From the NCBI RefSeq assembly GCF_028622875.1, contig NZ_CP117710.1:124001-188000 (forward strand): a stretch of 64,000 nt of DNA, read 5' to 3'. Below, one piece after another: positions 1-64,000 of this stretch. A program made the position numbers and the translations under genes. The notes under the pieces were generated by a model, which worked only from the letters and a program-made list of their open reading frames with translations, had not been told where the DNA came from and made no database searches. This DNA comes from Streptomyces sp. MMBL 11-1 (GTDB lineage Bacteria; Actinomycetota; Actinomycetes; Streptomycetales; Streptomycetaceae). The stretch's first letter is position 1; every line of letters begins with the position of its first letter.

Positions 1-132
1 AGCTTCGAGGTCGTCCTTGCGGCCGTTGGCACTGCCCTCGTCGTAGGCGACGGAGGACGCTTGGCGTTGCCCAGCTGCATCGGTCCAGGTGAGGGCGAAG
101 TTCTGCATAGTGATCGGCATGATGTTCATCAT
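1..132 (-). CDS. Partial hypothetical protein (N-terminal part)
   Basis: An open frame enters from the left edge on the minus strand and begins at one of several ATGs (132, 129 or 120). The readable part contains MPITMQNFALTWTDAAGQRQ followed by a segment with SVAYDEGSANGRKDDLEA, which has a natural amino-acid composition and GC-rich third positions. It resembles small actinobacterial hypothetical proteins of the 'ALTWTDAAG...YDEGSA' kind, but I assign no function. No clear ribosome binding site precedes any start, so the exact start is uncertain. The C-terminus lies outside the window. Confidence 0.45.
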   Translation of the reverse strand, partial: MMNIMPITMQNFALTWTDAAGQRQASSVAYDEGSANGRKDDLEA

Positions 133-245
133 GGCCGGTGGGTCTGACACTGCCGCGGCGTCGACCGGTACGACTTGCCACTCGGCAGGGTGAACCGGTC
201 GCGGTCTGCGCCTGGGCGGCTTCGGTCGGCCGGTACGAAGGGTGC

Positions 246-899
246 ATGATCACGACGACCCTGCGGGGCCTTGCCGCTACCGCTCTCGCTGTTCTGCCGC
301 TGCTCGCCGCGGCTCCGGCTCAGGCCGCCGAGCCCTTGCCTCTGGCCGAAGCCGTTCAACAGCTGCCCCTGGCTGCTGAGTCCCGGGAGGGATACCAGCG
401 CTCCAGCTTCAAGCACTGGGTGGACGAGGACAAGGACGGGTGCTCGACCCGAGCGGAGGTGCTGATCGCGGAATCCCGAGTGGCTGCCACGGTCGGGCCT
501 CGGTGCAAGGTCACCGCGGGCCGGTGGTTCAGCTATTACGACGGCGTCACCCTCACGGCCCCGGGCGGCCTGGACATCGACCACATGGTTCCGCTCGCCG
601 AGGCGTGGGACAGCGGCGCCTCGGAGTGGACCGCGGCCCGTCGTGAGGCCTACGCCAACGATCTGTCCGCCGAGCGATCGCTGGTGGCGGTCACCGCGAA
701 GACGAACCGCTCCAAGGCCGACAAGGATCCCGACGAGTGGCTGCCGCCGCTGGCTGACGCCCGTTGCACCTACGCGGCGGATTGGGTGTCGACGAAACTG
801 CGCTGGGGCCTGTCGGTGGACGCGGCGGAGGGCGAAGCCCTTGCCGAGCTTGCGGAGGGTTGCGGCCAGGAGACGGTGACGTTCGAGCCAGCCTTCTGA
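246..899 (+). CDS. Secreted HNH-family endonuclease
   Basis: The 217-residue product begins with a Sec-type signal peptide (MITTTLRGLAATALAVLPLL, then AAAPAQAA), so it is probably exported. The mature part contains the HNH/DUF1524-like core 'LDIDHMVPLAEAWDSGAS', and further on 'ERSLVAVTAKTNRSKADKDP', the conserved Asn/Lys segment of this small secreted nuclease family. These Streptomyces proteins are predicted metal-dependent nucleases. I chose the ATG at 246 because the signal peptide begins there; the frame is open upstream to 138 but that stretch is not protein-like. It stands alone, with no operon partner. Substrate and biological role are not evident from sequence. Confidence 0.85.
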   Translation: MITTTLRGLAATALAVLPLLAAAPAQAAEPLPLAEAVQQLPLAAESREGYQRSSFKHWVDEDKDGCSTRAEVLIAESRVAATVGPRCKVTAGRWFSYYDGVTLTAPGGLDIDHMVPLAEAWDSGASEWTAARREAYANDLSAERSLVAVTAKTNRSKADKDPDEWLPPLADARCTYAADWVSTKLRWGLSVDAAEGEALAELAEGCGQETVTFEPAF

Positions 900-1530
900 G
901 CTCTTGGTCGCACCCTCCCTCACATCAGGCCGAAGTCGCTCGCGTCGCGGGTAGACACGTGCGGTCCACGAGAGATAGCCAGCGCTGAGGGATGTCCGCG
1001 GGCGGCCGGTCGCCCGGACCCTCCAGTTCACGGATCGTACGGTCGTGGAGGTCCCCGCCGCCGTCGTGCCGACGCGCTTGGCTACCTGGCGACGAAGTAC
1101 GCGCCGCGCCTCCGTAGACCCCGCAGACGGAGAAGAGACTGGCGAAGCGCCGGTCCTCGCAGGGTGGCCGTACCTCCAGGTACTGGACGGTGGACGGTGT
1201 CCGGACCGGTGGTGTCGCTCGTGATCCAACCCGCTCCGGCACCGTAGGCACGGCCGCTACGCTCACCCCTAATCCGCGGCGACGTGGAGCGCGCGGGCCA
1301 TGCCCCGTTCCCGGAGTACGCCCGATGCCGATAGCCGAGCCGGTGCGGTCCCCTCTCGCCCGGCACCGGACCCTCGCCCCGAGCGGTCCGGTATCCGAAT
1401 ACGCTTTTGTGTATCCGGTGAGCCGTTCGGCTCGCACGGCACATCCATCACAACACCGGGCGGAATAAGCCGACTTACCGCCACCCCTTGGTGCCCTGTG
1501 GCCATCGCTGGCTACCCTTCTGTACGCAAA
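900..1530. other. Non-coding gap with no recognised gene
   Basis: Open frames exist on both strands here but none has natural composition, a ribosome binding site or a recognisable family. The only structure I noticed is a pair of direct repeats GTATCCG at 1391-1397 and 1411-1417, which could belong to the promoter region of the secreted protein gene at 1570. It could also hold decayed coding sequence that I cannot identify. Confidence 0.5.
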
Positions 1531-1551
1531 GGTGCCCCAGGCAGGGGCACC
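1531..1551 (+). promoter_or_regulatory. Perfect hairpin in the 5' leader of the gene at 1570
   Basis: GGTGCCCC at 1531-1538 is the perfect reverse complement of GGGGCACC at 1544-1551, with a five-base loop. It lies just before the ribosome binding site (AGGGGG, about 1559-1565) of the secreted-protein gene. It could stabilise the mRNA 5' end, attenuate expression, or be an operator. There is no T tract after it, so it is a poor terminator candidate. Confidence 0.5.
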
Positions 1552-1569
1552 TGAACATCAGGGGGAATT

Positions 1570-1917
1570 ATGCGCAAGATGGCGGCGACTGCGGCGGGTA
1601 TGGCTCTGGCGCTGGGGGCCTTGGGCCTCACCACCGCTCCCAGTGCCTCAGCGGCGACACCCTGCCCGTCCGGAGCAGTCTGTATCCGCGAGACGAACGG
1701 CAGCATCCTCAGCAGGAACATCTTCTACAGCTACGGCGCCCACAACCTCTCCAACGTCACCGGCAACCGGGTACTGGTCAACAACCAGACCGGCGGCGCC
1801 GGCTTCCGGGTCTGCTACGACTACAACGGCGGCAGGTGCTCCGACGTAATGCGCGGCGTGGGCGAGTCCGCCCCGTACAACATGACGCCGATCAACTCAG
1901 TCGTCCTCGTGCGCTGA
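1570..1917 (+). CDS. Small secreted protein, peptidase inhibitor I36-like
   Basis: The 115-residue precursor has a clear signal peptide (MRKMAATAAGMALALGALGL, then TTAPSASA before ATPCPSG). The mature part has 'CPSGAVCIRETNG' near its start and a second Cys pair ('FRVCYDYNGGRCSD'), the layout of small disulphide-bonded extracellular proteins annotated as peptidase inhibitor family I36 in Streptomyces. A good AGGGGG site precedes the ATG. It is monocistronic and converges on the methyltransferase gene on the other strand, with a strong shared hairpin between them. Inhibitor activity is a family-level guess; it may only be a structural secreted protein. Confidence 0.75.
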   Translation: MRKMAATAAGMALALGALGLTTAPSASAATPCPSGAVCIRETNGSILSRNIFYSYGAHNLSNVTGNRVLVNNQTGGAGFRVCYDYNGGRCSDVMRGVGESAPYNMTPINSVVLVR

Positions 1918-1983
1918 GCACGCCCCACACGCGTCACTCGACGGCCGGCTGCAGAACTCTCACATCTGGTCGCTGACACCACC

Positions 1984-2019
1984 GTGGCCCGGCTGCCTTC
2001 CCGGAGTCAGCCGGGCCAC
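1984..2019. terminator. Bidirectional hairpin terminator between convergent genes
   Basis: GTGGCCCGGCTG (1984-1995) and CAGCCGGGCCAC (2008-2019) form a perfect 12-bp stem around a 12-base loop. It sits between two genes that end toward each other, at 1917 (plus) and 2159 (minus), where a shared terminator is expected. There is no T tract, which is common for Streptomyces terminators. Confidence 0.8.
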
Positions 2020-2158
2020 ACACGACTGCGTCGGCAGAGTACCGTCGGCGCGGCCCACAAGATGCCCGGGGCGCCAACCATGTCGGGGTGTCGGGGCCCC
2101 TTCATCGGTACCGCGTCGCCTTGCCTTCCCAGCTCCTGGGTTCAGGGCACTACGTCGC

Positions 2159-3304
2159 CTACGGAGCCCCCCTGGAGGGCAGGAGGGTGGACAGGTCGCG
2201 CTCGGGGGCGTCGATCCAGAGGCTCTGCCCGTGTTCGGTGACGGAGATACCCGCCCGGGCGCGGGTGGGCCGTCCGAGGGCTTCCCAGGCGTCATGGGCT
2301 GCTTCAGCTTCGTCCCAGAGCTGGCGCGGTCCGTACTGGGCGACGGAGTACTCGTCGGTGTCAGGGGTGTAGTCGGCCGAGGCCCAGGAGAGTTGGTCGT
2401 CAGCGAGGATCCAGAGGGTCATCTCGCCGCTGTCGTCGTCTGCGGTGACGGGGAGGTGCCAGGCGTCGGGCAGGGCCAGGCCGATATAGAAGAGGGCGTC
2501 CGCATCCTGGGCGATCATCAGGGGTGACAGGCCGGTCGGGGAGTGCCTGGCGTCCTGCAGGTGGTGCAGGAAGTCGTCGAGGTAGCCGCGCTTCGGCCTC
2601 CGGGTGCGAGAGCGCATGAAGGCCGGGTAGCCGGTGAATCTCCCCTCGGCACGACCCTCGTGAACGTCGAGGACCGCGAACGAGTACGGAAAGAAGGAGC
2701 CTCCCCACGGGCTGACGATGCGGCCCTGCGGCGCCTGTTCGACCCAGGCGAAGGGGATCTCGTCGACGGCGTAGGTGGCGATGATCCGCTGGTACGGGGC
2801 GCCTTCCGGCCACCCGTGACCGCCGTCGCCCGCCACGATGCACGGGGACAGGCCAGCCGCCGCATTGTTCTTCGCGGCCTGCTCGGCAAGAGCAGGATCG
2901 ACCTCGACGGAGACGACCCGGTCGGAGCCCAGACGGTGGGCGAGCCACGCCGCGTTGAGCCCCGTGCCCGCGCCCAGTTCTAGAACGCGGTCGGTGGGCT
3001 GCACATCGAGCAGAGCCAGCGCTTCCATCATGACGGAGGGCTGCGAGCTCGATGATGTCGGCAGTCGGTACTCGTCCGGGCCCGAGGGACGGCCGTCGTT
3101 GACCTGCGTAGTGATCGACACGTCGCTGTAGACCGCCTCAAGCCACCTCTGCGGAGTGACCGTGCGGGAGATCAGCTCATCGCCGACTTCGATGGCCTCG
3201 GGGAGGAACAGCTCGCGCCGTACGGAAGCTACAGAGTTCTCCCAAGGGCCCAGGGCCACCCCCTGGGCGCGCAGCGACTCCCGCAACCCAGCGGGCGAGG
3301 CCAT
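2159..3304 (-). CDS. PIMT-like SAM-dependent O-methyltransferase
   Basis: The 381-residue protein resembles protein-L-isoaspartate O-methyltransferases, especially the longer subfamily that accompanies RiPP peptides (the TgmC type of ATP-grasp systems). Diagnostic segments are 'LPTSSSSQPSVMMEAL', the SAM-binding motif I 'VLELGAGTGLNAAWLA', the acidic residue after beta-2 in 'VVSVEVDP', and 'YQRIIATYAVDEIPFAW' in the motif II/III region. The C-terminal third is an accessory extension seen in that subfamily. I place the start at the ATG at 3304, which overlaps the stop of the upstream 37-codon ORF (TGATG). No ATP-grasp gene is present within several kilobases, so the usual partner is missing. 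The substrate may be the small peptide, but that is inference. Confidence 0.75.
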   Translation of the reverse strand: MASPAGLRESLRAQGVALGPWENSVASVRRELFLPEAIEVGDELISRTVTPQRWLEAVYSDVSITTQVNDGRPSGPDEYRLPTSSSSQPSVMMEALALLDVQPTDRVLELGAGTGLNAAWLAHRLGSDRVVSVEVDPALAEQAAKNNAAAGLSPCIVAGDGGHGWPEGAPYQRIIATYAVDEIPFAWVEQAPQGRIVSPWGGSFFPYSFAVLDVHEGRAEGRFTGYPAFMRSRTRRPKRGYLDDFLHHLQDARHSPTGLSPLMIAQDADALFYIGLALPDAWHLPVTADDDSGEMTLWILADDQLSWASADYTPDTDEYSVAQYGPRQLWDEAEAAHDAWEALGRPTRARAGISVTEHGQSLWIDAPERDLSTLLPSRGAP

Positions 3305-3417
3305 CACTTCTTCTTCGGAGGGTTGCTCACCGGACCGCTCCACTGGCCGTCCGACTCCTTCGGTGACTGCTGCTTGTCCCCCTCGGTGCCGCCCTTACCA
3401 TCCCCGTGCTGCCCCAT
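3304..3417 (-). CDS. Small 37-residue peptide coupled to the methyltransferase
   Basis: A short ORF starts at ATG 3417 after a GAGGAG ribosome binding site and ends in a TGA that overlaps the methyltransferase ATG. The product begins MGQHGDGKGGTEGDKQQ and ends QWSGPVSNPPKKK; it is hydrophilic, with no signal peptide or Cys. Placement directly before a RiPP-type methyltransferase, with translational coupling, makes it a plausible substrate peptide or accessory factor. The family is not recognised and direct expression evidence is lacking. Confidence 0.6.
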   Translation of the reverse strand: MGQHGDGKGGTEGDKQQSPKESDGQWSGPVSNPPKKK

Positions 3418-3857
3418 ACCCCTGCTCCTCACATCAGACCGGCGTAACGGTCAGCATCCTCTCTCGCACGATGTGTGATCGAAAGGCGGAGACGAGCCAT
3501 ACTGCTCGCGCAGAGGTGGGGCTCCAGCGTCCTTCTCGTGCCGCCCCACCAGCTCCTGGACGCCGCCAGCGCTCCCTTACCGACCCCGGGCCCACCCGAC
3601 CTCGACGTAGACGAGACCATCGGGGCCCAGCCCGTGTGCGCCCCCGTCGTGCTGAGCTCGCAGTCCGGCACGAGACCGCGCAGGGATGCACTCGCCGCTA
3701 CTGGCTGGTGACCGAGCGGACCAGAGACAGAAGGCCGAAGAGCGGGTCAGGCAAGGTCAGGATGGCCCGCCACGCTTCCGAGACGGGCGAGCGTGGACCT
3801 CTGGGAAGAGCCCTGAAGGTCGCGTTCGCAGTGTGAGGTGGTCGATCAGGTGGCGGT
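3418..3857. other. Intergenic region, no recognised gene
   Basis: About 440 bases separate the 37-codon gene and the AIG2-like gene, both on the minus strand. Open frames on either strand are short or low-complexity and match nothing I recognise. The right-hand part is downstream of the AIG2-like gene; the left-hand part presumably holds the minus-strand promoter for the peptide/methyltransferase pair. Confidence 0.5.
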
Positions 3858-4346
3858 CTAAGCGCCTTTCGGCCGCCCCGCGGCTAGCCCAGGGGCAAGC
3901 CGGGCGCAGCGGGCTGCATAGGAGGCGAGGTATTGGTCCTCGAACGCTGCGGCATCCCAGTCGTCCCTGCGTACCTCACCTCCGGGCCATACGTACGCCC
4001 AACCCCGTCGGTCGTCGGAGAGCGGCAATTGCCTCAGTTCGTATAGATCGTCCTCAAACGCGTCGAGGATGCGCCACTCTTCGTCGCTCAGGTCGGTCAG
4101 TGCCAGCCCGGAGACAACGTCGGCGGGTGTTCCAGCGACGAGGCCCGGGTAGACGCGGCCTTCGAGTGCGGCGGCCCGGTAGCCCCGTGCGACGGCTGGC
4201 GACTTGGCCGGAACTCGGCCCAGTAGGGCCCGCAGGACGGCGTCGAACTGAAGAGTTCCGTAACAGAACAGCACATCGGGGCGTGGCGAGAGTCGGCTCT
4301 GGTGCTGAGTGGCTTCCGGGGGCGCGGTGGTTATGGCTTGCGTCAT
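3858..4346 (-). CDS. AIG2/gamma-glutamylcyclotransferase-like protein
   Basis: The 162-residue protein has the family signature 'VLFCYGTLQ' near residue 24, followed by 'YPGLVAG' and a conserved acidic region 'DEEWRILDAFEDDLYELRQL' typical of AIG2/GGCT-like folds. Related enzymes cyclise gamma-glutamyl amines or open related bonds with an active-site Glu; here the specific substrate is unknown. I start it at ATG 4346, which has GGAAAG upstream and lies 13 bases after the GNAT stop, rather than at the upstream ATGs that overlap the GNAT gene. It is the last gene of an XRE-GNAT-AIG2 operon. Confidence 0.8.
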   Translation of the reverse strand: MTQAITTAPPEATQHQSRLSPRPDVLFCYGTLQFDAVLRALLGRVPAKSPAVARGYRAAALEGRVYPGLVAGTPADVVSGLALTDLSDEEWRILDAFEDDLYELRQLPLSDDRRGWAYVWPGGEVRRDDWDAAAFEDQYLASYAARCARLAPGLAAGRPKGA

Positions 4347-4359
4347 GTGCTTTCCGGTC

Positions 4360-4932
4360 TTAGTGAGATGCCAGGTACATCGCGTCGTAGACGGGTGATT
4401 CTGGAGCGTGCTTGATCTGGCCCAGGATCTTGTATCCCCACCGGACATAGGCATCGTGGGCTGGCTGGTTGTCAACGATGCAGGTCAGGGCTGTGACCTT
4501 CTCCTCTCGGCCGGAGATGACCGTGTCGTGGATCTGACGTCCCAGACCGTGATTCTGGTGGGTAGGCAGGACCATGAGTTCCCGCAGCCAGAAGATGCCC
4601 TTGGAGTTGGCGAGGTCTTGCAACTGGGTCGGTCGTCGGGTGCTGAGGGACGTCCACCAGGGCTTGTCGTTGGGGAGTGTGGCGCCGTGGACGTATCCGA
4701 CGATGTGACCGTCCAGTCGGGCTGTCACCGTTTCGAATCCTTCGGAGTCGAAGGCGGCTTCGAGGCGGCTCCGGAAGGATTCGACGGAGAAGAAGGGGTC
4801 GCCGACGTAGGGCGGGGTGTCGTACACCGTGGCGTAGACGTCGACCAGCTCGGGGAGCAACGCTTTCGCTGACTGCGCGTCGTGCCGCTGAAGCTCCGGG
4901 TCCACCGTGTGCACTCTCCTTTGTTTGCTCAC
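4360..4932 (-). CDS. GNAT-family N-acetyltransferase
   Basis: The 190-residue protein has GNAT organisation: 'IFWLRELMVLPTHQNHGLGR' contains the beta-4 strand and the acetyl-CoA pyrophosphate loop, followed by 'ALTCIVDNQPAHDAYVRWGY', the typical motif B ending. It would transfer an acetyl group to a small-molecule or protein amine; the substrate is unknown. It starts with GTG at 4932, overlapping the stop of the upstream regulator gene by four bases (GTGA), so the two are translationally coupled. Confidence 0.85.
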   Translation of the reverse strand: MSKQRRVHTVDPELQRHDAQSAKALLPELVDVYATVYDTPPYVGDPFFSVESFRSRLEAAFDSEGFETVTARLDGHIVGYVHGATLPNDKPWWTSLSTRRPTQLQDLANSKGIFWLRELMVLPTHQNHGLGRQIHDTVISGREEKVTALTCIVDNQPAHDAYVRWGYKILGQIKHAPESPVYDAMYLASH

Positions 4933-6245
4933 GCGACGTGAGTTCTGATCTGTTCGATTAGGTCGCCGACGCCGCGGACGCGTCGATGGGCAATCAGACC
5001 ATCATGAACGACCGCCAACTGTGCGGTTGTTCGGGTAGACGCCATCCCGCTCGTGACGAGCTGGAGTGCCTGTGTCGCGGCGGCGAGCCCGTGGTCGAGG
5101 TCACCGTTCTGCACGGCCGCGACTGAGAGTCGGCCGAGGCACATTCCGCGATTTCTGGAGTGCGCGATGTCCTGTAGCGCTTCAGACCGTGCGAGGAGCG
5201 CCTGCGCTCGGGCTACCTGGCCGAGGTCGAGCCGGCACATGCCCTCCAGGCACGTCAGCTCGGCGAGATTGAGGAAGTCTGCCCAGTCCGGGTCCAGCTC
5301 GTGGTCGCCGCGTTCCCATTCCTGCCAGGCGCGTTTGATGGCGGCTTCGGCGTTGAGGACATCCCCGATGCGTGCGTGGCCCTGGGCTTCTCGGATGGCC
5401 AGCAGTGCGGTGACGCGGCTCGGGGCATTCCAGAGTTCGGCATGGCGCTGTCCGAGCTTGGCGAAGCGTACGGCCTCGCGTCCTTTGTTCAGGTCTACGG
5501 CTTGGCGGGCCATGTTGCTCAGGGTGCGGCTGGCGAGTACGTCGTCGCTGGTGTAGTTGGCCGCGTTGAGCGCTTCGGAGAAGTACTGGCGTGCCTGGGT
5601 CTGCAGTCCCGCGTCGTAGCAGAACCAGCCGAGCGATGTCGTCAGTTTCCCCGCGAGCGCGTGCAACTGCTGCCCCAGAGCGTCGTCGTAGATGCCTCGG
5701 TCGATCATGTGGTGTGTCCAGAGCAGATGAGCCCGGGTCGGTCGCCACAGCCTGTTCGCGCCGAACTGCTGGTCGATGGCGTAGTTGTCATCTGCTGCGC
5801 CGGACAGGAGCTCGACCTCCTCGGGCGAGATTCGCCACTCGCCGCTGCGGTCGGCGCCGGTGGTCGTTTCAGTCAGCCATGGGGGCGGGGCCTCATCGGT
5901 GAGAGGACTGGGGCCGGCGGCGACGAGGAGAGGGCTGGGTGACGACTGGCTCACCAAGGGCACCGGTGTGAGAACCACTGGACCCGCATTCTTATCTGCG
6001 GGGGGAAGGAAGCCCATCTCCTCGAGAGAGCACTCCCAGTAGGCGGTCAGCACTGCCCGGCTGTCGGGATGCGGCCAAGGTGGAGGGTTGAAGTTCTCCC
6101 ACTTGGAGTACTGGCGGACCGTGAACGTGGGCCTCTTGCTGATCCGCCCCTCTGCCTGGAGGCGTCGGGCAAGGGCTGAGAGTTCCTGGACGACCACCTC
6201 TTGCGTGCGGTTCGCTCGGATACGTAACGCCTTGAGTGTGCGCAT
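4929..6245 (-). CDS. XRE-like transcriptional regulator with TPR-type C-terminus
   Basis: The 438-residue product has an N-terminal HTH-like region ('LKALRIRANRTQEVVVQELS', then 'FTVRQYSKWENF') and a long helical C-terminal half rich in A/L/R repeats ('ASRTLSNMARQAVDLNKGRE', 'RMCLG'-type helices), typical of Streptomyces XRE-TPR regulators that pair with GNAT proteins. GGAGG lies about six bases before ATG 6245, making that start better than the GTG at 6251. The gene is divergent from the one at 6478, and three AAAGGGC repeats lie in the shared upstream region. It heads the operon and probably autoregulates. Confidence 0.8.
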   Translation of the reverse strand: MRTLKALRIRANRTQEVVVQELSALARRLQAEGRISKRPTFTVRQYSKWENFNPPPWPHPDSRAVLTAYWECSLEEMGFLPPADKNAGPVVLTPVPLVSQSSPSPLLVAAGPSPLTDEAPPPWLTETTTGADRSGEWRISPEEVELLSGAADDNYAIDQQFGANRLWRPTRAHLLWTHHMIDRGIYDDALGQQLHALAGKLTTSLGWFCYDAGLQTQARQYFSEALNAANYTSDDVLASRTLSNMARQAVDLNKGREAVRFAKLGQRHAELWNAPSRVTALLAIREAQGHARIGDVLNAEAAIKRAWQEWERGDHELDPDWADFLNLAELTCLEGMCRLDLGQVARAQALLARSEALQDIAHSRNRGMCLGRLSVAAVQNGDLDHGLAAATQALQLVTSGMASTRTTAQLAVVHDGLIAHRRVRGVGDLIEQIRTHVA

Positions 6246-6335
6246 GCCCACCTCCTCACTGTCTGGATGTCCTCACGGTAGCGACTTCGCCGACCGCGCG
6301 TGGGGCTTCGTCGGCTAAAGCACCAGGTCAGAGGG

Positions 6336-6365
6336 AAAGGGCAGGCGAAAGGGCGGCCAAAGGGC
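6336..6365. repeat. Three helically phased direct repeats, possible operator
   Basis: AAAGGGC occurs at 6336-6342, 6348-6354 and 6359-6365, with start-to-start spacings of 12 and 11 bases, about one helical turn. The cluster lies in the 232-base divergent region between the XRE-TPR regulator and the gene at 6478. Helically phased direct repeats in such a place often bind a regulator; binding is inferred only. Confidence 0.4.
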
Positions 6366-6477
6366 GTCTAAGAGGCGGCCAGAGTTCCGGGGAAAAGACC
6401 TGTTCACCGCTCCAGCTCTTCGCTGCACTAGGTCACGCAGCAGACACCCTGTGTTTAGCGTGATGGTGGGAGGGCTT

Positions 6478-7059
6478 ATGGAGGTCGGTGAGATCGCCGA
6501 GAGCACGGCTCTGTCCGTGTGGTTCTCCACCGCTACAGCGTGCCCCAGCACCGCGATCCGTCAGTGGCAGGCAAGCCCTCACGCTCCGCGCCGGCTGAAG
6601 TGCGGGGTGACCTTCGACGTCGTCCTGGTAGATCGGCGGTTGGTCAAGGCCGCGTTCCGGCTCCTCGATCAGTACGAGCAGCCTCTTGGCCCAGCTGTGA
6701 GGTTCACCAGCCTGAGCTCGGCCGCTGTGCTGGTGCCGAGCGGCACGGTCGGACGCTGGGGTCGCCTGGTGGCCGCCTCACAGTGGCCGGGCAGGCTCGC
6801 CCGGCCGGTATGCCTCGGCGAGGGGCACGCCCTCGTCGTACCCGCGCCCGCCCCCCTCGCGGCGACCGGGGTCGCACGATGGCTCTTCCCGCCCGACGAG
6901 GAGCAGACGATCGGAGGGGTACCGCTGCTGACGAGCCCTGGGCCACTCGCCCGATGCCTCGCCGAGGCCCTCACCTCGCATGCACCGGTGGAGCGAACCC
7001 CATTGCGCCGTGCGGTGGCAGCGGTCAAGTCCGCTCTGCCGTACTCCGGGAGGCCGTGA
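6478..7059 (+). CDS. Hypothetical protein, primase/polymerase N-domain-like
   Basis: The 193-residue protein starts at ATG 6478 after a GGGAGG site. Its sequence ('TACPSTAIRQWQASPHAPRR', 'VRFTSLSSAAVLVPSGTVGR', 'GHALVVPAPAPLAATGVARW') recalls the bifunctional DNA primase/polymerase N-terminal-like hypothetical proteins of Streptomyces, which usually lack a helicase part and have no proven function. No catalytic acidic pair is obvious to me, so it may be a non-catalytic relative. It is transcribed divergently from the XRE-TPR regulator and may be its target. The family assignment is tentative. Confidence 0.65.
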   Translation: MEVGEIAESTALSVWFSTATACPSTAIRQWQASPHAPRRLKCGVTFDVVLVDRRLVKAAFRLLDQYEQPLGPAVRFTSLSSAAVLVPSGTVGRWGRLVAASQWPGRLARPVCLGEGHALVVPAPAPLAATGVARWLFPPDEEQTIGGVPLLTSPGPLARCLAEALTSHAPVERTPLRRAVAAVKSALPYSGRP

Positions 7060-7127
7060 TGACAACGGCACCAGCGCAGACCCTTCGCGCGGCCGTACTT
7101 GGGCGCATGCCCGGGGAAGGGCACGGC

Positions 7128-7616
7128 TCAGGGGCGCTCACTCGCGTTCTTCCAGTAGTCCTGCAGCATGTCAGAGGGCCACGGCGGCTGGTGCACCGTT
7201 CCGCGGGGAAGCATCTCCGCGAAGACGGGCGCCAGGTCGACAATGGGAGTACCAGCGTCAGCGTCCAGATCCGTGACGTGCAGATCTCGTCCCTCGACGC
7301 GCAGCAGCCTCGGGTACGAGATTCCGATCCGGGCCGGACGCCGGTGGTTTCGGTGGACAAGGCCTCCGGTGGCCGGCCAGTCCGGATTTCCCCGCGGGCT
7401 CCGCGGTTCGAGTTCGATGTCGCTGTCCGATCCCTGGCTGAAGTGCCAGACCACTTCCAGGTGGCTGAACTCTTCAATGCCCTGCAGTGCGCTTTCCGGG
7501 AGACTCGGCACGAGACGGATGACCGACGCGACGCCACCCTTGTAGTCGTCAAGACGACCGGTCGAGCCCTCTACGACCGTGGCGATCACCGGCACCTGGA
7601 TGTGATGGTCGAACAC
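7128..7616 (-). CDS. TrmO/YaeB-like tRNA N6-methyltransferase family protein
   Basis: The 162-residue protein matches the TrmO (TsaA/YaeB) beta-barrel family: 'LQGIEEFSHLEVVWHF', a Gly/Arg-rich loop ending in 'RPARIGISYPRLLRVEGRDL', and 'LDADAGTPIVDLAPVF'. In Escherichia coli TrmO methylates N6-threonylcarbamoyladenosine at tRNA position 37 using SAM. Actinobacterial paralogues like this one, in accessory regions, may have other substrates. Length and motif order agree with the family. It lies head-to-tail with the regulator gene to its right and may be co-transcribed with it (79-base gap). Confidence 0.8.
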   Translation of the reverse strand: MFDHHIQVPVIATVVEGSTGRLDDYKGGVASVIRLVPSLPESALQGIEEFSHLEVVWHFSQGSDSDIELEPRSPRGNPDWPATGGLVHRNHRRPARIGISYPRLLRVEGRDLHVTDLDADAGTPIVDLAPVFAEMLPRGTVHQPPWPSDMLQDYWKNASERP

Positions 7617-7694
7617 GTTGCCCCTCTTCCTCTGAACGGGTCCGCCCGGTGCCGACGTGCGCGCGTTCGATTCCGGGGTTCCTTACGGTACGGG

Positions 7695-9080
7695 TCACCT
7701 GTCTGCGAGGACGGCACGGGCCCGTGCGTCGAGGTCGGCGGCCGGTCCTCCGCCTCGGCGGAGGACCGGGCCAAGCGCGCGGCGCATCTGCACGACGGTC
7801 TCTCGGGCTCGTCCGGACTGGACGCCGGTCATCGTGTCGAGTGCCTGATGCCACGTGGCGCAGGCCGCTTCGAGTTGGCCCTGCTGGACCTGCACTTCTC
7901 CGAGGTATCCGAGGGTGACGGAGTGGGTCCGCTTGAATGGCGCTTGACGCGTGCGGACGCTCCGCTTGAACTGCTGCTCGGCACCCTTCAGGTCGCCCAT
8001 GTCCCGCAAAGCGGCGGCGGTCTCATGCGCGAGGCTGGCCTCGCCGAAGAACCACACGCGCGCTGGCTCGTCGCCGTCCTGAGAGGCGCGCGAGAGATCG
8101 GCCTCGGCACGGTTGAGGACTTCCGCGGCCTGCTTCTTGCAGCCGGCAACGGCGAGTGCTCGGGCGTGGACGACTCCGAGGAGGGCCTTCTCCCTCCAAC
8201 AGGCTTCGGCGTAGCGGCGGCTGGAGAGGGATCCCTCGGCCAGGCGTACGGCTTCGTGTGGTTGATGCAGGTCCACGGCCTGGTGGGCCATAGCTCGAAG
8301 CACGTGGCCGGCGAGCGGCGCGTCACCAGCCTCCTCGGCGAGCTGGGTCGCGAGAGTCAGCCACCGCAGGGCGATCGAGTGTTCCCCTGCGTCGAAACTT
8401 GTCCAGCCCGCGAGGTAGGCGAGCTCGGCAGCGGCCGACGTCATGTCGCGGCGCAGACCTTCGGTGGGAAAGCGTCCTGCCAGGAGTTCGGCGACGTCGG
8501 TGCGCAAGTAGGCGACCAGAGCCGCGCGGCCCACGCCTCGGCCACCGAGCTGCTGGTCCCGTCGGGACAGGAAGGCGGTCATCTCGCGCACGCTGGTGAC
8601 GTCCTCGGCCGTGACCGTGTGCTTCGACAGGGGCTTGCGCGTGCGTGCGCGGTCGGCAGCTTCGTGCCACCAGCTGTCGGATGGCAGGGCCAGTCCGGCG
8701 ACCGAGTAGGCCGACTGTGCCAGTACCTGCCGTCGGGCTATGTCCATGTCCGTGCTCCCGAGAGTCGCCAGCGTCGCGAGGGTGTCGACGCTCCAGGCCG
8801 TCGTCATCGGGTCGCCGGTGTCGTCGGTCGCCAGCCCGATGTCCGTCAGTGTGATGGTGCGGCCGAGGCCGCGGGAAAGCGTCGCGGTCAAGATATGCGC
8901 TGCGCGGCCTTCCGGTGTGGCTCCACCGATCCAGCGCGCGATGCGGGAGTGGTCGTAGCGCAGGAGTTCCGTTGCACCGTTCTCAGCGGCGACAGTCCTG
9001 AAGCGTGCCGCGACTTGACGCTGCGACAGGCCCCATTCCCGGATGACGGCTTCCAGCCGGGTGTTGCGTGTGCGGCTCAT
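7695..9080 (-). CDS. XRE/TPR transcriptional regulator
   Basis: The 461-residue product has an N-terminal HTH ('AVIREWGLSQRQVAARFRTV', then 'SRIARWIGGATPEG') and a helical TPR-like C-terminus ('AGHVLRAMAHQAVDLHQPHE', 'ARVWFFGEASLAHETAAALR', 'VTLGYLGEVQVQQGQLEAAC'). It is the Streptomyces type often called transcriptional regulator with tetratricopeptide repeats. I use ATG 9080, where the HTH begins; the frame runs open far upstream but that part overlaps the divergent HATPase gene and is not protein-like. It is divergent from the gene at 9291. Confidence 0.8.
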   Translation of the reverse strand: MSRTRNTRLEAVIREWGLSQRQVAARFRTVAAENGATELLRYDHSRIARWIGGATPEGRAAHILTATLSRGLGRTITLTDIGLATDDTGDPMTTAWSVDTLATLATLGSTDMDIARRQVLAQSAYSVAGLALPSDSWWHEAADRARTRKPLSKHTVTAEDVTSVREMTAFLSRRDQQLGGRGVGRAALVAYLRTDVAELLAGRFPTEGLRRDMTSAAAELAYLAGWTSFDAGEHSIALRWLTLATQLAEEAGDAPLAGHVLRAMAHQAVDLHQPHEAVRLAEGSLSSRRYAEACWREKALLGVVHARALAVAGCKKQAAEVLNRAEADLSRASQDGDEPARVWFFGEASLAHETAAALRDMGDLKGAEQQFKRSVRTRQAPFKRTHSVTLGYLGEVQVQQGQLEAACATWHQALDTMTGVQSGRARETVVQMRRALGPVLRRGGGPAADLDARARAVLADR

Positions 9081-9290
9081 GGGTGTGTGCCCCTGTCCCC
9101 GAAACGATCTTGCACCACGTGCACCACATCGCTGGTCCAGCTGGCATTCCCGCCGGGCCTCGCACGCGGTTGTCTCGTACAGACGATATTCCTCCAACCC
9201 CCGTGTGACGGAGCGGAATCGGCCTCGACATGGCCACGAGCTCGGATGGTGACCGGAAGTGGCTCCTGCGGGGGCCGGGAAGGGCAGCTG

Positions 9291-9815
9291 ATGAACGTGC
9301 AGTACCCGATCGCCGGCCTCCGGGGGGCGCGCGCCGTCTCGTTGGTGGCCAGCGGACGAGAAGCCGGGGGGACTCCGTCCCGACCTGTCAGTGTGCCTGC
9401 GTGCCGTCCGCGTGACTTCCAGATGGCGGCGGTGGTGCCTGCTCGGGCGGATGCAGTCGCCGGAGCGCGCCGTCAGCTCGCCAGCCTCCTGCAGAGCTCG
9501 GGGCTGTCGGAGTGCGCGGCCGCGGTCGAGCTCGTCGCCCAGGAACTCATGGTGAACGCCATGGTGCACGGGTGTGGCAACAGGCCGGAGGGCCGGTTTT
9601 CGATGAGGGCCACTCATGGGCATGGGCGTGTGCGCGTCGAGGTGGAGGACCCGTCCGTCCAGCAGCCGCACCCCCGGCCCACGACCACTGATGAGGAGGG
9701 TGGCCGGGGCCTTCACCTCGTCGACGCCCTGGTCTCACGCTGGGGGACAGACTCCACCGCGCCGGGCAAGACGGTCTGGTTCGAGATGGACGTTCCCGAG
9801 GGGGCAACGTCGTGA
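9291..9815 (+). CDS. HATPase_c ATP-binding protein, RsbW-like
   Basis: The 174-residue protein has a Bergerat-fold ATPase of the anti-sigma-factor kinase type: 'AAVELVAQELMVNAMVHGCG' carries the N-box (E and N), and 'TDEEGGRGLHLVDALVSRWG' carries the G2 region. Streptomyces encode dozens of these small RsbW-like proteins, which bind or phosphorylate anti-sigma antagonists. The ATG at 9291 precedes a poorly conserved leader of about 45 residues, so a later start is possible. Its stop overlaps the GTG start of the next gene (GTGA), so the two are coupled. Confidence 0.75.
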   Translation: MNVQYPIAGLRGARAVSLVASGREAGGTPSRPVSVPACRPRDFQMAAVVPARADAVAGARRQLASLLQSSGLSECAAAVELVAQELMVNAMVHGCGNRPEGRFSMRATHGHGRVRVEVEDPSVQQPHPRPTTTDEEGGRGLHLVDALVSRWGTDSTAPGKTVWFEMDVPEGATS

Positions 9816-10354
9816 ACTTCCCCCGCTTCCGTTCAGGGAGCGGCCCGTCTTCCGGGCGCCGGAGCGTCGCTGCCGCCACAGCAGAAACGCTTGCCATGGT
9901 GCTGACGGACGACGGCCCAGTCCCCGACTCCGACCAGGACATCCACGACCTGATGCTCCGGCTTCGAGGTCACCTCATGCAGCTCGGGGCGCTCGCGCAC
10001 GAACGAACTGGCGCCGTGGCCCAGGCCATCGGTGCGGCCTGGGCTCATGAGGCCTTGGTGCCCGAAAGCCATGCTCAGGCTCTGATGCCGCTGAGCAGGT
10101 TCGCGACGGCTGTGCGAACGGTGCTCTGGGAACTGCGCGCGGAAGGAGCCCTGTGCGAGCACTCGCCCCCATGTCCACCGGCCGGCGCTTCCGACCACTT
10201 GGCGGCCTGCGTCCATAACGCCTATCCGGCGGCCGGCTGGAGCATGCTGTGCAACGGGCTGATCCTCTTCGAGGACACCGGGTACCTCCTGCCGACCGGC
10301 GACGTCTTCGGGCCGCGGCGGTCACTGCCCCGCGAGGCGGTGACGACGGCATGA
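9812..10354 (+). CDS. DUF6415-like / DUF5999 fusion protein
   Basis: The 180-residue product combines two small actinobacterial domains. Residues about 40-110 ('DIHDLMLRLRGHLMQLGALA', 'AIGAAWAHEAL', 'SRFATAVRTVLWEL') resemble DUF6415. The C-terminus ('LCEHSPPCPPAGASDHLAAC', 'AGWSMLCNGLILFEDTGYLL') is a clear DUF5999 domain, with conserved Cys/His residues and the WS(L/M)LCNG..LFEDTG core. A stand-alone DUF5999 gene lies at 22614 in the same window. Functions are unknown. It starts at GTG 9812 inside the HATPase stop and ends overlapping the ATG of the next gene. Confidence 0.75.
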   Translation: MNFPRFRSGSGPSSGRRSVAAATAETLAMVLTDDGPVPDSDQDIHDLMLRLRGHLMQLGALAHERTGAVAQAIGAAWAHEALVPESHAQALMPLSRFATAVRTVLWELRAEGALCEHSPPCPPAGASDHLAACVHNAYPAAGWSMLCNGLILFEDTGYLLPTGDVFGPRRSLPREAVTTA

Positions 10355-10875
10355 CCTCCATCCCCATGATTGAGCCTTCGCCGCTGGGCGTGCGTCTGCT
10401 TCCCGCAGTAGCCGCCTGGGACTACGAACGTTGGCAAACAAGCCTCGTCAACCCTGGCCTTCTGCTCGACGCGGTGGCGGTAGCGCTGTATCGAATTCCG
10501 CTGCTTGCGGTGCCTTCCGGAGCAGACCGTCGCGGCGGCTCTATGGAGATGGCTGACCCGGTCTTCGCCGAGGCTCTCGTCTGCGCTCTGCTGGGGCGGC
10601 CGGGCTTCGACCAGCTCACGGTCTCCGATCACGTTGTGCGATGGGGCGAGCCGCTACCGGAGGGCCTCGCCCTCGATGGACGGTTCCACGGCCTGCGCAA
10701 TAGGCCCCGGCTAGCCAACCTGATCCGACCCCCTGCCGCACACCGGGCGCCAGCGCTCGCGGCGGACAAACCGGTAATCACCGCCCCCTGGCGCGACCCC
10801 GCGCCCTTCCACTCGCACAGGGACCGCTTTCACGCCCACACCACCCTCGCCTCGCATGGAGACCGCACCTCATGA
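10351..10875 (+). CDS. Hypothetical protein
   Basis: This 174-residue protein starts at ATG 10351 in an ATGA overlap with the previous stop and ends in an ATGA overlap with the GH15 gene. The sequence has a compact N-terminal part ('LGVRLLPAVAAWDYERWQTS', 'GLLLDAVAVALYRIPLLAVP') and a Pro/His-rich tail. I recognise no domain. Both junctions are translationally coupled, so it is probably co-expressed with the HATPase, DUF5999 and GH15 genes. Confidence 0.65.
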   Translation: MTSIPMIEPSPLGVRLLPAVAAWDYERWQTSLVNPGLLLDAVAVALYRIPLLAVPSGADRRGGSMEMADPVFAEALVCALLGRPGFDQLTVSDHVVRWGEPLPEGLALDGRFHGLRNRPRLANLIRPPAAHRAPALAADKPVITAPWRDPAPFHSHRDRFHAHTTLASHGDRTS

Positions 10876-12734
10876 CCACCCCGTCGCCTCTCACCCACAC
10901 CCCGGCCGTTCGCACCCCGCGCATCGAGGACTACGCGCTCGTCGGAGACCTGCAGACCGCTGCCCTCATCTGCCGGGACGGAAGCGTGGACTGGAGCTGC
11001 ATGCCGCGCTTCGACTCCGGCGCGGTCTTCGCAAAGTTGCTCGGCACCGACGAGCACGGGTCCTGGCGGATAGCCCCCGCCATCGCGGCCGGGGAGCCCG
11101 CGCCGTACGCGGACCGGTGCCGCTACGTGGGCGACAGCCTCATCGTCGAGTCCGAGTGGGACACCGCGACCGGCACGGTCCGTGTGCTCGACCTTATGCC
11201 GCCCCGTGACGGGCACGGCCCGCAGCTGATCCGGATCGTCGAGGGTGTCACCGGCACGGTGGAGATGGCCTCCACCCTCGCCCCGCGCTTCAACTACGGC
11301 CAGCTCGTGCCGTGGGTCAACGACATCGGAGGGCGGACGGTCGCGGTCTCCGGCCCCGACGCGCTGTGGCTCGACACGTCCGTGCCGGGCACTGAGAAGA
11401 ACGGCGCCGTCCACCACTCCTTCACCGCCGAGGCCGGTACATGGGTGGCCTTCGCCCTGAGCTGGCAGCCGTCCCACGCCCCTGCGCCGGAAGTCCCCGA
11501 CGCCGAGGTGGCGCTGAAGGAGACCGCGGCGTTCTGGGAGTCCTGGGCAGGGCAACTCGTTTACGACGGCCCGCACCGCGAGGCGGTGATCCGGGCTCTG
11601 ATCACGCTGAAGGCCCTCACCCACGCCCCCACCGGCGGGATCGTCGCCGCGCCGACGACCTCTCTGCCCGAGGAGATCGGCGGGGTGCGTAACTGGGACT
11701 ACCGCTTCGTGTGGCTGCGCGACGCGTCAGTCACCCTGTCCGCGCTGCTGCGGACCGGGTTCCGCGACGAGGCGGTGGCATGGCGGAAGTGGCTGCTGCG
11801 CGCACTCGGTGGCGATCCGCAGAACCTGCAGATCATGTACCGCCTCGACGGCAGCCGTGACATGCCCGAGCGGGAGCTGAGCTGGCTGCCCGGGTACGAA
11901 GGCTCCGCTCCGGTCCGGATCGGTAACGGTGCAGTGGACCAACTGCAGCTGGACGTGCCCGGCGAGGTCATCGAGACGCTGGCCCTGGCGCACGAGCTGG
12001 GCGTCGCTCGGTGCGAGAACACCGAGCGCTTGATCCTGCGGCTGGTCGACTACGTCCGCCAGCACTGGCACGAGCCGGACGACTCGATCTGGGAGGTCCG
12101 CGGCGGGCGTCGGCACTTCACCCACTCCAAGATCATGTGCTGGGTGGCCATCGACCGCGCGGTCCGTCTGGCGGAGCAGGGCGTGCTCACCACCGACCTG
12201 GACGGTCTGGTGGCCCTGCGTGCGGAAATCCACGCCGACGTGTGCGCGCGAGCCTACGACCCGCAGCGCAACACCTTCACCCAGTTCTACGGCTCGAAGG
12301 AACTGGACGCCTCGCTCCTGCTCCTTCCACAGACCGGATTCCTGCCGGCCGACGACCCGCGCGTGATCGGCACCGTCGACGCAATCCGCAAACAGCTGGC
12401 GCCCGACGGTGTGCTGGTCCACCGCTACCGAACGGAGGGCCATCACGTGGGCATGGACGGGCTCCCGGGCAGCGAAGGCGCGTTCATCCTGTGCTCCTTC
12501 TGGCTCGTCGACGCGCTCGCCCTCACCGGCCGACTCGACGAGGCGGAAGTCCTGTTCGAGCAGCTGCTGACGCTGCGCACCGACCTGGGCCTGCTCGCCG
12601 AGGAGTACGACCCGGCCACCCGGCGGCAGCTGGGGAACTTCGTCCAGGCGTACTCGATGCTCGGGCTGGCCCATAGCGCCATCCGGCTACAGGACCTCCG
12701 CACCAAAGCGGCCAGGCCGGTGATCGCCGCATGA
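10872..12734 (+). CDS. Glycoside hydrolase family 15 protein
   Basis: The 620-residue protein is a full-length actinobacterial GH15 enzyme (glucoamylase/trehalase-like). The N-terminal beta-domain starts 'RIEDYALVGDLQTAALICRD' and 'GSVDWSCMPRFDSGAVFAKL'. The (alpha/alpha)6 barrel has 'GGVRNWDYRFVWLRDASVTL', 'WEVRGGRRHFTHSKIMCWVA' and 'LPGSEGAFILCSFWLVDALA', the segment that carries a conserved Glu. Members hydrolyse alpha-glucosidic bonds such as trehalose or maltooligosaccharides; no signal peptide is present, so it acts inside the cell. It is coupled by ATGA to the upstream hypothetical gene. Confidence 0.92.
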   Translation: MTTPSPLTHTPAVRTPRIEDYALVGDLQTAALICRDGSVDWSCMPRFDSGAVFAKLLGTDEHGSWRIAPAIAAGEPAPYADRCRYVGDSLIVESEWDTATGTVRVLDLMPPRDGHGPQLIRIVEGVTGTVEMASTLAPRFNYGQLVPWVNDIGGRTVAVSGPDALWLDTSVPGTEKNGAVHHSFTAEAGTWVAFALSWQPSHAPAPEVPDAEVALKETAAFWESWAGQLVYDGPHREAVIRALITLKALTHAPTGGIVAAPTTSLPEEIGGVRNWDYRFVWLRDASVTLSALLRTGFRDEAVAWRKWLLRALGGDPQNLQIMYRLDGSRDMPERELSWLPGYEGSAPVRIGNGAVDQLQLDVPGEVIETLALAHELGVARCENTERLILRLVDYVRQHWHEPDDSIWEVRGGRRHFTHSKIMCWVAIDRAVRLAEQGVLTTDLDGLVALRAEIHADVCARAYDPQRNTFTQFYGSKELDASLLLLPQTGFLPADDPRVIGTVDAIRKQLAPDGVLVHRYRTEGHHVGMDGLPGSEGAFILCSFWLVDALALTGRLDEAEVLFEQLLTLRTDLGLLAEEYDPATRRQLGNFVQAYSMLGLAHSAIRLQDLRTKAARPVIAA

Positions 12735-12891
12735 GCACGCAGCAAGGAACTGCGGCCGCTCAGGGCATGCGGTGGCCTCCCTCCGCGCCGCTCTCCGACA
12801 GTCCGCTCCGTCAATCTGCAGGAGTTGTTGTGTTGTTCCCTGGCGGCCCCAAGGCCCCTCACTCGGTCATCGCCGCCGGGCAGGTGGGCTG

Positions 12892-14328
12892 ATGCTGGTC
12901 TACCTCTACGCGGCCCTCGGGCTGGCCCTGCTCGTCGCGGTGGTGTTCGGGATACTCCTGCGCCGCACCCGCGCGCGACTGGTCCGGGCCCAGGCGGACA
13001 CACAGGCTGAGCGCAGCCGGGCCGGAACTGAAGCCGAAAGGCTCCGAGTCCAAGCTCAGAATGCCGAGGCTCGCGCGGCAGGGGCGGTGCAGCACGACCG
13101 CGCGGTGGTGGCGGAGGTTCGGCATCTGGCCTCTGTTCGGCTGCCCGCGGTGGTCGAGGGGCTGCGGCGCCCGGGTGTGGCCGTGCCCGGCATGGCGGAT
13201 GAGCGCATGCGCACCGATCCGGTAGCCGGCGTGTGCGAGCAGGCCCTGGCCGTTGTGACCGACGCGGTGCTGGAGGACCGGGTCCGCACCGACGAGTCCG
13301 CGCAGGAGGTCGTGCGGTCGGTGATGGGCAGGACACGTGCCCTGGCGGCCCAGGCGGTGCAGCTGGTAGAGAAGGCCCAGTATCAGGCGGTGAACGATCC
13401 GGGCCTGCTGCATGATCTGTACGAGCTTGATCACCGGCTCGTCCTGATCCACCGGGACGCGCAGCGCACGGCGGTGGTCTGCGGTGACCTTCCGGGGACG
13501 GCGCGTGAGGACACCGTCATTCTGACGGCCATGGAGACGGCGCGGTCGCGCATTGCCCAGCACCAGCGGGTGTCGGCGGTAAGCCACATTCCGGAGGAGG
13601 CTGACGGCCGTGCACTGGGCCTGCAGGCTCCATTCGCTGAGCCGTTGATCATGGTGCTCGCCGAACTGTTCGACAACGCGGTCTACTGCTCAGTCGGGTC
13701 GGGCCCGGTCCGGGCCGAGGCGCACCCCACGGCCACCGGGGTCTTTATCACCATCTCCGACAGCGGGCCGGGGCTCGACACGGTGGAGAAGCAGCAGTTC
13801 GTCCGGCAGATGCTGGAATCCCCCCGTCTTCTTCTGCGCGATGCCGGTTCCCCGCCCCGCCTTGGGCTGGCGGCGGTCGGGCGCCTGGCCCGTCGGTTCG
13901 AGGGGCTGACCATCACCCTGGATCCCTCGCCTGCCAGGGGGCTGCGGGTGAACCTGCACATCGATGAGAGCCTCCTCGTTCCGGTGAGCCCGCGCCGGCG
14001 GCCCGAGGCGTCCGGGGTCCGGCTGGACCCACTGCCGCAGCAGGAGCAGCCGCAACTGTCGCAGGCGCCGCAGCCCCATCAGCCCGCCGAGCCGGACCGC
14101 GCCGCGCTGCCGATGCGCGGCGGCGTTCCCCAGCGTCAGCGCAAGAGCCCCGCCGCCGCCCCGGGGGCCGTCGAGCGCTCCCCGGGGGCACCCGAGGCGT
14201 TCCCGCTTCGGGACGCCAACGCCGTCCAGTCCGCCTACGCGTCACTGCAGGCCGGAACTCTCCGGGCACGGCAAGAGCCGGCCGACCATGCCGATCACCC
14301 GTCCACCAGCGCTTCTTGGGAGTCCTGA
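12892..14328 (+). CDS. cvnA: Conservon sensor histidine kinase-like protein CvnA
   Basis: The 478-residue membrane protein has one N-terminal transmembrane helix ('YLYAALGLALLVAVVFGILL'), a charged coiled-coil to about residue 70, and a HATPase_c domain with N-box 'LAELFDNAVYC', G1 box 'ISDSGPGLDT' and G2 'GLAAVGRLARRF'. The tail is Pro/Gln-rich. I start it at ATG 12892 because the membrane helix follows directly; the upstream open frame is not protein-like. In characterised conservons CvnA forms a membrane complex with CvnB, C and D that resembles eukaryotic G-protein-coupled signalling. The stop overlaps the cvnB ATG (TGATG). Confidence 0.9.
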   Translation: MLVYLYAALGLALLVAVVFGILLRRTRARLVRAQADTQAERSRAGTEAERLRVQAQNAEARAAGAVQHDRAVVAEVRHLASVRLPAVVEGLRRPGVAVPGMADERMRTDPVAGVCEQALAVVTDAVLEDRVRTDESAQEVVRSVMGRTRALAAQAVQLVEKAQYQAVNDPGLLHDLYELDHRLVLIHRDAQRTAVVCGDLPGTAREDTVILTAMETARSRIAQHQRVSAVSHIPEEADGRALGLQAPFAEPLIMVLAELFDNAVYCSVGSGPVRAEAHPTATGVFITISDSGPGLDTVEKQQFVRQMLESPRLLLRDAGSPPRLGLAAVGRLARRFEGLTITLDPSPARGLRVNLHIDESLLVPVSPRRRPEASGVRLDPLPQQEQPQLSQAPQPHQPAEPDRAALPMRGGVPQRQRKSPAAAPGAVERSPGAPEAFPLRDANAVQSAYASLQAGTLRARQEPADHADHPSTSASWES

Positions 14329-14774
14329 TGAGCAACACCAGCCCGCGGTTCACCATCTCCGGGGAACGGCAGCCGCTGCAAGGGAAGTTCGATGCCCAGG
14401 CCCAGCGTCTGCTGGAGGCGACCGATGCGCGGTATGTGGTGCTGGGCTCCGCGGACGGGCTCGTGCTGGGCCGTGACGCGAACGCCGGTCGGGACTCCTC
14501 CGAGGGTGGGGCCGCACTGGGATCCTCGGTCTTCGGCGCCATGCAGGCCCTCGCCGAACTCTTCCCCGCCTCTGACGACCCGCAGACGGCGGGACAGATC
14601 ACCACCGAGCTCCACGGCGGGGGCGGCGGATACATCGTGTTGGCGGTGGTCGGCCCGGAGGTGCGGGCCGTGCTGTGGCTGTCGGCGGGAGCGGATCTCG
14701 GCAAGGTGAGCTACGAGGTCGTCAAGTTCTCGCAGTGGTTCGCCCCGGAAGTAGCGGGCCGTGCCCAGGCGTGA
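14328..14774 (+). CDS. cvnB: Roadblock/LC7-domain protein CvnB
   Basis: The 148-residue protein is a roadblock/LC7 domain protein ('RYVVLGSADGLVLGRDANAG', 'AALGSSVFGAMQALAELFPA', 'VRAVLWLSAGADLGKVSYEV'), the second component of the conservon and the likely GTPase-activating or scaffolding partner of CvnD. Its start overlaps the cvnA stop and its end overlaps cvnC by 14 bases, which fits tight co-translation. Confidence 0.9.
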   Translation: MSNTSPRFTISGERQPLQGKFDAQAQRLLEATDARYVVLGSADGLVLGRDANAGRDSSEGGAALGSSVFGAMQALAELFPASDDPQTAGQITTELHGGGGGYIVLAVVGPEVRAVLWLSAGADLGKVSYEVVKFSQWFAPEVAGRAQA

Positions 14775-15132
14775 GTCGCCCCGGGAGATCCCCACCTACT
14801 TGGCCACCGAGGGGCGGACACGGCCCCGGACCGAGGTCAAGGGCCTCAAAGACCTGCTGACGCGCCTGGTGTGGCTGCGGGAGGAGCCCCGCCCGGGCCA
14901 GAACCTGAGCCCTGCGCAGGGGGCCCTTCTCGACGCGGTGCGGGGAGGTTCGCTGACGCTGGCCGACGCGGCGGCCTATCTGCGTCAGCCGCCCGTCGCG
15001 ATCCGGATCCTCACGTGTGACCTCATGGATCTGGGCCTCGTCCAGGCTGCCCCGCCCGCCGCCCAGAACGACGTCGACCTTATGGAGAGAGTGCTTCATG
15101 GCCTCCGCAAGCTCAAGGACACAGCCGCTTGA
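14761..15132 (+). CDS. cvnC: DUF742 protein CvnC
   Basis: The 123-residue protein is a DUF742 member: 'VWLREEPRPGQNLSPAQGAL', 'GGSLTLADAAAYLRQPPVAI' and 'RILTCDLMDLGLVQ' form the winged-helix-like fold characteristic of CvnC. The GTG start at 14761 lies inside cvnB, and the end overlaps the cvnD start. It works with CvnB and CvnD in the conservon complex; its exact role is not known from sequence. Confidence 0.88.
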   Translation: MPRRESPREIPTYLATEGRTRPRTEVKGLKDLLTRLVWLREEPRPGQNLSPAQGALLDAVRGGSLTLADAAAYLRQPPVAIRILTCDLMDLGLVQAAPPAAQNDVDLMERVLHGLRKLKDTAA

Positions 15133-15724
15133 TGTCCCTGGCTACGTGCCACGGGAAGCGCCCCTGGTGAAGCTCGTTGTGGCGGGTGGTTTCGGGGTGG
15201 GCAAGACCACATTGGTCGCGTCCGTCTCGGAGATGCAGTCGCTGCACACCGAGCAGACCCTGACCGCGGTCAGCGCGTCGGTCGACCTCCTCGACTACAC
15301 CCCGGAGAAGACCACCACCACGGTCGCTGCGGACTTCGGGCGCCTCACCCTGGACCCGGAAGATCCCACCGCACCGGTGATCTACCTGTTCGGCACGCCG
15401 GGCCAGGCGCGCTTCCAGAGAGTGTGGGACGACGTGGTCTACGGAGCGAAGGGGGCACTTTTGCTCCTGGACCTGCGACGCCCGGAGGCGTCCTACGAGG
15501 CAATGGATCTCGTCGAGCGCTCCGGCATTCCCTATGTGGTCGCTGTCAACGACTTCCCCGGTGCCCCGTACGTCAAGGACTCCGCCGTGCGCGCCGGTCT
15601 CGACCTGGGCGAGGAGACCCCTCTCATCCACTGCAACGCCCGCAATCCGCACTCCTCCATCGACGCGTTGATCCGGCTCGTCGAGCACGTGATGACCACC
15701 TACTCCCGGGACGTCGCCCGATGA
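15098..15724 (+). CDS. cvnD: Conservon small GTPase-like protein CvnD
   Basis: The 208-residue protein has a P-loop 'GGFGVGKTTLVASVSEM', a switch-region segment 'TTTTVAADFGRLTL', the G3 motif in 'IYLFGTPGQARFQRVWDDVV' and a G4-like 'VVAVNDFPGA' (NDF rather than NKxD), typical of the CvnD GTP-binding family. GGAGAG precedes the ATG at 15098. It ends four bases into the next P450 gene (ATGA). In conservons it acts as the switch GTPase. Confidence 0.9.
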   Translation: MASASSRTQPLDVPGYVPREAPLVKLVVAGGFGVGKTTLVASVSEMQSLHTEQTLTAVSASVDLLDYTPEKTTTTVAADFGRLTLDPEDPTAPVIYLFGTPGQARFQRVWDDVVYGAKGALLLLDLRRPEASYEAMDLVERSGIPYVVAVNDFPGAPYVKDSAVRAGLDLGEETPLIHCNARNPHSSIDALIRLVEHVMTTYSRDVAR

Positions 15725-17058
15725 GCACACCGCCCCCGCCGCCTTACTACGCGCTGCACACCGACCACTTCGCCCAGGCCGGCAACCGGGCCGCCTACTA
15801 CACCAGCATGCGAAAGTACTACGGGGCGGTTGCTCCGGTGGAGATCGTGCCTGGCCTCTACGGATGGCTGGTCGTCTCCTACGAGGCCGCCAAGGACGTG
15901 CTGCTGGATTCGGGGAGCTTTAAGAAGGACCCCACCGAGTGGGCCGCCCAGCTTCCCGCCGACCATCCGGTGCTCGGCATGCTCGGCCCGCGGCCGAACC
16001 CGTTGTTCACCGACGGCGCCCAGCACGCCCGCTACCGTCGGGTCGTCACCGACGCACTGGCATCCGTCGCCCCCCACCACCTGCGCGACACCGTGCGGGT
16101 CGTGGCCGATTACCTCATCGACCAGTTCGCCGCGGAGGGCTCGTGCGATCTGGTCAGGCAGTTCGCGCGGCCGCTACCCAGCTACCTGTTCAACCGGCTG
16201 TTCGGGCAGGGCGACGACGAAGCCCCACGGTTGGTGTCCTCGCTGGCCGGGCTGATGGAAGGCGTCGGCGCGGAAGTGGTGGCCGCAACGCGGGAGTTCG
16301 AGGGCTACATGGGCGACCTGCTGACCTCCAAGGCGGCCCGGCCCGGCCCGGACCTGGCCACCGCCATGATGCAGCACCCTGCACGACTCAACCAGGAAGA
16401 GCTGCTGCACCACTTCGTCCTGACCGTTGCCGCCGGTCAGGAACCCACCACCAACCTCCTGGGCAACAGCCTGCTGGAGTACTTCACCGACGACGACATC
16501 TACACCGAAGTCGTCAACGGAACCCTCGACGTCATGCCCCTCATCAACCGGGTCCTGGCCACGCGCCCTCCGATGGCGAACTACGGAGCCCACTACGCCC
16601 GCCACCCCATGATGTTCCGCGGCCGGCAACTGGCCCCCGGGCAGCCCATCCTCATGTCCTACGAGGCCGCCGCCCATGACCCCGAGGTACTGGGCACCGG
16701 CGCGCACATGGCCTGGTCGCTGGGCCCGCACACCTGCCCGGCCAGCAGCATGGCGCTCACCATCACTCAGATCGCCCTCTCCCAGCTCATCCACCGGCTC
16801 CCCGACCTCCAGCTCGGCGTGGACGCCGCCGAGGTCCGTAACCGGCCCGGCCCCTACCACCACGCGCTCGAAGCCCTCCCCGGCCGCTTCACCCCCGTCA
16901 CGGCGGCGACCCGCAGCGAACCACCGTGGCAGTCGAACCCATACACCACCGCCACCACCGCTCCGGACGGCCCCGTAACCGGGCCCGCTCCGGCGAGCTG
17001 GCAAACCTGGCTGCCCACCACGTGCCCGGCCGGACACGGCTCCCACCAGCATCTCTAG
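15721..17058 (+). CDS. cvnE: Conservon-associated divergent cytochrome P450
   Basis: The 445-residue protein has the P450 fold but is divergent. The heme region reads 'MAWSLGPHTCPASSMA', keeping the Cys ligand but lacking the usual F-G-x-G-x-H and the Gly after Cys. The K-helix ExxR motif is not recognisable (the region reads 'NRVLATRPPMANYGAHYARH'). The I-helix reads 'LTVAAGQEPTTNLLGNSLLE'. Conservon P450s of this kind occur next to cvnD in Streptomyces, and heme binding or catalysis may be altered. ATG 15721 overlaps the cvnD stop. Confidence 0.85.
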   Translation: MSTPPPPPYYALHTDHFAQAGNRAAYYTSMRKYYGAVAPVEIVPGLYGWLVVSYEAAKDVLLDSGSFKKDPTEWAAQLPADHPVLGMLGPRPNPLFTDGAQHARYRRVVTDALASVAPHHLRDTVRVVADYLIDQFAAEGSCDLVRQFARPLPSYLFNRLFGQGDDEAPRLVSSLAGLMEGVGAEVVAATREFEGYMGDLLTSKAARPGPDLATAMMQHPARLNQEELLHHFVLTVAAGQEPTTNLLGNSLLEYFTDDDIYTEVVNGTLDVMPLINRVLATRPPMANYGAHYARHPMMFRGRQLAPGQPILMSYEAAAHDPEVLGTGAHMAWSLGPHTCPASSMALTITQIALSQLIHRLPDLQLGVDAAEVRNRPGPYHHALEALPGRFTPVTAATRSEPPWQSNPYTTATTAPDGPVTGPAPASWQTWLPTTCPAGHGSHQHL

Positions 17059-17200
17059 ACCGGGCAACCACCCTCCGCCCGACCCCGCCCGGCGGTCCGC
17101 GAAGTCTCCTTCACAGGACCACCGCACGGCCCGGCCGTCAGCTCCCGCCTGCCCGCTTCATACCCATCGTCCCGCTCCCCGAGCACTAGGAGGCCCCACC

Positions 17201-18445
17201 ATGAGCGCTGCCGACATCCTGGTACTGGATCCCAAGGCCCGCGACCGAGTCGGCGAGGACCGCGAGCTCCGCTCCCGCGGCCCCGTCGCCCGCGTCGATC
17301 TTCTCGGCGTCGAAGCATGGGCCGTTAGCCACCCCGCCCTCCTCAAGCAGCTGCTCATCGACACCCGTGTGAGCAAGGACGCCCGCCGCCACTTCCCCAC
17401 GTTCGAGGAGACCGTCCAGCGGTGGCCGCTGTGGCTGTGGATCGCCGTCGAGAACATGTTCACCGCCTACGGCTCCAACCACCGGGCGCTGCGCAGGCTG
17501 GTCGGCCCGGCCTTCAACCACCGCCGCACCCAGGCCATGCGCCCGGTCATCCAGCAGATAACCGACCGCCTGCTGGAGCAGATGCTGGCAAAGGATCAGG
17601 CCGGCGACCTGGTCGACCTGCGCGCGGATCTCGCCCACCAGCTCCCCATGGACGTCATCCACCACCTCATGGGCATGCCGCGTGAGTGGCAGGAGGCCAT
17701 GGCCGAGCCGGTCGGCAAGGTCTTCGACACCTCCCTCGACATGGCCGCAGCGCTCCAGAACGGGGAGGACCTGAAAGCCCTGCTGGCCCGCTTCGTCGAG
17801 CACAAGCGCGAGCACCCTGGCGACGACCTGACCACCGATCTGATCCGCGCCCGCGACGGGGACATGCGGCTCAGCGAGGAGCAGCTGGTCGACACGCTCG
17901 TCCTCGTTTTCTCCGCCGGCTACGAGACGACCGTCGGGCTGATCGTCAACACGAACCGGAACCTCCTCACCCACCCCCGTCAGCTGGAGATCGTGCGACG
18001 CAACCCGAAGGAGGCGACGGCCGCGGCAGTCCAGGAGACCCTGCGCCGCGACGCGTCGGTGGCTTTCCTCCCCCTGCGCTACGCCACCGAACCCATCGAC
18101 CTGCCCGAGGCCGGGGTCCGTATCGAGCAGGGGGAGCCGATCCTCGCCGCCTACAGCGCCGCCGGCCGCCACCCTGAGGTCTTCGACGAGCCCGACACCT
18201 TCGACGTGCTGCGGCACAACGCCTCGGCCCACCTCGCCTTCGGACACGGCGCCCACATGTGCCTCGGCGCCCCGCTGGCCGTCGCGGAAACCGACATCGC
18301 CACCCAGTCGTTCCTGAAGGCCTTCCCCGACGCGGTGATCGCCGTGGACGAGGACCAGCTCTCCCCGTTGGAGTCGATCATCTCCAACAGCCTCAGCACC
18401 CTGCCCATCACCCGCGGCGATCTCCGGTCAGGGGCGGCAGCGTGA
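17201..18445 (+). CDS. Cytochrome P450
   Basis: The 414-residue P450 has an I-helix 'LVFSAGYETTVGLIVNTNRN' (AGxET), a K-helix 'AAVQETLRRDASVAFLPLRY' (ExxR) and the heme loop 'LAFGHGAHMCLGAPLAVAET'. All canonical residues are present, so it should be catalytically competent. AGGAGG precedes the ATG by seven bases. It follows the conservon P450 after a 142-base gap, which matches known cvn loci with two P450 genes. Its stop overlaps the GTG of a tiny ORF (GTGA). Confidence 0.92.
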   Translation: MSAADILVLDPKARDRVGEDRELRSRGPVARVDLLGVEAWAVSHPALLKQLLIDTRVSKDARRHFPTFEETVQRWPLWLWIAVENMFTAYGSNHRALRRLVGPAFNHRRTQAMRPVIQQITDRLLEQMLAKDQAGDLVDLRADLAHQLPMDVIHHLMGMPREWQEAMAEPVGKVFDTSLDMAAALQNGEDLKALLARFVEHKREHPGDDLTTDLIRARDGDMRLSEEQLVDTLVLVFSAGYETTVGLIVNTNRNLLTHPRQLEIVRRNPKEATAAAVQETLRRDASVAFLPLRYATEPIDLPEAGVRIEQGEPILAAYSAAGRHPEVFDEPDTFDVLRHNASAHLAFGHGAHMCLGAPLAVAETDIATQSFLKAFPDAVIAVDEDQLSPLESIISNSLSTLPITRGDLRSGAAA

Positions 18446-18531
18446 ACCCGACCGCGATCCGCCGCCCCGGCCGCGCGGACTATGCGCTCGCGGCGGCCCC
18501 CGCCCGATCCTCGCCCGGGTCCGCACGATGA
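18442..18531 (+). CDS. Tiny ORF, 29 residues, coupled to the P450 gene
   Basis: A GTG at 18442 overlaps the P450 stop (GTGA) and the ORF ends at 18531, overlapping the ATG of the next tiny ORF (ATGA). The peptide (starts VNPTAIRRPGRADYALAAAP) is Arg/Ala-rich with no recognised family. Its main support is position and overlap at both ends; it may serve only to carry ribosomes to the following ORF. Confidence 0.4.
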   Translation: MNPTAIRRPGRADYALAAAPARSSPGSAR

Positions 18532-18620
18532 CACGCGCGAAACTCGTGGCTTATTTGGTGACCATCGTGCTCGCCCCCGGCTCAGTCATCCTCGCCGCGA
18601 GCGTCCGGCCCTTCACCTGA
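18528..18620 (+). CDS. Small single-transmembrane peptide, 30 residues
   Basis: ATG 18528 overlaps the preceding stop, and the product begins MTRAKLVAYLVTIVLAPGSV and ends VRPFT. A positively charged N-terminus is followed by one hydrophobic helix, the form of a small membrane protein. It could be a partner of the conservon membrane complex or of the P450; that is inference from position. The GntR-like gene begins 49 bases later. Confidence 0.5.
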   Translation: MTRAKLVAYLVTIVLAPGSVILAASVRPFT

Positions 18621-18668
18621 CCCTCACCGCCCGCATCGCAACCCATCCACGTACTCGAAGGAGTAGCT

Positions 18669-19340
18669 GTGCCTGAGCTGATCAGGGCCGATGCCGCCCT
18701 GGGCCGTCCTCCGGCCCCTCCCCCGGCGCACCATCAGCCTCCTGGACGGCGCACCAACGGCCTGAACGGCACTCCTTCGCACCACCACGGGTACCCGGCC
18801 AGCACTTCGGCCGACCGCCCTTCTACCACTCCCGTCGACGCTCTCGCCCTCCTGGCCAGCCCGGAGGGCGGTGAGCCGCTGCTGGCCCGGGTCCGCGCGG
18901 CGCTGTCCCGCTACCCGTACGGGGCTTTCCTTCCCTCGCTATCTGCCCTGGCAGCCGAGTTGGGGGAGCAGGTCGAGCATGTGCGCAGGGCGCTCGGCAA
19001 GCTGGAGGCGGAGGGAGAGCTCGTACAGCAGGTTGGTCGGCGAACTTCTGCACGGTACCGACTTCGGCCGGAAGAACCGCATCCCCAGGATGTCGATCTC
19101 GATCGGGCTGTACGCGAAGGCATCCGATCCGGGCGGTACCCCGTCGGCACTCCGCTGCCGACGGGGCTGCTCGGGCAGCAACACCGATTCCCGGGCACCC
19201 TGATCCCTCGCGCGCTCCGGCACCTCGTCTCCGACGGCTATGTCTCCCACCGGGACGGCCCTGCCGGGCCCGGCTACTACGTCGTCGTGCGGCCTTGCAC
19301 TGCATCACCCGCCTCGGCAGCACAGGGGGCCGGCCGATGA
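18669..19340 (+). CDS. GntR-like regulator with two wHTH-like segments
   Basis: The 223-residue protein starts at GTG 18669 after GAAGGAG. A His/Pro-rich leader of about 60 residues is followed by one winged-helix-like unit ('FLPSLSALAAELGEQVEHVR', then 'ALGKLEAEGELVQQVGRRTS') and a second, shorter one ('GTLIPRALRHLVSDGYVSHR'). This resembles GntR DNA-binding domains without the usual effector domain. It overlaps the next gene's ATG and begins the long run of coupled genes. Confidence 0.7.
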   Translation: MPELIRADAALGRPPAPPPAHHQPPGRRTNGLNGTPSHHHGYPASTSADRPSTTPVDALALLASPEGGEPLLARVRAALSRYPYGAFLPSLSALAAELGEQVEHVRRALGKLEAEGELVQQVGRRTSARYRLRPEEPHPQDVDLDRAVREGIRSGRYPVGTPLPTGLLGQQHRFPGTLIPRALRHLVSDGYVSHRDGPAGPGYYVVVRPCTASPASAAQGAGR

Positions 19341-20122
19341 CGGCGCAGGAACTCATGGTTGAAGCGTCCGGGGCCCCGACGACGGCCACGGGTCCGCGGT
19401 CTGGCCGGTTGCGGAGGGTGGTCCCGTGGGTCCCGGTGCCGCTGTTGGTCATGCAGGCATTCGCCTTCCACTCCGCCAGATACCTGGCGCGACGGCACGG
19501 CATCATGCAGTTCATCCGCCCGAGTGGCGCCGATGGGTTCGGGGCGGGCGCCGCCTTCCCCGCCCGTCGTCCATGCACCGGCGTCCCGGACGCCACATTC
19601 GTCCATGTTGCGTCTCCCGTGTCTCCGGTGAAGGACCTCAGCCGCGCGTGCGCCCTGCGGCACGACCGCGCCGTCTTCCACGGGGTGCTGCCACTTCTGC
19701 GTACGCCCGCGGTGGAAGCCCTGGACCGGCAGCGGCCGATCGGGATCCTTATCGACAATTCCGGTCCCTGGGCGAGCAGCTTCGCCGACCTCCAGTTCAC
19801 CCTGAACACGCTGCGCGGCTGGCTGCCGCCCGGCAGCGCGATCGCCCTGACCCACACCACGGACGACGCCACCACCCTCCCCCGTCAGCACGCCCAGGCC
19901 CGTGGACACCGTGCCGCAGCCGATCTCGCGGCGGCATCCAGCTGTTCATCGAGGCCTCTGACTCGCACCCAGATCCGCAGCCTCATCGAACCCTGGCCAC
20001 TGACCGAGCACGGTCTGCTGCCCACCAGCGCGTTCCTCGCCCAGCCTTCCTCCTCTGGCCCGTCCGCCCGCCGCAAGTGCGGCTCCTACGCCGCCATCTC
20101 CCTCCACGCGGAGGCGACATGA
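19337..20122 (+). CDS. Degenerate DUF574-type methyltransferase paralogue
   Basis: The 261-residue protein is recognisable only in its C-terminal half: 'RPIGILIDNSGPWASSFADL' and 'LRGWLPPGSAIALTHTTDD' match the distal part of the DUF574 (S-adenosyl methyltransferase) fold. The SAM-binding 'DLGCG' and 'VDxDP' motifs of its neighbours are absent. The N-terminal half is unlike the family. It is probably catalytically dead, or divergent and acting as a partner of the intact paralogues. ATGA overlaps join it to both neighbours. Confidence 0.65.
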   Translation: MTAQELMVEASGAPTTATGPRSGRLRRVVPWVPVPLLVMQAFAFHSARYLARRHGIMQFIRPSGADGFGAGAAFPARRPCTGVPDATFVHVASPVSPVKDLSRACALRHDRAVFHGVLPLLRTPAVEALDRQRPIGILIDNSGPWASSFADLQFTLNTLRGWLPPGSAIALTHTTDDATTLPRQHAQARGHRAAADLAAASSCSSRPLTRTQIRSLIEPWPLTEHGLLPTSAFLAQPSSSGPSARRKCGSYAAISLHAEAT

Positions 20123-20985
20123 CAGCCCGCATCTCCTCCGAGCCCGACCGGGAGCTCCAGCCCCAGCCGTTGAGATTCCTGGGCCCCGAACGTGACGCCG
20201 TGTTCTTCGGCACCGCGCAGTCCCCGCGGGTGTACGAGTGGATGCTCGGCGGCTGCGAGAACTACGAGGCCGACCGGGACCTGGCCCATGCGCTGCTGGA
20301 AGTGGCCGACTGGGTCAAGACCTCCGCGCAGCTCAACCGGGACTTCCAGGTCCGGTCCTACACCTGGTGCCGTGAGCAGGGGGTGCGGCAGTACCTGGAG
20401 CTGGGATGCGGCTATCCCCACCACCCCGTCCTCTACGACGTCCTCGGCCGGCAGTGCCGGGTCGTCTACGTCGACCGTGACCCGGGCGTCCTCGCTCACG
20501 CCCGGACTGACCTCGACCAGGACCACGACACCACCGTCGTCGGCGCGGACGTCCTGGCGATGGACGAGCTGTTGAATAGTGACGCCCTGCGGCAGGCGAT
20601 CGACCCTTCCCAGCCGGTGGCGGTGTTCCTCGGCGACGTGCTGCCCTGGTGCCCCGACGACTCGGCCGTCGACCGGGCGATGGCGGCCCTCCGTTCGTGG
20701 ATGCCGCCCGGCAGCTTCCTGGTTCTCACCCACTTCACCGACGAGTTCACGCCCGGCCAGGCCGCGGCCGTGGCCGCCACCTACGCCGCCCACGGTGTGC
20801 AGGTGCGCCCCCGTTCGCGGGAGCAGATCGCCGCCCTGTTCGGTGACTTCGTCCACCAGGGGCCGGGCCTGTGCGCGACCGGGCAGTGGCACCGCGGCAG
20901 CCCCCAGGCCCGCCGTCCGCCTGAGGGCTCCGCCGCCTTCGCCGGGATCGCCATGAAGCCGACGGCCCAGGGGAGGAACGCTTGA
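20119..20985 (+). CDS. DUF574 SAM-dependent methyltransferase
   Basis: This 288-residue paralogue keeps the family features: 'SPRVYEWMLGGCENYEADRD', motif I 'YLELGCGYPHHPVLYDVLGR', 'CRVVYVDRDPGVLAHARTDL', and 'MPPGSFLVLTHFTDE'. DUF574 proteins are abundant in Streptomyces and are predicted SAM-binding methyltransferases with mostly unknown substrates. It is one of five paralogues in a row. It is linked by ATGA to the previous gene and TTGA to the next. Confidence 0.85.
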   Translation: MTARISSEPDRELQPQPLRFLGPERDAVFFGTAQSPRVYEWMLGGCENYEADRDLAHALLEVADWVKTSAQLNRDFQVRSYTWCREQGVRQYLELGCGYPHHPVLYDVLGRQCRVVYVDRDPGVLAHARTDLDQDHDTTVVGADVLAMDELLNSDALRQAIDPSQPVAVFLGDVLPWCPDDSAVDRAMAALRSWMPPGSFLVLTHFTDEFTPGQAAAVAATYAAHGVQVRPRSREQIAALFGDFVHQGPGLCATGQWHRGSPQARRPPEGSAAFAGIAMKPTAQGRNA

Positions 20986-21686
20986 CGCCGCCCGACACCA
21001 CGTGGGACTCCGACCGGGAGGCCGAGTACCTCGCGCAGGAGGAGTACGACCAGTTCCTGGACCTCGGGTGCGGCATTCCGTACTTCTTCGCGATACGGGA
21101 CGGGAAGCGCTCGTACGACGAGGTGGAGCATGTCCACGAGGCCGTCGCCCGCTTCCAGCCGCACGCCCCGGTCCTCTACGTCGGCATCTCCCCCGTCGCG
21201 ATCGGCCAGCTGCGTGCCTGCATGGACAACGACGACAACTGCACCTACGTCCACGGCGATATCCGGCACGTTGCGACCCTGCTGGCCTCCCCGCAGGTCA
21301 CGGAACACCTGGACCTGACCCGGCCGGTAGCGGTGCTGGCCCACGACGTCCTGTCCTGGATGACCCTCATCGAAGCCAGGGAGACCGCCCGCGGGCTCAG
21401 GCACGGGCCGCCGCCGGGCAGCGCACTGTCGATCACGCACCCGACCGACGACCTGGGCCTGCCGATGTCGAAGCTCACGCCCCCGTGCGAAGAAGCAGAC
21501 GTCGTCTACCAGCCGCGTCCCCGGGAGCACGTCGAAGCGCTGCTCGGCGGCTGGCCCCTGCTGCCGCCCGGTCTGGTGCCCACAGGGGCCTGGTCACCGC
21601 GCCACGCGGGGACCGAAGCGCCGGGGGACCGCTCCGGCGCGTTCGCCGCGATCGCCGTCAAACCTGCCAGCCGACCCACCTGCTGA
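20982..21686 (+). CDS. N-terminally short DUF574-type methyltransferase
   Basis: The 234-residue product starts at TTG 20982 (TTGA overlap, with GGGAGG upstream) only about 25 residues before motif I ('QFLDLGCGIPYFFAIRDGKR'). It lacks the N-terminal 'LGGxxNYxxDR' segment of its neighbours. Later motifs are present ('APVLYVGISPVAIGQLRACM', 'LDLTRPVAVLAHDVLSWMTL', 'PPPGSALSITHPTDD'), but the acidic residue expected after 'LYV' is Gly-Ile-Ser. It is probably a paralogue that has lost SAM-binding features. Confidence 0.75.
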   Translation: MTPPDTTWDSDREAEYLAQEEYDQFLDLGCGIPYFFAIRDGKRSYDEVEHVHEAVARFQPHAPVLYVGISPVAIGQLRACMDNDDNCTYVHGDIRHVATLLASPQVTEHLDLTRPVAVLAHDVLSWMTLIEARETARGLRHGPPPGSALSITHPTDDLGLPMSKLTPPCEEADVVYQPRPREHVEALLGGWPLLPPGLVPTGAWSPRHAGTEAPGDRSGAFAAIAVKPASRPTC

Positions 21687-21702
21687 AGGAACACCACCTC
21701 AG

Positions 21703-22593
21703 ATGTCCAGCATGTCGCTCGTCCCGCCCCGCTCTCCCGCCCCAGTAAACCAGCCGCCTCATGTCTCGCGCGTTGCCGACTACTTCACCGGCGGAATGGA
21801 CAACTTGCGTGCCGACCGGGAGCTTGCCGACCGGTTGCGCGTGGCGGCTCCGTGGCTTCCGCAGTCGGTGCGGGCCCACCGCGCGCACACCACTCACGTG
21901 GTGCGGCACCTGGCGAGCGAGGGCTTTCACCAGTACCTCGACCTCGGGTGCGGCCTGCCATACGCCGAGCAGGGAGACGAGGCCCTCCACCCGTACGACG
22001 CGGCCCGCTCGATCCTCGTCGACGTGCACGGCGCCCAGGCCGACGTCCGCACGGTGTACGTCGACAACTACGGACCGGCCTACGGCCACGCCAACACGAT
22101 CCTGGCCGAGGAGCGCGGAACCCTCGCCGTGAACGCCGACGCTCGCAACGTCGCCGGCCTGCTGGCGCTCCCCTCCGTGACCTCGAAGCTCAACCTGAAC
22201 CGGCCCGTCGCGGTCCTGGCGCACGACCTGCTGCCCTGGATGGGCGACCACGACGCGGTCGACCTCCTCAACGACCTGCGCCGACTCCTCCCGCCCGGCA
22301 GCGCGCTGTCCCTCACCCACACCGCGAGCGACCTGCCTCCCGGCCCCGAGAGCGAGGGCAAGGACTGCATCCGGATGATGTCGGCCCTCTACGCCGAGGC
22401 GGGCATCGACTTCCACCCCCGGTCGGCCGGGCACCTGCGGGCCCTGCTGAACCGGTGGTCCGTACAGGAGCCCGGTGTCGTACGCACCGAGCTGTGGGGC
22501 TCCGGATACGGCCGGTTCGCTCAGCGGCCCCTCACGGGCGCCGCCGACTTCACCGGCGCCTACGCCGCCGTCGCCCTGACCACCGCACCCTGA
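21703..22593 (+). CDS. DUF574 SAM-dependent methyltransferase
   Basis: The 296-residue protein has 'ADYFTGGMDNLRADRELADR' near the N-terminus, motif I 'YLDLGCGLPYAEQGDEAL', 'VRTVYVDNYGPAYGHANTIL' and 'LLPPGSALSLTHTASDL'. The second-motif Asp-Asn is kept, although the following DP is YG. GAAGGAA lies ahead of ATG 21703 after a short 16-base gap. It belongs to the tandem methyltransferase array. Confidence 0.83.
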   Translation: MSSMSLVPPRSPAPVNQPPHVSRVADYFTGGMDNLRADRELADRLRVAAPWLPQSVRAHRAHTTHVVRHLASEGFHQYLDLGCGLPYAEQGDEALHPYDAARSILVDVHGAQADVRTVYVDNYGPAYGHANTILAEERGTLAVNADARNVAGLLALPSVTSKLNLNRPVAVLAHDLLPWMGDHDAVDLLNDLRRLLPPGSALSLTHTASDLPPGPESEGKDCIRMMSALYAEAGIDFHPRSAGHLRALLNRWSVQEPGVVRTELWGSGYGRFAQRPLTGAADFTGAYAAVALTTAP

Positions 22594-22613
22594 CGCCGAA
22601 AAGGGCCACCCTC

Positions 22614-22853
22614 ATGTCCACCAACTCCACGACCCCGACCTCCGCTACAGCGTGCTGCCGGCACATGCCGCTCTGCCCGCCCGCCGACGCACCGGACCGC
22701 GAGGCCGCGCGGCTGACCGCGCACCATCCTGAGCAGGGATGGAGCCTTCTCTGCAACGGCGTTCTGCTCTTCGAGGACACCGGAGAACTGCTGCCCGACG
22801 GACAGATCGTGAACCCTCACCGCAGCCCGGTCACGACGGCGGCCGGCCGATGA
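22614..22853 (+). CDS. DUF5999 small protein
   Basis: The 79-residue protein is a textbook DUF5999 member: 'ACCRHMPLCPPADAPDREAA', 'HHPEQGWSLLCNGVLLFEDT' and 'GELLPDGQIVNPHR'. The Cys/His spacing near the N-terminus could bind metal, but function is unknown. It resembles the C-terminal half of the fusion protein at 9812. It lies between two DUF574 genes and ends overlapping the ATG of a small ORF. Confidence 0.85.
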   Translation: MSTNSTTPTSATACCRHMPLCPPADAPDREAARLTAHHPEQGWSLLCNGVLLFEDTGELLPDGQIVNPHRSPVTTAAGR

Positions 22854-23005
22854 CGGCGGCCCACCGCCTTGGCGCAGCCCTCCCGGGACACTCGGCTGGT
22901 ACGGGATCAGGACGCTGCGAGCGTCCGCGTACGAGGTGCGGCGAGGGGGCGCTCCCGCGTGCCCGTGGAGCAGCCGGTCGACTTCAGCGGGAGGACCGGC
23001 GATGA
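22850..23005 (+). CDS. Small ORF bridging DUF5999 and DUF574 genes
   Basis: A 51-codon ORF starts at ATG 22850 (ATGA overlap) and ends at 23005, overlapping the next ATG. The peptide (MTAAHRLGAALPGHSAGTGS then an Arg-rich tail) has no known family and an unusual composition. Its reality rests on exact 4-base overlaps at both ends; it may be a spacer that maintains translational coupling. Confidence 0.35.
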   Translation: MTAAHRLGAALPGHSAGTGSGRCERPRTRCGEGALPRARGAAGRLQREDRR

Positions 23006-23847
23006 GCAGGACGCCCGACGGCCCGGCGCGACCGCCTCGGATGCCCTCCGAGTCACCGGTCGATGACGTCGCCCGCAGTCAGGGTCGGGCACAGACCGCC
23101 CGGCTGTACAACCATCTGCTGGGCGGCAAGACGAACTACCAGGTGGACCGGGAGGCGGCTGCGTCGCTGCGGGAGGCCTGCCCCGACCTCTCCTTGACCG
23201 TGGCGGCCGGCCAGACCTACGCCCGGGCCGTCGCCGGTCACCTCACCGGACTGGGAGTGTGGCAGTTCCTCGACCTCGGTACCGGGATCCCCCTACGGCC
23301 CTACCTCCACGAGACCATCGAAAGTCTCGCCGACGACGCCAGGACCCTGTATGTCGACAACGACCCCATGGCTGAGGCGTACGGGCAGAGCTTTCTGACC
23401 GGGAACGGCTTCCACTTCCTGGAGGCCGACGTGCGAGACCCCGGGGGCTTGCTCGCGGCAGTGCGGCGTCACGGCGGGATCGACCTGGAACGCCCGGTGG
23501 CGTTGTTCATCCATGGCCTTCTCGACTTCCTCGCCGACGAGGAAGAACCGCACGGCATCGTCCAAGCTCTGCTGGACGGACTTGCGCCGGACTCCTATCT
23601 CAGCGTGACGCACCACGCAGCCGACCTCACCCCCGACCGGGCGGCCGTCCTCGTGCGCGCCTACCAGGAGCACGGAATCCGTTTCCAGCCGAGAACCCGG
23701 GACCAGGTGGAGCGGTTCCTCAGCGGGCTCGACGCAGGTACCGGTCTGACGACGGCCCACCGCTGGGCTCCCGGCCCGGGCCGCGCCCCGATCCCGGGTG
23801 GCGACGACCTGGTGCCCCTGTACGCCGGGGTGGGGCGCCTCCCCTAG
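23002..23847 (+). CDS. DUF574 SAM-dependent methyltransferase, canonical
   Basis: This 281-residue copy is the most family-like of the array: 'ARLYNHLLGGKTNYQVDREA', motif I 'FLDLGTGIPLRPYLHETIES', 'ARTLYVDNDPMAEAYGQSFL', 'VALFIHGLLDFLADEEEP', and 'LAPDSYLSVTHHAADL'. All expected SAM-binding residues are present. It starts at ATG 23002 in an ATGA overlap and is followed by a 99-base gap, the largest in this part of the run. Confidence 0.88.
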   Translation: MSRTPDGPARPPRMPSESPVDDVARSQGRAQTARLYNHLLGGKTNYQVDREAAASLREACPDLSLTVAAGQTYARAVAGHLTGLGVWQFLDLGTGIPLRPYLHETIESLADDARTLYVDNDPMAEAYGQSFLTGNGFHFLEADVRDPGGLLAAVRRHGGIDLERPVALFIHGLLDFLADEEEPHGIVQALLDGLAPDSYLSVTHHAADLTPDRAAVLVRAYQEHGIRFQPRTRDQVERFLSGLDAGTGLTTAHRWAPGPGRAPIPGGDDLVPLYAGVGRLP

Positions 23848-23946
23848 CCCTCCGCCCCGTCGAGGAACGCTCCGCAGCGCCCAGCTGGCCAGCCCGCGCA
23901 CACCCTCACCCTCAACTCGACCGTTATGCACCAAATAGGGAATGAT

Positions 23947-24219
23947 ATGGATCGCTTTGCTGCTCCGGCGAACCTGGCTCCTCCAGCGGCCGCGCCCGCC
24001 GAGCCGCAGTGCCGCGACGTCCCCGTGCCCCTGCGCTCGCGCCATGTCCCCTTCATTGTGGAGCGAGCGCTGTCGGCGGTGGTCGCGACCCGGTACGTGT
24101 GCGACCTCCGGCGCGTGTCCGAGGCCGACCCCTCCCACATCAGGGACCTTTGCCGCGGTGGCGGTGTCCCGGACCGGGCCGACAGGGAACGCTGTGCCGT
24201 CTCCGGGAGGTCGGAGTGA
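23947..24219 (+). CDS. Hypothetical protein, 90 residues
   Basis: ATG 23947 follows AGGGAA; an in-frame ATG at 23926 is less well placed. The product has an Ala/Pro-rich start (MDRFAAPANLAPPAAAPAEP) and a basic middle ('FIVERALSAVVATRYVCDLR'). No domain is recognised. Its stop overlaps the GTG of the next gene. It is probably expressed with the regulators that follow. Confidence 0.55.
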   Translation: MDRFAAPANLAPPAAAPAEPQCRDVPVPLRSRHVPFIVERALSAVVATRYVCDLRRVSEADPSHIRDLCRGGGVPDRADRERCAVSGRSE

Positions 24220-25190
24220 GCCAGAACCCCTTGCTCACTCCGCGGGAAGCGGAGAGCGTCACGCTGCTGGCCCGTGGGCTGAGCGTCCAGGAGATCGACC
24301 AGGAACTCGGCATCGTGACCTCGTCACGTCTGATCGCCTTCGCCAAGGCCAAGGCGATCGTCTCCACCCAGCGCGCCCTGGTCTATGTCAGCCTCGCCCG
24401 GGAATGGATCCCGCGCCCGCCCGCCGTACTGCCGCCCGCCCAGCTGAGCCCCGTGGAGGAACTGGTCTGGGCCGGGCTGCGTCTCGACGTCCTGGACGGC
24501 CAACTCCCCGGTGCCCTCTCCCAGCTCGCGGGCACGACCAAGGTCCAGGTCACCACCACGCTGAAGGCACTGGTGAAGCAGCAGCAGCTGAATCACTGCG
24601 GCCTCATCCGCCATGCGTACGCGATCGGCCTGTTGTCCGGACGTGAGGGCACCGACGTACCACCGCTGCCCTCCCGGCTCGCGCCCCCGCCCCAGGCCCT
24701 GACCGTGCCCTGGCAACGGTGCCCGGCCCCGCCGCAGAGCGGCCTCACCGGAGGCAGTGCCCGGCGGTCAGGCCCGCCCGAAACCGGCGACGCCGTCGGA
24801 ACCGGGACAGCCACGGAAGCGGTCGTGTCCGTCGCGCAGGCGGTGCGGACCGGGGAGGACTTCGACGTGGTCCGGGTCAGCCCAGAGGTGTGCGGCCAAC
24901 TCCTCGCGGGCCTCCCGCCCGGGGAGCGGGGGCCGGTGGTCTGCCGCGTGGAGTCCGCCACCGCGCTTCTTTTCCTCCCCCCGGCCGTGCTGCCTGATGG
25001 GTGGCGTGCCCGGCACGGCCGACTGTGGGCCCGGGGTGCCACGGTGCAACTGCCGCCGGACAACCGCCCGTCCGCCGACGGCTCCTACTGGGCGGTTCCC
25101 CGCCGAGCGCCGCTGTGGAGCCCGGACCGCCTGGAGGACCTCCTCAACAACCTGCCGGGCCCTCTCCCAGCACAGCCGGGAGCGGTGTGA
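24216..25190 (+). CDS. LuxR-like HTH regulator with primase-like tail
   Basis: The 324-residue protein opens with a LuxR-type HTH ('LLTPREAESVTLLARGLSVQ', 'EIDQELGIVTSSRLIAFAKA'). A second HTH-like unit follows ('LAGTTKVQVTTTLKALVKQQ'). The C-terminal third ('TALLFLPPAVLPDGWRARHG', 'RLWARGATVQLPPDNRPSAD', 'GSYWAVPRRAPLWSPDRLED') resembles the end of bifunctional primase/polymerase N-domain-like proteins of Streptomyces. It is probably a DNA-binding regulator. GTG 24216 gives a GTGA overlap with the previous gene. Confidence 0.65.
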   Translation: MSQNPLLTPREAESVTLLARGLSVQEIDQELGIVTSSRLIAFAKAKAIVSTQRALVYVSLAREWIPRPPAVLPPAQLSPVEELVWAGLRLDVLDGQLPGALSQLAGTTKVQVTTTLKALVKQQQLNHCGLIRHAYAIGLLSGREGTDVPPLPSRLAPPPQALTVPWQRCPAPPQSGLTGGSARRSGPPETGDAVGTGTATEAVVSVAQAVRTGEDFDVVRVSPEVCGQLLAGLPPGERGPVVCRVESATALLFLPPAVLPDGWRARHGRLWARGATVQLPPDNRPSADGSYWAVPRRAPLWSPDRLEDLLNNLPGPLPAQPGAV

Positions 25191-26392
25191 CCCTCCCCAA
25201 AGAACCGAACGGGCCGACGGCAGCTTCCGCCGCTGCCCCCACGCCGACCCACGATCGGACGTCCGCCATGGACCTCACACCGGCCCCGCCGGGCCACCCG
25301 CCGCACCCTCCCACCGTCCCGGCTTCGCCGCCTGCCGCCGCGCCGTCACCGGTGCCGGGATGCCGCGCGAGATCACTGCGGGAGCGGGATCCGGTGTCGG
25401 GGATCCAGCACAGGATGACGCCTGACATCCAGCTCACCGCGCGGCAGCGGGAGATAGCCGAACGCCTGGTCACGGGGTGGATGCCGGACCGGAACGAGAG
25501 CGCCTCCGGCCGGACGATCGACCAGATCCAGGCGAGCCTGGGCGTGCTCACCGTACGCGCGGCGTGCTTCCGCCTCCTGACGCTCGGCCTGGTCCCCGCG
25601 CCCGCCCCCGCCGGCGCCCTGGATCTGGACCCAGTCACCCGCACGGCGTGGGAGGCCCTGCGCTTCGACCTCCTGGACGTCGACCTGATACCGACCGTGG
25701 CCACCGGGCTCAGCCACAGCGACGATCCGCGGGCGTCCGCGCATGCCGTGGACAGTGCCCTCAACCAGGTGGCACAGCGATTCACGACCACCCGCCACGG
25801 GCTCATACGCCTTGGCCTCGCCCACCACGTGCTCTTCGCTGACCAGAACGTGAAGCCACCGGCGCACCAGTTCGCGGCTCCCACACCACCGGGCACGGGA
25901 ACCTGGGACGCCACGCCCGCTCAACGGCGGGTGCTGGCACTGCGCGCCTCGGGCCGGGACGTGGCCGCCTGCGCCGCTGCTGACGGAACGACGATCGACG
26001 CCGTCACCGGCCGCCTCAACGCCGCCAAGCGGATGGCGGGAGGGGTGCGAACCCCCCGGGCGCTCATCCACCGCGCGCTCTGCGACGGCGTGCTCCAGCG
26101 ACCCGCCCCCCAGCGGGAGACGGACCCCTCACCCCAGAAACAGGCCGTGTGGCGGCACTTCGTCCTCGACGAACCGGAGCCCGCCCTCGCCTCCCGGACC
26201 GCCACGCACACCGGCCTGAGCATGAACATCGTCGACCGGTGGACGCGCAGCCTGCGGACCCGGTACCGGGACGACTGCGCTGTCGTCTACGAAGGCTGGC
26301 GGTACGGCGTCCTCGACGCGGGCACGCCCACCGACCAGACCTGCTGCGCCGTCACCGGACTGACGACGGCGCACACCGGGGGTGTCCGGTGA
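25187..26392 (+). CDS. Multi-HTH putative transcriptional regulator
   Basis: The 401-residue product contains at least three HTH-like segments: 'QLTARQREIAERLVTGWMPD' with 'TIDQIQASLGVLTVRAACFR', then 'TPAQRRVLALRASGRDVAAC' with 'TTIDAVTGRLNAAKRM', and finally a helical unit around 'SMNIVDRWTRSLRTRYRDDC'. The arrangement resembles that of the preceding gene, suggesting shared ancestry. I use GTG 25187 because it gives the GTGA overlap seen across this run; ATG 25269 or 25418 are alternatives, since the first 75 residues are Pro/Ala-rich linker. Confidence 0.6.
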   Translation: MTLPKEPNGPTAASAAAPTPTHDRTSAMDLTPAPPGHPPHPPTVPASPPAAAPSPVPGCRARSLRERDPVSGIQHRMTPDIQLTARQREIAERLVTGWMPDRNESASGRTIDQIQASLGVLTVRAACFRLLTLGLVPAPAPAGALDLDPVTRTAWEALRFDLLDVDLIPTVATGLSHSDDPRASAHAVDSALNQVAQRFTTTRHGLIRLGLAHHVLFADQNVKPPAHQFAAPTPPGTGTWDATPAQRRVLALRASGRDVAACAAADGTTIDAVTGRLNAAKRMAGGVRTPRALIHRALCDGVLQRPAPQRETDPSPQKQAVWRHFVLDEPEPALASRTATHTGLSMNIVDRWTRSLRTRYRDDCAVVYEGWRYGVLDAGTPTDQTCCAVTGLTTAHTGGVR

Positions 26393-27240
26393 CACTGTCG
26401 AGCCCGGGAACCCGTGTCGTCGGCGCGTGTCTGCGCGACGCGCGCGAGCGGCGCATGATGCTGCCCGAAGAGAGCGCCGACGCCCTCGGCATCGACGTCC
26501 CGGCACTGCTCGCGATCGAAGAGGGCCACCGCCGCATCAAGCCCGACGCCCTGGACACCCTCACCGACCTCTACCGGTACCCCGGAACACAGGCTCTGCG
26601 CCGACTGCTGGCGCAGCATCTCGACCACGCGGGCGTCGTACGGGACCAGGAGCCCGACCACGCCGCGCGGCTCGCGGCGTGCGTGGACAGCGCCAGTGGC
26701 GTCCGGTGGCAGTCGACCGTGGTCCTGCCCGGCCCGTTGCAGACCCCCGCCTACGCACAGGCTGTCGGCGCGGTGCCCGTCACCCGGCCCGGCGCTCCCC
26801 GGCAACCGGCCAGCTCGGCGGTGTACCTGGTGGACGAGCGGGTCATCCAGCGCAGCAGCGACGACGCTGCCCTCATGGCGGAGCAGCTGGAGCACCTTCT
26901 GCGCCTGCTGGACAGCGGCACGGACATCCGCGTCCTGCCCGCCACCTGCCCCGTCCCGCAGCCCGCCGGCCACCTCGTCGAACTCCACCTGCCCAAAGGG
27001 CCGGTCTGGGCCCGCCCGGGCCCCGACCGGGTCGACTACTGCGCGACCCACGGGTTCGCGGACGCCATCACCAACACGCTGTCGGGCACCGACCCGGGCT
27101 TCTCCTGGGAGGCCCTCTCCCGCGCGGCCGCCGCCCACCGCGCGCTCGCCCCCTCCCCGCGAAGGGCTCTATCCCCCTCCGGCAACCCGCCCACGCCCGC
27201 AGACCGCCCGGCCACCTCCTCCGCCCGGAGGGCACCATGA
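26389..27240 (+). CDS. XRE regulator with DUF5753-type C-terminal domain
   Basis: The 283-residue protein has an N-terminal XRE HTH ('ACLRDARERRMMLPEESADA', 'LGIDVPALLAIEEGHRRIKP') and a DUF5753-like domain ('WQSTVVLPGPLQTPAYAQAV', 'LMAEQLEHLLRLLDSGTDIR', 'VLPATCPVPQPAGHLVELHL'). Such regulators often pair with a DUF397 protein, but none is adjacent here. It starts at GTG 26389 in a GTGA overlap and ends in an ATGA overlap. Confidence 0.82.
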   Translation: MTLSSPGTRVVGACLRDARERRMMLPEESADALGIDVPALLAIEEGHRRIKPDALDTLTDLYRYPGTQALRRLLAQHLDHAGVVRDQEPDHAARLAACVDSASGVRWQSTVVLPGPLQTPAYAQAVGAVPVTRPGAPRQPASSAVYLVDERVIQRSSDDAALMAEQLEHLLRLLDSGTDIRVLPATCPVPQPAGHLVELHLPKGPVWARPGPDRVDYCATHGFADAITNTLSGTDPGFSWEALSRAAAAHRALAPSPRRALSPSGNPPTPADRPATSSARRAP

Positions 27241-28136
27241 CCGCCCACGGCACCTCCCGCGCGCAGGTCGCCGATCAGGCTGCGATGCGTGACGTCCACG
27301 ACCGGATCACCGGCGGCTACTACGTGCCCGGGTCCAAGCTCACCCTGCGTGAACTCTCCGCCTCCACCGGACACGACTTCTCCGCTCTGCGGGGGGCCCT
27401 GGACCACCTGACCACTACCGGGCTGGTCACCAGCCGAGGGCGGATAGCCGACCCCCGGCCCGACTACCGCGCGGAACGGGCCAGGGCACTCCTGTCCGGG
27501 ATGATCGAACGGGGTGCGTGGCCGGCCGACACCGTGCTGCCCGCCCGCCTCGTCCTCGGCCGGCTCCTGCTGACCGAGCCGGCCCACCTCACCCAGGCCC
27601 TCGGCGCACTGGCCGATGACGGCGTCCTGCGCATGGAGCCCAAGGGCCCGCCGCGCGTACTCCCGGCCCCCGCCGGTTCCCCCGCCCGGGCCCCGTGGCC
27701 GCCCGGCGAGACGGACGTGCTGGACGCCCTGCCCAGCAACACGTTGCCCGGAGCCGCCCACGACGCGGACTCCCTCCACCTCGTCGCGCACGCGGTCCGC
27801 GAACGGTACAAGGACGGCGTCTGCCTCCCCTCGGAGGCAATGACCATGCAGGAGGGCCGTCAGGCCGAAACCGTGCACCGCCTCGTGACGCAGGCTTTCG
27901 CGCACACCTCAGGCCAGGCAACCACACAGTCCCCGACTGTGCGGTCCACCGCCGCCCAGGTGATGGCCTGTCACGCCCTGCCCCGGAACGGGCCTCTCTA
28001 CGAGCGGCTCTACCGCATCACCGTGCTCGCGACCACCCTCGCGCACCTCGCCGACGCCCTTGCGAAACCTGGCCCACGTCACGTTCCCACCTCCGCGCCC
28101 CGTGCCTGGCCCATTCACGCCCCGGAGGGCCCATGA
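27237..28136 (+). CDS. GntR-like regulator with two wHTH segments
   Basis: The 299-residue protein begins with a GntR-like winged-helix segment ('VHDRITGGYYVPGSKLTLRE', 'LSASTGHDFSALRGALDHLT') and has a second one ('MIERGAWPADTVLPARLVLG', 'LTQALGALADDGVLRMEPKG'). The C-terminal half is helical and unrecognised. It resembles the protein at 18669 in having two wHTH-like units and no known effector domain. ATG 27237 overlaps the previous stop. Confidence 0.7.
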   Translation: MTAHGTSRAQVADQAAMRDVHDRITGGYYVPGSKLTLRELSASTGHDFSALRGALDHLTTTGLVTSRGRIADPRPDYRAERARALLSGMIERGAWPADTVLPARLVLGRLLLTEPAHLTQALGALADDGVLRMEPKGPPRVLPAPAGSPARAPWPPGETDVLDALPSNTLPGAAHDADSLHLVAHAVRERYKDGVCLPSEAMTMQEGRQAETVHRLVTQAFAHTSGQATTQSPTVRSTAAQVMACHALPRNGPLYERLYRITVLATTLAHLADALAKPGPRHVPTSAPRAWPIHAPEGP

Positions 28137-28315
28137 GACCTCTGCTCCGGGCTCCGCCATCAGCGCGGCCGCGGCCGGCCGACGCCCAGAGCCGCAACGG
28201 GATACAAGCGGCCGGCCTTCGCATTGAACCCGTCCCGTACACCGCTCCGCCGAGGCCCCTGTGCCCGGCACCGGCATACCGACAACACATCGAGAATCAG
28301 GAAGACATCAGGTGA
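28133..28315 (+). CDS. Small 60-residue ORF before the zincin gene
   Basis: ATG 28133 overlaps the previous stop and the ORF ends inside the GTG start of the next gene (GTGA). The product begins MRPLLRAPPSARPRPADAQS, has a middle 'GLRIEPVPYTAPPRPLCPAP' and a more polar end 'AYRQHIENQEDIR'. It contains one Cys and few Ser/Thr, and no family is recognised. It could be a RiPP precursor, a toxin-like peptide or a coupling ORF. Confidence 0.45.
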   Translation: MRPLLRAPPSARPRPADAQSRNGIQAAGLRIEPVPYTAPPRPLCPAPAYRQHIENQEDIR

Positions 28316-29154
28316 AGACCCACATCGTGCACCAGGCGGGCAGCAGGTTCGACGAACTGGCCCAGCGCATCGAAACGCTGGTGGCGAAGGCAGCCCCGTT
28401 GGTAGAGGAAGTGACCCAGCTTCGCTTGCCCGACGCCCTGGTGATCCGGACCATGACGTGGCGCAAGAGGCGCCGGGTAATGAGCCGCCACGCCCGGCAG
28501 GTGTTGCGCGCGGAGGCCTACGAACTCCGCCCCCCGCTCAGCAGCATCCGCGCCGCGAAGGGGGACATGAGGGCCGCCCGGGCAGCAATGCGAACGCATT
28601 GGATGGGAATGGGCGCCGAGACCGTCGACCTCCGCGGCCGGGCCGAGATTCTGCTGTTGCCCCAGGCCCTGCGGGAAGCCGGACGCCTGCACGACGACGA
28701 CTCGCTCCTTCAGGTCTTCGCTCATGAGCTGACGCACGTCGCCCAGTGGAAGTACGCCGGGGAAGATGCGTGGCGCCGCGCGCTCACGCTGTTTCCCGCC
28801 GAGCGGGGCATCACGGACCGCGACTACTCCTTCCTTTTCGAAGGGCATGCCTACTGGACCGATGCGCAGGTGACCGCCAAGATCCTGGGCGCCCCGGTTC
28901 CGATCGCCGAGATCAGCCCCCACTCCACGCTCCGCTACCGAGCCATGGCCGAGGCCCCCGAAGCCGAAGCGGCCGTACGGCATATCAGGACGGCCCGCGA
29001 CAGCGTGTCCGCCGCCATCAGCGCGCACGGCCTCGACCTCATCAACGACGCGTTGCGCGACCCGAAACTGGTGCCGCTCAGGTCCGAGACCAGCACCCCG
29101 GAGGCCTGGTCAGCGCGCCTCACCGACAAGCGGGCCGAGCAGTCGCGACGGTGA
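28312..29154 (+). CDS. HELTH-motif zinc metallopeptidase-like protein
   Basis: The 280-residue protein has a gluzincin-like active site: 'VFAHELTHVAQWKYAGEDAW' supplies HExTH, and about 40 residues later 'FLFEGHAYWTDAQVTAKILG' supplies a candidate third ligand Glu. There is no signal peptide or membrane helix, so it is cytoplasmic. The N-terminal 100 residues are helical and unrecognised. It lies between two small ORFs and just ahead of the LanB-type dehydratase gene, so a role in trimming a leader peptide is attractive, but unproven. The GTG start at 28312 gives a GTGA overlap; an ATG at 28261 is not supported. Confidence 0.75.
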   Translation: MKTHIVHQAGSRFDELAQRIETLVAKAAPLVEEVTQLRLPDALVIRTMTWRKRRRVMSRHARQVLRAEAYELRPPLSSIRAAKGDMRAARAAMRTHWMGMGAETVDLRGRAEILLLPQALREAGRLHDDDSLLQVFAHELTHVAQWKYAGEDAWRRALTLFPAERGITDRDYSFLFEGHAYWTDAQVTAKILGAPVPIAEISPHSTLRYRAMAEAPEAEAAVRHIRTARDSVSAAISAHGLDLINDALRDPKLVPLRSETSTPEAWSARLTDKRAEQSRR

Positions 29155-29261
29155 ACGAGAAACGCCGAGGCCCGCCGTGCCGACGACTGGCGCAGGCGGG
29201 CGCAGGCGCCCTTGGAGCCGCAGCCTCAGCACCCCCACAGTCCTTCTTCCAGGAGACCCCT

Positions 29262-29504
29262 GTGTCCAGACGCCGCCCCGCTGTCGACCGCCCAGCCTCA
29301 ATCGACCCCGAGGCACCTCACGCCCGGCACCGTCGACCGGCCACATTGCTACCCGCGTCCCCGCCCCAGTCACCGGGACCACGCTGGGCGGCGTTCACGA
29401 CCGCCGTACGCGCGCATCGCCCCGTTGCACACGACTTGGACGTCCGCGAGGGCGAAGTGCCGTTCACGGGCGACGGCCTCGGCCACTTCTTTTCCCACCC
29501 CTGA
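29262..29504 (+). CDS. Candidate RiPP precursor peptide ahead of the dehydratase
   Basis: An 80-residue ORF starts at GTG 29262 with AGGAG seven bases upstream; an in-frame GTG at 29151 overlapping the zincin stop (GTGA) would give 117 residues. The N-terminal half is Arg/Pro-rich. The C-terminal half has good GC third positions and contains 'HDLDV', resembling the FxLD/FNLD box of class I lanthipeptide leaders with His in place of Phe, and ends 'VPFTGDGLGHFFSHP'. The tail has one Thr and one Ser and no Cys, so dehydration would be possible but not lanthionine formation. It ends 46 bases before the dehydratase start. Confidence 0.55.
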   Translation: MSRRRPAVDRPASIDPEAPHARHRRPATLLPASPPQSPGPRWAAFTTAVRAHRPVAHDLDVREGEVPFTGDGLGHFFSHP

Positions 29505-29550
29505 CACCCCACCGATCCGCCCGACTCGGCCGTCGACGCGAAGGACCACG

Positions 29551-32500
29551 ATGCCCCGACCTCCCTCCTACCAGGCCCAACGCCCCATCCTGGTGCGCGC
29601 GCCGCTCCACGCCGACCTGTCCATCCCGCAGCTCCCGGACCTCCGAGAGGACGGGCACGCGGCGGCGGCCGCGCGCCGCACCTGGCTGGAGGAGGTGTGG
29701 GCGGACGACCGGTTCGCCGAGGCCGTACGGCACGCCTCCCCGAGTCTGGGCAGCACGATCGACACACTCGCCGGTGCCCGCACTGCGGATGACCCCGCCG
29801 TACGGCAGGCAGTGCGGGCGCTGGCCGGATACGCACTGCGGGCCGTGCACCGGCCCACCCCGTTCGGGCTGTTCGCCGGAATCGCGGAAGGCTCATTCGG
29901 TGAAGCGGCGCGGGCCGACTGGGGCACCGGGCACACCGTGGTCGCCTCGGCAGGAGCGCAGTGGATGGCCGACATCGTCGACCGGCTCGCCCAGGACCCC
30001 GAGGTGCGCACCCGGGTGAGCGTCGTCGCGAGCAACGGCGCCCGGGTGAGCGGAAGCCGGCTGGTGGTGCCCTGGCGGCGGCGCCGCAAGGGCGAGGACG
30101 ACTCCGCGGTGCGTTACACGACCTTGCGCCACACGGAGGTGGTCCGCGCGCTCCTCGCTCTGACCGCGTCCCCGCTCCCCTACCGGGAAGCCGTGGGCAA
30201 GGCCGCCGCCGAGAGCGGCTGCGATGCCGGGCAGACGGCGGCGGTGCTGGATCAGCTCATCGAACAGCACGCCGTGCTCACCATGCTGACGCCGCCGACC
30301 ACCGTGACCGACCAGCTCGGCCATCTGCGGACCGTGCTGCGGGACGCCGGAGTACACCCGTCGGCGGCGAAGGGCTTGGCCGGGGCGCTGCAGGACATCG
30401 GCGGGGTGCTGGAGCAGCACAATCGGCCTGGGTGCCGAGTCGAGGAGGCCCGGGAACTGCGCACACGGCTCCGGAAGCGAATGCTTCCCTGGAGTCCGGT
30501 GTCGGACCAACTGGACCTCGATGTACGTCTGGACGCCGACGTCACCCTGCCCCGTGCGGTGGCGTGGGAGGCGGAGAGGGCTGCGGGGCTGGTGGCCCGG
30601 CTGTCCGCCGAGCCCGACGGGACGGCCGCGTGGACCCGCTACCGTCGCCGGATCGCCGACCGGTACGGGCCCGGCGTCCTTGTTCCCGTCGCCGACCTCC
30701 TCGACCCGGCGACGGGCCTGGGCCTCCCGGAGGACTTCCACGGCACCCCGCGCGCACCCGCACCGGGGCTCTCGCACCGCGACGCCGTCCTGATGGCCCA
30801 TGCCCAACAGGCCGCCGCCGAGCACCGCGAACTCGTCCTGGACGAGGTGCTCATCAACGAACTCACCCGCGACCACCCGGTGGCCACGGGGCCGGCGACG
30901 CTGGAGCTGAAGACGTCGATCCACGCCGCCAGCAAGCAAGACCTGGACGCGGGCCGCTTCACCCTGCTCATCGACCGCGTCAGCCGAGGGTGGGGCCACT
31001 TCTCTGGAGGCCGGTTCGCGCGACTGCTCCACCACCGCTCCCCCGCGATGCCGGGCGGTCTGCTCGCCACGCTCATGGACCGTCCCACCGCCACCCGCGG
31101 CGCGGTACCCGCCCAGCTGGCCTACCCCGGGCTGCAGCGCAGCCACCCCGTCGTCACCACGACCCCCCGCCTGGGCCCCGACCTGATCACTCTGTCCGAA
31201 CCGTCGGCTCCAGCGGACATCACCGCCCCGCCGATCGCCCTCGACGATCTCGCCGTCCTCCTCGACCCGGCCGCCGACCGGCTGCACCTGGTCCGCATCT
31301 CCACCCGCCGGATCATCGAAGCCTTCACGCCGCACCCACTGCAATGGGAGTTCCTCACCCCCACCGTCGGCCGGTTCCTCGACGAACTCACCCGCGGCCA
31401 GGCCGCCCGGGTCACCGACACCTTCGGCGTGCTGTCGACATGGGACTGGGGAGCGGCCCGGCTCCTGCCCCACCAGCCCCGTGTCCGGGCCGGACGCACC
31501 ATCCTCAGCCCCGCCACCTGGGACCTGAGCCACGCCCAACTCCCCAACACGAACACCTCCGGGCGGCATTGGGACGATGCGTTCCGCGCGCTCCGGGAAC
31601 GCTGGGCGATCCCGGACCGGGTCCACGTCCAGTGGTTCGACCAGCGCCGCACCCTGAACCTGACCGACGCCACCCACCGGACCCTGCTCCGCGAGGAACT
31701 GACCAGGGACCGGCCCGCCGGGCGGGCCCAGCTCATCGAGGCCGAACCTGCGGAAGCGTACGGGTGGTGCGGCGGCCGCCCGCACGAGATCGTCACGCTG
31801 CTGGCCTCCCGCACCCAGGCGCCCGAGCCCGCCGCCGTGCGCACCGCGCCCGTCGCCCGGCGCAGCGACGTGGGGATGCCCGGCGCCTCCGCGTACCTGC
31901 GGGTGCGCCTGCACACCGGCCACCCGCAAATCCACCCGCTGCTGACCGAGCATGTTCCCGACCTCATGGCGGACCTGGACGGACCCGCGTGGTGGGCTGC
32001 CCGCGACGACGACTACCCCGGCCGCGCCGAGCTGACGATCCGCATGCCCAGCCCGGAGACGGCCGCCCCGGCCCTGGGCGTCGTCGGACGATGGGCCGAG
32101 GTCCTGACCCGGACCGGGGTGCTGTCCAGCCTCGCCGTCCTGCCCTACCGCCCCCGGCCCGGGATCTGGGGCGAGGGCCCCGTGATGACCGCCGCCGAGA
32201 ATGTCCTCGCCGCGGACACCGCGTGCACCGTTCACCAGCACGCCCACGTCACCGGTGAGGACCCCCGCGTCCTCGCAGCCCTGAACGTCCTCGCCATCAC
32301 CGCCGGCCTCACCGGCAGCCACCGGGCCGGTCTCACGTGGATCGTCGCCCAGCCGAAGCCAGCCGCGACACAGCCACTGGCCCGGGCCCTAGACCAAGCC
32401 ACCCGGGCACGGGTTCATACCCAGCCGCTCGTCGACAGCCTCTCGGTCCTGCCCGGCGGGCGGAGGCTGGTCAACCAGTTGTGGCCCCAGCGCGACACAG

Positions 32501-32691
32501 CGCTCCTCGCCTACGCCACCCAGCTGTCGGAATCCGACCGCTGCCGGGACACGGTGCTGCACGAACTGGTGCGTGCCCACCTTCGTCTGGCCCTGCACAG
32601 CTCCGCCGACCGGGCAACTGCCTGGCGCCTGGCCCGCTCCGCCGCCCTCGGCCATCTCGCCACCGCGCAGGAAATGGAATGCGACCAGTGA
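29551..32691 (+). CDS. LanB-type lantibiotic dehydratase fused to thiopeptide-type domain
   Basis: The 1046-residue protein has the full class I dehydratase layout. The N-terminal glutamylation domain shows 'ILVRAPLHADLSIPQLPDL', 'YALRAVHRPTPFGLFAGIAE' (the conserved R-x-T-P-F-G-L-F-A-G motif) and the Lant_dehydr core. The C-terminal elimination domain (about 780-1046) begins 'GASAYLRVRLHTGHPQIHPL' and contains 'ELTIRMPSPETAAPALGVVG', as in SpaB_C/thiopeptide-type bacteriocin proteins. Such enzymes use glutamyl-tRNA to dehydrate Ser/Thr in a precursor peptide. I start at ATG 29551 (AAGGA upstream); the earlier open frame is low-complexity. No LanC cyclase or YcaO gene is nearby. Confidence 0.9.
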   Translation: MPRPPSYQAQRPILVRAPLHADLSIPQLPDLREDGHAAAAARRTWLEEVWADDRFAEAVRHASPSLGSTIDTLAGARTADDPAVRQAVRALAGYALRAVHRPTPFGLFAGIAEGSFGEAARADWGTGHTVVASAGAQWMADIVDRLAQDPEVRTRVSVVASNGARVSGSRLVVPWRRRRKGEDDSAVRYTTLRHTEVVRALLALTASPLPYREAVGKAAAESGCDAGQTAAVLDQLIEQHAVLTMLTPPTTVTDQLGHLRTVLRDAGVHPSAAKGLAGALQDIGGVLEQHNRPGCRVEEARELRTRLRKRMLPWSPVSDQLDLDVRLDADVTLPRAVAWEAERAAGLVARLSAEPDGTAAWTRYRRRIADRYGPGVLVPVADLLDPATGLGLPEDFHGTPRAPAPGLSHRDAVLMAHAQQAAAEHRELVLDEVLINELTRDHPVATGPATLELKTSIHAASKQDLDAGRFTLLIDRVSRGWGHFSGGRFARLLHHRSPAMPGGLLATLMDRPTATRGAVPAQLAYPGLQRSHPVVTTTPRLGPDLITLSEPSAPADITAPPIALDDLAVLLDPAADRLHLVRISTRRIIEAFTPHPLQWEFLTPTVGRFLDELTRGQAARVTDTFGVLSTWDWGAARLLPHQPRVRAGRTILSPATWDLSHAQLPNTNTSGRHWDDAFRALRERWAIPDRVHVQWFDQRRTLNLTDATHRTLLREELTRDRPAGRAQLIEAEPAEAYGWCGGRPHEIVTLLASRTQAPEPAAVRTAPVARRSDVGMPGASAYLRVRLHTGHPQIHPLLTEHVPDLMADLDGPAWWAARDDDYPGRAELTIRMPSPETAAPALGVVGRWAEVLTRTGVLSSLAVLPYRPRPGIWGEGPVMTAAENVLAADTACTVHQHAHVTGEDPRVLAALNVLAITAGLTGSHRAGLTWIVAQPKPAATQPLARALDQATRARVHTQPLVDSLSVLPGGRRLVNQLWPQRDTALLAYATQLSESDRCRDTVLHELVRAHLRLALHSSADRATAWRLARSAALGHLATAQEMECDQ

Positions 32692-32702
32692 AGGAATCAG
32701 CG

Positions 32703-33359
32703 ATGAAGGGCCCCGGCCGCTCGGCCGCACCGGTCGGCGAACCCATCCTCGTCAACGTCGCGGCAGCCGACGCGCTCTCCCGGGCAGGACTCGTCGCGCA
32801 GCTGCGCCCGCACCCCGAGGTATGCGTCCTGGACGAGGGAGACAGCACCGAAGCCGCGGTGCTGGTCCTCGTCGCGGACACCGTCGACGAGAACGTACGC
32901 GTCCTGGTACTCCGCACGAGCCGGACCACCACGATGCGCACGCTGCTCGTCGTCACCTCGATCGACGAACAACACCTGGTCAGCGCAGTTGAAAGCGGAG
33001 TCACCGGAATTGTCCGCCGAGCCGACGCCTCCCCCGAGCACCTCATCCAGGCCATCCGCTCCGTCGCCCGACGAGACGGTCATCTGCCCGGCGACCTGCT
33101 CGGACAGCTCCTCACAACCGTCGGCACCGTACAGAAGACCCTGCTGGGCCCTCGCGGGCTGTACTTCGCAGGCCTCAACGACCGCGAGCGGAACGTGCTT
33201 CGCCTGCTGGCCGACGGACACGACACCAGTGACGTCGCGGAGAGCCTGGGCTGCTCCCAGCGCACGGTCAAGAAGATCCTCACCGATCTCATGCATCGGC
33301 TCAACCTGCGCAATCGCACGCAGGCGGTGGCGTACGCGCTGCGCAACGACCTCATCTAA
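32703..33359 (+). CDS. LuxR-family response-regulator-like protein
   Basis: The 218-residue protein has a clear C-terminal LuxR HTH ('LNDRERNVLRLLADGHDTSD', 'VAESLGCSQRTVKKILTDLM') and a receiver-like N-terminal domain ('PILVNVAAADALSRAGLVAQ', 'TLLVVTSIDEQHLVSAVESG') that lacks the acidic pocket expected for phosphorylation, so it is an atypical receiver. ATG 32703 follows GAAGGA; GTG 32688, overlapping the dehydratase stop, is an alternative. Position right after the dehydratase suggests it regulates this locus. Confidence 0.85.
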   Translation: MKGPGRSAAPVGEPILVNVAAADALSRAGLVAQLRPHPEVCVLDEGDSTEAAVLVLVADTVDENVRVLVLRTSRTTTMRTLLVVTSIDEQHLVSAVESGVTGIVRRADASPEHLIQAIRSVARRDGHLPGDLLGQLLTTVGTVQKTLLGPRGLYFAGLNDRERNVLRLLADGHDTSDVAESLGCSQRTVKKILTDLMHRLNLRNRTQAVAYALRNDLI

Positions 33360-33383
33360 CCGGAAGCGAAAGGACCACACCCG

Positions 33384-33473
33384 ATGACCGGCGACTCACC
33401 GCCCCCCACCGCCCTGCATCTGATCGTTGAGCGTCTGGCCGATGGCGCCTCCCAGGAAGGATCCGCCCTGTGA
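33384..33473 (+). CDS. Small 29-residue ORF between regulator and helicase
   Basis: ATG 33384 has AAAGGA upstream and the ORF ends in a GTGA overlap with the helicase gene. The product (begins MTGDSPPPTALHLIVERLAD and ends QEGSAL) could form one amphipathic helix. It is unannotated in any family I know. It may be a short regulatory peptide, a RiPP substrate, or a leader controlling helicase translation. Confidence 0.5.
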   Translation: MTGDSPPPTALHLIVERLADGASQEGSAL

Positions 33474-35869
33474 CGGAGCGTCCGTCCGCCAACGTCGTGA
33501 GCAGCCAAATGGCGGCTCACGCCGGGCCCCCTGCCCCGTCCGCATCGCGGCCGCTGTGGCCCCACCAGCGCGACGCCGTCAACGACGCCGTCGGCGAACT
33601 GAAGGTCGCCGACCGGGCGACCGTGGTGATGGCCTGCGGCACGGGCAAGACCCGTGTTGCTGCTGAGACTGCCCTGCGCCTGGCGGGTGCGCGTAGTGGT
33701 GGCTTCCTCTACACAGCCCCGAACCTCGAGCTGCTCTCGCAGACGCTGGCCGAGTGGCGCACCACCTTCGGCCACGAGCCGTGGGGCCGGATCATCGCCG
33801 TCTGCTCGGACAAGGACCTCGACGGGAAGCAGGCTGCTGAACTTCACGCCGGGCGAGCGGCGGTTACCACCCAGCCCGCCGAGCTCGCCGCCCTGGCACC
33901 GAAGACCGGGCGCTTCACCATCCTCAGCACCTACCACAGCCTCGGCGTCGTCGGTGCTGCGCAGCGTCACCACGAGATGCCCATGATCGACCTGCTGGCA
34001 ATCGCCGACGAAGCCCACCGTACGGCGGGCGCGGTGCACAAGCCCTGGACGGCCTTCCACGACGACACCCGCATCCGCGCAGCCCGGCGTCTCAACCTCA
34101 CCGCGACCCCCCGCATCGTGGCCGGCGGTGACCAGGTGATCAGCATGTCCGACGAGCGGGTCTACGGCCGGACCTGCCACACACTGCCTTTCGGGAGGGC
34201 CATCGAGCTCGGGCTGCTCGCCAACTACCGGGTCGTGGTGCCCGTCATCGCCACGGATCAGCTGCGCGAGGCGGCCCGTGTCCTGCGAGGACGCAGCGAC
34301 TTCTTCCGCATCGGCAAGACCGCCATGTCCCCCGACGCCCTGGCCACGCAGATCGCGGTCCTGCGGGCCGCCCGCACCTACGGCGTCCAGCGCATGATCA
34401 CCTTCCACAACCGAGTGACCCACGCACGCTGGTTCGCCACCACCCTGCCTCTGACGGCAGATCTGCTGCCTCCCGGTGAGAGGCCCGAGCATGTGAAGGC
34501 CGGACACGTCCACGGCGGACAGACGCTGGCCGAGCGCCGGGCCGTCCTGAAGGGCCTGCGCTCGGATGGAGACGAGTTCTGCGTCGTGTGCAACGCCCGC
34601 GTCCTGGGCGAGGGCATCGACCTGGAGGTGGACGGCATCGCATTCATCGATCCCCGGAAGTCGGTGATCGACACAGCTCAGGCCGTCGGGCGTGCGCTGC
34701 GGCTCGGACGCCGGGGAGCGGCGAAAACCGCCACCATCCTTATCCCGGTTCACCTGCGGGAGGGACAGGATCCCGAAACCGCTCTGGAGTCCTCGCAGTT
34801 CGGACCGGTCTGGGAAGTCGTGCGCGCTCTCGCCTCGCACGACGAAGTGCTCGCCGGCAATCTCAAGGACCTGCGCCGCCGCATCGGCATCTACGGCAAC
34901 CTGCGCGACCCTGCCCGGCGCTCCGAATTGCCGGAGTGGCTCGACGTTACCGGCGTGCCCGTGCCCGCAGGGTTCGCCGAAGCCATCACCGTGCACTTGG
35001 TCCGTTCCAGTACAACTCCCTGGGAGGAGTTTCTCGGCGCTTGCTCAGCCTTCTACGCGGAGCACAACCATCTGGACGTTCCCCCTCAGTACACAACTCC
35101 CGGCGGTCTCCCTTTGCACGAGAAGCTTCATCACCAGCGTCAGAGATACCGCAGAGGAGTTCTCGACCCGCGACGCAAAGAGGAACTGGAAAAATTCGGA
35201 ATAGTTTGGGAGGTCCTCGACAGTAAGCGCCAGCGCTTCCGTGACGAGCTCATCAGATTCCGCCGGGAACACGGGCACCTGCGCATCCCGAAGGGTTTCC
35301 GCACCGGCGGTGATAATCCCATGAATCTCGGGAGCGCCGTGGGGACCGTCCGAGCCCGGTATGCAGCCGGGAAACTCTCCACCGAAGAGATCGATTTCTA
35401 TGAATCTCTTGGAATGATCTGGCGGGTCACCGAGGCCGATCGAGCGCAGTTTCTCGAGGACCTGCGCCAGTACAAGGACCAGCACGGCCATCTCGACATC
35501 CCGGTGAAGTGCGTTCTCCCCGGTGCCCCGCCACGCAAGCTCGGCCAGCAGGTATCAATCCTGCGATCGCAGTTCGTGCGCGGTGAGCTGCCTCCGGAAA
35601 TGATGACCGCATTGAAAGAAATCGGATTCATCGAGAACGTCTACGAATTCCGATACCAGAGGTATCTTGACGCCTTAATCCTATTCAAGGAGGAGAACGG
35701 GCACGTAAGGCTTCCCCCCGGATACCGTACACCCCCGCCGGGCGATCTAGCCCTCTATGAATGGTTGCAGAACAGAAAGAGCGATTACACGAAGGGCAAA
35801 CTTCCACCGGAGCGCATACGCGATCTCGTCGACCTGGGCTGCGAGTGGCACAAAGGAGGCATGGCGTGA
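33470..35869 (+). CDS. DEAH-type superfamily 2 helicase with HA repeats
   Basis: The 799-residue protein has an SF2 helicase core: Walker A 'MACGTGKTRVAAETALRLAG', DEAH box 'LLAIADEAHRTAGAVH', motif III region 'RRLNLTATPRIVA', and motif VI 'DTAQAVGRALRLGRRG'. From about residue 510 to the end are tandem helicase-associated (HA) repeats, each with a pattern such as 'FRREHGHLRIPKGFRTGG' or 'YKDQHGHLDIPVKCV'. HA helicases occur on Streptomyces plasmids and chromosome arms. The HA part is less GC-rich than its flanks and carries a TTA codon at 35675-35677. GTG 33470 gives a GTGA overlap, and the stop overlaps the next GTG. Confidence 0.9.
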   Translation: MTERPSANVVSSQMAAHAGPPAPSASRPLWPHQRDAVNDAVGELKVADRATVVMACGTGKTRVAAETALRLAGARSGGFLYTAPNLELLSQTLAEWRTTFGHEPWGRIIAVCSDKDLDGKQAAELHAGRAAVTTQPAELAALAPKTGRFTILSTYHSLGVVGAAQRHHEMPMIDLLAIADEAHRTAGAVHKPWTAFHDDTRIRAARRLNLTATPRIVAGGDQVISMSDERVYGRTCHTLPFGRAIELGLLANYRVVVPVIATDQLREAARVLRGRSDFFRIGKTAMSPDALATQIAVLRAARTYGVQRMITFHNRVTHARWFATTLPLTADLLPPGERPEHVKAGHVHGGQTLAERRAVLKGLRSDGDEFCVVCNARVLGEGIDLEVDGIAFIDPRKSVIDTAQAVGRALRLGRRGAAKTATILIPVHLREGQDPETALESSQFGPVWEVVRALASHDEVLAGNLKDLRRRIGIYGNLRDPARRSELPEWLDVTGVPVPAGFAEAITVHLVRSSTTPWEEFLGACSAFYAEHNHLDVPPQYTTPGGLPLHEKLHHQRQRYRRGVLDPRRKEELEKFGIVWEVLDSKRQRFRDELIRFRREHGHLRIPKGFRTGGDNPMNLGSAVGTVRARYAAGKLSTEEIDFYESLGMIWRVTEADRAQFLEDLRQYKDQHGHLDIPVKCVLPGAPPRKLGQQVSILRSQFVRGELPPEMMTALKEIGFIENVYEFRYQRYLDALILFKEENGHVRLPPGYRTPPPGDLALYEWLQNRKSDYTKGKLPPERIRDLVDLGCEWHKGGMA

Positions 35870-38046
35870 ACCCGAACGGCAGAATTCCAGCGAACCGGGG
35901 GGTGGGGCTGCCCGGGCCGTACTCCGCCACGACCACCGGGCGGAGCGGCGCGCTGTCCGCCGTCACAGGCCCGGGCGCGACGGCCGCGAACACGATCAAC
36001 GATGGGGTGTTCCAGGGGCCCGTCGTACTGGCCGGGACCGTCACCGGAGGAATCCACCACCATGCTGCGCCGCCACTGAAAGTGGCCGCGTGTCAACTCC
36101 CACGGCTCGCACCGTACTTCACCAACCGGTGCACCGAGCTCGCTGCGCTGGAAGCAGCCCGGGCCACCGGCACTCAGATGGTCGTGCTCAGTGGGATCGC
36201 CGGAGTCGGTAAAAGCGCCTTGGCCGCCCAGTGGCTGCACACCCAGCAGGACACCGCCGATGCCCAGTTGCACGCCGACCTCACTCCTCCGCTCGCGGCC
36301 GGCTCCCTTCCCGAGGCGGTGCTGGCCCCATGGCTCCGCGCGCTCGGGGTAGAGCGTGCCTCGGGCCGGGGAGCGGAGCTAGTCGGGCTGTGGCGCTCGC
36401 TGACGGCGCAGCGGGAGGTACACGTCCTCATCGACGGTGCCCGCGACGCCGAGCAGGTCCGCCCGCTCCTCCCCTCAGGCACCCGCTCTTTCGCCTTGGT
36501 CACCAGCCGGCGGCTGCTGTGGGAGCTGTCTGCCGACGGCGCCCTGCTGCTGCCGCTGGGCCCGCTCGCCCCGCGGGACGCCGTCACCCTGCTCTGCGCG
36601 GCCGCCGGCGTCCCCGAGGCGGCCGTCGCCGAGGAGCGCGCGGCGGCGGCCGCAGCCTGGGCAGCGTCCTGCGCTCACCTGCCACTGCCGTTGGTCCTCA
36701 CCGGGGCCCGGTTGCGCTCCCGCCCTGCTCGCCCCTTCGCCCCGCCCCGAGCCGGCGTGGCCTCACCTCAACCTCAGGAGCATGCCCTCGTGGCCATCAC
36801 CACGGCGCTGGACGCCAGTTACGCCGAGCTGGAGGCCGAGGCCCAGCGCCTGTACCGGACGCTGGGTGCCCTGCCCGCCCCCACGGTGGACGCGGACCTG
36901 GCCGCCGCCGTCTGCGAACTGCCCGTGGCCACCGCCGGATGGCTCCTGGAGATCCTGGCCGAGGAACGTCTTCTGGACCCCGGTCCCGGGGATGGCTCTG
37001 CGGCTCGCTATCGGATGAACGCAGCGTTACGGGACCACGCCTGGTCGAAAGCGAAGGCCGAGCCCGATGCGGCCGAACAGCGCGAGGCGGCCCTTCGGCG
37101 GCTGTGCATGTGGACGCTGGATCTCCTGCGGCACGCGCAGAAGCTGCTCACCCCTGCCCAGGCGACCCTGCTCACCCCCCGGCAGCTGCCGGACAGTCCC
37201 TTCACGGACGGGGATATGGCCTTGGCCTGGCTGGACGATCAGGAGGAGAACCTCCTGCCGGTTGTCGCGGCCGCCGCTGCGGAGCGGTGGGACGAGCTCA
37301 CCTACCAGCTGGTCGACGCGTGGTGGCCCTACTTCCTGCTCCGCCACCCCTTCGACCTGTGGCTGCCCGCACACGAGCTCGGGGTGGCCGCAGCCCGGCG
37401 AGCGGGCAACGCGCCGGTCCTGCGGCAGCTGCTCGCCTCCTGGGCCATCGGGATCAGCGCCTCCGGCCACCCCGCCGACGCCATCCCCCTCCACGAGGAA
37501 CTGCTGCACGCGGCGCGGGGGGCGGGCGACGTGCGGGACGAGGGACAGGCACTGCTCGGTCTCGGCGGGTGCCACCTCGACGCCGGCCACCCCGCGCCGG
37601 CCCGACTGCACCTGCGGGAGGCGATCGTCCGGTGGGAGTCCTGCGGGTACACCCGTGGGATCGGTCTGGCGGAGATCACCCTGGGGCAGGTCTGCCTCGC
37701 GGACGAGAACCCGGCTGCCGCCACGGTGCATCTGCTGTCCGCGTACGGGCGGCTGACCGAGATCCAGGAGCACTTCGAGGCAGGGCGGGCGCTGGCCCTG
37801 CTCGGCCACGCCCGGAGCACCGGCGGAAACAGTGCCGAGGGCATCAGCGACCTGGAGCGGGCCCTGGACCTGGTCGCCATGAGTGCCCTCTGGCGGGCGC
37901 GGACGCTGGAGTGGCTGGGTGACGCACACCAGCACCGGGGTGACGAGGCCACCGCCCGCACCTGTTGGCGCTCGGCCGCTGATGCGTTCGCCACGATCCG
38001 CCGGGACGACGCCGTGCGTCTGTGGGCGAAGGCGACCGGCCGGTGA
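35866..38046 (+). CDS. NB-ARC/STAND ATPase with TPR-like C-terminus
   Basis: The 726-residue protein begins with the leader typical of actinobacterial STAND proteins: an Asn-Thr-Ile/Gly-Pro-Val pattern ('NTINDGVFQGPVVLAGTVTG', then Gly-Gly-Ile-His). It has a P-loop 'VVLSGIAGVGKSALAAQWLH' near residue 110, an NB-ARC Walker B-like 'VHVLIDGARDAEQVRPLLPS', 'FALVTSRRLLWEL', and a helical repeat C-terminus ('LASWAIGISASGHPADAIPL', 'ALALLGHARSTGGNSAEGIS'). Such proteins are signalling NTPases, and some act in anti-phage defence. It carries a TTA codon at 37027. GTG 35866 gives a GTGA overlap. Confidence 0.85.
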   Translation: MNPNGRIPANRGVGLPGPYSATTTGRSGALSAVTGPGATAANTINDGVFQGPVVLAGTVTGGIHHHAAPPLKVAACQLPRLAPYFTNRCTELAALEAARATGTQMVVLSGIAGVGKSALAAQWLHTQQDTADAQLHADLTPPLAAGSLPEAVLAPWLRALGVERASGRGAELVGLWRSLTAQREVHVLIDGARDAEQVRPLLPSGTRSFALVTSRRLLWELSADGALLLPLGPLAPRDAVTLLCAAAGVPEAAVAEERAAAAAAWAASCAHLPLPLVLTGARLRSRPARPFAPPRAGVASPQPQEHALVAITTALDASYAELEAEAQRLYRTLGALPAPTVDADLAAAVCELPVATAGWLLEILAEERLLDPGPGDGSAARYRMNAALRDHAWSKAKAEPDAAEQREAALRRLCMWTLDLLRHAQKLLTPAQATLLTPRQLPDSPFTDGDMALAWLDDQEENLLPVVAAAAAERWDELTYQLVDAWWPYFLLRHPFDLWLPAHELGVAAARRAGNAPVLRQLLASWAIGISASGHPADAIPLHEELLHAARGAGDVRDEGQALLGLGGCHLDAGHPAPARLHLREAIVRWESCGYTRGIGLAEITLGQVCLADENPAAATVHLLSAYGRLTEIQEHFEAGRALALLGHARSTGGNSAEGISDLERALDLVAMSALWRARTLEWLGDAHQHRGDEATARTCWRSAADAFATIRRDDAVRLWAKATGR

Positions 38047-40289
38047 CCCCGGCCGCCGGTTCCGGCAGCCACACGGAGACCCGGAACACGGTCACCGGCG
38101 ATGCGACCGTATACGGGGCGGTCATCCAGGCCGGGAGCATCACCGGGGGCATGCATATCCACCCCGGCTCTCCCGCCCTGCCCATTCCTCGGCAGCTCCC
38201 GCCCGTGCCGGCCACGTTCACCGACCGGCAGGAATCCGTGGACGCCCTGGGCGACTGGATCCGGGAGCACTCCGCCTACGTACGGGCCATCGCCGTGCAC
38301 GGCACCGCGGGGATCGGGAAGACCACCCTGGCCGCACGGCTCCTGGACGGCCTGCGCGACCAGTTCCCTGCCGGCCAGCTCTACGCCGACCTCCGAGGCG
38401 CGCGCAGGCCGGGGCACGCCTCCTCACTGACCGATGTGCTCGGATACCTGCTGCGCTCGCTGTACACGGGCAGGCTGCCGTCCGGCCTGGATGAACGGGG
38501 GGCGCTGTGGCGGTCGGTGACGGCCGGGTGCACGCAGCCGCTCGCCGTCCTCCTCGACAACGTCGTGCTCGCCGAGCAGGTCCGGGCCCTGATGCCGGGG
38601 GGCCGGGGCCACCTCGTCGTCGTCACGAGCCGCGAGCCGCTGAGTGATCTGGTGCGCGACGGGGTGCTGCTGCACCAGCTCGCCCCCCTCGCGCCGCCGG
38701 CCGCGCTGCAGTACCTGGCACGTCTGGCCGGCCAGGAGCGTATCGACGTGAACCCGGCGGCAGCCCGCCGGATCACCGAGCTGTCCGCCGGGCTGCCGCT
38801 CGCGCTCGGGCTCGTGGGCGGCGAGCTCGCCGCCCACCCGAACCGGGACCTTGGAGCCATGGCCAACGTCCTGGAACACGCCCACCACCGAACACGCACC
38901 ACTTCACACCCGCCGTCCACGACAGGAATCGCCGTGACCTCTTCGCTCCACCTCGCCTACGCCAGCTTGCCGCCCGCGTCCGCCCGTCTCTACCGGAACC
39001 TGGGCCCGCTGAACTTCACCCCCGACATCGACACGGCACTCACCGCCGCACTCGCCGACCTGACGCCTCAGACCGCCGCGCACCAGCTCCAGACCCTCCA
39101 CGAATCCGGGCTGCTGACGGTGAGGTCCGAGTCCGACCCGGTACGCGGCACCGTCTACACACTCCACGACGAGGCCCGCGCCCACGCCCGCGGCCGCACC
39201 GAGGACGTGGCCACCGACGGCGAGCGCGAGGAGCGGGCCCGACGGGTCCTCGACTATCTGCTACACAACCTCACCGCGGCGGAGCGTGAACTCACCCCCG
39301 AGCACCGTCGCCTCGCGCGCACCTACCTCTACCCCCCGCCCGGGCCCGCCCCGTTCACCGACGCCGCCGGGGCAACAGCCTGGCTCCACGCGTACGCCGA
39401 ACACTTCCTGCCCGCCGTACGGGCTGCGGCCGCCGCCGGACTGCACGCCACAACCTGGCAGCTCACCCACGCCCTGTGGTGCTGGCTGCGCCTGTCCCAC
39501 GACTACGCAGCATGGTCCGAGTCCCACGCCCTGGCCGCCGACGCCGCCCGCGCGGACGGAAACGCCCTGGCCCAGTGCGAGATCCTCGGCACCTGGGGCA
39601 TCGGCCTACGCAACGAGCACCGCTACGACACGGCGATCGAGAAGTTCACCGCCGTCTTGGATCTCGCCCGTGACGGCGGGGACCAGCGTGGCGCGGCGCA
39701 GGCCTTGCACGAGATCGGCGCCACGCACCTGGCCGTCGGCCGCCGTGACCTCGCTGGCCGGTTCCTGTCCGAGGCACGGCAGCTGCGCGAGGGCCTCCTG
39801 AACGCCGCCGAAGACCCCGCTGAGCAGCGGGCTCACCGGCGGTCGGTGGCACTGACCGACATCTGCCTCGGCGAGCTCGCCATCGCTCTGGGGCAAGGCG
39901 AAGTGGCAGTTGCCCGACTCACCGGCGCTCGCGACTCGCTCCTCGACATCCCCGATCCCCTGGACGCGGCCCGCGCTTGCGCGTATCTCGGCCGGGCTCA
40001 CGCCCTCACCCGGGACTACGACGCCGCACAGGACCAGGGCCGCCGAGCTGTGCACGAGTGCACAGGCCTGGGGACGTACCGCTGGACTGCGCGGAGCACC
40101 GAGATGCTCGGCCGCACCGTCCTGGAAGCGGGCCGCCACGCAGAGGCCCGCATCCTGCTCCAGCAGGCCCGCGGCCTCTTCGCGCCCATCAGCCCGGCGG
40201 ATACCGAACGCGTCGACGTTCTCCTCCACCACCTTGACTCCACCCGGCCCCCCGAGCGCTGCCCCCTCCGCGAGAAGCACGAGTCGTGA
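38043..40289 (+). CDS. NB-ARC/STAND ATPase with TPR-like C-terminus
   Basis: The 748-residue paralogue has the same leader ('NTVTGDATVYGAVIQAGSIT', then GGMHIH), a P-loop 'IAVHGTAGIGKTTLAARLLD', an NB-ARC 'QPLAVLLDNVVLAEQVRALM', 'HLVVVTSREPLSDLV', and GxP-like 'LSAGLPLALGLVGGELAAHP'. The C-terminal half is a TPR-like array ('GIGLRNEHRYDTAIEKFTAV', 'ACAYLGRAHALTRDYDAAQD'). It follows its paralogue by a GTGA overlap. It may form a heteromeric complex with it, which is inference. A Ser/Thr kinase-like gene follows after 114 bases. Confidence 0.87.
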   Translation: MTPAAGSGSHTETRNTVTGDATVYGAVIQAGSITGGMHIHPGSPALPIPRQLPPVPATFTDRQESVDALGDWIREHSAYVRAIAVHGTAGIGKTTLAARLLDGLRDQFPAGQLYADLRGARRPGHASSLTDVLGYLLRSLYTGRLPSGLDERGALWRSVTAGCTQPLAVLLDNVVLAEQVRALMPGGRGHLVVVTSREPLSDLVRDGVLLHQLAPLAPPAALQYLARLAGQERIDVNPAAARRITELSAGLPLALGLVGGELAAHPNRDLGAMANVLEHAHHRTRTTSHPPSTTGIAVTSSLHLAYASLPPASARLYRNLGPLNFTPDIDTALTAALADLTPQTAAHQLQTLHESGLLTVRSESDPVRGTVYTLHDEARAHARGRTEDVATDGEREERARRVLDYLLHNLTAAERELTPEHRRLARTYLYPPPGPAPFTDAAGATAWLHAYAEHFLPAVRAAAAAGLHATTWQLTHALWCWLRLSHDYAAWSESHALAADAARADGNALAQCEILGTWGIGLRNEHRYDTAIEKFTAVLDLARDGGDQRGAAQALHEIGATHLAVGRRDLAGRFLSEARQLREGLLNAAEDPAEQRAHRRSVALTDICLGELAIALGQGEVAVARLTGARDSLLDIPDPLDAARACAYLGRAHALTRDYDAAQDQGRRAVHECTGLGTYRWTARSTEMLGRTVLEAGRHAEARILLQQARGLFAPISPADTERVDVLLHHLDSTRPPERCPLREKHES

Positions 40290-40403
40290 CTGCCCCGTGT
40301 CGTCACGCAACCGAACCCCGCTCCCGCATCAGGCCGACACCTTCGATGTCCCGCCCGCGCGGACCAGCGTCCGCCCCTGTCCTGATCTCCGAGAGGAGCT
40401 GCG

Positions 40404-42377
40404 ATGCACCACCATGTTGGCCGCCTGATCGCCAACCGCTACCGGATCACCGAACCGGCCTCACCGGGCGACGATGCAGCCGGTTTCCTCGCCACCGACG
40501 AGCGGCAGGCCACCGAAGTCACCGTGCTCGTCCGCCCCTACGCCCTGCCCGAGGTACTCATACCCGACGACTCCCACCGGTACGGGCCCCGCACCGATCG
40601 GGCACCGTGGGAAGCGGCGAAGATCACCGACATCGTGCGGGTGGTCACCCAACTGCCCGAGCACAAGCACGTCGGCGTACTTCGCGATGCCGCCGCCGAC
40701 GGCGACCTCGTGTGGCTCGTCCAGGAGCGCATCGCCCCGGGCGAACCGCTATCCCGAACACTGACCCGCGGTCCGGCCGACCCGCATCGCGCTGCGGAGA
40801 TCGCGCACGACCTTCTGCGGGGCCTACGGCACCTGCACCGGCGCGGCTGGCACCACGGCAACATCACGCCGCAGACCGTCTGGCTCGACGACTACGGCAA
40901 CGCCATTCTCACCGGCCTGGATCAGGCCGTTCTCGACGACCTGGTCTGCGGGATTCCCCGCAGCATGCCTCAACCGCCCGCCCCGCCACCCGCAGTCACC
41001 GGACCCGGCTTCCGCACGCCACCGCAGCCCGCCGCCACCGCACCCCCGGTCGCCGTACGGCCGGGAGCAATCGGCGGGATCGCGGGCGGCGTACGCGCCG
41101 ACGCCTTCCGCGGCACCGGCGCCGGACCACGGGCGGCCGTTGCCCGGCCCCGGCCGCACACCGAAGCCGCACCCCCCGAACCGGCCACGCCCGCGGCTCG
41201 CCCGCCGCTCACCCCGCTGGAGGCCGGCCGCGCGCAGCAGCTCCGCATGATCACGGTGGGATACGTGGTGGAGCGGTGGGCGCCCGAGCAGGCGCTCCTC
41301 CTCAGCGACGCAACGCCCGTCATACCGCCGGTCGGCCCGTCAACCGACCTCTGGGCACTGGGCGCCCTGCTGTTCAGGGCCGTGACGGGAGGCCCGCCAT
41401 ACCCTGAACTCCATGACACAGCCGAGCTGCTGGACATGGTCCGCTCCGAGCCGCCCGCCTACGCGGAGGACACCGGTGCCCTGCGGCCACTGATCGAACA
41501 GCTCCTCTGCTCCGACCCCCTCAAGCGCCCGAGTACCGAGGAGCTGCTGCGCTGGATCGCCTCCATAGCGCGTGACGCCCCAGAGCCCACCACGGTCGCC
41601 CCCGCCCGGGAACCCGCTCCGCCCCCTGGGACCAGCCTGGTTCTGCGCTTCCGCGGGCACCTCGTACGACGGAGCAGAAAAGCCATGCCCCCGTCACGGC
41701 CTGTTCGCCGCCGGGCCCGTCATCGACGGCCCGACTCACGTCTACGGATCCCGCCACGAACCGTCTGCCTCATCACGCTCACCGCGGCCACGGCCCTCAC
41801 CTTCAGCGTCTACACCAGCACCCGGGCCCCTGGCCCCAACCACGCACCCGCCGACGACCGGCATCTCCCGCCGCAACCCTCGGCCCCCGGACCGTCGCCT
41901 GATACCCAGCCGGTCGTCCGTGACCCGGCCGGCTTCAGCATCGCCACCGCCCCCGGCGCCCACCGGCACGCCACACCACGCACAGTCGAGTACCGGCACA
42001 ACGGGATCACCATCACTGTCGTGCCGGGGCACGACACCTTGCACCCCAGCGAATCGCCGCTCGACTACCAGAGACGGCAGCCGGAACTCGCCGCCGTCCG
42101 AGCCGACCCCGAAAGCACAGCCTCCGGACTGCGCCTCACCACGATCGGCCAAGGCGGCACCATCGCCGAAGGCACCTACCGGTTCTCTCCCGACGTCGGT
42201 CCGCCGACCTACCTACGCAACCGGGTCAATGTCCTCGGCGGCAAACTCCACGTCCTCCTGGTCTCCGGACCTGTCGCTCGCCACGAGCAGATCGACGCCG
42301 CATACCTCCAGGCAGCCGAGTCCTATGAGCCCACACTCCTAGAACAACAGCCCGCGCGGCGCGCGGCCCCCTCCTAG
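40404..42377 (+). CDS. Membrane-anchored Ser/Thr pseudokinase
   Basis: The 657-residue protein has a protein-kinase-like N-terminal part: the catalytic-loop region reads 'RGWHHGNITPQTVWLDDYGN', with His-Gly-Asn where HRD is expected, and the DFG position reads 'AILTGLD'. The lobe after a Pro-rich insertion is partly conserved ('PSTDLWALGALLFRAVTGGP', 'LIEQLLCSDPLKRPSTEELL'). One transmembrane segment ('TVCLITLTAATALTFSVY') is followed by an extracellular domain of about 190 residues. Missing catalytic residues suggest it is inactive or scaffolding. GAGAGGAG precedes ATG 40404. It is the last gene before the hairpin at 42408. Confidence 0.82.
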   Translation: MHHHVGRLIANRYRITEPASPGDDAAGFLATDERQATEVTVLVRPYALPEVLIPDDSHRYGPRTDRAPWEAAKITDIVRVVTQLPEHKHVGVLRDAAADGDLVWLVQERIAPGEPLSRTLTRGPADPHRAAEIAHDLLRGLRHLHRRGWHHGNITPQTVWLDDYGNAILTGLDQAVLDDLVCGIPRSMPQPPAPPPAVTGPGFRTPPQPAATAPPVAVRPGAIGGIAGGVRADAFRGTGAGPRAAVARPRPHTEAAPPEPATPAARPPLTPLEAGRAQQLRMITVGYVVERWAPEQALLLSDATPVIPPVGPSTDLWALGALLFRAVTGGPPYPELHDTAELLDMVRSEPPAYAEDTGALRPLIEQLLCSDPLKRPSTEELLRWIASIARDAPEPTTVAPAREPAPPPGTSLVLRFRGHLVRRSRKAMPPSRPVRRRARHRRPDSRLRIPPRTVCLITLTAATALTFSVYTSTRAPGPNHAPADDRHLPPQPSAPGPSPDTQPVVRDPAGFSIATAPGAHRHATPRTVEYRHNGITITVVPGHDTLHPSESPLDYQRRQPELAAVRADPESTASGLRLTTIGQGGTIAEGTYRFSPDVGPPTYLRNRVNVLGGKLHVLLVSGPVARHEQIDAAYLQAAESYEPTLLEQQPARRAAPS

Positions 42378-42407
42378 TCCGCAGAAACTCGCACCCGGGA
42401 ATAAACA

Positions 42408-42437
42408 GCGCCGCCGGAGAGCCAACCCTGGCGGCGC
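42408..42437 (+). terminator. Hairpin terminator of the long operon
   Basis: GCGCCGCC (42408-42415) and GGCGGCGC (42430-42437) form a perfect 8-bp stem with a 14-base loop, 30 bases after the pseudokinase stop. The following bases are AT-rich but have no T tract. Position makes it the likely end of the transcript that begins near 18.4 kb. Confidence 0.65.
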
Positions 42438-42505
42438 AATTCGCTATTCCTGAATATGGAAACTCGACACCGAGAAGGGCAATTGACACAGTTCCGCCGA
42501 TTCGA

Positions 42506-42535
42506 TTGACGAGCCCATTTGCAGACCCCTAACGT
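42506..42535 (+). promoter_or_regulatory. Candidate sigma70-type promoter
   Basis: TTGACG at 42506-42511 and TAACGT at 42530-42535 are separated by 18 bases in a locally AT-rich stretch. A second TTGACA lies at 42483-42488. This could drive the Ntn-hydrolase gene at 42842 through a leader of about 300 bases. Confidence 0.4.
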
Positions 42536-42594
42536 TGCCCGGAGTGTGCGAACAAGGGGCTACGTAAAAGGCAGTTGGCAGGAGCAGCCAAGGC

Positions 42595-42648
42595 GCGGAC
42601 CATCACCCCCGAGGGAGTCACGAAGCTCTCCCGCCGGGGATGGTCCGC
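42595..42648 (+). repeat. Nested inverted repeat in the leader of the gene at 42842
   Basis: GCGGACCATC (42595-42604) pairs with GATGGTCCGC (42639-42648), and inside it GGGAG (42613-42617) pairs with CTCCC (42628-42632). In RNA this gives a long, nearly closed stem-loop. It could be a cis-regulatory RNA element or a terminator of an upstream transcript, or a remnant of a mobile element; I cannot tell which. Confidence 0.45.
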
Positions 42649-42841
42649 CTCGATCGGCTGATCGTCCCCCCGCGCCACAACCTGTTCCTGCCCCTTACAG
42701 AGCTTCTGCAGACCATTTCCCCGCCAAGCGCAGTCCACCGCGCCGCCCCGACCGCACCAAATGGGAATCGGACATCCGTCTGGCCGATCGGCCAGACGCC
42801 ACCGTGCTCTCTGCCCCCACCTTCTCCTGCTTGGAGGCCGG

Positions 42842-43384
42842 ATGACCGTCATCGTCGGACTCGTCCACAAGAACCGCGTCCACCTCGGAGCCGACTCCGC
42901 CGGCGTCTCCGGCCTTCAACTCACGGTCCGCGCCGACCGCAAGGCATTCCGGAACGGCCCGTACGTCATGGGCTTCACCAGCAGCTTCCGAATGGGCCAG
43001 TTGCTCCGCTACGCCTTCCAGCCCCCGCCCCCCACCGGCGATCTCCACGGCTTCATGGTCACCACCTGGACCGACGCCCTTCGGACCTGCCTCAAGGACG
43101 GCGGCTGGGCCCGCCGTGACAGCGAGCAGGAACAGGCCGGAACGTTCCTTGTGGGCGTACAGGGAAAGCTGTTCAGCGTCTGGGACGATTACCAGGTCGC
43201 TGAGCACGCCGACGGCTACGCCGCAGTCGGCTGCGGAGACGAACTCGCCCTCGGCGCCCTCCACGCCACCGCCCACCTTGGTATGGCCCCGCGAGCACGC
43301 CTCACCGCCGCCCTCGCCGCAGCCGACCACCACAGCGCCGGAGTCACCGGCCCCTACGCCTACGCCAGCACCCTCAAGCAGTAG
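42842..43384 (+). CDS. Proteasome-like Ntn-hydrolase family protein
   Basis: The 180-residue protein starts MTVIVGLVHKNRVHLGADSA, so removal of Met would expose Thr as the N-terminal nucleophile, as in proteasome beta/HslV-type Ntn-hydrolases. Further segments ('LTVRADRKAFRNGPYVMGFT', 'AVGCGDELALGALHATAHLG') fit that fold, with a Lys following the Asp in 'ADRK' as a possible catalytic Lys. Actinobacterial relatives occur in prophage-like and accessory regions. GGAGG sits ahead of ATG 42842. Substrate unknown. Confidence 0.8.
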   Translation: MTVIVGLVHKNRVHLGADSAGVSGLQLTVRADRKAFRNGPYVMGFTSSFRMGQLLRYAFQPPPPTGDLHGFMVTTWTDALRTCLKDGGWARRDSEQEQAGTFLVGVQGKLFSVWDDYQVAEHADGYAAVGCGDELALGALHATAHLGMAPRARLTAALAAADHHSAGVTGPYAYASTLKQ

Positions 43385-43704
43385 TGGCGGAGACCTGGGA
43401 CACCGACCCCGACCAGCTCGCCAGAACGGGCCTGGCCACAGGGCCAGGCCCGCAGGTACTGGTGCATTCCAGGCGCCGGCCTCGGCGTCGGCTGACCTGT
43501 GGCGCAGCACGGGGACGTGGTGGAGGTAGCAGATGATGGGGATCCTGGCCTCAGAGCTCTCCGGGAGGACTTGTTGGTTGAGCATGGCCGCAAGCCGAAG
43601 GCGGTCACCACCATCGATGTTCTGGGGTATCGGCTACCGGGAGGGGGCGCCCGCGGCGGGCCTCAGTGGGCGGGCGTTCACCCTGCCCCAGGGGAGGTGA
43701 CATC
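43385..43704. other. Intergenic region, no recognised gene
   Basis: Frames open on both strands here have weak composition and no recognisable domain. A plus-strand frame reads 'LVEHGRKPKAVTTIDVLGYR' near 43570-43640, which might be debris of an older gene, but I cannot name it. Confidence 0.45.
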
Positions 43705-44370
43705 GTGGCCGCGCTAACGAGCGATGCTCCCTTCGTCGCGATGACATTCGTGGTGATCGACTTCGAGGGCCTCACCCCCGCCGGGCGTCCCGCCGAGCCG
43801 ATCGAGGTCGCAGCCCTCGCGCTGCGCACACGGGAGGGCCGATTGGTGGAAGTCGGCCGGTACGAGGCGTTGATGCGGCCACCTGCCGACGTGCCCGTGA
43901 CCGCGCGGGACGTGCAGCTCAAGGGCATTACCCAGCGGATGCTCGACTCGGCGGCTTCCGCTGCCGAGGTGATGGCGCGGCTCGACGCGCGGCTGACGGC
44001 TCCGCCGTACCGCCTAGTCGCCCACCACGCCTCTACAGAAGCCGGAATCATCGCCCGCCAGGCCGCCCACTGTCCCGTACTCGCTTCGACTCCGCTCCTG
44101 GACACCTTGCGTCTGGCTAGGGTTGTCCTGCCCGGACTCCGCTCCTACGGGCTGGACAGTCTGCTGCGCTACTTCGGCATTCCTACGCCTGCCGGCCGGC
44201 ATCGGGCAATGCCGGATGTAGAGGTGACCTCCGAGGTGCTGAGCCGACTGCTGGCCGACGGTGTCGCCGCGGCACGATGGAGCACTCTCCTCGAACTCGA
44301 TATCGCCGGCGGCCTGCAGCCCGTACGGCCGCCCACGGCACCCGGAGCCGAACAGGATGCCTTGTTCTGA
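43705..44370 (+). CDS. DnaQ-like 3'-5' exonuclease (DEDDh family)
   Basis: The 221-residue protein has DEDDh exonuclease motifs: 'FVVIDFEGLTPAGRPAEPIE' (ExoI, D and E), 'LVAHHASTEAGIIARQAA' (ExoII, with Ser-Thr-Glu in place of the usual Asp-containing segment), and 'GIPTPAGRHRAMPDVEVTSE' (ExoIII, H and D). It would trim DNA or RNA 3' ends, with metal ions held by the acidic residues; the altered ExoII may reduce activity. GGGGAGG precedes the GTG at 43705. Confidence 0.8.
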   Translation: MAALTSDAPFVAMTFVVIDFEGLTPAGRPAEPIEVAALALRTREGRLVEVGRYEALMRPPADVPVTARDVQLKGITQRMLDSAASAAEVMARLDARLTAPPYRLVAHHASTEAGIIARQAAHCPVLASTPLLDTLRLARVVLPGLRSYGLDSLLRYFGIPTPAGRHRAMPDVEVTSEVLSRLLADGVAAARWSTLLELDIAGGLQPVRPPTAPGAEQDALF

Positions 44371-44528
44371 CCGTCGGCCACAACGTCCGCGCAGCCGACA
44401 CCAGCGTCTAAGGAACCAGTTCCCGGAGCCCTGCGCACCGGACCGGTGGCATACCGGCGTCGCGGGGCGATGCCCAGGTGTCAGGGCTTGGTGCACAAAT
44501 TGGCTGTTCGGCTGCTGGATGGTTCCGG

Positions 44529-44960
44529 TTACAGCTCGGCCAGCTCACCGCGCGTGATGGCGTCCCGCAGTACGGAGGAGATCTCGGGGGGCATGAGGTT
44601 GAGCTTCGCGATGGCTTCCGTGGTCAGGGGCACTTCTTCGAGGAAGTATTCGCCGCGGTCGTCCCTTTGGAACTCGGGACCGGTGCGGTCGGCGAAGTTC
44701 CACCTCTCGATCCGCGCCAGGTAGAAGACCTCCTTCTCCCCCGCCGGGTTCTGCAGTTCGTGGAAAGGCCGTACAAGGTCGGCGTCGCCTGCGATCTCTT
44801 CCCGGATCTCGCGCAGGAGGGCGTCCTCGGGGCTGGCGTCCCTGTCCTCGACCCCGCCGCCGACGACGACCCAGTAGGGGGCGGCACCGGGCCTGACGCG
44901 CTTCATGAACAGCGTCGCGCCGGCGGAGGTGATGAGGATGGCGCGTACGCGCTGTTTCAC
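44529..44960 (-). CDS. Nudix hydrolase
   Basis: The 143-residue protein has a complete Nudix box, 'GGGVEDRDASPEDALLREIR' followed by EEIAGD, within a single-domain Nudix fold starting 'RVRAILITSAGATLFMKRVR'. Members hydrolyse nucleoside diphosphates linked to another moiety; the substrate here is not apparent. The GTG start at 44960 is next to the remains of an SDR gene on the same strand. Confidence 0.9.
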   Translation of the reverse strand: MKQRVRAILITSAGATLFMKRVRPGAAPYWVVVGGGVEDRDASPEDALLREIREEIAGDADLVRPFHELQNPAGEKEVFYLARIERWNFADRTGPEFQRDDRGEYFLEEVPLTTEAIAKLNLMPPEISSVLRDAITRGELAEL

Positions 44961-44993
44961 GGCTGGGCCTTTCGGTGGTGCGAGTGGGGTCGG

Positions 44994-45300
44994 TCAGTGC
45001 AGGAGCCAACCGCCGTCGATGTGCAGGGACTGGCCGATGGTGAACGAGGCGGATGGTCCCGCCAGGAAGACGATGGCGGCGGCGACGTCGTCGGGCTGGC
45101 CCCGGCGGGGACGCACTCGCGGGCGATCTGCTGCTCGGGCGGTACCCACTGGTGGGCGGGGAGGGTGTCTTCGGCGTCGGCCTGGATGGCTCTGGGGACG
45201 ACAGTGTTCACGCAGATGCCGTCCAGGCGTACGAGCAGCGACTGCGCCATCACCGTCGCGGCCGGTGGTGTCCTCGCGGTCCGCCGGACCGGGGCTGCTC
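44994..45300 (-). pseudogene. Decayed short-chain dehydrogenase (SDR) fragment
   Basis: The minus strand encodes 'MAQSLLVRLDGICVNTVVPR', matching the SDR region after the catalytic Lys, and then in another frame 'PDDVAAAIVFLAGPSASFTI' and 'GQSLHIDGGWLLH', the typical SDR C-terminus. A frameshift lies near 45120. The N-terminal Rossmann fold and catalytic Tyr-x-x-x-Lys are missing, so this is a truncated, frameshifted pseudogene. Confidence 0.75.
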
Positions 45301-45396
45301 GACCACAGCTCCAGCTGGGCATCTCCCTGTTCCCGTTCGTCCGCCTGCCAGGAGGCAGGCGTTTCTGTGCGGTCGCTCCCCGGGGATACGGATACG

Positions 45397-45441
45397 GTGA
45401 AGCGCGTCTCCCCCAGGTGGAATGGGGGAGACGGGCTTCAC
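45397..45441 (-). terminator. Long hairpin terminator after the DUF397 gene
   Basis: GTGAAGCGCGTCTCCCCC (45397-45414) pairs with GGGGGAGACGGGCTTCAC (45424-45441) over 18 bases with one mismatch and a nine-base loop. It lies just beyond the stop of the DUF397 gene (45458) on the minus strand, and could also stop transcription of the decayed SDR region. Confidence 0.75.
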
Positions 45442-45457
45442 CCGGGCGGCCGGTCTG

Positions 45458-45694
45458 TCAGATGCCGAACGCACCCGCCTTGAGACCGGTCGTGAAGGCC
45501 GTGAACGCCGCTTCGGGAACGAGCAGCGCCGGGCCCCCGGGGTTCTTGGAGTCCCTGACGCCTCGCTGGCCGGCCGACGGGGCGGTGGTGAGATCAGCGA
45601 CCTCTACGCACTGGCCTTCGTTGCCCCCGCTGTATGAGGACTTCCTCCATACGGCGCCTCGGAGTTCCGGGGGTGTCAGGTTGTTGGTGGTCAC
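45458..45694 (-). CDS. DUF397-domain protein
   Basis: The 78-residue protein is a DUF397 member: 'AVWRKSSYSGGNEGQCVEVA' and 'VRDSKNPGGPALLVPEAAFT' are the family hallmarks. These small proteins pair with DUF5753 regulators in Streptomyces and act with them as regulatory pairs related to BldB/AbaA-type loci. GTG 45694 overlaps the stop of the regulator gene by four bases. Confidence 0.93.
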   Translation of the reverse strand: MTTNNLTPPELRGAVWRKSSYSGGNEGQCVEVADLTTAPSAGQRGVRDSKNPGGPALLVPEAAFTAFTTGLKAGAFGI

Positions 45695-46545
45695 TGTTGC
45701 AGTCCTTCCAGGTACTGATGGAGAACATCCCGCGATTTGTCGACGGGACGAGAGATGTCGGCGATGGCGGCGAAGTCCTTCTCCAGGAACCCCACCTGCT
45801 GCGCGTCTTCGGTGTGGTTCCCGCCCATGGGGCTGTCGGTGCTGGCGACCTTCGCCCACGGGTGCTTGAAGGACATGATGGTGATGGCGCCGTTGGACCC
45901 GTAGGTGGGGTGCGCGGTGAGGGGGATGAGCTGGAGTTCGATGTTCGGCATCGCCGAGAGGTCGAGCAGCCTGAGGATCTGGTCGCGCATGAGGGCGGGA
46001 CCGGACTCGAAGGTGGCGTGGAGGGCCGATTCCGGCACGAGGGCGTGGAGTCGGTCCACCTTGTTGAGGACGATCTGCCGGGCCTGGCGGATCGCGACAA
46101 GCATCTCCGCGTGCTCGGCCGATACAGCGGTGGGCGCGCGGGTGATCATCTCCCGGACGTAGCCGGGCGACTGCAGCAGGCCTGGCAGGATCGCCGGGTG
46201 GTGGATCTGCAGTTCGCGGGCGTCGGATTCCAGCTCGATGAAGTCCAGGTAGTTCTGGCCGATGCTCCCCGCATACGGCTTCCACCAGGCAGAGCTCAGC
46301 GGCTCCTCTGCTGCCCGGGCTACTTCTTCGACCGCCTCGGGGTCGTCGACGCCGACGATGTCGGCGAGCTTGCGGATGTCGGCGGCCGAGATCCTGTACG
46401 TGCCGGTCAAGATGCGGCTCAAGCGGGTTCCGTCCCACTGCATCTGCTTGGCGATGTCACCGGCCTTGGCTGTTCCGATCCACCGACGCAGCTGACCGCC
46501 AACTCTGCGCCGTTTAAGCGTCGGTGTCGCACGTTTCTGCGTCAT
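45691..46545 (-). CDS. XRE-family regulator with DUF5753 domain
   Basis: The 284-residue protein has an N-terminal HTH ('GGQLRRWIGTAKAGDIAKQM', 'DGTRLSRILTGTYRISAADI') and a DUF5753 domain ('YLDFIELESDARELQIHHPA', 'ILPGLLQSPGYVREMITRAP', 'QILRLLDLSAMPNIELQLIP'). It is the usual partner of the DUF397 protein that follows. The ATG at 46545 is followed by a short Arg-rich leader. It is divergent from the gene at 46813. Confidence 0.92.
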   Translation of the reverse strand: MTQKRATPTLKRRRVGGQLRRWIGTAKAGDIAKQMQWDGTRLSRILTGTYRISAADIRKLADIVGVDDPEAVEEVARAAEEPLSSAWWKPYAGSIGQNYLDFIELESDARELQIHHPAILPGLLQSPGYVREMITRAPTAVSAEHAEMLVAIRQARQIVLNKVDRLHALVPESALHATFESGPALMRDQILRLLDLSAMPNIELQLIPLTAHPTYGSNGAITIMSFKHPWAKVASTDSPMGGNHTEDAQQVGFLEKDFAAIADISRPVDKSRDVLHQYLEGLQQ

Positions 46546-46812
46546 GGACGCAGTTTGACACGGCGATGACGCACGGGACCACGCCCAGCAGTCCCGGTTT
46601 TTGGCAAATCACCTCACACACTTGCGCCCAGACCGCCAAAAGGAGCAAGCTAGCGGTGTGGCGGACGCTGACTGTCCATCAAGTCATGATCATTCGTGAC
46701 GCACAGTCGCCTCCGTCGTGATCCGGGCCGCGTCGCCGGCCCAGCGGAGTCCCGCCCTCCCACCCCCGCGTGGGCGGGACTCCGCTCCCCTTCCGACGAA
46801 GCCGAGGCTGTG

Positions 46813-47328
46813 ATGAGCCAGAGCACCACCCGCGCCTCCAGTGCCCCAGCCACCTGGATGGATCTCGACAACGAACGCATCCGGGCGTTCCGGCCCGATC
46901 TCCCCCGGGTCACACCGGACCGGAGCGTCCAGCTCATGAGGCTCCGTAAAGAGCAGGTGGGGCGCCGACTCGCGGCATTGAGGGCCTGCGGCCGTACCCC
47001 CCGGATCGTCCTGTATGCCCGTACGGTGAACGGACAGACCCCCGTTCGGTCCCTGACCGCCGCCCGCAGCTTCGCGGAGCGCATGGCCTGGCAGGTCGGC
47101 CGCGACCAGGAGTTCACCGACTGCCTCAGCCTGACCGAAGTTGAGGACCGTCTTGGCTGGCTGCGCATGAAGCAGCGGCTCGCGAGCGGATTCCTCGACG
47201 GCATCGTGGCCATCACCCGGTCCGACGTCAGTCCGCATCTCAACGTCTATGAGCGCGAGTTGGACTGGCTCACTCTGCACGGCGGCTTCATCGCCCTCGT
47301 GCACGCCGAGACCGTCGTGCCGCAGTGA
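46813..47328 (+). CDS. Resolvase-like hypothetical protein
   Basis: The 171-residue protein resembles a reduced resolvase N-terminal domain: 'PRIVLYARTVNGQTPVRSLT', 'ARSFAERMAWQVGRDQEFTD', 'KQRLASGFLDGIVAITRSDV' and 'YERELDWLTLHGGFIALVHA'. The catalytic Ser expected near the first strand is absent (Thr is nearby), so recombinase activity is unlikely. Such stand-alone proteins are scattered in Streptomyces and their function is unknown. The ATG at 46813 has only a weak GAGG upstream; the open frame continues to 46696. Confidence 0.65.
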   Translation: MSQSTTRASSAPATWMDLDNERIRAFRPDLPRVTPDRSVQLMRLRKEQVGRRLAALRACGRTPRIVLYARTVNGQTPVRSLTAARSFAERMAWQVGRDQEFTDCLSLTEVEDRLGWLRMKQRLASGFLDGIVAITRSDVSPHLNVYERELDWLTLHGGFIALVHAETVVPQ

Positions 47329-47684
47329 GACCGCCCTCCCCGACACAGAGCCGCTTCGAGGGCCCCGGCCCACCGTCGAGCCCCCGCACGTCCTGACCGA
47401 AGCCAGACCCTGCGACCACCGGTCCGCGGGCCACTCGCGTCACCTCTCACCGAAGACTCCCGCCCCGGCCTGCTGCCGGACACACCTGTGCCACAAGGGC
47501 GCAGGTCACGGGGCGGGGTTCCACCTTCCCGCCCAGGCACGGCCAGGCGACCGCACGACCAGGCTTCTCGCCCCTCGGCGGAATGACAGCCGTGACCTGG
47601 CCGGGAAGCAGAAGAGTGCCTCGCCCCGAAAGGCGACACCCTGCGCAGTCTTCTCATCGCCGCTCAATGTCGAAGGGCACGTTC
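47329..47684. other. Upstream region of the biosynthetic cluster
   Basis: These 356 bases contain no recognised gene and separate the resolvase-like gene from the first gene of the cluster. It is the natural place for a cluster promoter. I see no clear repeats or consensus promoter, and no pathway-specific regulator gene lies next to it. Confidence 0.5.
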
Positions 47685-48563
47685 ATGGATCCAGCTGCGC
47701 AAAAGGTCAAGGGCATCGGCTTCATCGACCCTCTGCGGGACGGGCTGTGCGAGCAACTGGCAGACCTCGCCCAGCAGTGCATCACCGGTTTCAGCGACGA
47801 CCGCCCGGTCAGTGCCTCGTTGGTCCGCTCCCGGCTGACGAACGCACTCACCGGCGCGCCCCCTGTGCTCGCGGTCGCCCGCGATGACCGGGGAGTCACC
47901 GGCTGGTGTGCCGTGCGCCGCCCGGAACCCGGGGAAGGGCTGGCGCGTCTGTGGGGCCCGGTCGTCGCCCCGGGGGCCCGCCGGGCCGGACTGGGGGCGC
48001 GGCTCCTGGACGCCGTGGCCGGCGCAGCCCCCTGGCCGCTGGTGACCACGGATGTGCCGGCCGACCGGCCTGGTGCCGCCGCATTCTTCGCCCGGTCCGG
48101 GTGGACGGAGCTGGATACCGTCACCGTGCTGCACGGCACACCGGCCAGGGGCGGCTTCGAAGCCGCTACCGCCGACACGTTGCCGGAGCTGGGGGCGTAC
48201 GTCACGGACGCCGCCCGGCGGTACGCCGGGCATGAGGAGGCCTTCGCCAAGGCCACCTTGCGGCGATGGCAGGACGATGCCCGGTTCCGGCCGGGGAATC
48301 TGCTTCTCGACACCTCGACCGGGTCTCTGCTGCTGGCACTGGCCCAGCACACCGCGGTGAGCAGCGAGCTGTTGCTGGCCGAGGTCTGGGCCGCTGACGC
48401 AGATGTCCGCCGGCGGCTGATCACGGCGGCGCACACGATGGCCGCCGACCAGCAGTTGGACACCGTCCGCGCCGTGACCCGGCAGGAGCCGGCCGACTTC
48501 GTCGCCTGCGGCATGCACATCACCGGCCGCTGCAGCACCTTTGTCCTTCCCGGCGGGCGCTGA
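47685..48563 (+). CDS. GNAT-family acetyltransferase
   Basis: The 292-residue protein has one GNAT domain ('VLAVARDDRGVTGWCAVRRP', 'WGPVVAPGARRAGLGARLLD', 'DRPGAAAFFARSGWTELDTV') followed by a C-terminal half of similar size ('AYVTDAARRYAGHEEAFAKA', 'LLLAEVWAADADVRRRLITA') that could be a degenerate second GNAT unit. GAAGGG lies eight bases before ATG 47685; an ATG at 47667 has no site. It is the first gene of the cluster and could acetylate the product, an intermediate, or provide self-resistance. Confidence 0.8.
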   Translation: MDPAAQKVKGIGFIDPLRDGLCEQLADLAQQCITGFSDDRPVSASLVRSRLTNALTGAPPVLAVARDDRGVTGWCAVRRPEPGEGLARLWGPVVAPGARRAGLGARLLDAVAGAAPWPLVTTDVPADRPGAAAFFARSGWTELDTVTVLHGTPARGGFEAATADTLPELGAYVTDAARRYAGHEEAFAKATLRRWQDDARFRPGNLLLDTSTGSLLLALAQHTAVSSELLLAEVWAADADVRRRLITAAHTMAADQQLDTVRAVTRQEPADFVACGMHITGRCSTFVLPGGR

Positions 48564-48610
48564 CCTTTTCCGGGCGCTCCTTCGAACCGACCCCTGACAG
48601 GAGGGCTTCT

Positions 48611-50113
48611 ATGCCCGCATCCGTGAAACCGCCGCTCGTCCACGCGGTCGACGTCGTCGCCGGCGCGGACGAAGCCCGCCGCCTGGTCGGCGAACTCGCC
48701 TCCCGGCTCGCCGCCCACCCCGAGGTGCTGGGCATGCGGGAGGAGACGCCGGCGTCGTGGGTGTGCACTCTCACCGGCGGAGGCCGCGGGCGGCTGGCCC
48801 TGGCCGCCCCTGCGGAACCGGCGTCGGCCGCCCAGAACACCCACCGTCTCATCACGACCCTCGAGCAGGGCACGCCTGCCGCGGCGGAGACCTTCTTCGC
48901 GGCCGCACGGCACCTGCCGTTCACCACCACCGAGATCGCCGCGGCGGTCGACGAACTGCCGCTCACCAGCCGGCTGGCGGGCCGCTGGCCCCACAAGCCT
49001 CTGGCCGACGTCGGGGTTCTGCTGACGATCCACCACATGCGGGACTTTCTCGTCCTGGTCGACAGCCTGCTCGCTCTCGGGGTCGACCCGGCGCACATGA
49101 CCGTGATCGACAAGGAATACCCCTACGCCCACACCCACCGGGTGGACGCGCATCTGGTGCAGCGGTACGGCATCGCCGTGTGGCGCTACCGGAAGCTGGG
49201 CGAAGGGATCCGGGACCATATCGGCCGGGTGTCCGCGGCGGGCAAGCGGAGCGTCGTGATGGACGACGGTGGCTACGTCCTGCCCACGGTCCTGCGGGAT
49301 CTTCCCGACGAGGTGGGGCACTTCGTAGGGTTGGTGGAGCAGACCACGTCCGGCATCCGGAAGGTCGAGGGGCTTGCACTGCCGCTGCCGCTGTTCAGTG
49401 TGGCCGAGAGCGACATGAAGGGCATGATCGAGTCCTACGGCATCGCCGACGCGTCGGTCCGCAACACGCTGCGGCTGCTGCCGGATGAGAAGTTCGAGGG
49501 GCAGGCCGCCCTGGTCCTCGGTTTCGGACGGATCGGCCGTGAAGTCGCCCGGGTTCTGGCCGGCCGGCGGATGCGGGTCGCGGTGTTCGACGCCGACATC
49601 ACCCGCCTGGTCGCCGCGCACGAGGAAGGGTTCTTCACCGGCCGGTCCCTTACCGACCTGGTGGTGGCCCACCGGCCGCGCATGGTCATCGGCTGTGTCG
49701 GCAGCCGCAGTTTCGGACTGGAGCAGGCCCGCCTGCTGCCCCCGCGATCGTTCCTGGTCAGCACGACCAGCAGGAACTTCGAGTTCGGTCTGGAGGAGCT
49801 ACGGGCGGGCAGCACCGCTCTCACCGACCGGGGTGTGCTGGGCACCAGCTACCAGCTGGCCGACGGTCCGGAGGTCCTGGTTCTCGGGCACGGGATGCCG
49901 ATCAACTTCCACTACGCCGAGTCCCTGTCCAACCGCTACGTCGACCTGGTCCTGGCCGGGCTCGCCGTCGGCGCGGTGGCGCTGGCCGGCGGGGACCGGC
50001 GGCTGCGTCCCGGCCACAACGTGGCGGCCACCAACGCGATCCTCGCGGAGTCGAACATCGTCGACGACTACTACCGCCTCTACGGCCCCGACGGCGGTGG
50101 TGAGCGTGGCTGA
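48611..50113 (+). CDS. S-adenosyl-L-homocysteine hydrolase-like protein
   Basis: The 500-residue protein aligns with SAH hydrolase. Kept features are 'SVVMDDGGYVLPTVLRDL' (catalytic Asp region), 'VGLVEQTTSGIRKVEGLALP' (the E-x-T-T-x-G motif) and the NAD-binding loop 'AALVLGFGRIGREVARVLAG'. The usual NVNDSVTKxxFDN segment reads 'LFSVAESDMKGMIESYG': the Lys is kept, but Asn/Asp positions are replaced by Ala/Glu and the second Asp by Glu. Canonical enzymes cleave SAH by NAD-dependent 3'-oxidation. Here the chemistry may act on a modified nucleoside. There is a GGAGG site before ATG 48611. Confidence 0.82.
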   Translation: MPASVKPPLVHAVDVVAGADEARRLVGELASRLAAHPEVLGMREETPASWVCTLTGGGRGRLALAAPAEPASAAQNTHRLITTLEQGTPAAAETFFAAARHLPFTTTEIAAAVDELPLTSRLAGRWPHKPLADVGVLLTIHHMRDFLVLVDSLLALGVDPAHMTVIDKEYPYAHTHRVDAHLVQRYGIAVWRYRKLGEGIRDHIGRVSAAGKRSVVMDDGGYVLPTVLRDLPDEVGHFVGLVEQTTSGIRKVEGLALPLPLFSVAESDMKGMIESYGIADASVRNTLRLLPDEKFEGQAALVLGFGRIGREVARVLAGRRMRVAVFDADITRLVAAHEEGFFTGRSLTDLVVAHRPRMVIGCVGSRSFGLEQARLLPPRSFLVSTTSRNFEFGLEELRAGSTALTDRGVLGTSYQLADGPEVLVLGHGMPINFHYAESLSNRYVDLVLAGLAVGAVALAGGDRRLRPGHNVAATNAILAESNIVDDYYRLYGPDGGGERG

Positions 50114-50570
50114 GCGGATCTTCACGCTCGGGGACCTCACCGGGGTGGGGTCGGTGTGCGGCTGCCTGTCCTGCCGGCTCGGCGCCGTGTTCGCCGAGCA
50201 CCTCACCGCCCTGCGCACCGGCTATCCCGGGCCGGTCACCGCACTGGGGCACCGCGGGGCCTCTCCCGGAACGACCGCCGTGCCGCACTTCCTGGCCGTG
50301 CGGCTGGGCGAGGAGCTGGCGGACGTCGTGGTGTGGGAGGAGATGCGCCCGGACCAGCTGGCCGCCTGGCTCCCGCCCGCCCCGGCACGGGCCCGGGTGC
50401 CGCAGCTGGCCGGGCGCGTGCCGCGTCTGGTCCGTATCCGCCAAGCCGTACGTGCCGGCTCGTTCATCCCTTCGGGGGCGCCAGGCGCTGCTCTGGCCGC
50501 AGGCCGTTACCCCTCGTTCCGTTTCCTCGTCGAGCACTGGCCCGATCTCGAGAAGGAGTTCACCCCATGA
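50100..50570 (+). CDS. Unknown protein with CxxxC-type motif
   Basis: The 156-residue protein ('FTLGDLTGVGSVCGCLSCRL', 'LGEELADVVVWEEMRPDQLA', 'RYPSFRFLVEHWPDLEKEFT') has a Cys-x-Cys-x-x-Cys cluster near residue 20 that could bind metal. I know no family for it. GTG 50100 overlaps the SAHH-like gene by 14 bases; GTG 50097 and 50106 are alternatives. The stop overlaps the ATG of the methyltransferase gene, so it belongs to the cluster operon. Confidence 0.7.
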   Translation: MSVAERIFTLGDLTGVGSVCGCLSCRLGAVFAEHLTALRTGYPGPVTALGHRGASPGTTAVPHFLAVRLGEELADVVVWEEMRPDQLAAWLPPAPARARVPQLAGRVPRLVRIRQAVRAGSFIPSGAPGAALAAGRYPSFRFLVEHWPDLEKEFTP

Positions 50571-51352
50571 CCCCTGCATCTTCCGACTTCGCCGAGGTGG
50601 GCGGCGCGTACGCCGCCTACTCCAACGGCGGCCGCGGCCGGCTGCGCCACGACATCACCGCCCGCCGGGTTCTCGCCGAGCTCGGCGACCGTCCGGCGCG
50701 GGTCCTGGACGTCGGCTGCGGCGACGGGGAGATGGTGTGGCGCTTGGCTGCCGCGGGACACCAGGTCACCGGTGTGGAGCGGTCAGCCGGCATGCTCACC
50801 GCCGCCGCCGAACGGATCGCCGCCGCCCCGGAGCTCGCCGAGCGGGTGACCCTGGCCGAGGGTGACATCTACGCGCTGCCCTTCGACGACGCCGCGTTCG
50901 ACGCGGTGGTCTGCCACGGCGTCGTGATGTACCTGCCCGACTCCGTCGCCCCCACCGTGCACCTGGCCCGGCTCGTCGCCAAGGGCGGGCTCCTGAGCAT
51001 CCTGACGAAGAACCAGCTGGCCGTAGGCGTCCGCGAAGCGCTGCGCGGGCAGTACGAGTCGGCCCAGGCGCAGATCGAGAGCGGCCAGGCCGCGAGCGTG
51101 GGCAACCTCGGCATCACCACCCGCGGGGATACTCCCGACCACCTGGACGACCTCGCCCGGGCCAACGGCCTCACCCCGCTGCCCTGGCAGGGCGTGCGGA
51201 TCTTCCACGACCACTGCCCCAACGACTGGGCGCCCAAGAAGGAGGAGTACCAGGCGGCACTCGCCGTGGAATGGGCCGCCTCCACCCGCAGCCCCTACCG
51301 CGAGCTGGGACGCCTGGTCCACACCCTGGCCCGACGCGAGGCCACCACATGA
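50567..51352 (+). CDS. Class I SAM-dependent methyltransferase
   Basis: The 261-residue protein has motif I 'RVLDVGCGDGEMVWRLAAAG', the acidic residue in 'HQVTGVERSAGMLTAAAERI', 'EGDIYALPFDDAAFDAVVCH' and a C-terminal helical part ('WAPKKEEYQAALAVEWAAST'). This is the small-molecule O- or N-methyltransferase type. AGAAGGAG lies ahead of ATG 50567. SAH released by it could be handled by the neighbouring SAHH-like protein, if that activity is kept. Confidence 0.9.
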   Translation: MTPASSDFAEVGGAYAAYSNGGRGRLRHDITARRVLAELGDRPARVLDVGCGDGEMVWRLAAAGHQVTGVERSAGMLTAAAERIAAAPELAERVTLAEGDIYALPFDDAAFDAVVCHGVVMYLPDSVAPTVHLARLVAKGGLLSILTKNQLAVGVREALRGQYESAQAQIESGQAASVGNLGITTRGDTPDHLDDLARANGLTPLPWQGVRIFHDHCPNDWAPKKEEYQAALAVEWAASTRSPYRELGRLVHTLARREATT

Positions 51353-53325
51353 CCGGCCGGAGCGCGGTCGAACCGCTCACCATCGGCGCCCTCGCCCGGG
51401 AACTGAACGCTCGGGCGGGAACACCGATGCAGGCGCTGCGCTGCTACGAGTCCCTGGCCGCACTGTGGATCCGCTGCTGCGACACCGGACAGCCGGGCGC
51501 CGAGGTCCTGCAGGAGAAAACCTGGAACGCGGCCAGGGACCTGGCAGCCGGGAAGGACACGGCGGTCGCCCCGGAGTGCGCGAACATCCCCGCCCGGTCG
51601 GCCCACGACGAGTCGTTCGTCCGCTTACCGGCCTCCCTGGCCGTCCAGGGTGTGGAGTGGCCGGACGCGATCGCCCTGACCGACCTGTGGCTGGACACCC
51701 GGGAGGGCAACGGCCCGATCCTCGTCGCGGGGGTACGCACCGGCGGAGCGTATCTGGCCCCGCTGGTGGCCGCCCAGCTCGAGAGGTCGGGCCTCGACGT
51801 AGAACTGACGAGCGTCCGGCCGGGCGAGAAGTGCCACGCAGGGGGCCGGCGGGTGCTGCTCGTGGACGACCCGCCGCTGACCGGCCGAACCCTGCTCGCT
51901 CTGGCTCGGGAAATGTCCGGGCCGGGCGGGGCGGAGGTGCTGGTGCCGGTGTTCGACACCGGTGACGTGCAGGGGCTACGCGACGCGGGCGTCCCGGTGA
52001 CCGTGCTGCCGCGAGCCCAGTGGCAGTCCACCAGCCGCCTGGAGCCCGACACCCTGTCTGCCTACCTGGCTCAGCACGCCCACTGGCCGGGCACGGACCG
52101 GCCCGCGGTCGTGGACGGCGTCGTGCCCGGCAGGGAGAACTCCGCCCGGGCCCCGTGGCCGGGGGTGCGCCGCCGCTCCCCCGCCCGGGCCGCGGTCTTC
52201 CTGCGTACGCCCGATGGCGTACAGCGCGCGGTGGCGGGATGGGTGCCGCCGGGGGTTTTCGGGGACGCCGCGCGTGCCGCCGCCACCCGGGTGCGCAGCC
52301 CCCTCCCGCCGGCCACGCTCGCCGTGGCACCGGCCCTGGTGGTCAGCGAGGACCTCACCCAAGCCGGGGCGCTCGGCCGCAGACCTGGGCGCGAGCGGTT
52401 GGAGGAGGCGGTCGACTACGTAATCGCCCGCGCCCGGCACCTTGCGGTGACGGCCCCTGCCGACGGCGGGTCAGTGCCTCTGCCTTCGGTCCTTCGTACG
52501 GTGGCCCGGGAACTGACCGGGGCGGGCGGCGATGGGGCCGCGGTGCGGCTGCATCGGCTGCTGTCCGCTCTCGCCCCGGCGCTGCCCGACAATCGGTGCG
52601 AGGCGGAGAAGTGGTTCCTCGACGAGGCGGGGCGGCTCCGCAAGACCGGGCACCTCACGCACGCCTACCGGCGGGACAACGAGCTGCTCACCCCGTTAAT
52701 CGACCTCGCCGCGCTGAGTGTCGCATTCGGCTGTGGGCTCGACGACGTCGCCGAAAGTGTCGCCCGGCGCGTGCCGGGCGGCGCGCCGTGGAAAGCGGCG
52801 CTCGCCGTCGCCCTGCTGTGCTACGGCACCGCACGCGGCGAGCAACTGCCGCGCACCTACAACCCGCATCGTGCGGCAGGGACGGCCGTTGAGGCCTACC
52901 GGCTCCAGCGCGGCATGAACCACGCGGCCCGGCTGGCGCTGGATCTCCTGCACGAAACGCCCGGCCACCACCCACTGCGGACCGGTGACGGTGAGGACGG
53001 CGGCCCCCGCATCGTGGACCGGTGGCGCGAGCCCCCGGGCGCGCTCGTGGCACCCCGGCTGCCCTTCGGCGGCGCCCCCGACCACCAGGTGGTGCCCGGC
53101 CAGAGTCTCGAGGAGCGGGAGCTGACGAAGAAGGCCGTCGCGCAGTGGACCGGCCAGCGGTTCCTCCCGGTGCGCGAGGGCCAGATGCTGCTGCTCGCCC
53201 CACTGGGCGCACCGACGTCCTGGATCCGCGCCCAGGAGGACCTGGGGGAGCTCGACCGCCGACTTCCCCGGCCCGGGCTGCTCGCCTGGTGCGGGGTGCC
53301 CTGCGTATCCCTGGAGGCGGCCTGA
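51349..53325 (+). CDS. Phosphoribosyltransferase-domain protein with large C-terminal region
   Basis: The 658-residue protein has a type I phosphoribosyltransferase domain (about residues 100-220) with 'PILVAGVRTGGAYLAPLVAA' and a PRPP-loop-like 'RRVLLVDDPPLTGRTLLALA' (VDDPPLTGRT where VDDVxxTGxT is usual). The remaining 430 residues are largely helical and unrecognised. Two TTA codons occur, at 51625 and 52696. It overlaps the methyltransferase stop by ATGA. In the cluster it could attach or remove a ribosyl phosphate, or be a PRPP-binding regulator. Confidence 0.78.
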   Translation: MTGRSAVEPLTIGALARELNARAGTPMQALRCYESLAALWIRCCDTGQPGAEVLQEKTWNAARDLAAGKDTAVAPECANIPARSAHDESFVRLPASLAVQGVEWPDAIALTDLWLDTREGNGPILVAGVRTGGAYLAPLVAAQLERSGLDVELTSVRPGEKCHAGGRRVLLVDDPPLTGRTLLALAREMSGPGGAEVLVPVFDTGDVQGLRDAGVPVTVLPRAQWQSTSRLEPDTLSAYLAQHAHWPGTDRPAVVDGVVPGRENSARAPWPGVRRRSPARAAVFLRTPDGVQRAVAGWVPPGVFGDAARAAATRVRSPLPPATLAVAPALVVSEDLTQAGALGRRPGRERLEEAVDYVIARARHLAVTAPADGGSVPLPSVLRTVARELTGAGGDGAAVRLHRLLSALAPALPDNRCEAEKWFLDEAGRLRKTGHLTHAYRRDNELLTPLIDLAALSVAFGCGLDDVAESVARRVPGGAPWKAALAVALLCYGTARGEQLPRTYNPHRAAGTAVEAYRLQRGMNHAARLALDLLHETPGHHPLRTGDGEDGGPRIVDRWREPPGALVAPRLPFGGAPDHQVVPGQSLEERELTKKAVAQWTGQRFLPVREGQMLLLAPLGAPTSWIRAQEDLGELDRRLPRPGLLAWCGVPCVSLEAA

Positions 53326-53987
53326 TGCTCGTCTTCGACTTCGACGGTGTCCTGCACGACTCCCGCCACCGCGCGTGGCGCTGCTACCAGGACGCCCGCC
53401 GCGAAATGGAGCTGTGGGCCCTTCCCGACCTCACCGGCCCCGACGACCTTCCCGTCGTCTACCAGGGGGTGCTCAGTGCCTCCCTGACCCGCTGGATCGA
53501 CTTCGAGGTCGCCGAACGCTTCTGGAAACGGCACGCCGAACTGGCAGCCCTCACTGCCGAGGCCGAGCCCGCCGGGATCCTCCCCGACCTGGCCGGACTT
53601 CTGGCCGACTTGGCCGACGGTCCCGGCTACGCGGTCGTCACCGGAAGCCACCACATCACCGTCCGGACCCTTCTCGACCGCGACCTCGCCGCGCACCAAT
53701 TGCCCCGGGTACTCCTCTCCCGGGACGACCCGGGCGGGAAGACCGACAAGCTGCGCGCCCTGCGCGAGCACCACGAAGCCACGGTGTACGTCGGCGACAC
53801 CGGCAGCGACGTCCGCCACGCCCACGCCGCCCAACTGGTCTCGGTCGCCGTCGCCTACGGCTACGCGGACCGCGCCGACCTGCGCGCCGCCGAGCCGGAC
53901 CACCTGCTGGACACCCCGGCCGACCTGGCCACCTGGTGCCGAGCCCGGACAGGAACCGACGCGACCGCCCCTTCCCGCACCGTCTGA
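53325..53987 (+). CDS. HAD-superfamily hydrolase
   Basis: The 220-residue protein has HAD motifs I 'MLVFDFDGVLHDSRHRAWRC' (DxD), II 'GYAVVTGSHHITVRTLLDRD' (Thr-Gly-Ser), III 'GGKTDKLRALREHHE' (Lys) and IV 'ATVYVGDTGSDVRHAHAAQL' (GDxxxD). This is a complete phosphatase of the phosphoglycolate-phosphatase-like type. ATG 53325 overlaps the preceding stop by one base (TGATG). It likely removes phosphate from a sugar or nucleotide intermediate in the cluster. Confidence 0.9.
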   Translation: MLVFDFDGVLHDSRHRAWRCYQDARREMELWALPDLTGPDDLPVVYQGVLSASLTRWIDFEVAERFWKRHAELAALTAEAEPAGILPDLAGLLADLADGPGYAVVTGSHHITVRTLLDRDLAAHQLPRVLLSRDDPGGKTDKLRALREHHEATVYVGDTGSDVRHAHAAQLVSVAVAYGYADRADLRAAEPDHLLDTPADLATWCRARTGTDATAPSRTV

Positions 53988-54060
53988 CCCCTCTCCACGA
54001 ACGCGCCCGCCGCCCGGCTACCGCCCCCGGGCCGTCGGGCCCTGCCCGGAAGGACTCCGC

Positions 54061-56211
54061 ATGGACGACAGGCACACAGCAGTGCTGAACCGGCTGGACC
54101 GCGCCATCACCACGGCCCGTCCCGGAAGCCGCCCGCTGACCGACACCGACCGGGCCGCCCTCACCCCTCTGCTCATCAGCCCCGACCGGGTGCGGACCTG
54201 GCTGGAGAACCACCTGAGCGAGACCCCGGGCCGGGTCCGGGTCACCGGCACCCTGGAGCGGCGCCTGGTGCTGCTGGAGCGCCCCGACACCCGATGGGTC
54301 GCCGCCGACCTGTCCGGCAGCAACCACGCCGCCCGGCAGTGGCCGGCATGGACCGGGAGCCACCTGCGGCTGCACACCCCCGGCTCCTGGCTCTCGTACG
54401 CCGAGCTGACCGAGACCGCCGTCCACCGGCTCACCCGCCCCGACGTGCACCTGATGGCCCTCTACCACCCCGAGTTCTTTCCGCTGCCGCGCTTCCCCCT
54501 GGGGATCAGCGACGTGGCCCGCGCCGCCCGCTCCACGCTGATGGGCACGGTCACTCTGTCCGACATGCAGTTAGGCGTCACCCTGGAGGACCTGCTCAAG
54601 CAGCTCACCACCGGGGCGCCGGACATCGTCGGTATCTCGGCGACGTTCGGCCAGCACGACCTGATGCTCCAGCTCCTGGACGCGGCCTTCGCCCTGCCCG
54701 CACCGCCGCTGGTGGTGGCCGGCGGAAGCCTCACCGCCCGCAACGAACGGCTACTGCTGGAGCGCTACCCCGCCCTGCTCGTCGCCCGCGGCGGCGGCGA
54801 GGCCACCATCGAAGGTGTCCTGGCCCACTGGCACGGCGACATCCCACGCGAAGAGATACCCGGCATCGGCTACACCGGCGCCGCTCGCGGCGGCGGCATA
54901 GCCGTCGGCCGGCGCCGCACCGCCAAGCCCGTCGCCCGCGACACCGCCAGCGACATCCTGCCCGAGCTCGACCTGCTGCCGGTCACCTTCGCCCACCATG
55001 GTGTGGCCCAGCTCGAGACCAGCCGAGGCTGCACCAACACCTGCTCCTTCTGCCCGCGCGGCCACAAGGGCCTGTGGGCCGGCGCTGCCCCCGGCAAGCT
55101 GCCGTGGATCCTCGACGAACTGGGCAAGGTCTTCGACCGCCACCCCGACGTCTCCCGCACTCTCTACCTGGTCGACGAGGAGATCATCGGAGGCGACGGC
55201 GACGCCGTCAGCCGGGTCCTGGAGCTCGCGCGCACCCTGCACGAGGCCGGGTTCACCTGGGAGTCCAGCTGCCGCATCGACCAGACGGTACGCGTCGACC
55301 AAGACGAGGCGTGGCACGTCGAGCGGGCCCGCATGTGGCGCACCCTGGTCGACCTGGGCCTTCGGCGGATGCTGTTCGGCGTGGAGTCGGGCGTCGACTC
55401 GATCCTCACCCGCTTCAACAAGGAGACGACCGCCGAGCAGAACGCCCTGGCGATCCGAACCCTGTCCGCGCTCGACGTCCCCACCCGCTACACCTACATC
55501 ACCTTCGACCCGCTCATGAGCCTGGACGAACTGAAGGCCACCCATGCCTTCCAGGGACGCACCGATCTGCTGCTGCGCCCCCAGCCCGGCCTGGACCCGG
55601 GCGACATCGTCCGCGGCGTACGCGACGAGGAGTGGGTGGCGGCGCACACCACCGGCCGGCCGCTGCACACCGGGATCAGCTACATGCTCGTCAGCATGGA
55701 GTGCCTAATCGGCGCCGCCTACACCCGGCAGGCGACCGCCGAAGGTCTCACCGGGCAGCCGGAGCCACTCATGGGCCGCGTCGCCTGCCGCTACCGGGAC
55801 TGGCGTATCGGTGTCGCCAGCGGGTGGGCGCAGCGGTGGGTGGACCGTCACTTCGCCCTCGACTACACCTTCAAGAGCCTGGAGAAGGTCCTGGACGGCC
55901 CGCCCCGGCACGCCGTCCGGCAGGCGCGCGTGGTGCTGAAGGACGCCGCCTACGACGTCCTCGGTGATGTGATCGACGCCATCGAACAGGTCGACGTCGA
56001 GCGGCCTCAGCACGAGAGGGCGCTGTCCGCGCGCATGGAGGCGGCGCTTCAGGCGCGGGCCGGATTGCTGCGCGACCGGATGGCCGTCACCGCGGCCGAG
56101 GTGGGCCGCCACCTGTCCGGCGAGCATGCGGCCACCCTCGCCCGGGAGCACGGCCGGTGGGCGTCGGCGACGAGGTGGAAGCTGATCAACGCGGGCGAGT
56201 CCTGTGCGTGA
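54061..56211 (+). CDS. B12-binding-domain radical SAM protein
   Basis: The 716-residue protein has a cobalamin-binding-like N-terminal region ('LVVAGGSLTARNERLLLERY', 'ALLVARGGGEATIEGVLAHW') followed by a radical SAM domain with the [4Fe-4S] motif in 'RGCTNTCSFCPRGHKG' (CxxxCxxC). Further on come 'LYLVDEEIIGGDGDAVSRVL', 'GLRRMLFGVESGVDSILTRF' and 'ALDVPTRYTYITFDPLMSLD'. Class B enzymes of this type methylate or rearrange unactivated carbons. One TTA codon lies at 54571. GGAAGGA precedes ATG 54061. It is probably the key enzyme of the cluster. Confidence 0.9.
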   Translation: MDDRHTAVLNRLDRAITTARPGSRPLTDTDRAALTPLLISPDRVRTWLENHLSETPGRVRVTGTLERRLVLLERPDTRWVAADLSGSNHAARQWPAWTGSHLRLHTPGSWLSYAELTETAVHRLTRPDVHLMALYHPEFFPLPRFPLGISDVARAARSTLMGTVTLSDMQLGVTLEDLLKQLTTGAPDIVGISATFGQHDLMLQLLDAAFALPAPPLVVAGGSLTARNERLLLERYPALLVARGGGEATIEGVLAHWHGDIPREEIPGIGYTGAARGGGIAVGRRRTAKPVARDTASDILPELDLLPVTFAHHGVAQLETSRGCTNTCSFCPRGHKGLWAGAAPGKLPWILDELGKVFDRHPDVSRTLYLVDEEIIGGDGDAVSRVLELARTLHEAGFTWESSCRIDQTVRVDQDEAWHVERARMWRTLVDLGLRRMLFGVESGVDSILTRFNKETTAEQNALAIRTLSALDVPTRYTYITFDPLMSLDELKATHAFQGRTDLLLRPQPGLDPGDIVRGVRDEEWVAAHTTGRPLHTGISYMLVSMECLIGAAYTRQATAEGLTGQPEPLMGRVACRYRDWRIGVASGWAQRWVDRHFALDYTFKSLEKVLDGPPRHAVRQARVVLKDAAYDVLGDVIDAIEQVDVERPQHERALSARMEAALQARAGLLRDRMAVTAAEVGRHLSGEHAATLAREHGRWASATRWKLINAGESCA

Positions 56212-56275
56212 ACTCCCGTCCAAGGCCCGGGCGCCCCGTCACGCCGTTGCGGTCGGGGCGCCCGGCACCCCGTGC

Positions 56276-56908
56276 TCAGGTGCTGGGTTTCTCCGGGATC
56301 GGCACCCAGTTGAACTCCGGGCAGAAGCGGGCGTACGTCGTCAGCTTCCACGTCGCGTACTCGTCGGTGCGGCCCGAGCTGCGCAGCAGATGCTTGACCC
56401 AGGTGTGCGCGATGCGCTCCTCCAGCGTCATGGTCGTGTCGATCTGGTCGAGCATCCGGCAGGCGACGGCGTAGTCCTCGACCGTCAGGGCGCTCAGGTC
56501 GATCTCGATGCCGTCCAGGGTGAAGGAGAACACCAGCCGCGAGGTGGAGAAGCGGGTCTTGCGCTCGCCCAGGAACGTGGTGTGAGGCGCCAGTGCCTCC
56601 CGCAGGCGGTCGCGGTCCTCGACCGGGTAGCCGATGCCCAGGTCCAGGTCGGAGCTCTCCAGGTTCAGCCGGGTGCCGAAGGAGCCGACGTCGCGCGGCT
56701 TGTGCCCGGTCCACTCGCTGATCATCGCGGCCGCCTCGGCGCGTACCCGCTCCAGACGGTCGTCGTGGACGCGCATCTGCTCGTAGAAGGCGCGCGCCCG
56801 GTCGAACTCGGTGTCGGTGAAGTCGCTGCGGTCGACCCACCGCCGCTCTGCGATCGCGTTCAAGTCAAGTTCGGTGAAGGGAGGTTGTGTCGTCACGCGA
56901 GGCACCAT
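56276..56908 (-). CDS. Pol beta-type nucleotidyltransferase
   Basis: The 210-residue protein has the nucleotidyltransferase signature 'RDVGSFGTRLNLESSDLDLG' (GSFG...S-x-DLDL) and the third acidic residue in 'FTLDGIEIDLSALTVEDYAV'. It would transfer an NMP to a small molecule or protein. ATG 56908 follows GGGAG. It is the only minus-strand gene in the cluster and is divergent from the aldo/keto reductase with 62 bases between, where promoters must overlap. Confidence 0.87.
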   Translation of the reverse strand: MVPRVTTQPPFTELDLNAIAERRWVDRSDFTDTEFDRARAFYEQMRVHDDRLERVRAEAAAMISEWTGHKPRDVGSFGTRLNLESSDLDLGIGYPVEDRDRLREALAPHTTFLGERKTRFSTSRLVFSFTLDGIEIDLSALTVEDYAVACRMLDQIDTTMTLEERIAHTWVKHLLRSSGRTDEYATWKLTTYARFCPEFNWVPIPEKPST

Positions 56909-56970
56909 ACTCACTCCCGGACGCGATTCATCAGTGTTTGCTAGTAATTGAGAGGTAAGAGGTACTTCCT

Positions 56971-58071
56971 GTGAGTGCTCCGCTTTCCCCCGCACGCCGC
57001 ACGCTCGCCTGCGGCTTGTCCGTTCATCCGATCGGGATCGGCGCCTGGGCCGTGGGCGGTGCTGACGACAACCTCGGGCTGCCGATGGGCTGGGGCACGG
57101 CCGACGACGTCGCCTCCCGTCGCGGCCTGGAGAGGGCCTACGAGCTCGGCGCGAACCTCATCGACACCGCCGACGTGTACGGGCACGGGCACTCCGAGCG
57201 GATCATCGGCGACTTCGTCGCCACCGTCCCCCGCGACACCGTGGTGCTGTCCTCCAAGGTCGGCTACCACCGCGGCACCGCCCGGCACGCCTACCTGCCC
57301 GCGGCCATGCGCCGCCAGCTCGAGACGAGCTTGGAGAACCTGCGCACCGACCGCCTCGACATCTACTTCTTCCACAACGCCGACTTCGGGCCCGAGGACC
57401 GCTACCTGGAGGAAGCCGTCGCCCAGATGCGCGACTTTCAGCGCCAGGGCCTGGTCACCGCCGTCGGGATGCGCGGCCCCCACCGCCACGCCACCGAGCG
57501 GGTCACCGTCGCCAAGGACCGGCGCGGCGACAAGTACGCCCGGTTCACCGACCTCGCCGAGCAGATCCGACCCGACTACCTCGCGGCCCGCTTCAACGCC
57601 CTGACCCCGCCCCCCGTTGCCGGTCGGCCGGACATCTTCGCCCTCGCCGCCTCCCTCGGCGCCAGTGTCCTGATCAACAAGCCGCTCGCCCAGGGCCTGC
57701 TCACCGGCAAGTACGACCCCGACCACCCGCTCGTCTTCACCTCCGGCGACCACCGCCTCCGCAAGGCGTGGTTCACCCCCGGCGCACTGCGGATCATCTC
57801 CGACGGCCTGCGCCCGCTCCGTGAGCGCTTCGGCGACAGTCCGGCTGATCTGACCCGCGTCGCGCTCCAGGTGTGCCTGCAGCGAGCCGCGAACGCCGCG
57901 GTCCTCGTCGGTTTCACGCGCCCCGAGCAGGTCGAAGCGAACCTGACCGCCGTCGGCACGCCGCTGACCGACGAAGAGCTCGCCTTCGTTCGCGCCACTC
58001 TCGGCCGCCTCCAGCAGAACCTGGACGCGAACGGCGAGGTCTTCCTGGACGAGAAGGGCGCCGGCCGATGA
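56971..58071 (+). CDS. Aldo/keto reductase
   Basis: The 366-residue protein has a complete AKR tetrad: Asp and Tyr in 'LIDTADVYGHGHSERIIGDF', Lys in 'VVLSSKVGYHRGTARHAYLP', and His in 'LDIYFFHNADFGPEDRYLEE', with an NADPH-binding C-terminal part ('GASVLINKPLAQGLLTGKYD', 'NAAVLVGFTRPEQVEANLTA'). It would reduce a carbonyl in a sugar or polyol intermediate. The start is GTG 56971 with GAGGT upstream. Its stop overlaps the next ATG (ATGA). Confidence 0.92.
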   Translation: MSAPLSPARRTLACGLSVHPIGIGAWAVGGADDNLGLPMGWGTADDVASRRGLERAYELGANLIDTADVYGHGHSERIIGDFVATVPRDTVVLSSKVGYHRGTARHAYLPAAMRRQLETSLENLRTDRLDIYFFHNADFGPEDRYLEEAVAQMRDFQRQGLVTAVGMRGPHRHATERVTVAKDRRGDKYARFTDLAEQIRPDYLAARFNALTPPPVAGRPDIFALAASLGASVLINKPLAQGLLTGKYDPDHPLVFTSGDHRLRKAWFTPGALRIISDGLRPLRERFGDSPADLTRVALQVCLQRAANAAVLVGFTRPEQVEANLTAVGTPLTDEELAFVRATLGRLQQNLDANGEVFLDEKGAGR

Positions 58072-58937
58072 GCCCCGCCTCCGAGCAGCTGTCCCTGCTC
58101 GCCACCGATGAGCCCGCGCAGCGGCCGGCCACCGACGCCGTGCGGCTGCTGCTGTTCAACGCCCAGCACGCTTCTCCGGAGCGCTCGCGCCGCCAGGCCG
58201 CATGGATCGCCGGCCAGGAGGGCGCCGATATCGTCGTCCTCACGGAGGTGTCGTCCACCCAGGGCGGCGACGCCATCGTCGCCGCGCTCACCGAGCGCGG
58301 GTACGCCACGGTGATCGCTCCCCAGCCATCCAGGCCCGACTACCGCACGGTCATCGCCTGCCGCACCAGTGCCGTCCGGACCGTCCCCAGCCCGGTCACC
58401 GTCACGCCCCATCGCGCCCCGGCGGCCCGCGTCACCGTCGGCGGTCACGACTTCGGCGTGCAGGGCCTGTACGTGCCCTCCCGCGGCCCGAAGGACCAGC
58501 GCAACGTCGCCAAGCGCGCCTTCCAGGAGGCGGTCACCGAGAGCCTGCCACGGCTGCTCGCCGCCTTTCCGGACATGCCCGTCATCGTGGCCGGAGACCT
58601 CAACGTCATCGACCGCGGCCACCAGCCCCCGCACAAGGTGTTCGGCGAGTGGGAGTACGCCTTCTACGACTCGTTCCAGGCCGCCGGTCTCACCGACGCC
58701 TTCCGCCACATCCACCCCGACCAGGTCGCCCACTCCTGGTTCGGGCGCAGCGGAAACGGCTTCCGCTTCGACCACATCTTCGTCTCCGCCTCCCACGCCG
58801 AACGCGTCCTGGCCTGCGCCTACCACCTGGAAGCCTGCGAGGAGGGGCTGACCGACCACGCGGTCATGACGCTGCGCCTGGGCCTGCCGTCCACCCCTGG
58901 CGAGCCGAGTTCAGCCCGAGCGACGAGGGCTTGCTGA
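58068..58937 (+). CDS. Endonuclease/exonuclease/phosphatase-family protein
   Basis: The 289-residue protein carries the EEP motifs: 'RLLLFNAQHASPERSRRQAA', 'DIVVLTEVSSTQGGD', 'MPVIVAGDLNVIDRGHQPPH', 'FRFDHIFVSASHAERVL' and 'EEGLTDHAVMTLRLG'. These bind metal and hydrolyse phosphodiester or phosphomonoester bonds. In a cluster with PRTase, HAD and Nudix proteins it may act on a nucleotide-like intermediate rather than on DNA. ATG 58068 overlaps the AKR stop. Confidence 0.9.
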   Translation: MSPASEQLSLLATDEPAQRPATDAVRLLLFNAQHASPERSRRQAAWIAGQEGADIVVLTEVSSTQGGDAIVAALTERGYATVIAPQPSRPDYRTVIACRTSAVRTVPSPVTVTPHRAPAARVTVGGHDFGVQGLYVPSRGPKDQRNVAKRAFQEAVTESLPRLLAAFPDMPVIVAGDLNVIDRGHQPPHKVFGEWEYAFYDSFQAAGLTDAFRHIHPDQVAHSWFGRSGNGFRFDHIFVSASHAERVLACAYHLEACEEGLTDHAVMTLRLGLPSTPGEPSSARATRAC

Positions 58938-59148
58938 CAGCTGGCCGCCGCAGCGACGGAAGGTCGGCGTTTCGGCCAACCTCCCCCGAGTCGCACGTCC
59001 TTGCGCGGCAAGGGTCGATGCACTGCGCACGCTCGGAAAACCGCTGAATCACAGGGCGCACAAGGCGTCCGAAAGGAACAGGTGCTCGAAATCATGCGGC
59101 GTCGTTGAGCACGGAGACACCACCGCCACGTCCACGAGGGGGAACACA

Positions 59149-61182
59149 TTGACGTCAGTCGAATCCGGCAGCGACGAGACCGCGAGCGGCCCGAGGACCG
59201 AGACCACGGACAACATCTCCGACGCCGAGCGGGAGCTGTACGGGGGACGGCTGCGCTACGACCAGTCCTACACCCGCCATGAAGGCCCCCTGACCCGGCT
59301 GAAGTTCGGACACATGGCAGCCGCGCTGCCGCACATGGTGGGCATGGTGCTGCGCACCGGCTGGCAGGCTGACCGGCGCGCGCTGATGGGGGTCGTGGCG
59401 GCCGAGCTCGGGCAAGGAGTCACCGCCGCGTGGGGACTGGTGGCGGTCAACGGCGTCCTCGCGCAGCTGTTCGCCGCCGGGCCGACCGTGGACAAGCTCC
59501 GCGACGCCCTGCCGTCCCTGGTGGCGCTCGCCGTCGCGGCAGTGGCCGGCGCCGTTCTGGCCGCGTGGTCGACGGCCATGTCGGGCCGGCTGGAGCCCCA
59601 GGTGGAGCGGGCGGTCTCCGCGCGGTACTACAGGGCCGTCACCCATGTGGAGGTGGAGGCGACCGAGAGGCCGGAGGTCCAGCGGATCCTGGAGGCAGGG
59701 AAGTTCGGCACGGACTCGGCCCGCAGCATGCTGCGGCTGTCGGTCGGCGTCGGCAACGTGGTGATCGGTATGGCGGCAGCCGCGGTCGTGCTCGCCGCGC
59801 TCCACTGGGCGTTACTCCCGATGCTGCTGGCGATCGCCCTGCCCAAGGGGTGGGGCGCCGTCCGTTCCGCGCGCCGCGACTACCTCTCCCGGATGAACTG
59901 GGTCGACCACCGCAGGGCGATCGCGTCCCTGCTCGCCTACCTGACTCGCCCGCACGCCGCCGGTGAGCTCCGCGTACACGCCGCCGGCAGGAAACTGCTC
60001 TCCAGCTACGAGGAGATGTCGAGGCAGACGGAAGCCGAGCAGCGTCGCCTGGCCCGCGCCCAGGCATCCACGGACCTGGTCGCGGGCGGATTCGCCGGTA
60101 TGGCGTCGCTCGCCTGCTACGGGGTGCTGTGGTGGCTGCTGTCGACCGGCGGTCTGCCGCTCGCGGTCGGCGGGACGGCGGTGATCGCCATCCGTACGTC
60201 GACGGCGCGGCTGACGTCGCTGGTGCAGCAGGTCAACCGGCTCTACGAGGAGCTGCTGTTCCTCACCGATACCGAGGACGCCATCAAGGTGGCGGGCGAG
60301 CACGCGATCCCGCTCACCGGTGCCCCGCTGCCCGCACCGGTGCGGGAGGTGCGGACGGAGGCGGTCTCCTACACCTACCCGGGTGCAGATGGCCCCTCCC
60401 TCAAGGGCGTGAGTGTGCGAGTACCGCGGGGCAAGGTAACCGCCTTGGTGGGCGCGAACGGGTCAGGGAAGACCACCCTCACCAAGGTGCTGGCCGGCCT
60501 GCTGCTCCCCACGGACGGGACCGTGGACTGGGTGGGCGAGTCAGGCGCCCACGTCGAACTGCGCGAAGCCGACCGCGCCGAGATCTTCGCCCACGTCGGC
60601 CTGCTGGCACAGGACTTCCCCCGCTGGGAGATGACGGCGGCCGCGAACGTCGCCATCGGCGCTGGCGACCGTCCCCGGGACATGGACCGCGTCCGCAAGG
60701 CCGCCGGTGAAGCGGACGTCCTCGAGCTGGTCGAGGCCCTGCCGCACGGCTGGGCCTCGATCGTGTTCAAGGGCTACGAGCGCGGTGTCCAGCTCTCGGG
60801 AGGCCAGTGGCAGAAGCTGGGGACAGCTCGCACTCGCTACCGGCAGGCACCGTTTCTGCTGGTCGACGAGCCGACCAGCGCCCTCGACCCTCACTCGGAG
60901 ATCGCCGCGTTCGAAGGACTGTGGTCCCTGGCCGAGGACGGGCACGCGGTCGTCCTCGTCACCCACCGGCTCGCGGCGACCATGCACGCCGACCACATCT
61001 ACGTCCTCGATCAGGGCAGCGTCGTCGAGGACGGCACCCACGAGGACCTCATGGCCATCGAGGGCGGCCGGTATCAGGGGATGTTCACCGCCCAGGCCGC
61101 GCAGTACGGGATCGCGCCGACACCCCGCCACCTTCCCGGCCCCCGCGGCGTCCAGCCGTCCGACAGCGAGACGCCGAGCTGA
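59149..61182 (+). CDS. ABC transporter, fused permease and ATPase
   Basis: The 677-residue half-transporter has an N-terminal membrane domain ('LVALAVAAVAGAVLAAWSTA', 'GNVVIGMAAAAVVLAALHWA', 'ASLACYGVLWWLLSTGGLPL') and an ATPase with Walker A 'ALVGANGSGKTTLTKVLAGL', signature 'GVQLSGGQWQKLGTARTRY', Walker B 'APFLLVDEPTSALDP' and 'VVLVTHRLAATMHADHIYVL'. It probably exports the product as a homodimer. The start is TTG 59149 after GAGGGGG. A TTA codon at 59812 suggests bldA dependence. Confidence 0.92.
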   Translation: MTSVESGSDETASGPRTETTDNISDAERELYGGRLRYDQSYTRHEGPLTRLKFGHMAAALPHMVGMVLRTGWQADRRALMGVVAAELGQGVTAAWGLVAVNGVLAQLFAAGPTVDKLRDALPSLVALAVAAVAGAVLAAWSTAMSGRLEPQVERAVSARYYRAVTHVEVEATERPEVQRILEAGKFGTDSARSMLRLSVGVGNVVIGMAAAAVVLAALHWALLPMLLAIALPKGWGAVRSARRDYLSRMNWVDHRRAIASLLAYLTRPHAAGELRVHAAGRKLLSSYEEMSRQTEAEQRRLARAQASTDLVAGGFAGMASLACYGVLWWLLSTGGLPLAVGGTAVIAIRTSTARLTSLVQQVNRLYEELLFLTDTEDAIKVAGEHAIPLTGAPLPAPVREVRTEAVSYTYPGADGPSLKGVSVRVPRGKVTALVGANGSGKTTLTKVLAGLLLPTDGTVDWVGESGAHVELREADRAEIFAHVGLLAQDFPRWEMTAAANVAIGAGDRPRDMDRVRKAAGEADVLELVEALPHGWASIVFKGYERGVQLSGGQWQKLGTARTRYRQAPFLLVDEPTSALDPHSEIAAFEGLWSLAEDGHAVVLVTHRLAATMHADHIYVLDQGSVVEDGTHEDLMAIEGGRYQGMFTAQAAQYGIAPTPRHLPGPRGVQPSDSETPS

Positions 61183-61249
61183 TCCACCCGAGCGCCCCCG
61201 TTTGCCCGGCTTGACGGCCACCCGCCCCCACCATCGAAGGACGACGCCT

Positions 61250-62719
61250 ATGTCTCCCAGCTTCACCGCGATCCGCAGAACCGTCGAGGCGTATCTCGAC
61301 CGGCACCCTGGGGAGCGTGACGCCTTGGCCGAACTCCTTGCCGCGGTGAACCGGCCCGTTGAGGCGACCGCCCGGACGGCATTGCCCGGGCGCATCACGT
61401 GCAGCGCCGTCGTCATCGACCGGCAGGGCCGGGTCCTGCACATCGGGCACCGTGCCAACGGCGGCCTCATGCTCAACTCCGGAGGCCGCATCGAGCCCGA
61501 GGACCGCACGCTGCTGGCCGCTGCACTGCGGAAGGTGTCGGAGGGGGCTGGACTCGGGCCGGGCACCCTGTGCCTGACCCGGCAACTGCTCGGCTCTCCC
61601 CTCCACATCACCGTCCACGACATCACCTCGAACGCGGCGGAAGGGGAGCCGGCCGGCTGCCACTACGACTTCTGCTACGCGTTCAACCTCGCCGGCGAGG
61701 AGCCGCCGAGGATCGTGTTGCAGGACGAGGAGGTGTCCGGCGCCCGGTGGCTCCCGCAGCCGGAGGTCACCCCGCCGGCCCTGCGAGCGAAACTCCTCGC
61801 GGCATGCCTGGACGGCAGGCCGGAGCCGGTGAACGCTTCGGCGCTCATCCACGACGGGCATAACCGGTATCTGCTCCATCTGCGCGACCACAAACCGGGC
61901 GAAATCTGGGAGTCCGGAGCTTTTGCCCTTCTTGGCGGCGGTCGCACGCATGACGACGAGAGCCTGGAGGGGACGTTGCTGCGGGAGCTGTCCGAGGAGG
62001 TGCCCGGCCTTCGGCTCGAGGACGTGAAGCCCTACGCGGTGGAGGCGGCCAGCAGCATCGACGGCCTCAGCGTCCCGGTCCAGGTTTTCGCCGGCCGGTG
62101 GCGCGGCAACCCCGACCGCCTCGCGCTGCATGAGGGTGTGCTGCTGCGCTGGTTCACGGTCGACGAACTGGACCGGCTGCGCCTGAGCCCAGCAGCCCGG
62201 GATCTGATTCGCCGACACGCGGCCGAGAACCCCCCGGTCAGCGAACCGGCCCCGGCTCCTCCTGTGTGGGACGGGGGCAGCCAGGTGGTGCTGAACGGAA
62301 TCGGGGTTCACCTCCACATCGAAGACGCCGAAGGCCGGGTGCTGCTCGGCCTGCGGCACCCCAAGTCGAAGTACGCGGGGAACACATGGCACTACCTCGC
62401 CGGGAGGTGCGAGCAGGAGCCCGCCCTCGCCTGCTTGGTCCGCGAGGCCCGGGAAGAGGCAGGACTGGTCATCGACCCCGCGGACGTAGAGCTCGCGCAT
62501 GTCGTCCACGTCGTCGACGCCCCGGGCAGTCTGCCCTTGATGCAGCTCGTCTTCCGGGCCCGCCGTTGGGAGGGCACCCCCGAGGTCCGCGAGCCCGACA
62601 AGTGCCTGACGTGGCAGTGGTGGCCGCAAGATGAGCTCCCGGACCGGCTCGTTTCCTACACTCGCACGGCCATCACCGCGATCGCCGAAGGCCGCCCCTA
62701 CTCCCAGCTGGGCTGGTGA
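61250..62719 (+). CDS. Three-module Nudix protein
   Basis: The 489-residue protein holds three Nudix-like modules. Module 1 (about 45-170) has a degenerate box 'GGRIEPEDRTLLAAALRKVS' with Arg-Lys replacing the Arg-Glu. Module 2 (about 190-320) has an intact box in 'GGGRTHDDESLEGTLLRELS' followed by EEV. Module 3 (about 345-480) has 'AGRCEQEPALACLVREAREE' one residue shorter than usual. Only module 2 looks fully catalytic. It follows the ABC transporter after 67 bases, with GAAGGA upstream. It may act on nucleotide intermediates or protect the cell by clearing modified nucleotides. Confidence 0.85.
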   Translation: MSPSFTAIRRTVEAYLDRHPGERDALAELLAAVNRPVEATARTALPGRITCSAVVIDRQGRVLHIGHRANGGLMLNSGGRIEPEDRTLLAAALRKVSEGAGLGPGTLCLTRQLLGSPLHITVHDITSNAAEGEPAGCHYDFCYAFNLAGEEPPRIVLQDEEVSGARWLPQPEVTPPALRAKLLAACLDGRPEPVNASALIHDGHNRYLLHLRDHKPGEIWESGAFALLGGGRTHDDESLEGTLLRELSEEVPGLRLEDVKPYAVEAASSIDGLSVPVQVFAGRWRGNPDRLALHEGVLLRWFTVDELDRLRLSPAARDLIRRHAAENPPVSEPAPAPPVWDGGSQVVLNGIGVHLHIEDAEGRVLLGLRHPKSKYAGNTWHYLAGRCEQEPALACLVREAREEAGLVIDPADVELAHVVHVVDAPGSLPLMQLVFRARRWEGTPEVREPDKCLTWQWWPQDELPDRLVSYTRTAITAIAEGRPYSQLGW

Positions 62720-62821
62720 ACAGGGTGAGCACACCCACCGATAGCGGCGCTGGCCAGCGGGCTAGGACCGAACCCACGCACGCGCTGCCCCGGCCTCCGG
62801 CGAAGCCGAGGGAGGTGATCC

Positions 62822-64000
62822 GTGCCGTCCTGCGCTGAAAACCCCTCCATCGCCGGCACGTCACTGTGGAGGCACCGGGACTTCCGCCGGTACCTGACCG
62901 GCCAGACCGCGAGCGTGACCGGCAGCTCGATCGCGCAGATGGCACTGCCGGTACTGGCCGTGCTCCACCTGGACGCAACCACCGCCCAGGTCGCCTGGCT
63001 GGCGTTCCTCGGACAGCTCCCGCCCGCACTGCTCGCCCTCCACGCCGGCGCGCTCGCCGACCGGCACTCCAAGCGCCGACAGATGATCACCGGCGACCTG
63101 GTGAGCGCGACCGTACTCGCCACCGTGCCGGTGGCGGCCGCGCTGGGCACCCTCACCCTCACGCAGCTCATGATCGTCGCCGCGGTGCAAGGGGCGGCGA
63201 GCGTGCTCCACGACGCGGCGGCCATCAGCCTGCTGCCCAGCCTCGTCGACCGGTCCCTGATCCAGCGGAGCAACAGCCGGGTCGGCGCACTGTTCGCGGT
63301 CGCCGCGAGCGCCGGAAGCCACCTCGGCGCCGCGCTGACCGCGCTGCTCGGCCCCTCCCGGGCCCTCCTCGGGGACGTCGCCTCCTACCTGATCAGCGCC
63401 GTGTGCACCGCCCGCATCCAGACCGCCGAACCCGCCCGCGTACGCCCGGAGACCCACCGGCTGCGTGGCGAGATCGGCGAGGGCCTGCGATACGTGCGCG
63501 GCGATGACCGGCTGTGGACCCTGACCCTGGTCAACGCCACGACCTCGTTCGCCCTCGGGCTGCTCAACACCCTCTGGGCCCTCTACTTGCTGAGGTCCTT
63601 ATCGATGAGCGCGACCGCGTTCGGCGTGGTGCTGGGCCTCGGCGCGCTGGGCGCGGCCGCCGGAGCGCTCACCGCACCGGCGTTGGCCCGCCGGTGCGGC
63701 CCGGGGCCGATGATGCTGGCCGCGCTCGCGATCACCCCGCTCACCCAGCTCCCGCTGCTGCTCGCCTCCCCCGGCCTTGCCTGGCAGATCACGATCGGTG
63801 CGGCGCTCTTCCTGCAGCTCGCCTGCGCCGGCGCCGCTGGGACCACCCAAAGATCCATTCGGCAGATCGTCACCACGGCTGGGATGCAGGCGCGGATGCA
63901 GGCGGTAAGCACCTGGCTGACGTCCGGCGCCCGCCCCGTGGCCGCGCTCCTCGCCGGCGCCCTGGGCACGTGGATCGGTGTCCGGCCCGCCCTGACCGCC
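62822..64000 (+). CDS. MFS transporter (cut by the window edge)
   Basis: A GTG at 62822 with GGAGG upstream opens a frame that runs to the last base without a stop. The product starts 'LWRHRDFRRYLTGQTASVTG' after a short leader and has repeated hydrophobic helices ('LAFLGQLPPALLALHAGALA', 'ATVLATVPVAAALGTLTLTQ', 'GVVLGLGALGAAAGALTAPA') with the MFS loop 'GALADRHSKRRQM'. This is the EntS-like MFS exporter type, missing only its C-terminal end. A TTA codon lies at 63599. It is a second export route for the cluster. Confidence 0.9.
   Translation, partial: MPSCAENPSIAGTSLWRHRDFRRYLTGQTASVTGSSIAQMALPVLAVLHLDATTAQVAWLAFLGQLPPALLALHAGALADRHSKRRQMITGDLVSATVLATVPVAAALGTLTLTQLMIVAAVQGAASVLHDAAAISLLPSLVDRSLIQRSNSRVGALFAVAASAGSHLGAALTALLGPSRALLGDVASYLISAVCTARIQTAEPARVRPETHRLRGEIGEGLRYVRGDDRLWTLTLVNATTSFALGLLNTLWALYLLRSLSMSATAFGVVLGLGALGAAAGALTAPALARRCGPGPMMLAALAITPLTQLPLLLASPGLAWQITIGAALFLQLACAGAAGTTQRSIRQIVTTAGMQARMQAVSTWLTSGARPVAALLAGALGTWIGVRPALTA

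What the first reader, a model, noticed from the sequence alone, without database searches (positions are those of the whole stretch)
47685..64000. Orphan biosynthetic cluster with nucleoside-like logic
SAHH-like protein, phosphoribosyltransferase domain, HAD, EEP and Nudix hydrolases, nucleotidyltransferase, AKR, SAM methyltransferase and a B12 radical SAM enzyme occur together with two exporters and no PKS/NRPS. Enzymes acting on nucleosides and phosphates dominate, so a modified nucleoside or nucleotide-derived product is likely. I do not recognise the combination as a known pathway.
Basis: partly seen in the sequence, partly recalled or inferred. Interest (0 to 1): 0.82.

Follow-up and report, generated by a model that had tools for sequence, protein, structure and literature searches.

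The report
OxsB-like nucleotide gene cluster
A Streptomyces gene cluster whose key enzyme resembles the one that shrinks a DNA sugar ring to make the antiviral oxetanocin A, so it may make a new kind of nucleoside, although its product is unknown.

Summary
The B12 radical SAM protein (54061-56211) is the key: its one strong match among solved structures is OxsB, the ring-contracting enzyme of oxetanocin A (242 bits; next TokK, 24), at 28% identity. With an Agrobacterium protein and 12 other rows it forms its own branch. An aldo-keto reductase lies within 8 kb in 11 of 14 related loci examined, usually with an ExoIII-like EEP protein and a divergent nucleotidyltransferase-like gene. Aldehyde reduction is a step the oxetanocin literature leaves to an unspecific enzyme. 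Best reading: a nucleotide-derived product whose sugar is contracted or rearranged by the radical SAM enzyme, reduced by the AKR, dephosphorylated and exported.

Corrections: the run is a mosaic. GNAT-SAHH-orf-MT-PRT-HAD also occurs without a radical SAM gene (a Kitasatospora plasmid); three loci carry aminotransferase/formyltransferase genes instead. The exporter/Nudix module runs about 7 kb past the window and occurs elsewhere without the radical SAM gene. The SAHH-like protein has lost five of nine SAHH residues checked. It does not match oxetanocin, albucidin or herbicidin clusters gene for gene, as far as the passages seen describe them. No activity is shown; AlsB could not be placed.

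The parts
47685..48563 (+). GNAT acetyltransferase-like protein, first gene of module A; left boundary of conserved synteny
   Evidence: PF00583 25.5 bits over cut-off 20.7 (longer frame); 66-71% identical in AC558, S. caelestis, NWU339, NBC_01724 and Kitasatospora NBC_01519; of 8 genes upstream of it none has a match near the radical SAM loci that would extend the synteny
48611..50113 (+). SAHH-like NAD-dependent protein with several SAHH residues changed
   Evidence: 66 bits to SAHH structure 7zd8; GxGxxG kept; of nine positions checked (human numbering, recalled) H55, D131, K186, N346 kept and E156Q, D190E, N191S, H301S, H353L changed, the same in AC558 and S. caelestis
50106..50570 (+). 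154-aa protein of unknown function between SAHH-like and MT
   Evidence: no NCBIfam or Pfam match; 72-80% identical in the 5 other loci with module A
50567..51352 (+). SAM-dependent class I methyltransferase
   Evidence: Methyltransf_25 68.5 bits; CmoM-like 83.7 bits, far below that family's cut-off of 366
51349..53325 (+). PRTase-like N-terminal domain (PRPP-type loop VDDPPLT..T) plus a large C-terminal domain of unknown function
   Evidence: sub-threshold PF00156; loop invariant except one nearly invariant D in 29 sequences; nine of ten profile matches in the PDB are PyrR or purine PRTases, all with E above 0.05
53325..53987 (+). HAD phosphatase
   Evidence: motifs FDFDGV, TGS, KTDK, GDTGSD present
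54061..56211 (+). Cobalamin-dependent radical SAM enzyme of OxsB type
   Evidence: 242 bits to OxsB 5ul2; CX3CX2C; 96 alignment columns conserved in both the window clade and an OxsB-side group; tree
56276..56896 (-). Nucleotidyltransferase-like protein (GTG start near 56896 chosen from the annotated start of relatives; longest frame to 56995)
   Evidence: invariant GS.G..LNL..SD.DLG and DLS in 8 sequences; sub-threshold Pfam NTP_transf_2 and MTPAP-like; divergent from the AKR in 8 of 8 related loci that have it
56971..58071 (+). Aldo-keto reductase
   Evidence: PF00248 145.9 bits; catalytic D, Y, K, H (roles recalled) kept in 10 of 10 sequences aligned, window included
58068..58937 (+). EEP-family protein closest to ExoIII/AP endonucleases
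   Evidence: xth 56.4 bits, cut-off 99; best solved matches ExoIII type, 30.8 bits; N, E, D.N, D and DH motifs kept in 10 of 10 sequences aligned
59149..61182 (+). ABC exporter (fused ATPase)
   Evidence: 91% identical in NBC_01216, but only its last 48 residues match in S. caelestis and AC558 and nothing in NWU339
61250..62719 (+). Protein with three Nudix stretches; the first Nudix box degenerate
62822..64000 (+). MFS exporter; its frame ends at 195 bases past the window (L021:2822-4195)

Best explanation
A biosynthetic cluster, probably on a large plasmid, for a nucleotide-derived small molecule. Its core is the radical SAM-AKR pair, usually with the EEP and nucleotidyltransferase-like genes. 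Proposed working: (1) the cobalamin radical SAM enzyme abstracts hydrogen from the sugar of a (deoxy)nucleotide and contracts or rearranges the ring, as OxsB and AlsB do with dATP/dAMP, leaving an aldehyde; (2) the AKR reduces the aldehyde to the alcohol; (3) HAD and/or EEP remove phosphate, the role OxsA has for oxetanocin; alternatively the ExoIII-like EEP repairs the producer's DNA 3' ends; (4) the nucleotidyltransferase-like and Nudix proteins inactivate or hydrolyse nucleotide forms of the product inside the cell; (5) MFS/ABC export it. Module A (GNAT, NAD-dependent SAHH-like, MT, PRTase, HAD) makes or tailors the nucleotide; some other loci have a DegT aminotransferase and formyltransferase instead. 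Shown: gene identities, family placement, motifs, conserved neighbourhood. Inferred: every reaction, the substrate, and the order of steps.
For: OxsB is the only solved protein with a strong match (242 bits; TokK 24 bits; none other at E 0.001). 96 columns are conserved in both the 13-row window clade and a 9-row OxsB-side group; 92 of them are shared by the Agrobacterium protein, 61 by a third clade, 34 by an outgroup protein; they include the three cysteines, OxsB E363, E436 and D477, and a C-terminal W.LIN. AKR lies within 3.2 kb of the radical SAM gene in 10 of 14 loci and at 7.6 kb in one more; window-type EEP is in 9 of 14 and the NTase-like gene in 8 of 14. Published work says an unspecific alcohol dehydrogenase reduces the oxetanocin aldehyde and OxsA dephosphorylates (PMC13331322 passages; PMC7074753 passages). 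Neighbours act on nucleotides or phosphate: Nudix, HAD, EEP, PRTase, and in S. europaeiscabiei a dTMP-kinase-like domain.
Against: Only 28% identity to OxsB, on a separate long branch. OxsB Asn186, under the cobalt, is Thr in 14 of 14 window-clade rows, though it is also Ser or Asp in several OxsB-side rows. No OxsA-type HD phosphohydrolase and no second radical SAM gene (AlsA type) was found in the region. Most cobalamin radical SAM enzymes are methylases, so methylation is not excluded. AKR was not found in 3 of 14 loci: Agrobacterium (40% identity), G057 (gene broken) and NBC_01724 (fragment only). AlsB was not in any collection I could identify by name, so its distance to this clade is unknown. 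The EEP protein is closer to DNA-repair nucleases than to small-molecule phosphatases.
Confidence: 0.5

Rival explanations
1. The radical SAM enzyme is a C-methylase (or another radical modifier) of a nucleoside or nucleotide, not a ring contractase; the product is a C-methylated or otherwise modified nucleoside.
For: Methylation is the commonest reaction of cobalamin radical SAM enzymes (PMC13142503 and PMC13331322 passages). The clade is distant from OxsB and has Thr at OxsB Asn186.
Against: Its closest characterised relative does not methylate in its pathway. An AKR near it in 11 of 14 loci fits an aldehyde intermediate better than methylation.
Confidence: 0.22
2. The finding is not one pathway but a run of independent plasmid modules: A (GNAT to HAD), B (radical SAM, NTase-like, AKR, EEP) and C (ABC, Nudix, MFS, methyltransferases, PIG-L) that happen to be adjacent in one plasmid lineage.
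For: A occurs on the Kitasatospora NBC_01519 plasmid, in which no radical SAM match was found. B occurs without A in GC420, G277, G660 and others within the stretches fetched. Most of C with EEP occurs in NBC_01216, whose plasmid had no radical SAM match, beside an FxLD lanthipeptide cluster.
Against: A-B-C order is kept in four strains as far as contigs reach (window, AC558, S. caelestis, NWU339), and A sits by a radical SAM fragment in NBC_01724. 10 of 47 PRT-family clusters, the window's included, share a contig length with one of the 120 listed radical SAM homologues, with radical SAM identity down to 68%. A and B are 73 bases apart.
Confidence: 0.25
3. Herbicidin-like chemistry: the SAHH-like protein acts on an adenosine-derived intermediate (C-C bond formation, recalled) and the radical SAM enzyme remodels it.
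For: Herbicidin clusters hold an SAHH-like protein, a radical SAM protein and methyltransferases (PMC6794829 Table 1). The window SAHH-like protein scores 115-120 bits against an SAHH-Gfo/Idh fusion on the same contig and 66 bits against its best solved SAHH, by different programs.
Against: The two oxidoreductases of the herbicidin table have no counterpart among the region's Pfam hits except the AKR, whose relation to them was not tested; its radical SAM protein has 435 residues, against 716 here. SAHH-like proteins at about 40% identity also occur without the other genes in 8 of 8 loci examined.
Confidence: 0.08

Closest known systems
Oxetanocin A cluster, OxsB (Priestia/Bacillus megaterium; PDB 5UL2)
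   Same: B12 radical SAM enzyme of the same family, alignable over 677 columns; phosphatase and nucleotide logic
   Different: 28% identity, separate branch, Thr for Asn186; no HD phosphohydrolase OxsA found; AKR, EEP and nucleotidyltransferase-like genes beside it; tailoring modules. The full oxs gene list was not seen
Albucidin cluster, AlsB/AlbB and AlsA/AlbA (Streptomyces albus subsp. chlorinus)
   Same: Streptomyces cluster with an OxsB-like enzyme
   Different: Albucidin needs a second, biotin-synthase-like radical SAM protein and forms a putative operon with a ribonucleotide reductase gene (PMC7074753 passages); neither was found in this region. AlsB sequence not available to me, so no direct comparison
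Herbicidin/aureonuclemycin clusters (her, hcd, hbc, anm)
   Same: SAHH-like protein, a radical SAM protein, methyltransferase; MFS transporter in hcd
   Different: Radical SAM protein of 435 aa, not 716; no EEP, PRTase or Nudix named in the herbicidin table seen
S. europaeiscabiei NBC_00497, Nocardia NBC_01327 and G262 radical SAM loci (uncharacterised)
   Same: Radical SAM 59-64% identical, AKR, EEP-family protein
   Different: DegT aminotransferase, formyltransferase and a 227-aa protein in place of module A

Membership tests
OxsB-type cobalamin-dependent radical SAM enzymes | Cobalamin-binding domain followed by radical SAM domain with CX3CX2C | tested here: met
   (B12-binding Pfam is just below cut-off)
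OxsB-type cobalamin-dependent radical SAM enzymes | Closest characterised structure is OxsB, not a methylase | tested here: met
   OxsB 242 bits, TokK 24 bits, no other at E 0.001
OxsB-type cobalamin-dependent radical SAM enzymes | Groups with OxsB to the exclusion of other homologues | tested here: not met
   its own clade with the Agrobacterium protein (99/100); order among clades unresolved, long branches warned of, midpoint root for drawing only
OxsB-type cobalamin-dependent radical SAM enzymes | Asn186 below cobalt | tested here: inconclusive
   Thr in 14 of 14 window-clade rows; but OxsB-side rows have N, S or D and the outgroup N, so the residue does not mark the family; a paper leaves its role open (PMC8992657 passage)
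OxsB-type cobalamin-dependent radical SAM enzymes | Ring contraction of deoxyadenosine phosphates | not testable with these tools
   needs enzyme assay
Oxetanocin A cluster | oxsA HD-domain phosphohydrolase beside oxsB | tested here: not met
   no HD match among the region's proteins scanned
Albucidin cluster | Second radical SAM protein (AlsA) beside AlsB | tested here: not met
   no second radical SAM gene among the region's proteins scanned or among 10 downstream genes scanned
Herbicidin cluster | SAHH-like protein, two oxidoreductases, 435-aa radical SAM protein | tested here: not met
   an SAHH-like protein and one AKR, but a 716-aa radical SAM protein of another type (table)
S-adenosylhomocysteine hydrolase | Catalytic and adenosine-binding residues (human numbers and roles recalled) | tested here: not met
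   four of nine positions kept (H55, D131, K186, N346), five changed (E156Q, D190E, N191S, H301S, H353L)
Known anti-phage defence systems (PADLOC) | Match to a defence model | tested here: not met
   1 of 10 proteins matched, the Nudix protein to PDC-S07; the other nine none (MT, ABC and MFS were not given)

The most novel reading that the evidence does not exclude
The core (OxsB-like radical SAM, AKR, ExoIII-like EEP, divergent nucleotidyltransferase-like gene), which in GC420, G277 and G660 stands without module A and with no match to the window's exporters in the stretches fetched, is a cassette, often plasmid-borne, that makes a chain-terminating sugar-modified nucleotide, working like prokaryotic viperin (an intracellular anti-phage nucleotide; recalled) or as an antibiotic, and carries its own immunity: the ExoIII-like protein trims terminator-capped DNA 3' ends and the nucleotidyltransferase-like/Nudix proteins disarm the nucleotide.
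Probability: 0.12. Interest if true: 0.88.

Novelty: new variant of a known kind. Interest (0 to 1): 0.6.

Why it matters
Only two natural oxetane nucleosides are known (review passages). The window's radical SAM protein has at least 120 homologues at 63% identity or more, those that carry an organism name all actinobacterial (120 listed of 725 hits at E 1e-30), and they come with alternative tailoring modules, so this could be a source of unreported sugar-modified nucleotides. A conserved reductase partner would fill a step that the oxetanocin pathway leaves to an unspecific enzyme, and the distant sequence gives an independent test of what cobalamin does in non-methylating radical SAM enzymes.

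Tried and rejected
Defence system: PADLOC gave no match for the core proteins; kept only as the novel case. True SAHH: rejected on residues. Function of the SAHH-like protein from its 40% relatives: in 8 of 8 loci fetched none of the other genes of modules A or B matched beside them (about 9 kb either side, less in one), so no clue. Locating AlsB through a third clade (P0262): 2 of 394 genomes matched, both members of the window clade. An OxsB-centred protein search (120 of 125 hits listed) gave OxsB itself but no entry named as AlsB. Structures of the PRTase and nucleotidyltransferase-like proteins could not be predicted; profile searches of the PDB gave weak PyrR-like hits for the first and nothing meaningful for the second. 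Literature: B-24567 gave one antimycin paper, seen in the listing only; two of oxetane nucleoside, genome mining, radical SAM gave 163 papers, 12 listed, none on this cluster by title; cobalamin-dependent radical SAM + nucleoside antibiotic + biosynthesis gave 0; oxetanocin + biosynthetic gene cluster + Streptomyces gave 4. MIBiG was not available. NBC_01216 showed module C beside an FxLD lanthipeptide cluster; one narrow pattern (F, one of five residues, LD) found no such precursor in the window, but the NBC_01216 precursor itself would not fit that pattern, so this is no test.


Full report
What is there. The window is G000:C2:124001-188000 of an 8.5 Mb genome that the relatives show to be Streptomyces-like; C2 has 398,978 bases beside a main contig of 8.0 Mb. 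Parts of the window match Streptomyces plasmids, none over 80% of a query (14 and 36 records), so C2 is probably a large plasmid (inference). SAHH-like to HAD overlap by 1-8 bases; the radical SAM gene follows 73 bases later; the nucleotidyltransferase-like gene is on the other strand, divergent from the AKR; the AKR overlaps EEP by 4 bases; ABC, triple Nudix and MFS follow.

Radical SAM. Against the PDB the protein finds OxsB at 9e-71 (242 bits, residues 115-612) and TokK at 7e-5 (24 bits), nothing else at 0.001. Full-length alignment: 28% identity, 45% similarity to OxsB. In a 40-row tree it sits with 12 other rows and one Agrobacterium row in a clade with support 99/100; OxsB sits in another group; the order among groups is not resolved and the tree tool warns of long branches. 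Of 96 columns conserved in both 13 window-clade rows and an OxsB-side group of nine rows chosen by me (four divergent rows, P0213, P0222, P0243 and P0253, left out), 92 are shared by the Agrobacterium protein, 61 by a third clade and 34 by an outgroup protein. OxsB Asn186 is Thr in 14 of 14 window-clade rows, and N, S or D on the OxsB side. So it works most likely like OxsB in general type, but is not an OxsB orthologue.

Neighbourhood. I examined 14 other loci with a radical SAM homologue: AC558, S. caelestis, NWU339, GC420, S. europaeiscabiei plasmid, G660, Actinoalloteichus spitiensis, G262, Nocardia NBC_01327 plasmid, G277, CdTB01 plasmid (5' half missing, an ISL3 transposase gene just upstream), G057 (gene broken), Agrobacterium pusense plasmid (40% identity) and NBC_01724 plasmid (48-residue fragment). 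Two more distant partial plasmid hits, Sphingobium (25%) and Sinorhizobium (31%), were not examined. The AKR is within 3.2 kb of the radical SAM gene in 10 of 14 and at 7.6 kb in Nocardia; it was not found in G057, Agrobacterium and NBC_01724. Window-type EEP is in 9 of 14; Nocardia has only the second EEP type, and Actinoalloteichus none before its contig ends about 1 kb after the AKR. The NTase-like gene is in 8 of 14, always divergent from the AKR. Complete module A (GNAT, SAHH-like, orf, MT, PRT, HAD) is in 4 of 14 (AC558, S. caelestis, NWU339 over two contigs, NBC_01724). DegT/formyltransferase/227-aa genes are in 3 of 14 (S. europaeiscabiei, G262, Nocardia). Among 296 related genomes 5, own included, have the radical SAM protein at 1e-20, and 2, own included, the PRTase protein at 1e-10: a patchy distribution. 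In the protein database 10 of 47 PRT-family clusters, the window's own included, share their longest-contig length with one of the 120 listed radical SAM homologues, which I read as the same contig (counted by eye; a lower bound, because only 120 of 725 were listed).

Mosaic. Module A stands on the Kitasatospora NBC_01519 plasmid followed by unrelated genes; the tblastn found no radical SAM match in that record. Most of module C (ABC, triple Nudix, MFS, Nudix-phosphotransferase, methyltransferase-Nudix-PCMT protein, 286-aa protein, PIG-L) with EEP stands on the NBC_01216 plasmid, also without a radical SAM match, beside an FxLD lanthipeptide cluster. The right part of the cluster runs past the window: five of the frames tested to about window-equivalent 70990 are 83-91% identical in NWU339, and two of them (58% and 85%) were found in S. 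caelestis. Eight genes upstream of GNAT gave only two scattered matches in the relatives, neither in synteny, so the left boundary is near 47685. Only the last 48 residues of the ABC exporter match in AC558 and S. caelestis and nothing in NWU339, so it is not essential to the set.

Other enzymes. AKR motifs and all five EEP motifs are kept in 10 of 10 sequences aligned for each, window included. EEP is nearest to ExoIII/AP endonucleases. The PRTase-like protein has a conserved PRPP-type loop and a large C-terminal domain for which no family or structure was found. The SAHH-like protein keeps the NAD-binding glycines and four of nine SAHH residues checked, and has changed five (numbers recalled), so I do not call it an SAHH; about 40%-identical relatives occur without the other genes in 8 of 8 loci fetched. 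HAD motifs are intact. Of three Nudix boxes the first is degenerate.

Mechanism. From papers (passages read, not whole texts): OxsB and AlsB form a [2.1.0] bicyclic compound from dATP/dAMP using two SAM molecules; OxsA removes phosphate; an unspecific alcohol dehydrogenase reduces the aldehyde (PMC13331322; PMC7074753). The AKR here would be the dedicated version of that reductase, and HAD/EEP the phosphatase. This is inference from family and neighbourhood; substrate, base and product are unknown. Rivals are a C-methylation pathway, a chance run of modules, and herbicidin-like chemistry, each with refuting tests given.

Known or new. It does not match gene for gene the albucidin or herbicidin gene tables, or oxetanocin as far as the passages describe it. 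I could not search MIBiG, nor place AlsB. I rate it a new variant of a known kind: an OxsB-type nucleotide cluster with its own reductase, an ExoIII-like partner and interchangeable neighbouring modules.

Noticed in passing
L021:15987-18710 (G000:C2:199987-202710, - strand; past the window): A 907-aa fusion of an SAHH-like domain with a Gfo/Idh oxidoreductase; the herbicidin table lists an SAHH-like protein and oxidoreductases as separate genes. No radical SAM match among the few neighbours scanned.
   Followed up: partly
window:29212-32691: Lantibiotic dehydratase (35% identical to the one in the FxLD lanthipeptide cluster of NBC_01216, whose plasmid also holds a copy of most of module C).
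   Followed up: partly
L028:8857-12259: Agrobacterium pusense plasmid: OxsB-like radical SAM gene followed directly by a second radical SAM gene (variant_rSAM/MSMEG_0568 type) and a Nudix gene; might be an AlsB/AlsA-like pair.
   Followed up: partly
L025:13695-15575: S. europaeiscabiei plasmid: dTMP-kinase-like domain fused to a DegT aminotransferase, followed by a formyltransferase, beside the radical SAM-AKR-EEP core; a PqqD-like gene precedes the radical SAM gene.
   Followed up: partly
L070:16329-26443: NBC_01724 plasmid: module A ends at a short radical SAM fragment, followed by TIGR02677-02680 genes (Wadjet type, recalled).
   Followed up: no
L021:7760-10129: 789-aa methyltransferase-Nudix-PCMT fusion in module C; its homologue in NBC_01216 is annotated as FxLD-system methyltransferase.
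   Followed up: partly
window:38022-42377: NB-ARC/TPR protein and a protein-kinase-domain protein next to each other.
   Followed up: no
L011:10001-12147: S. caelestis radical SAM gene matches in two frames near residues 34-41: a frame change or a sequencing error.
   Followed up: no
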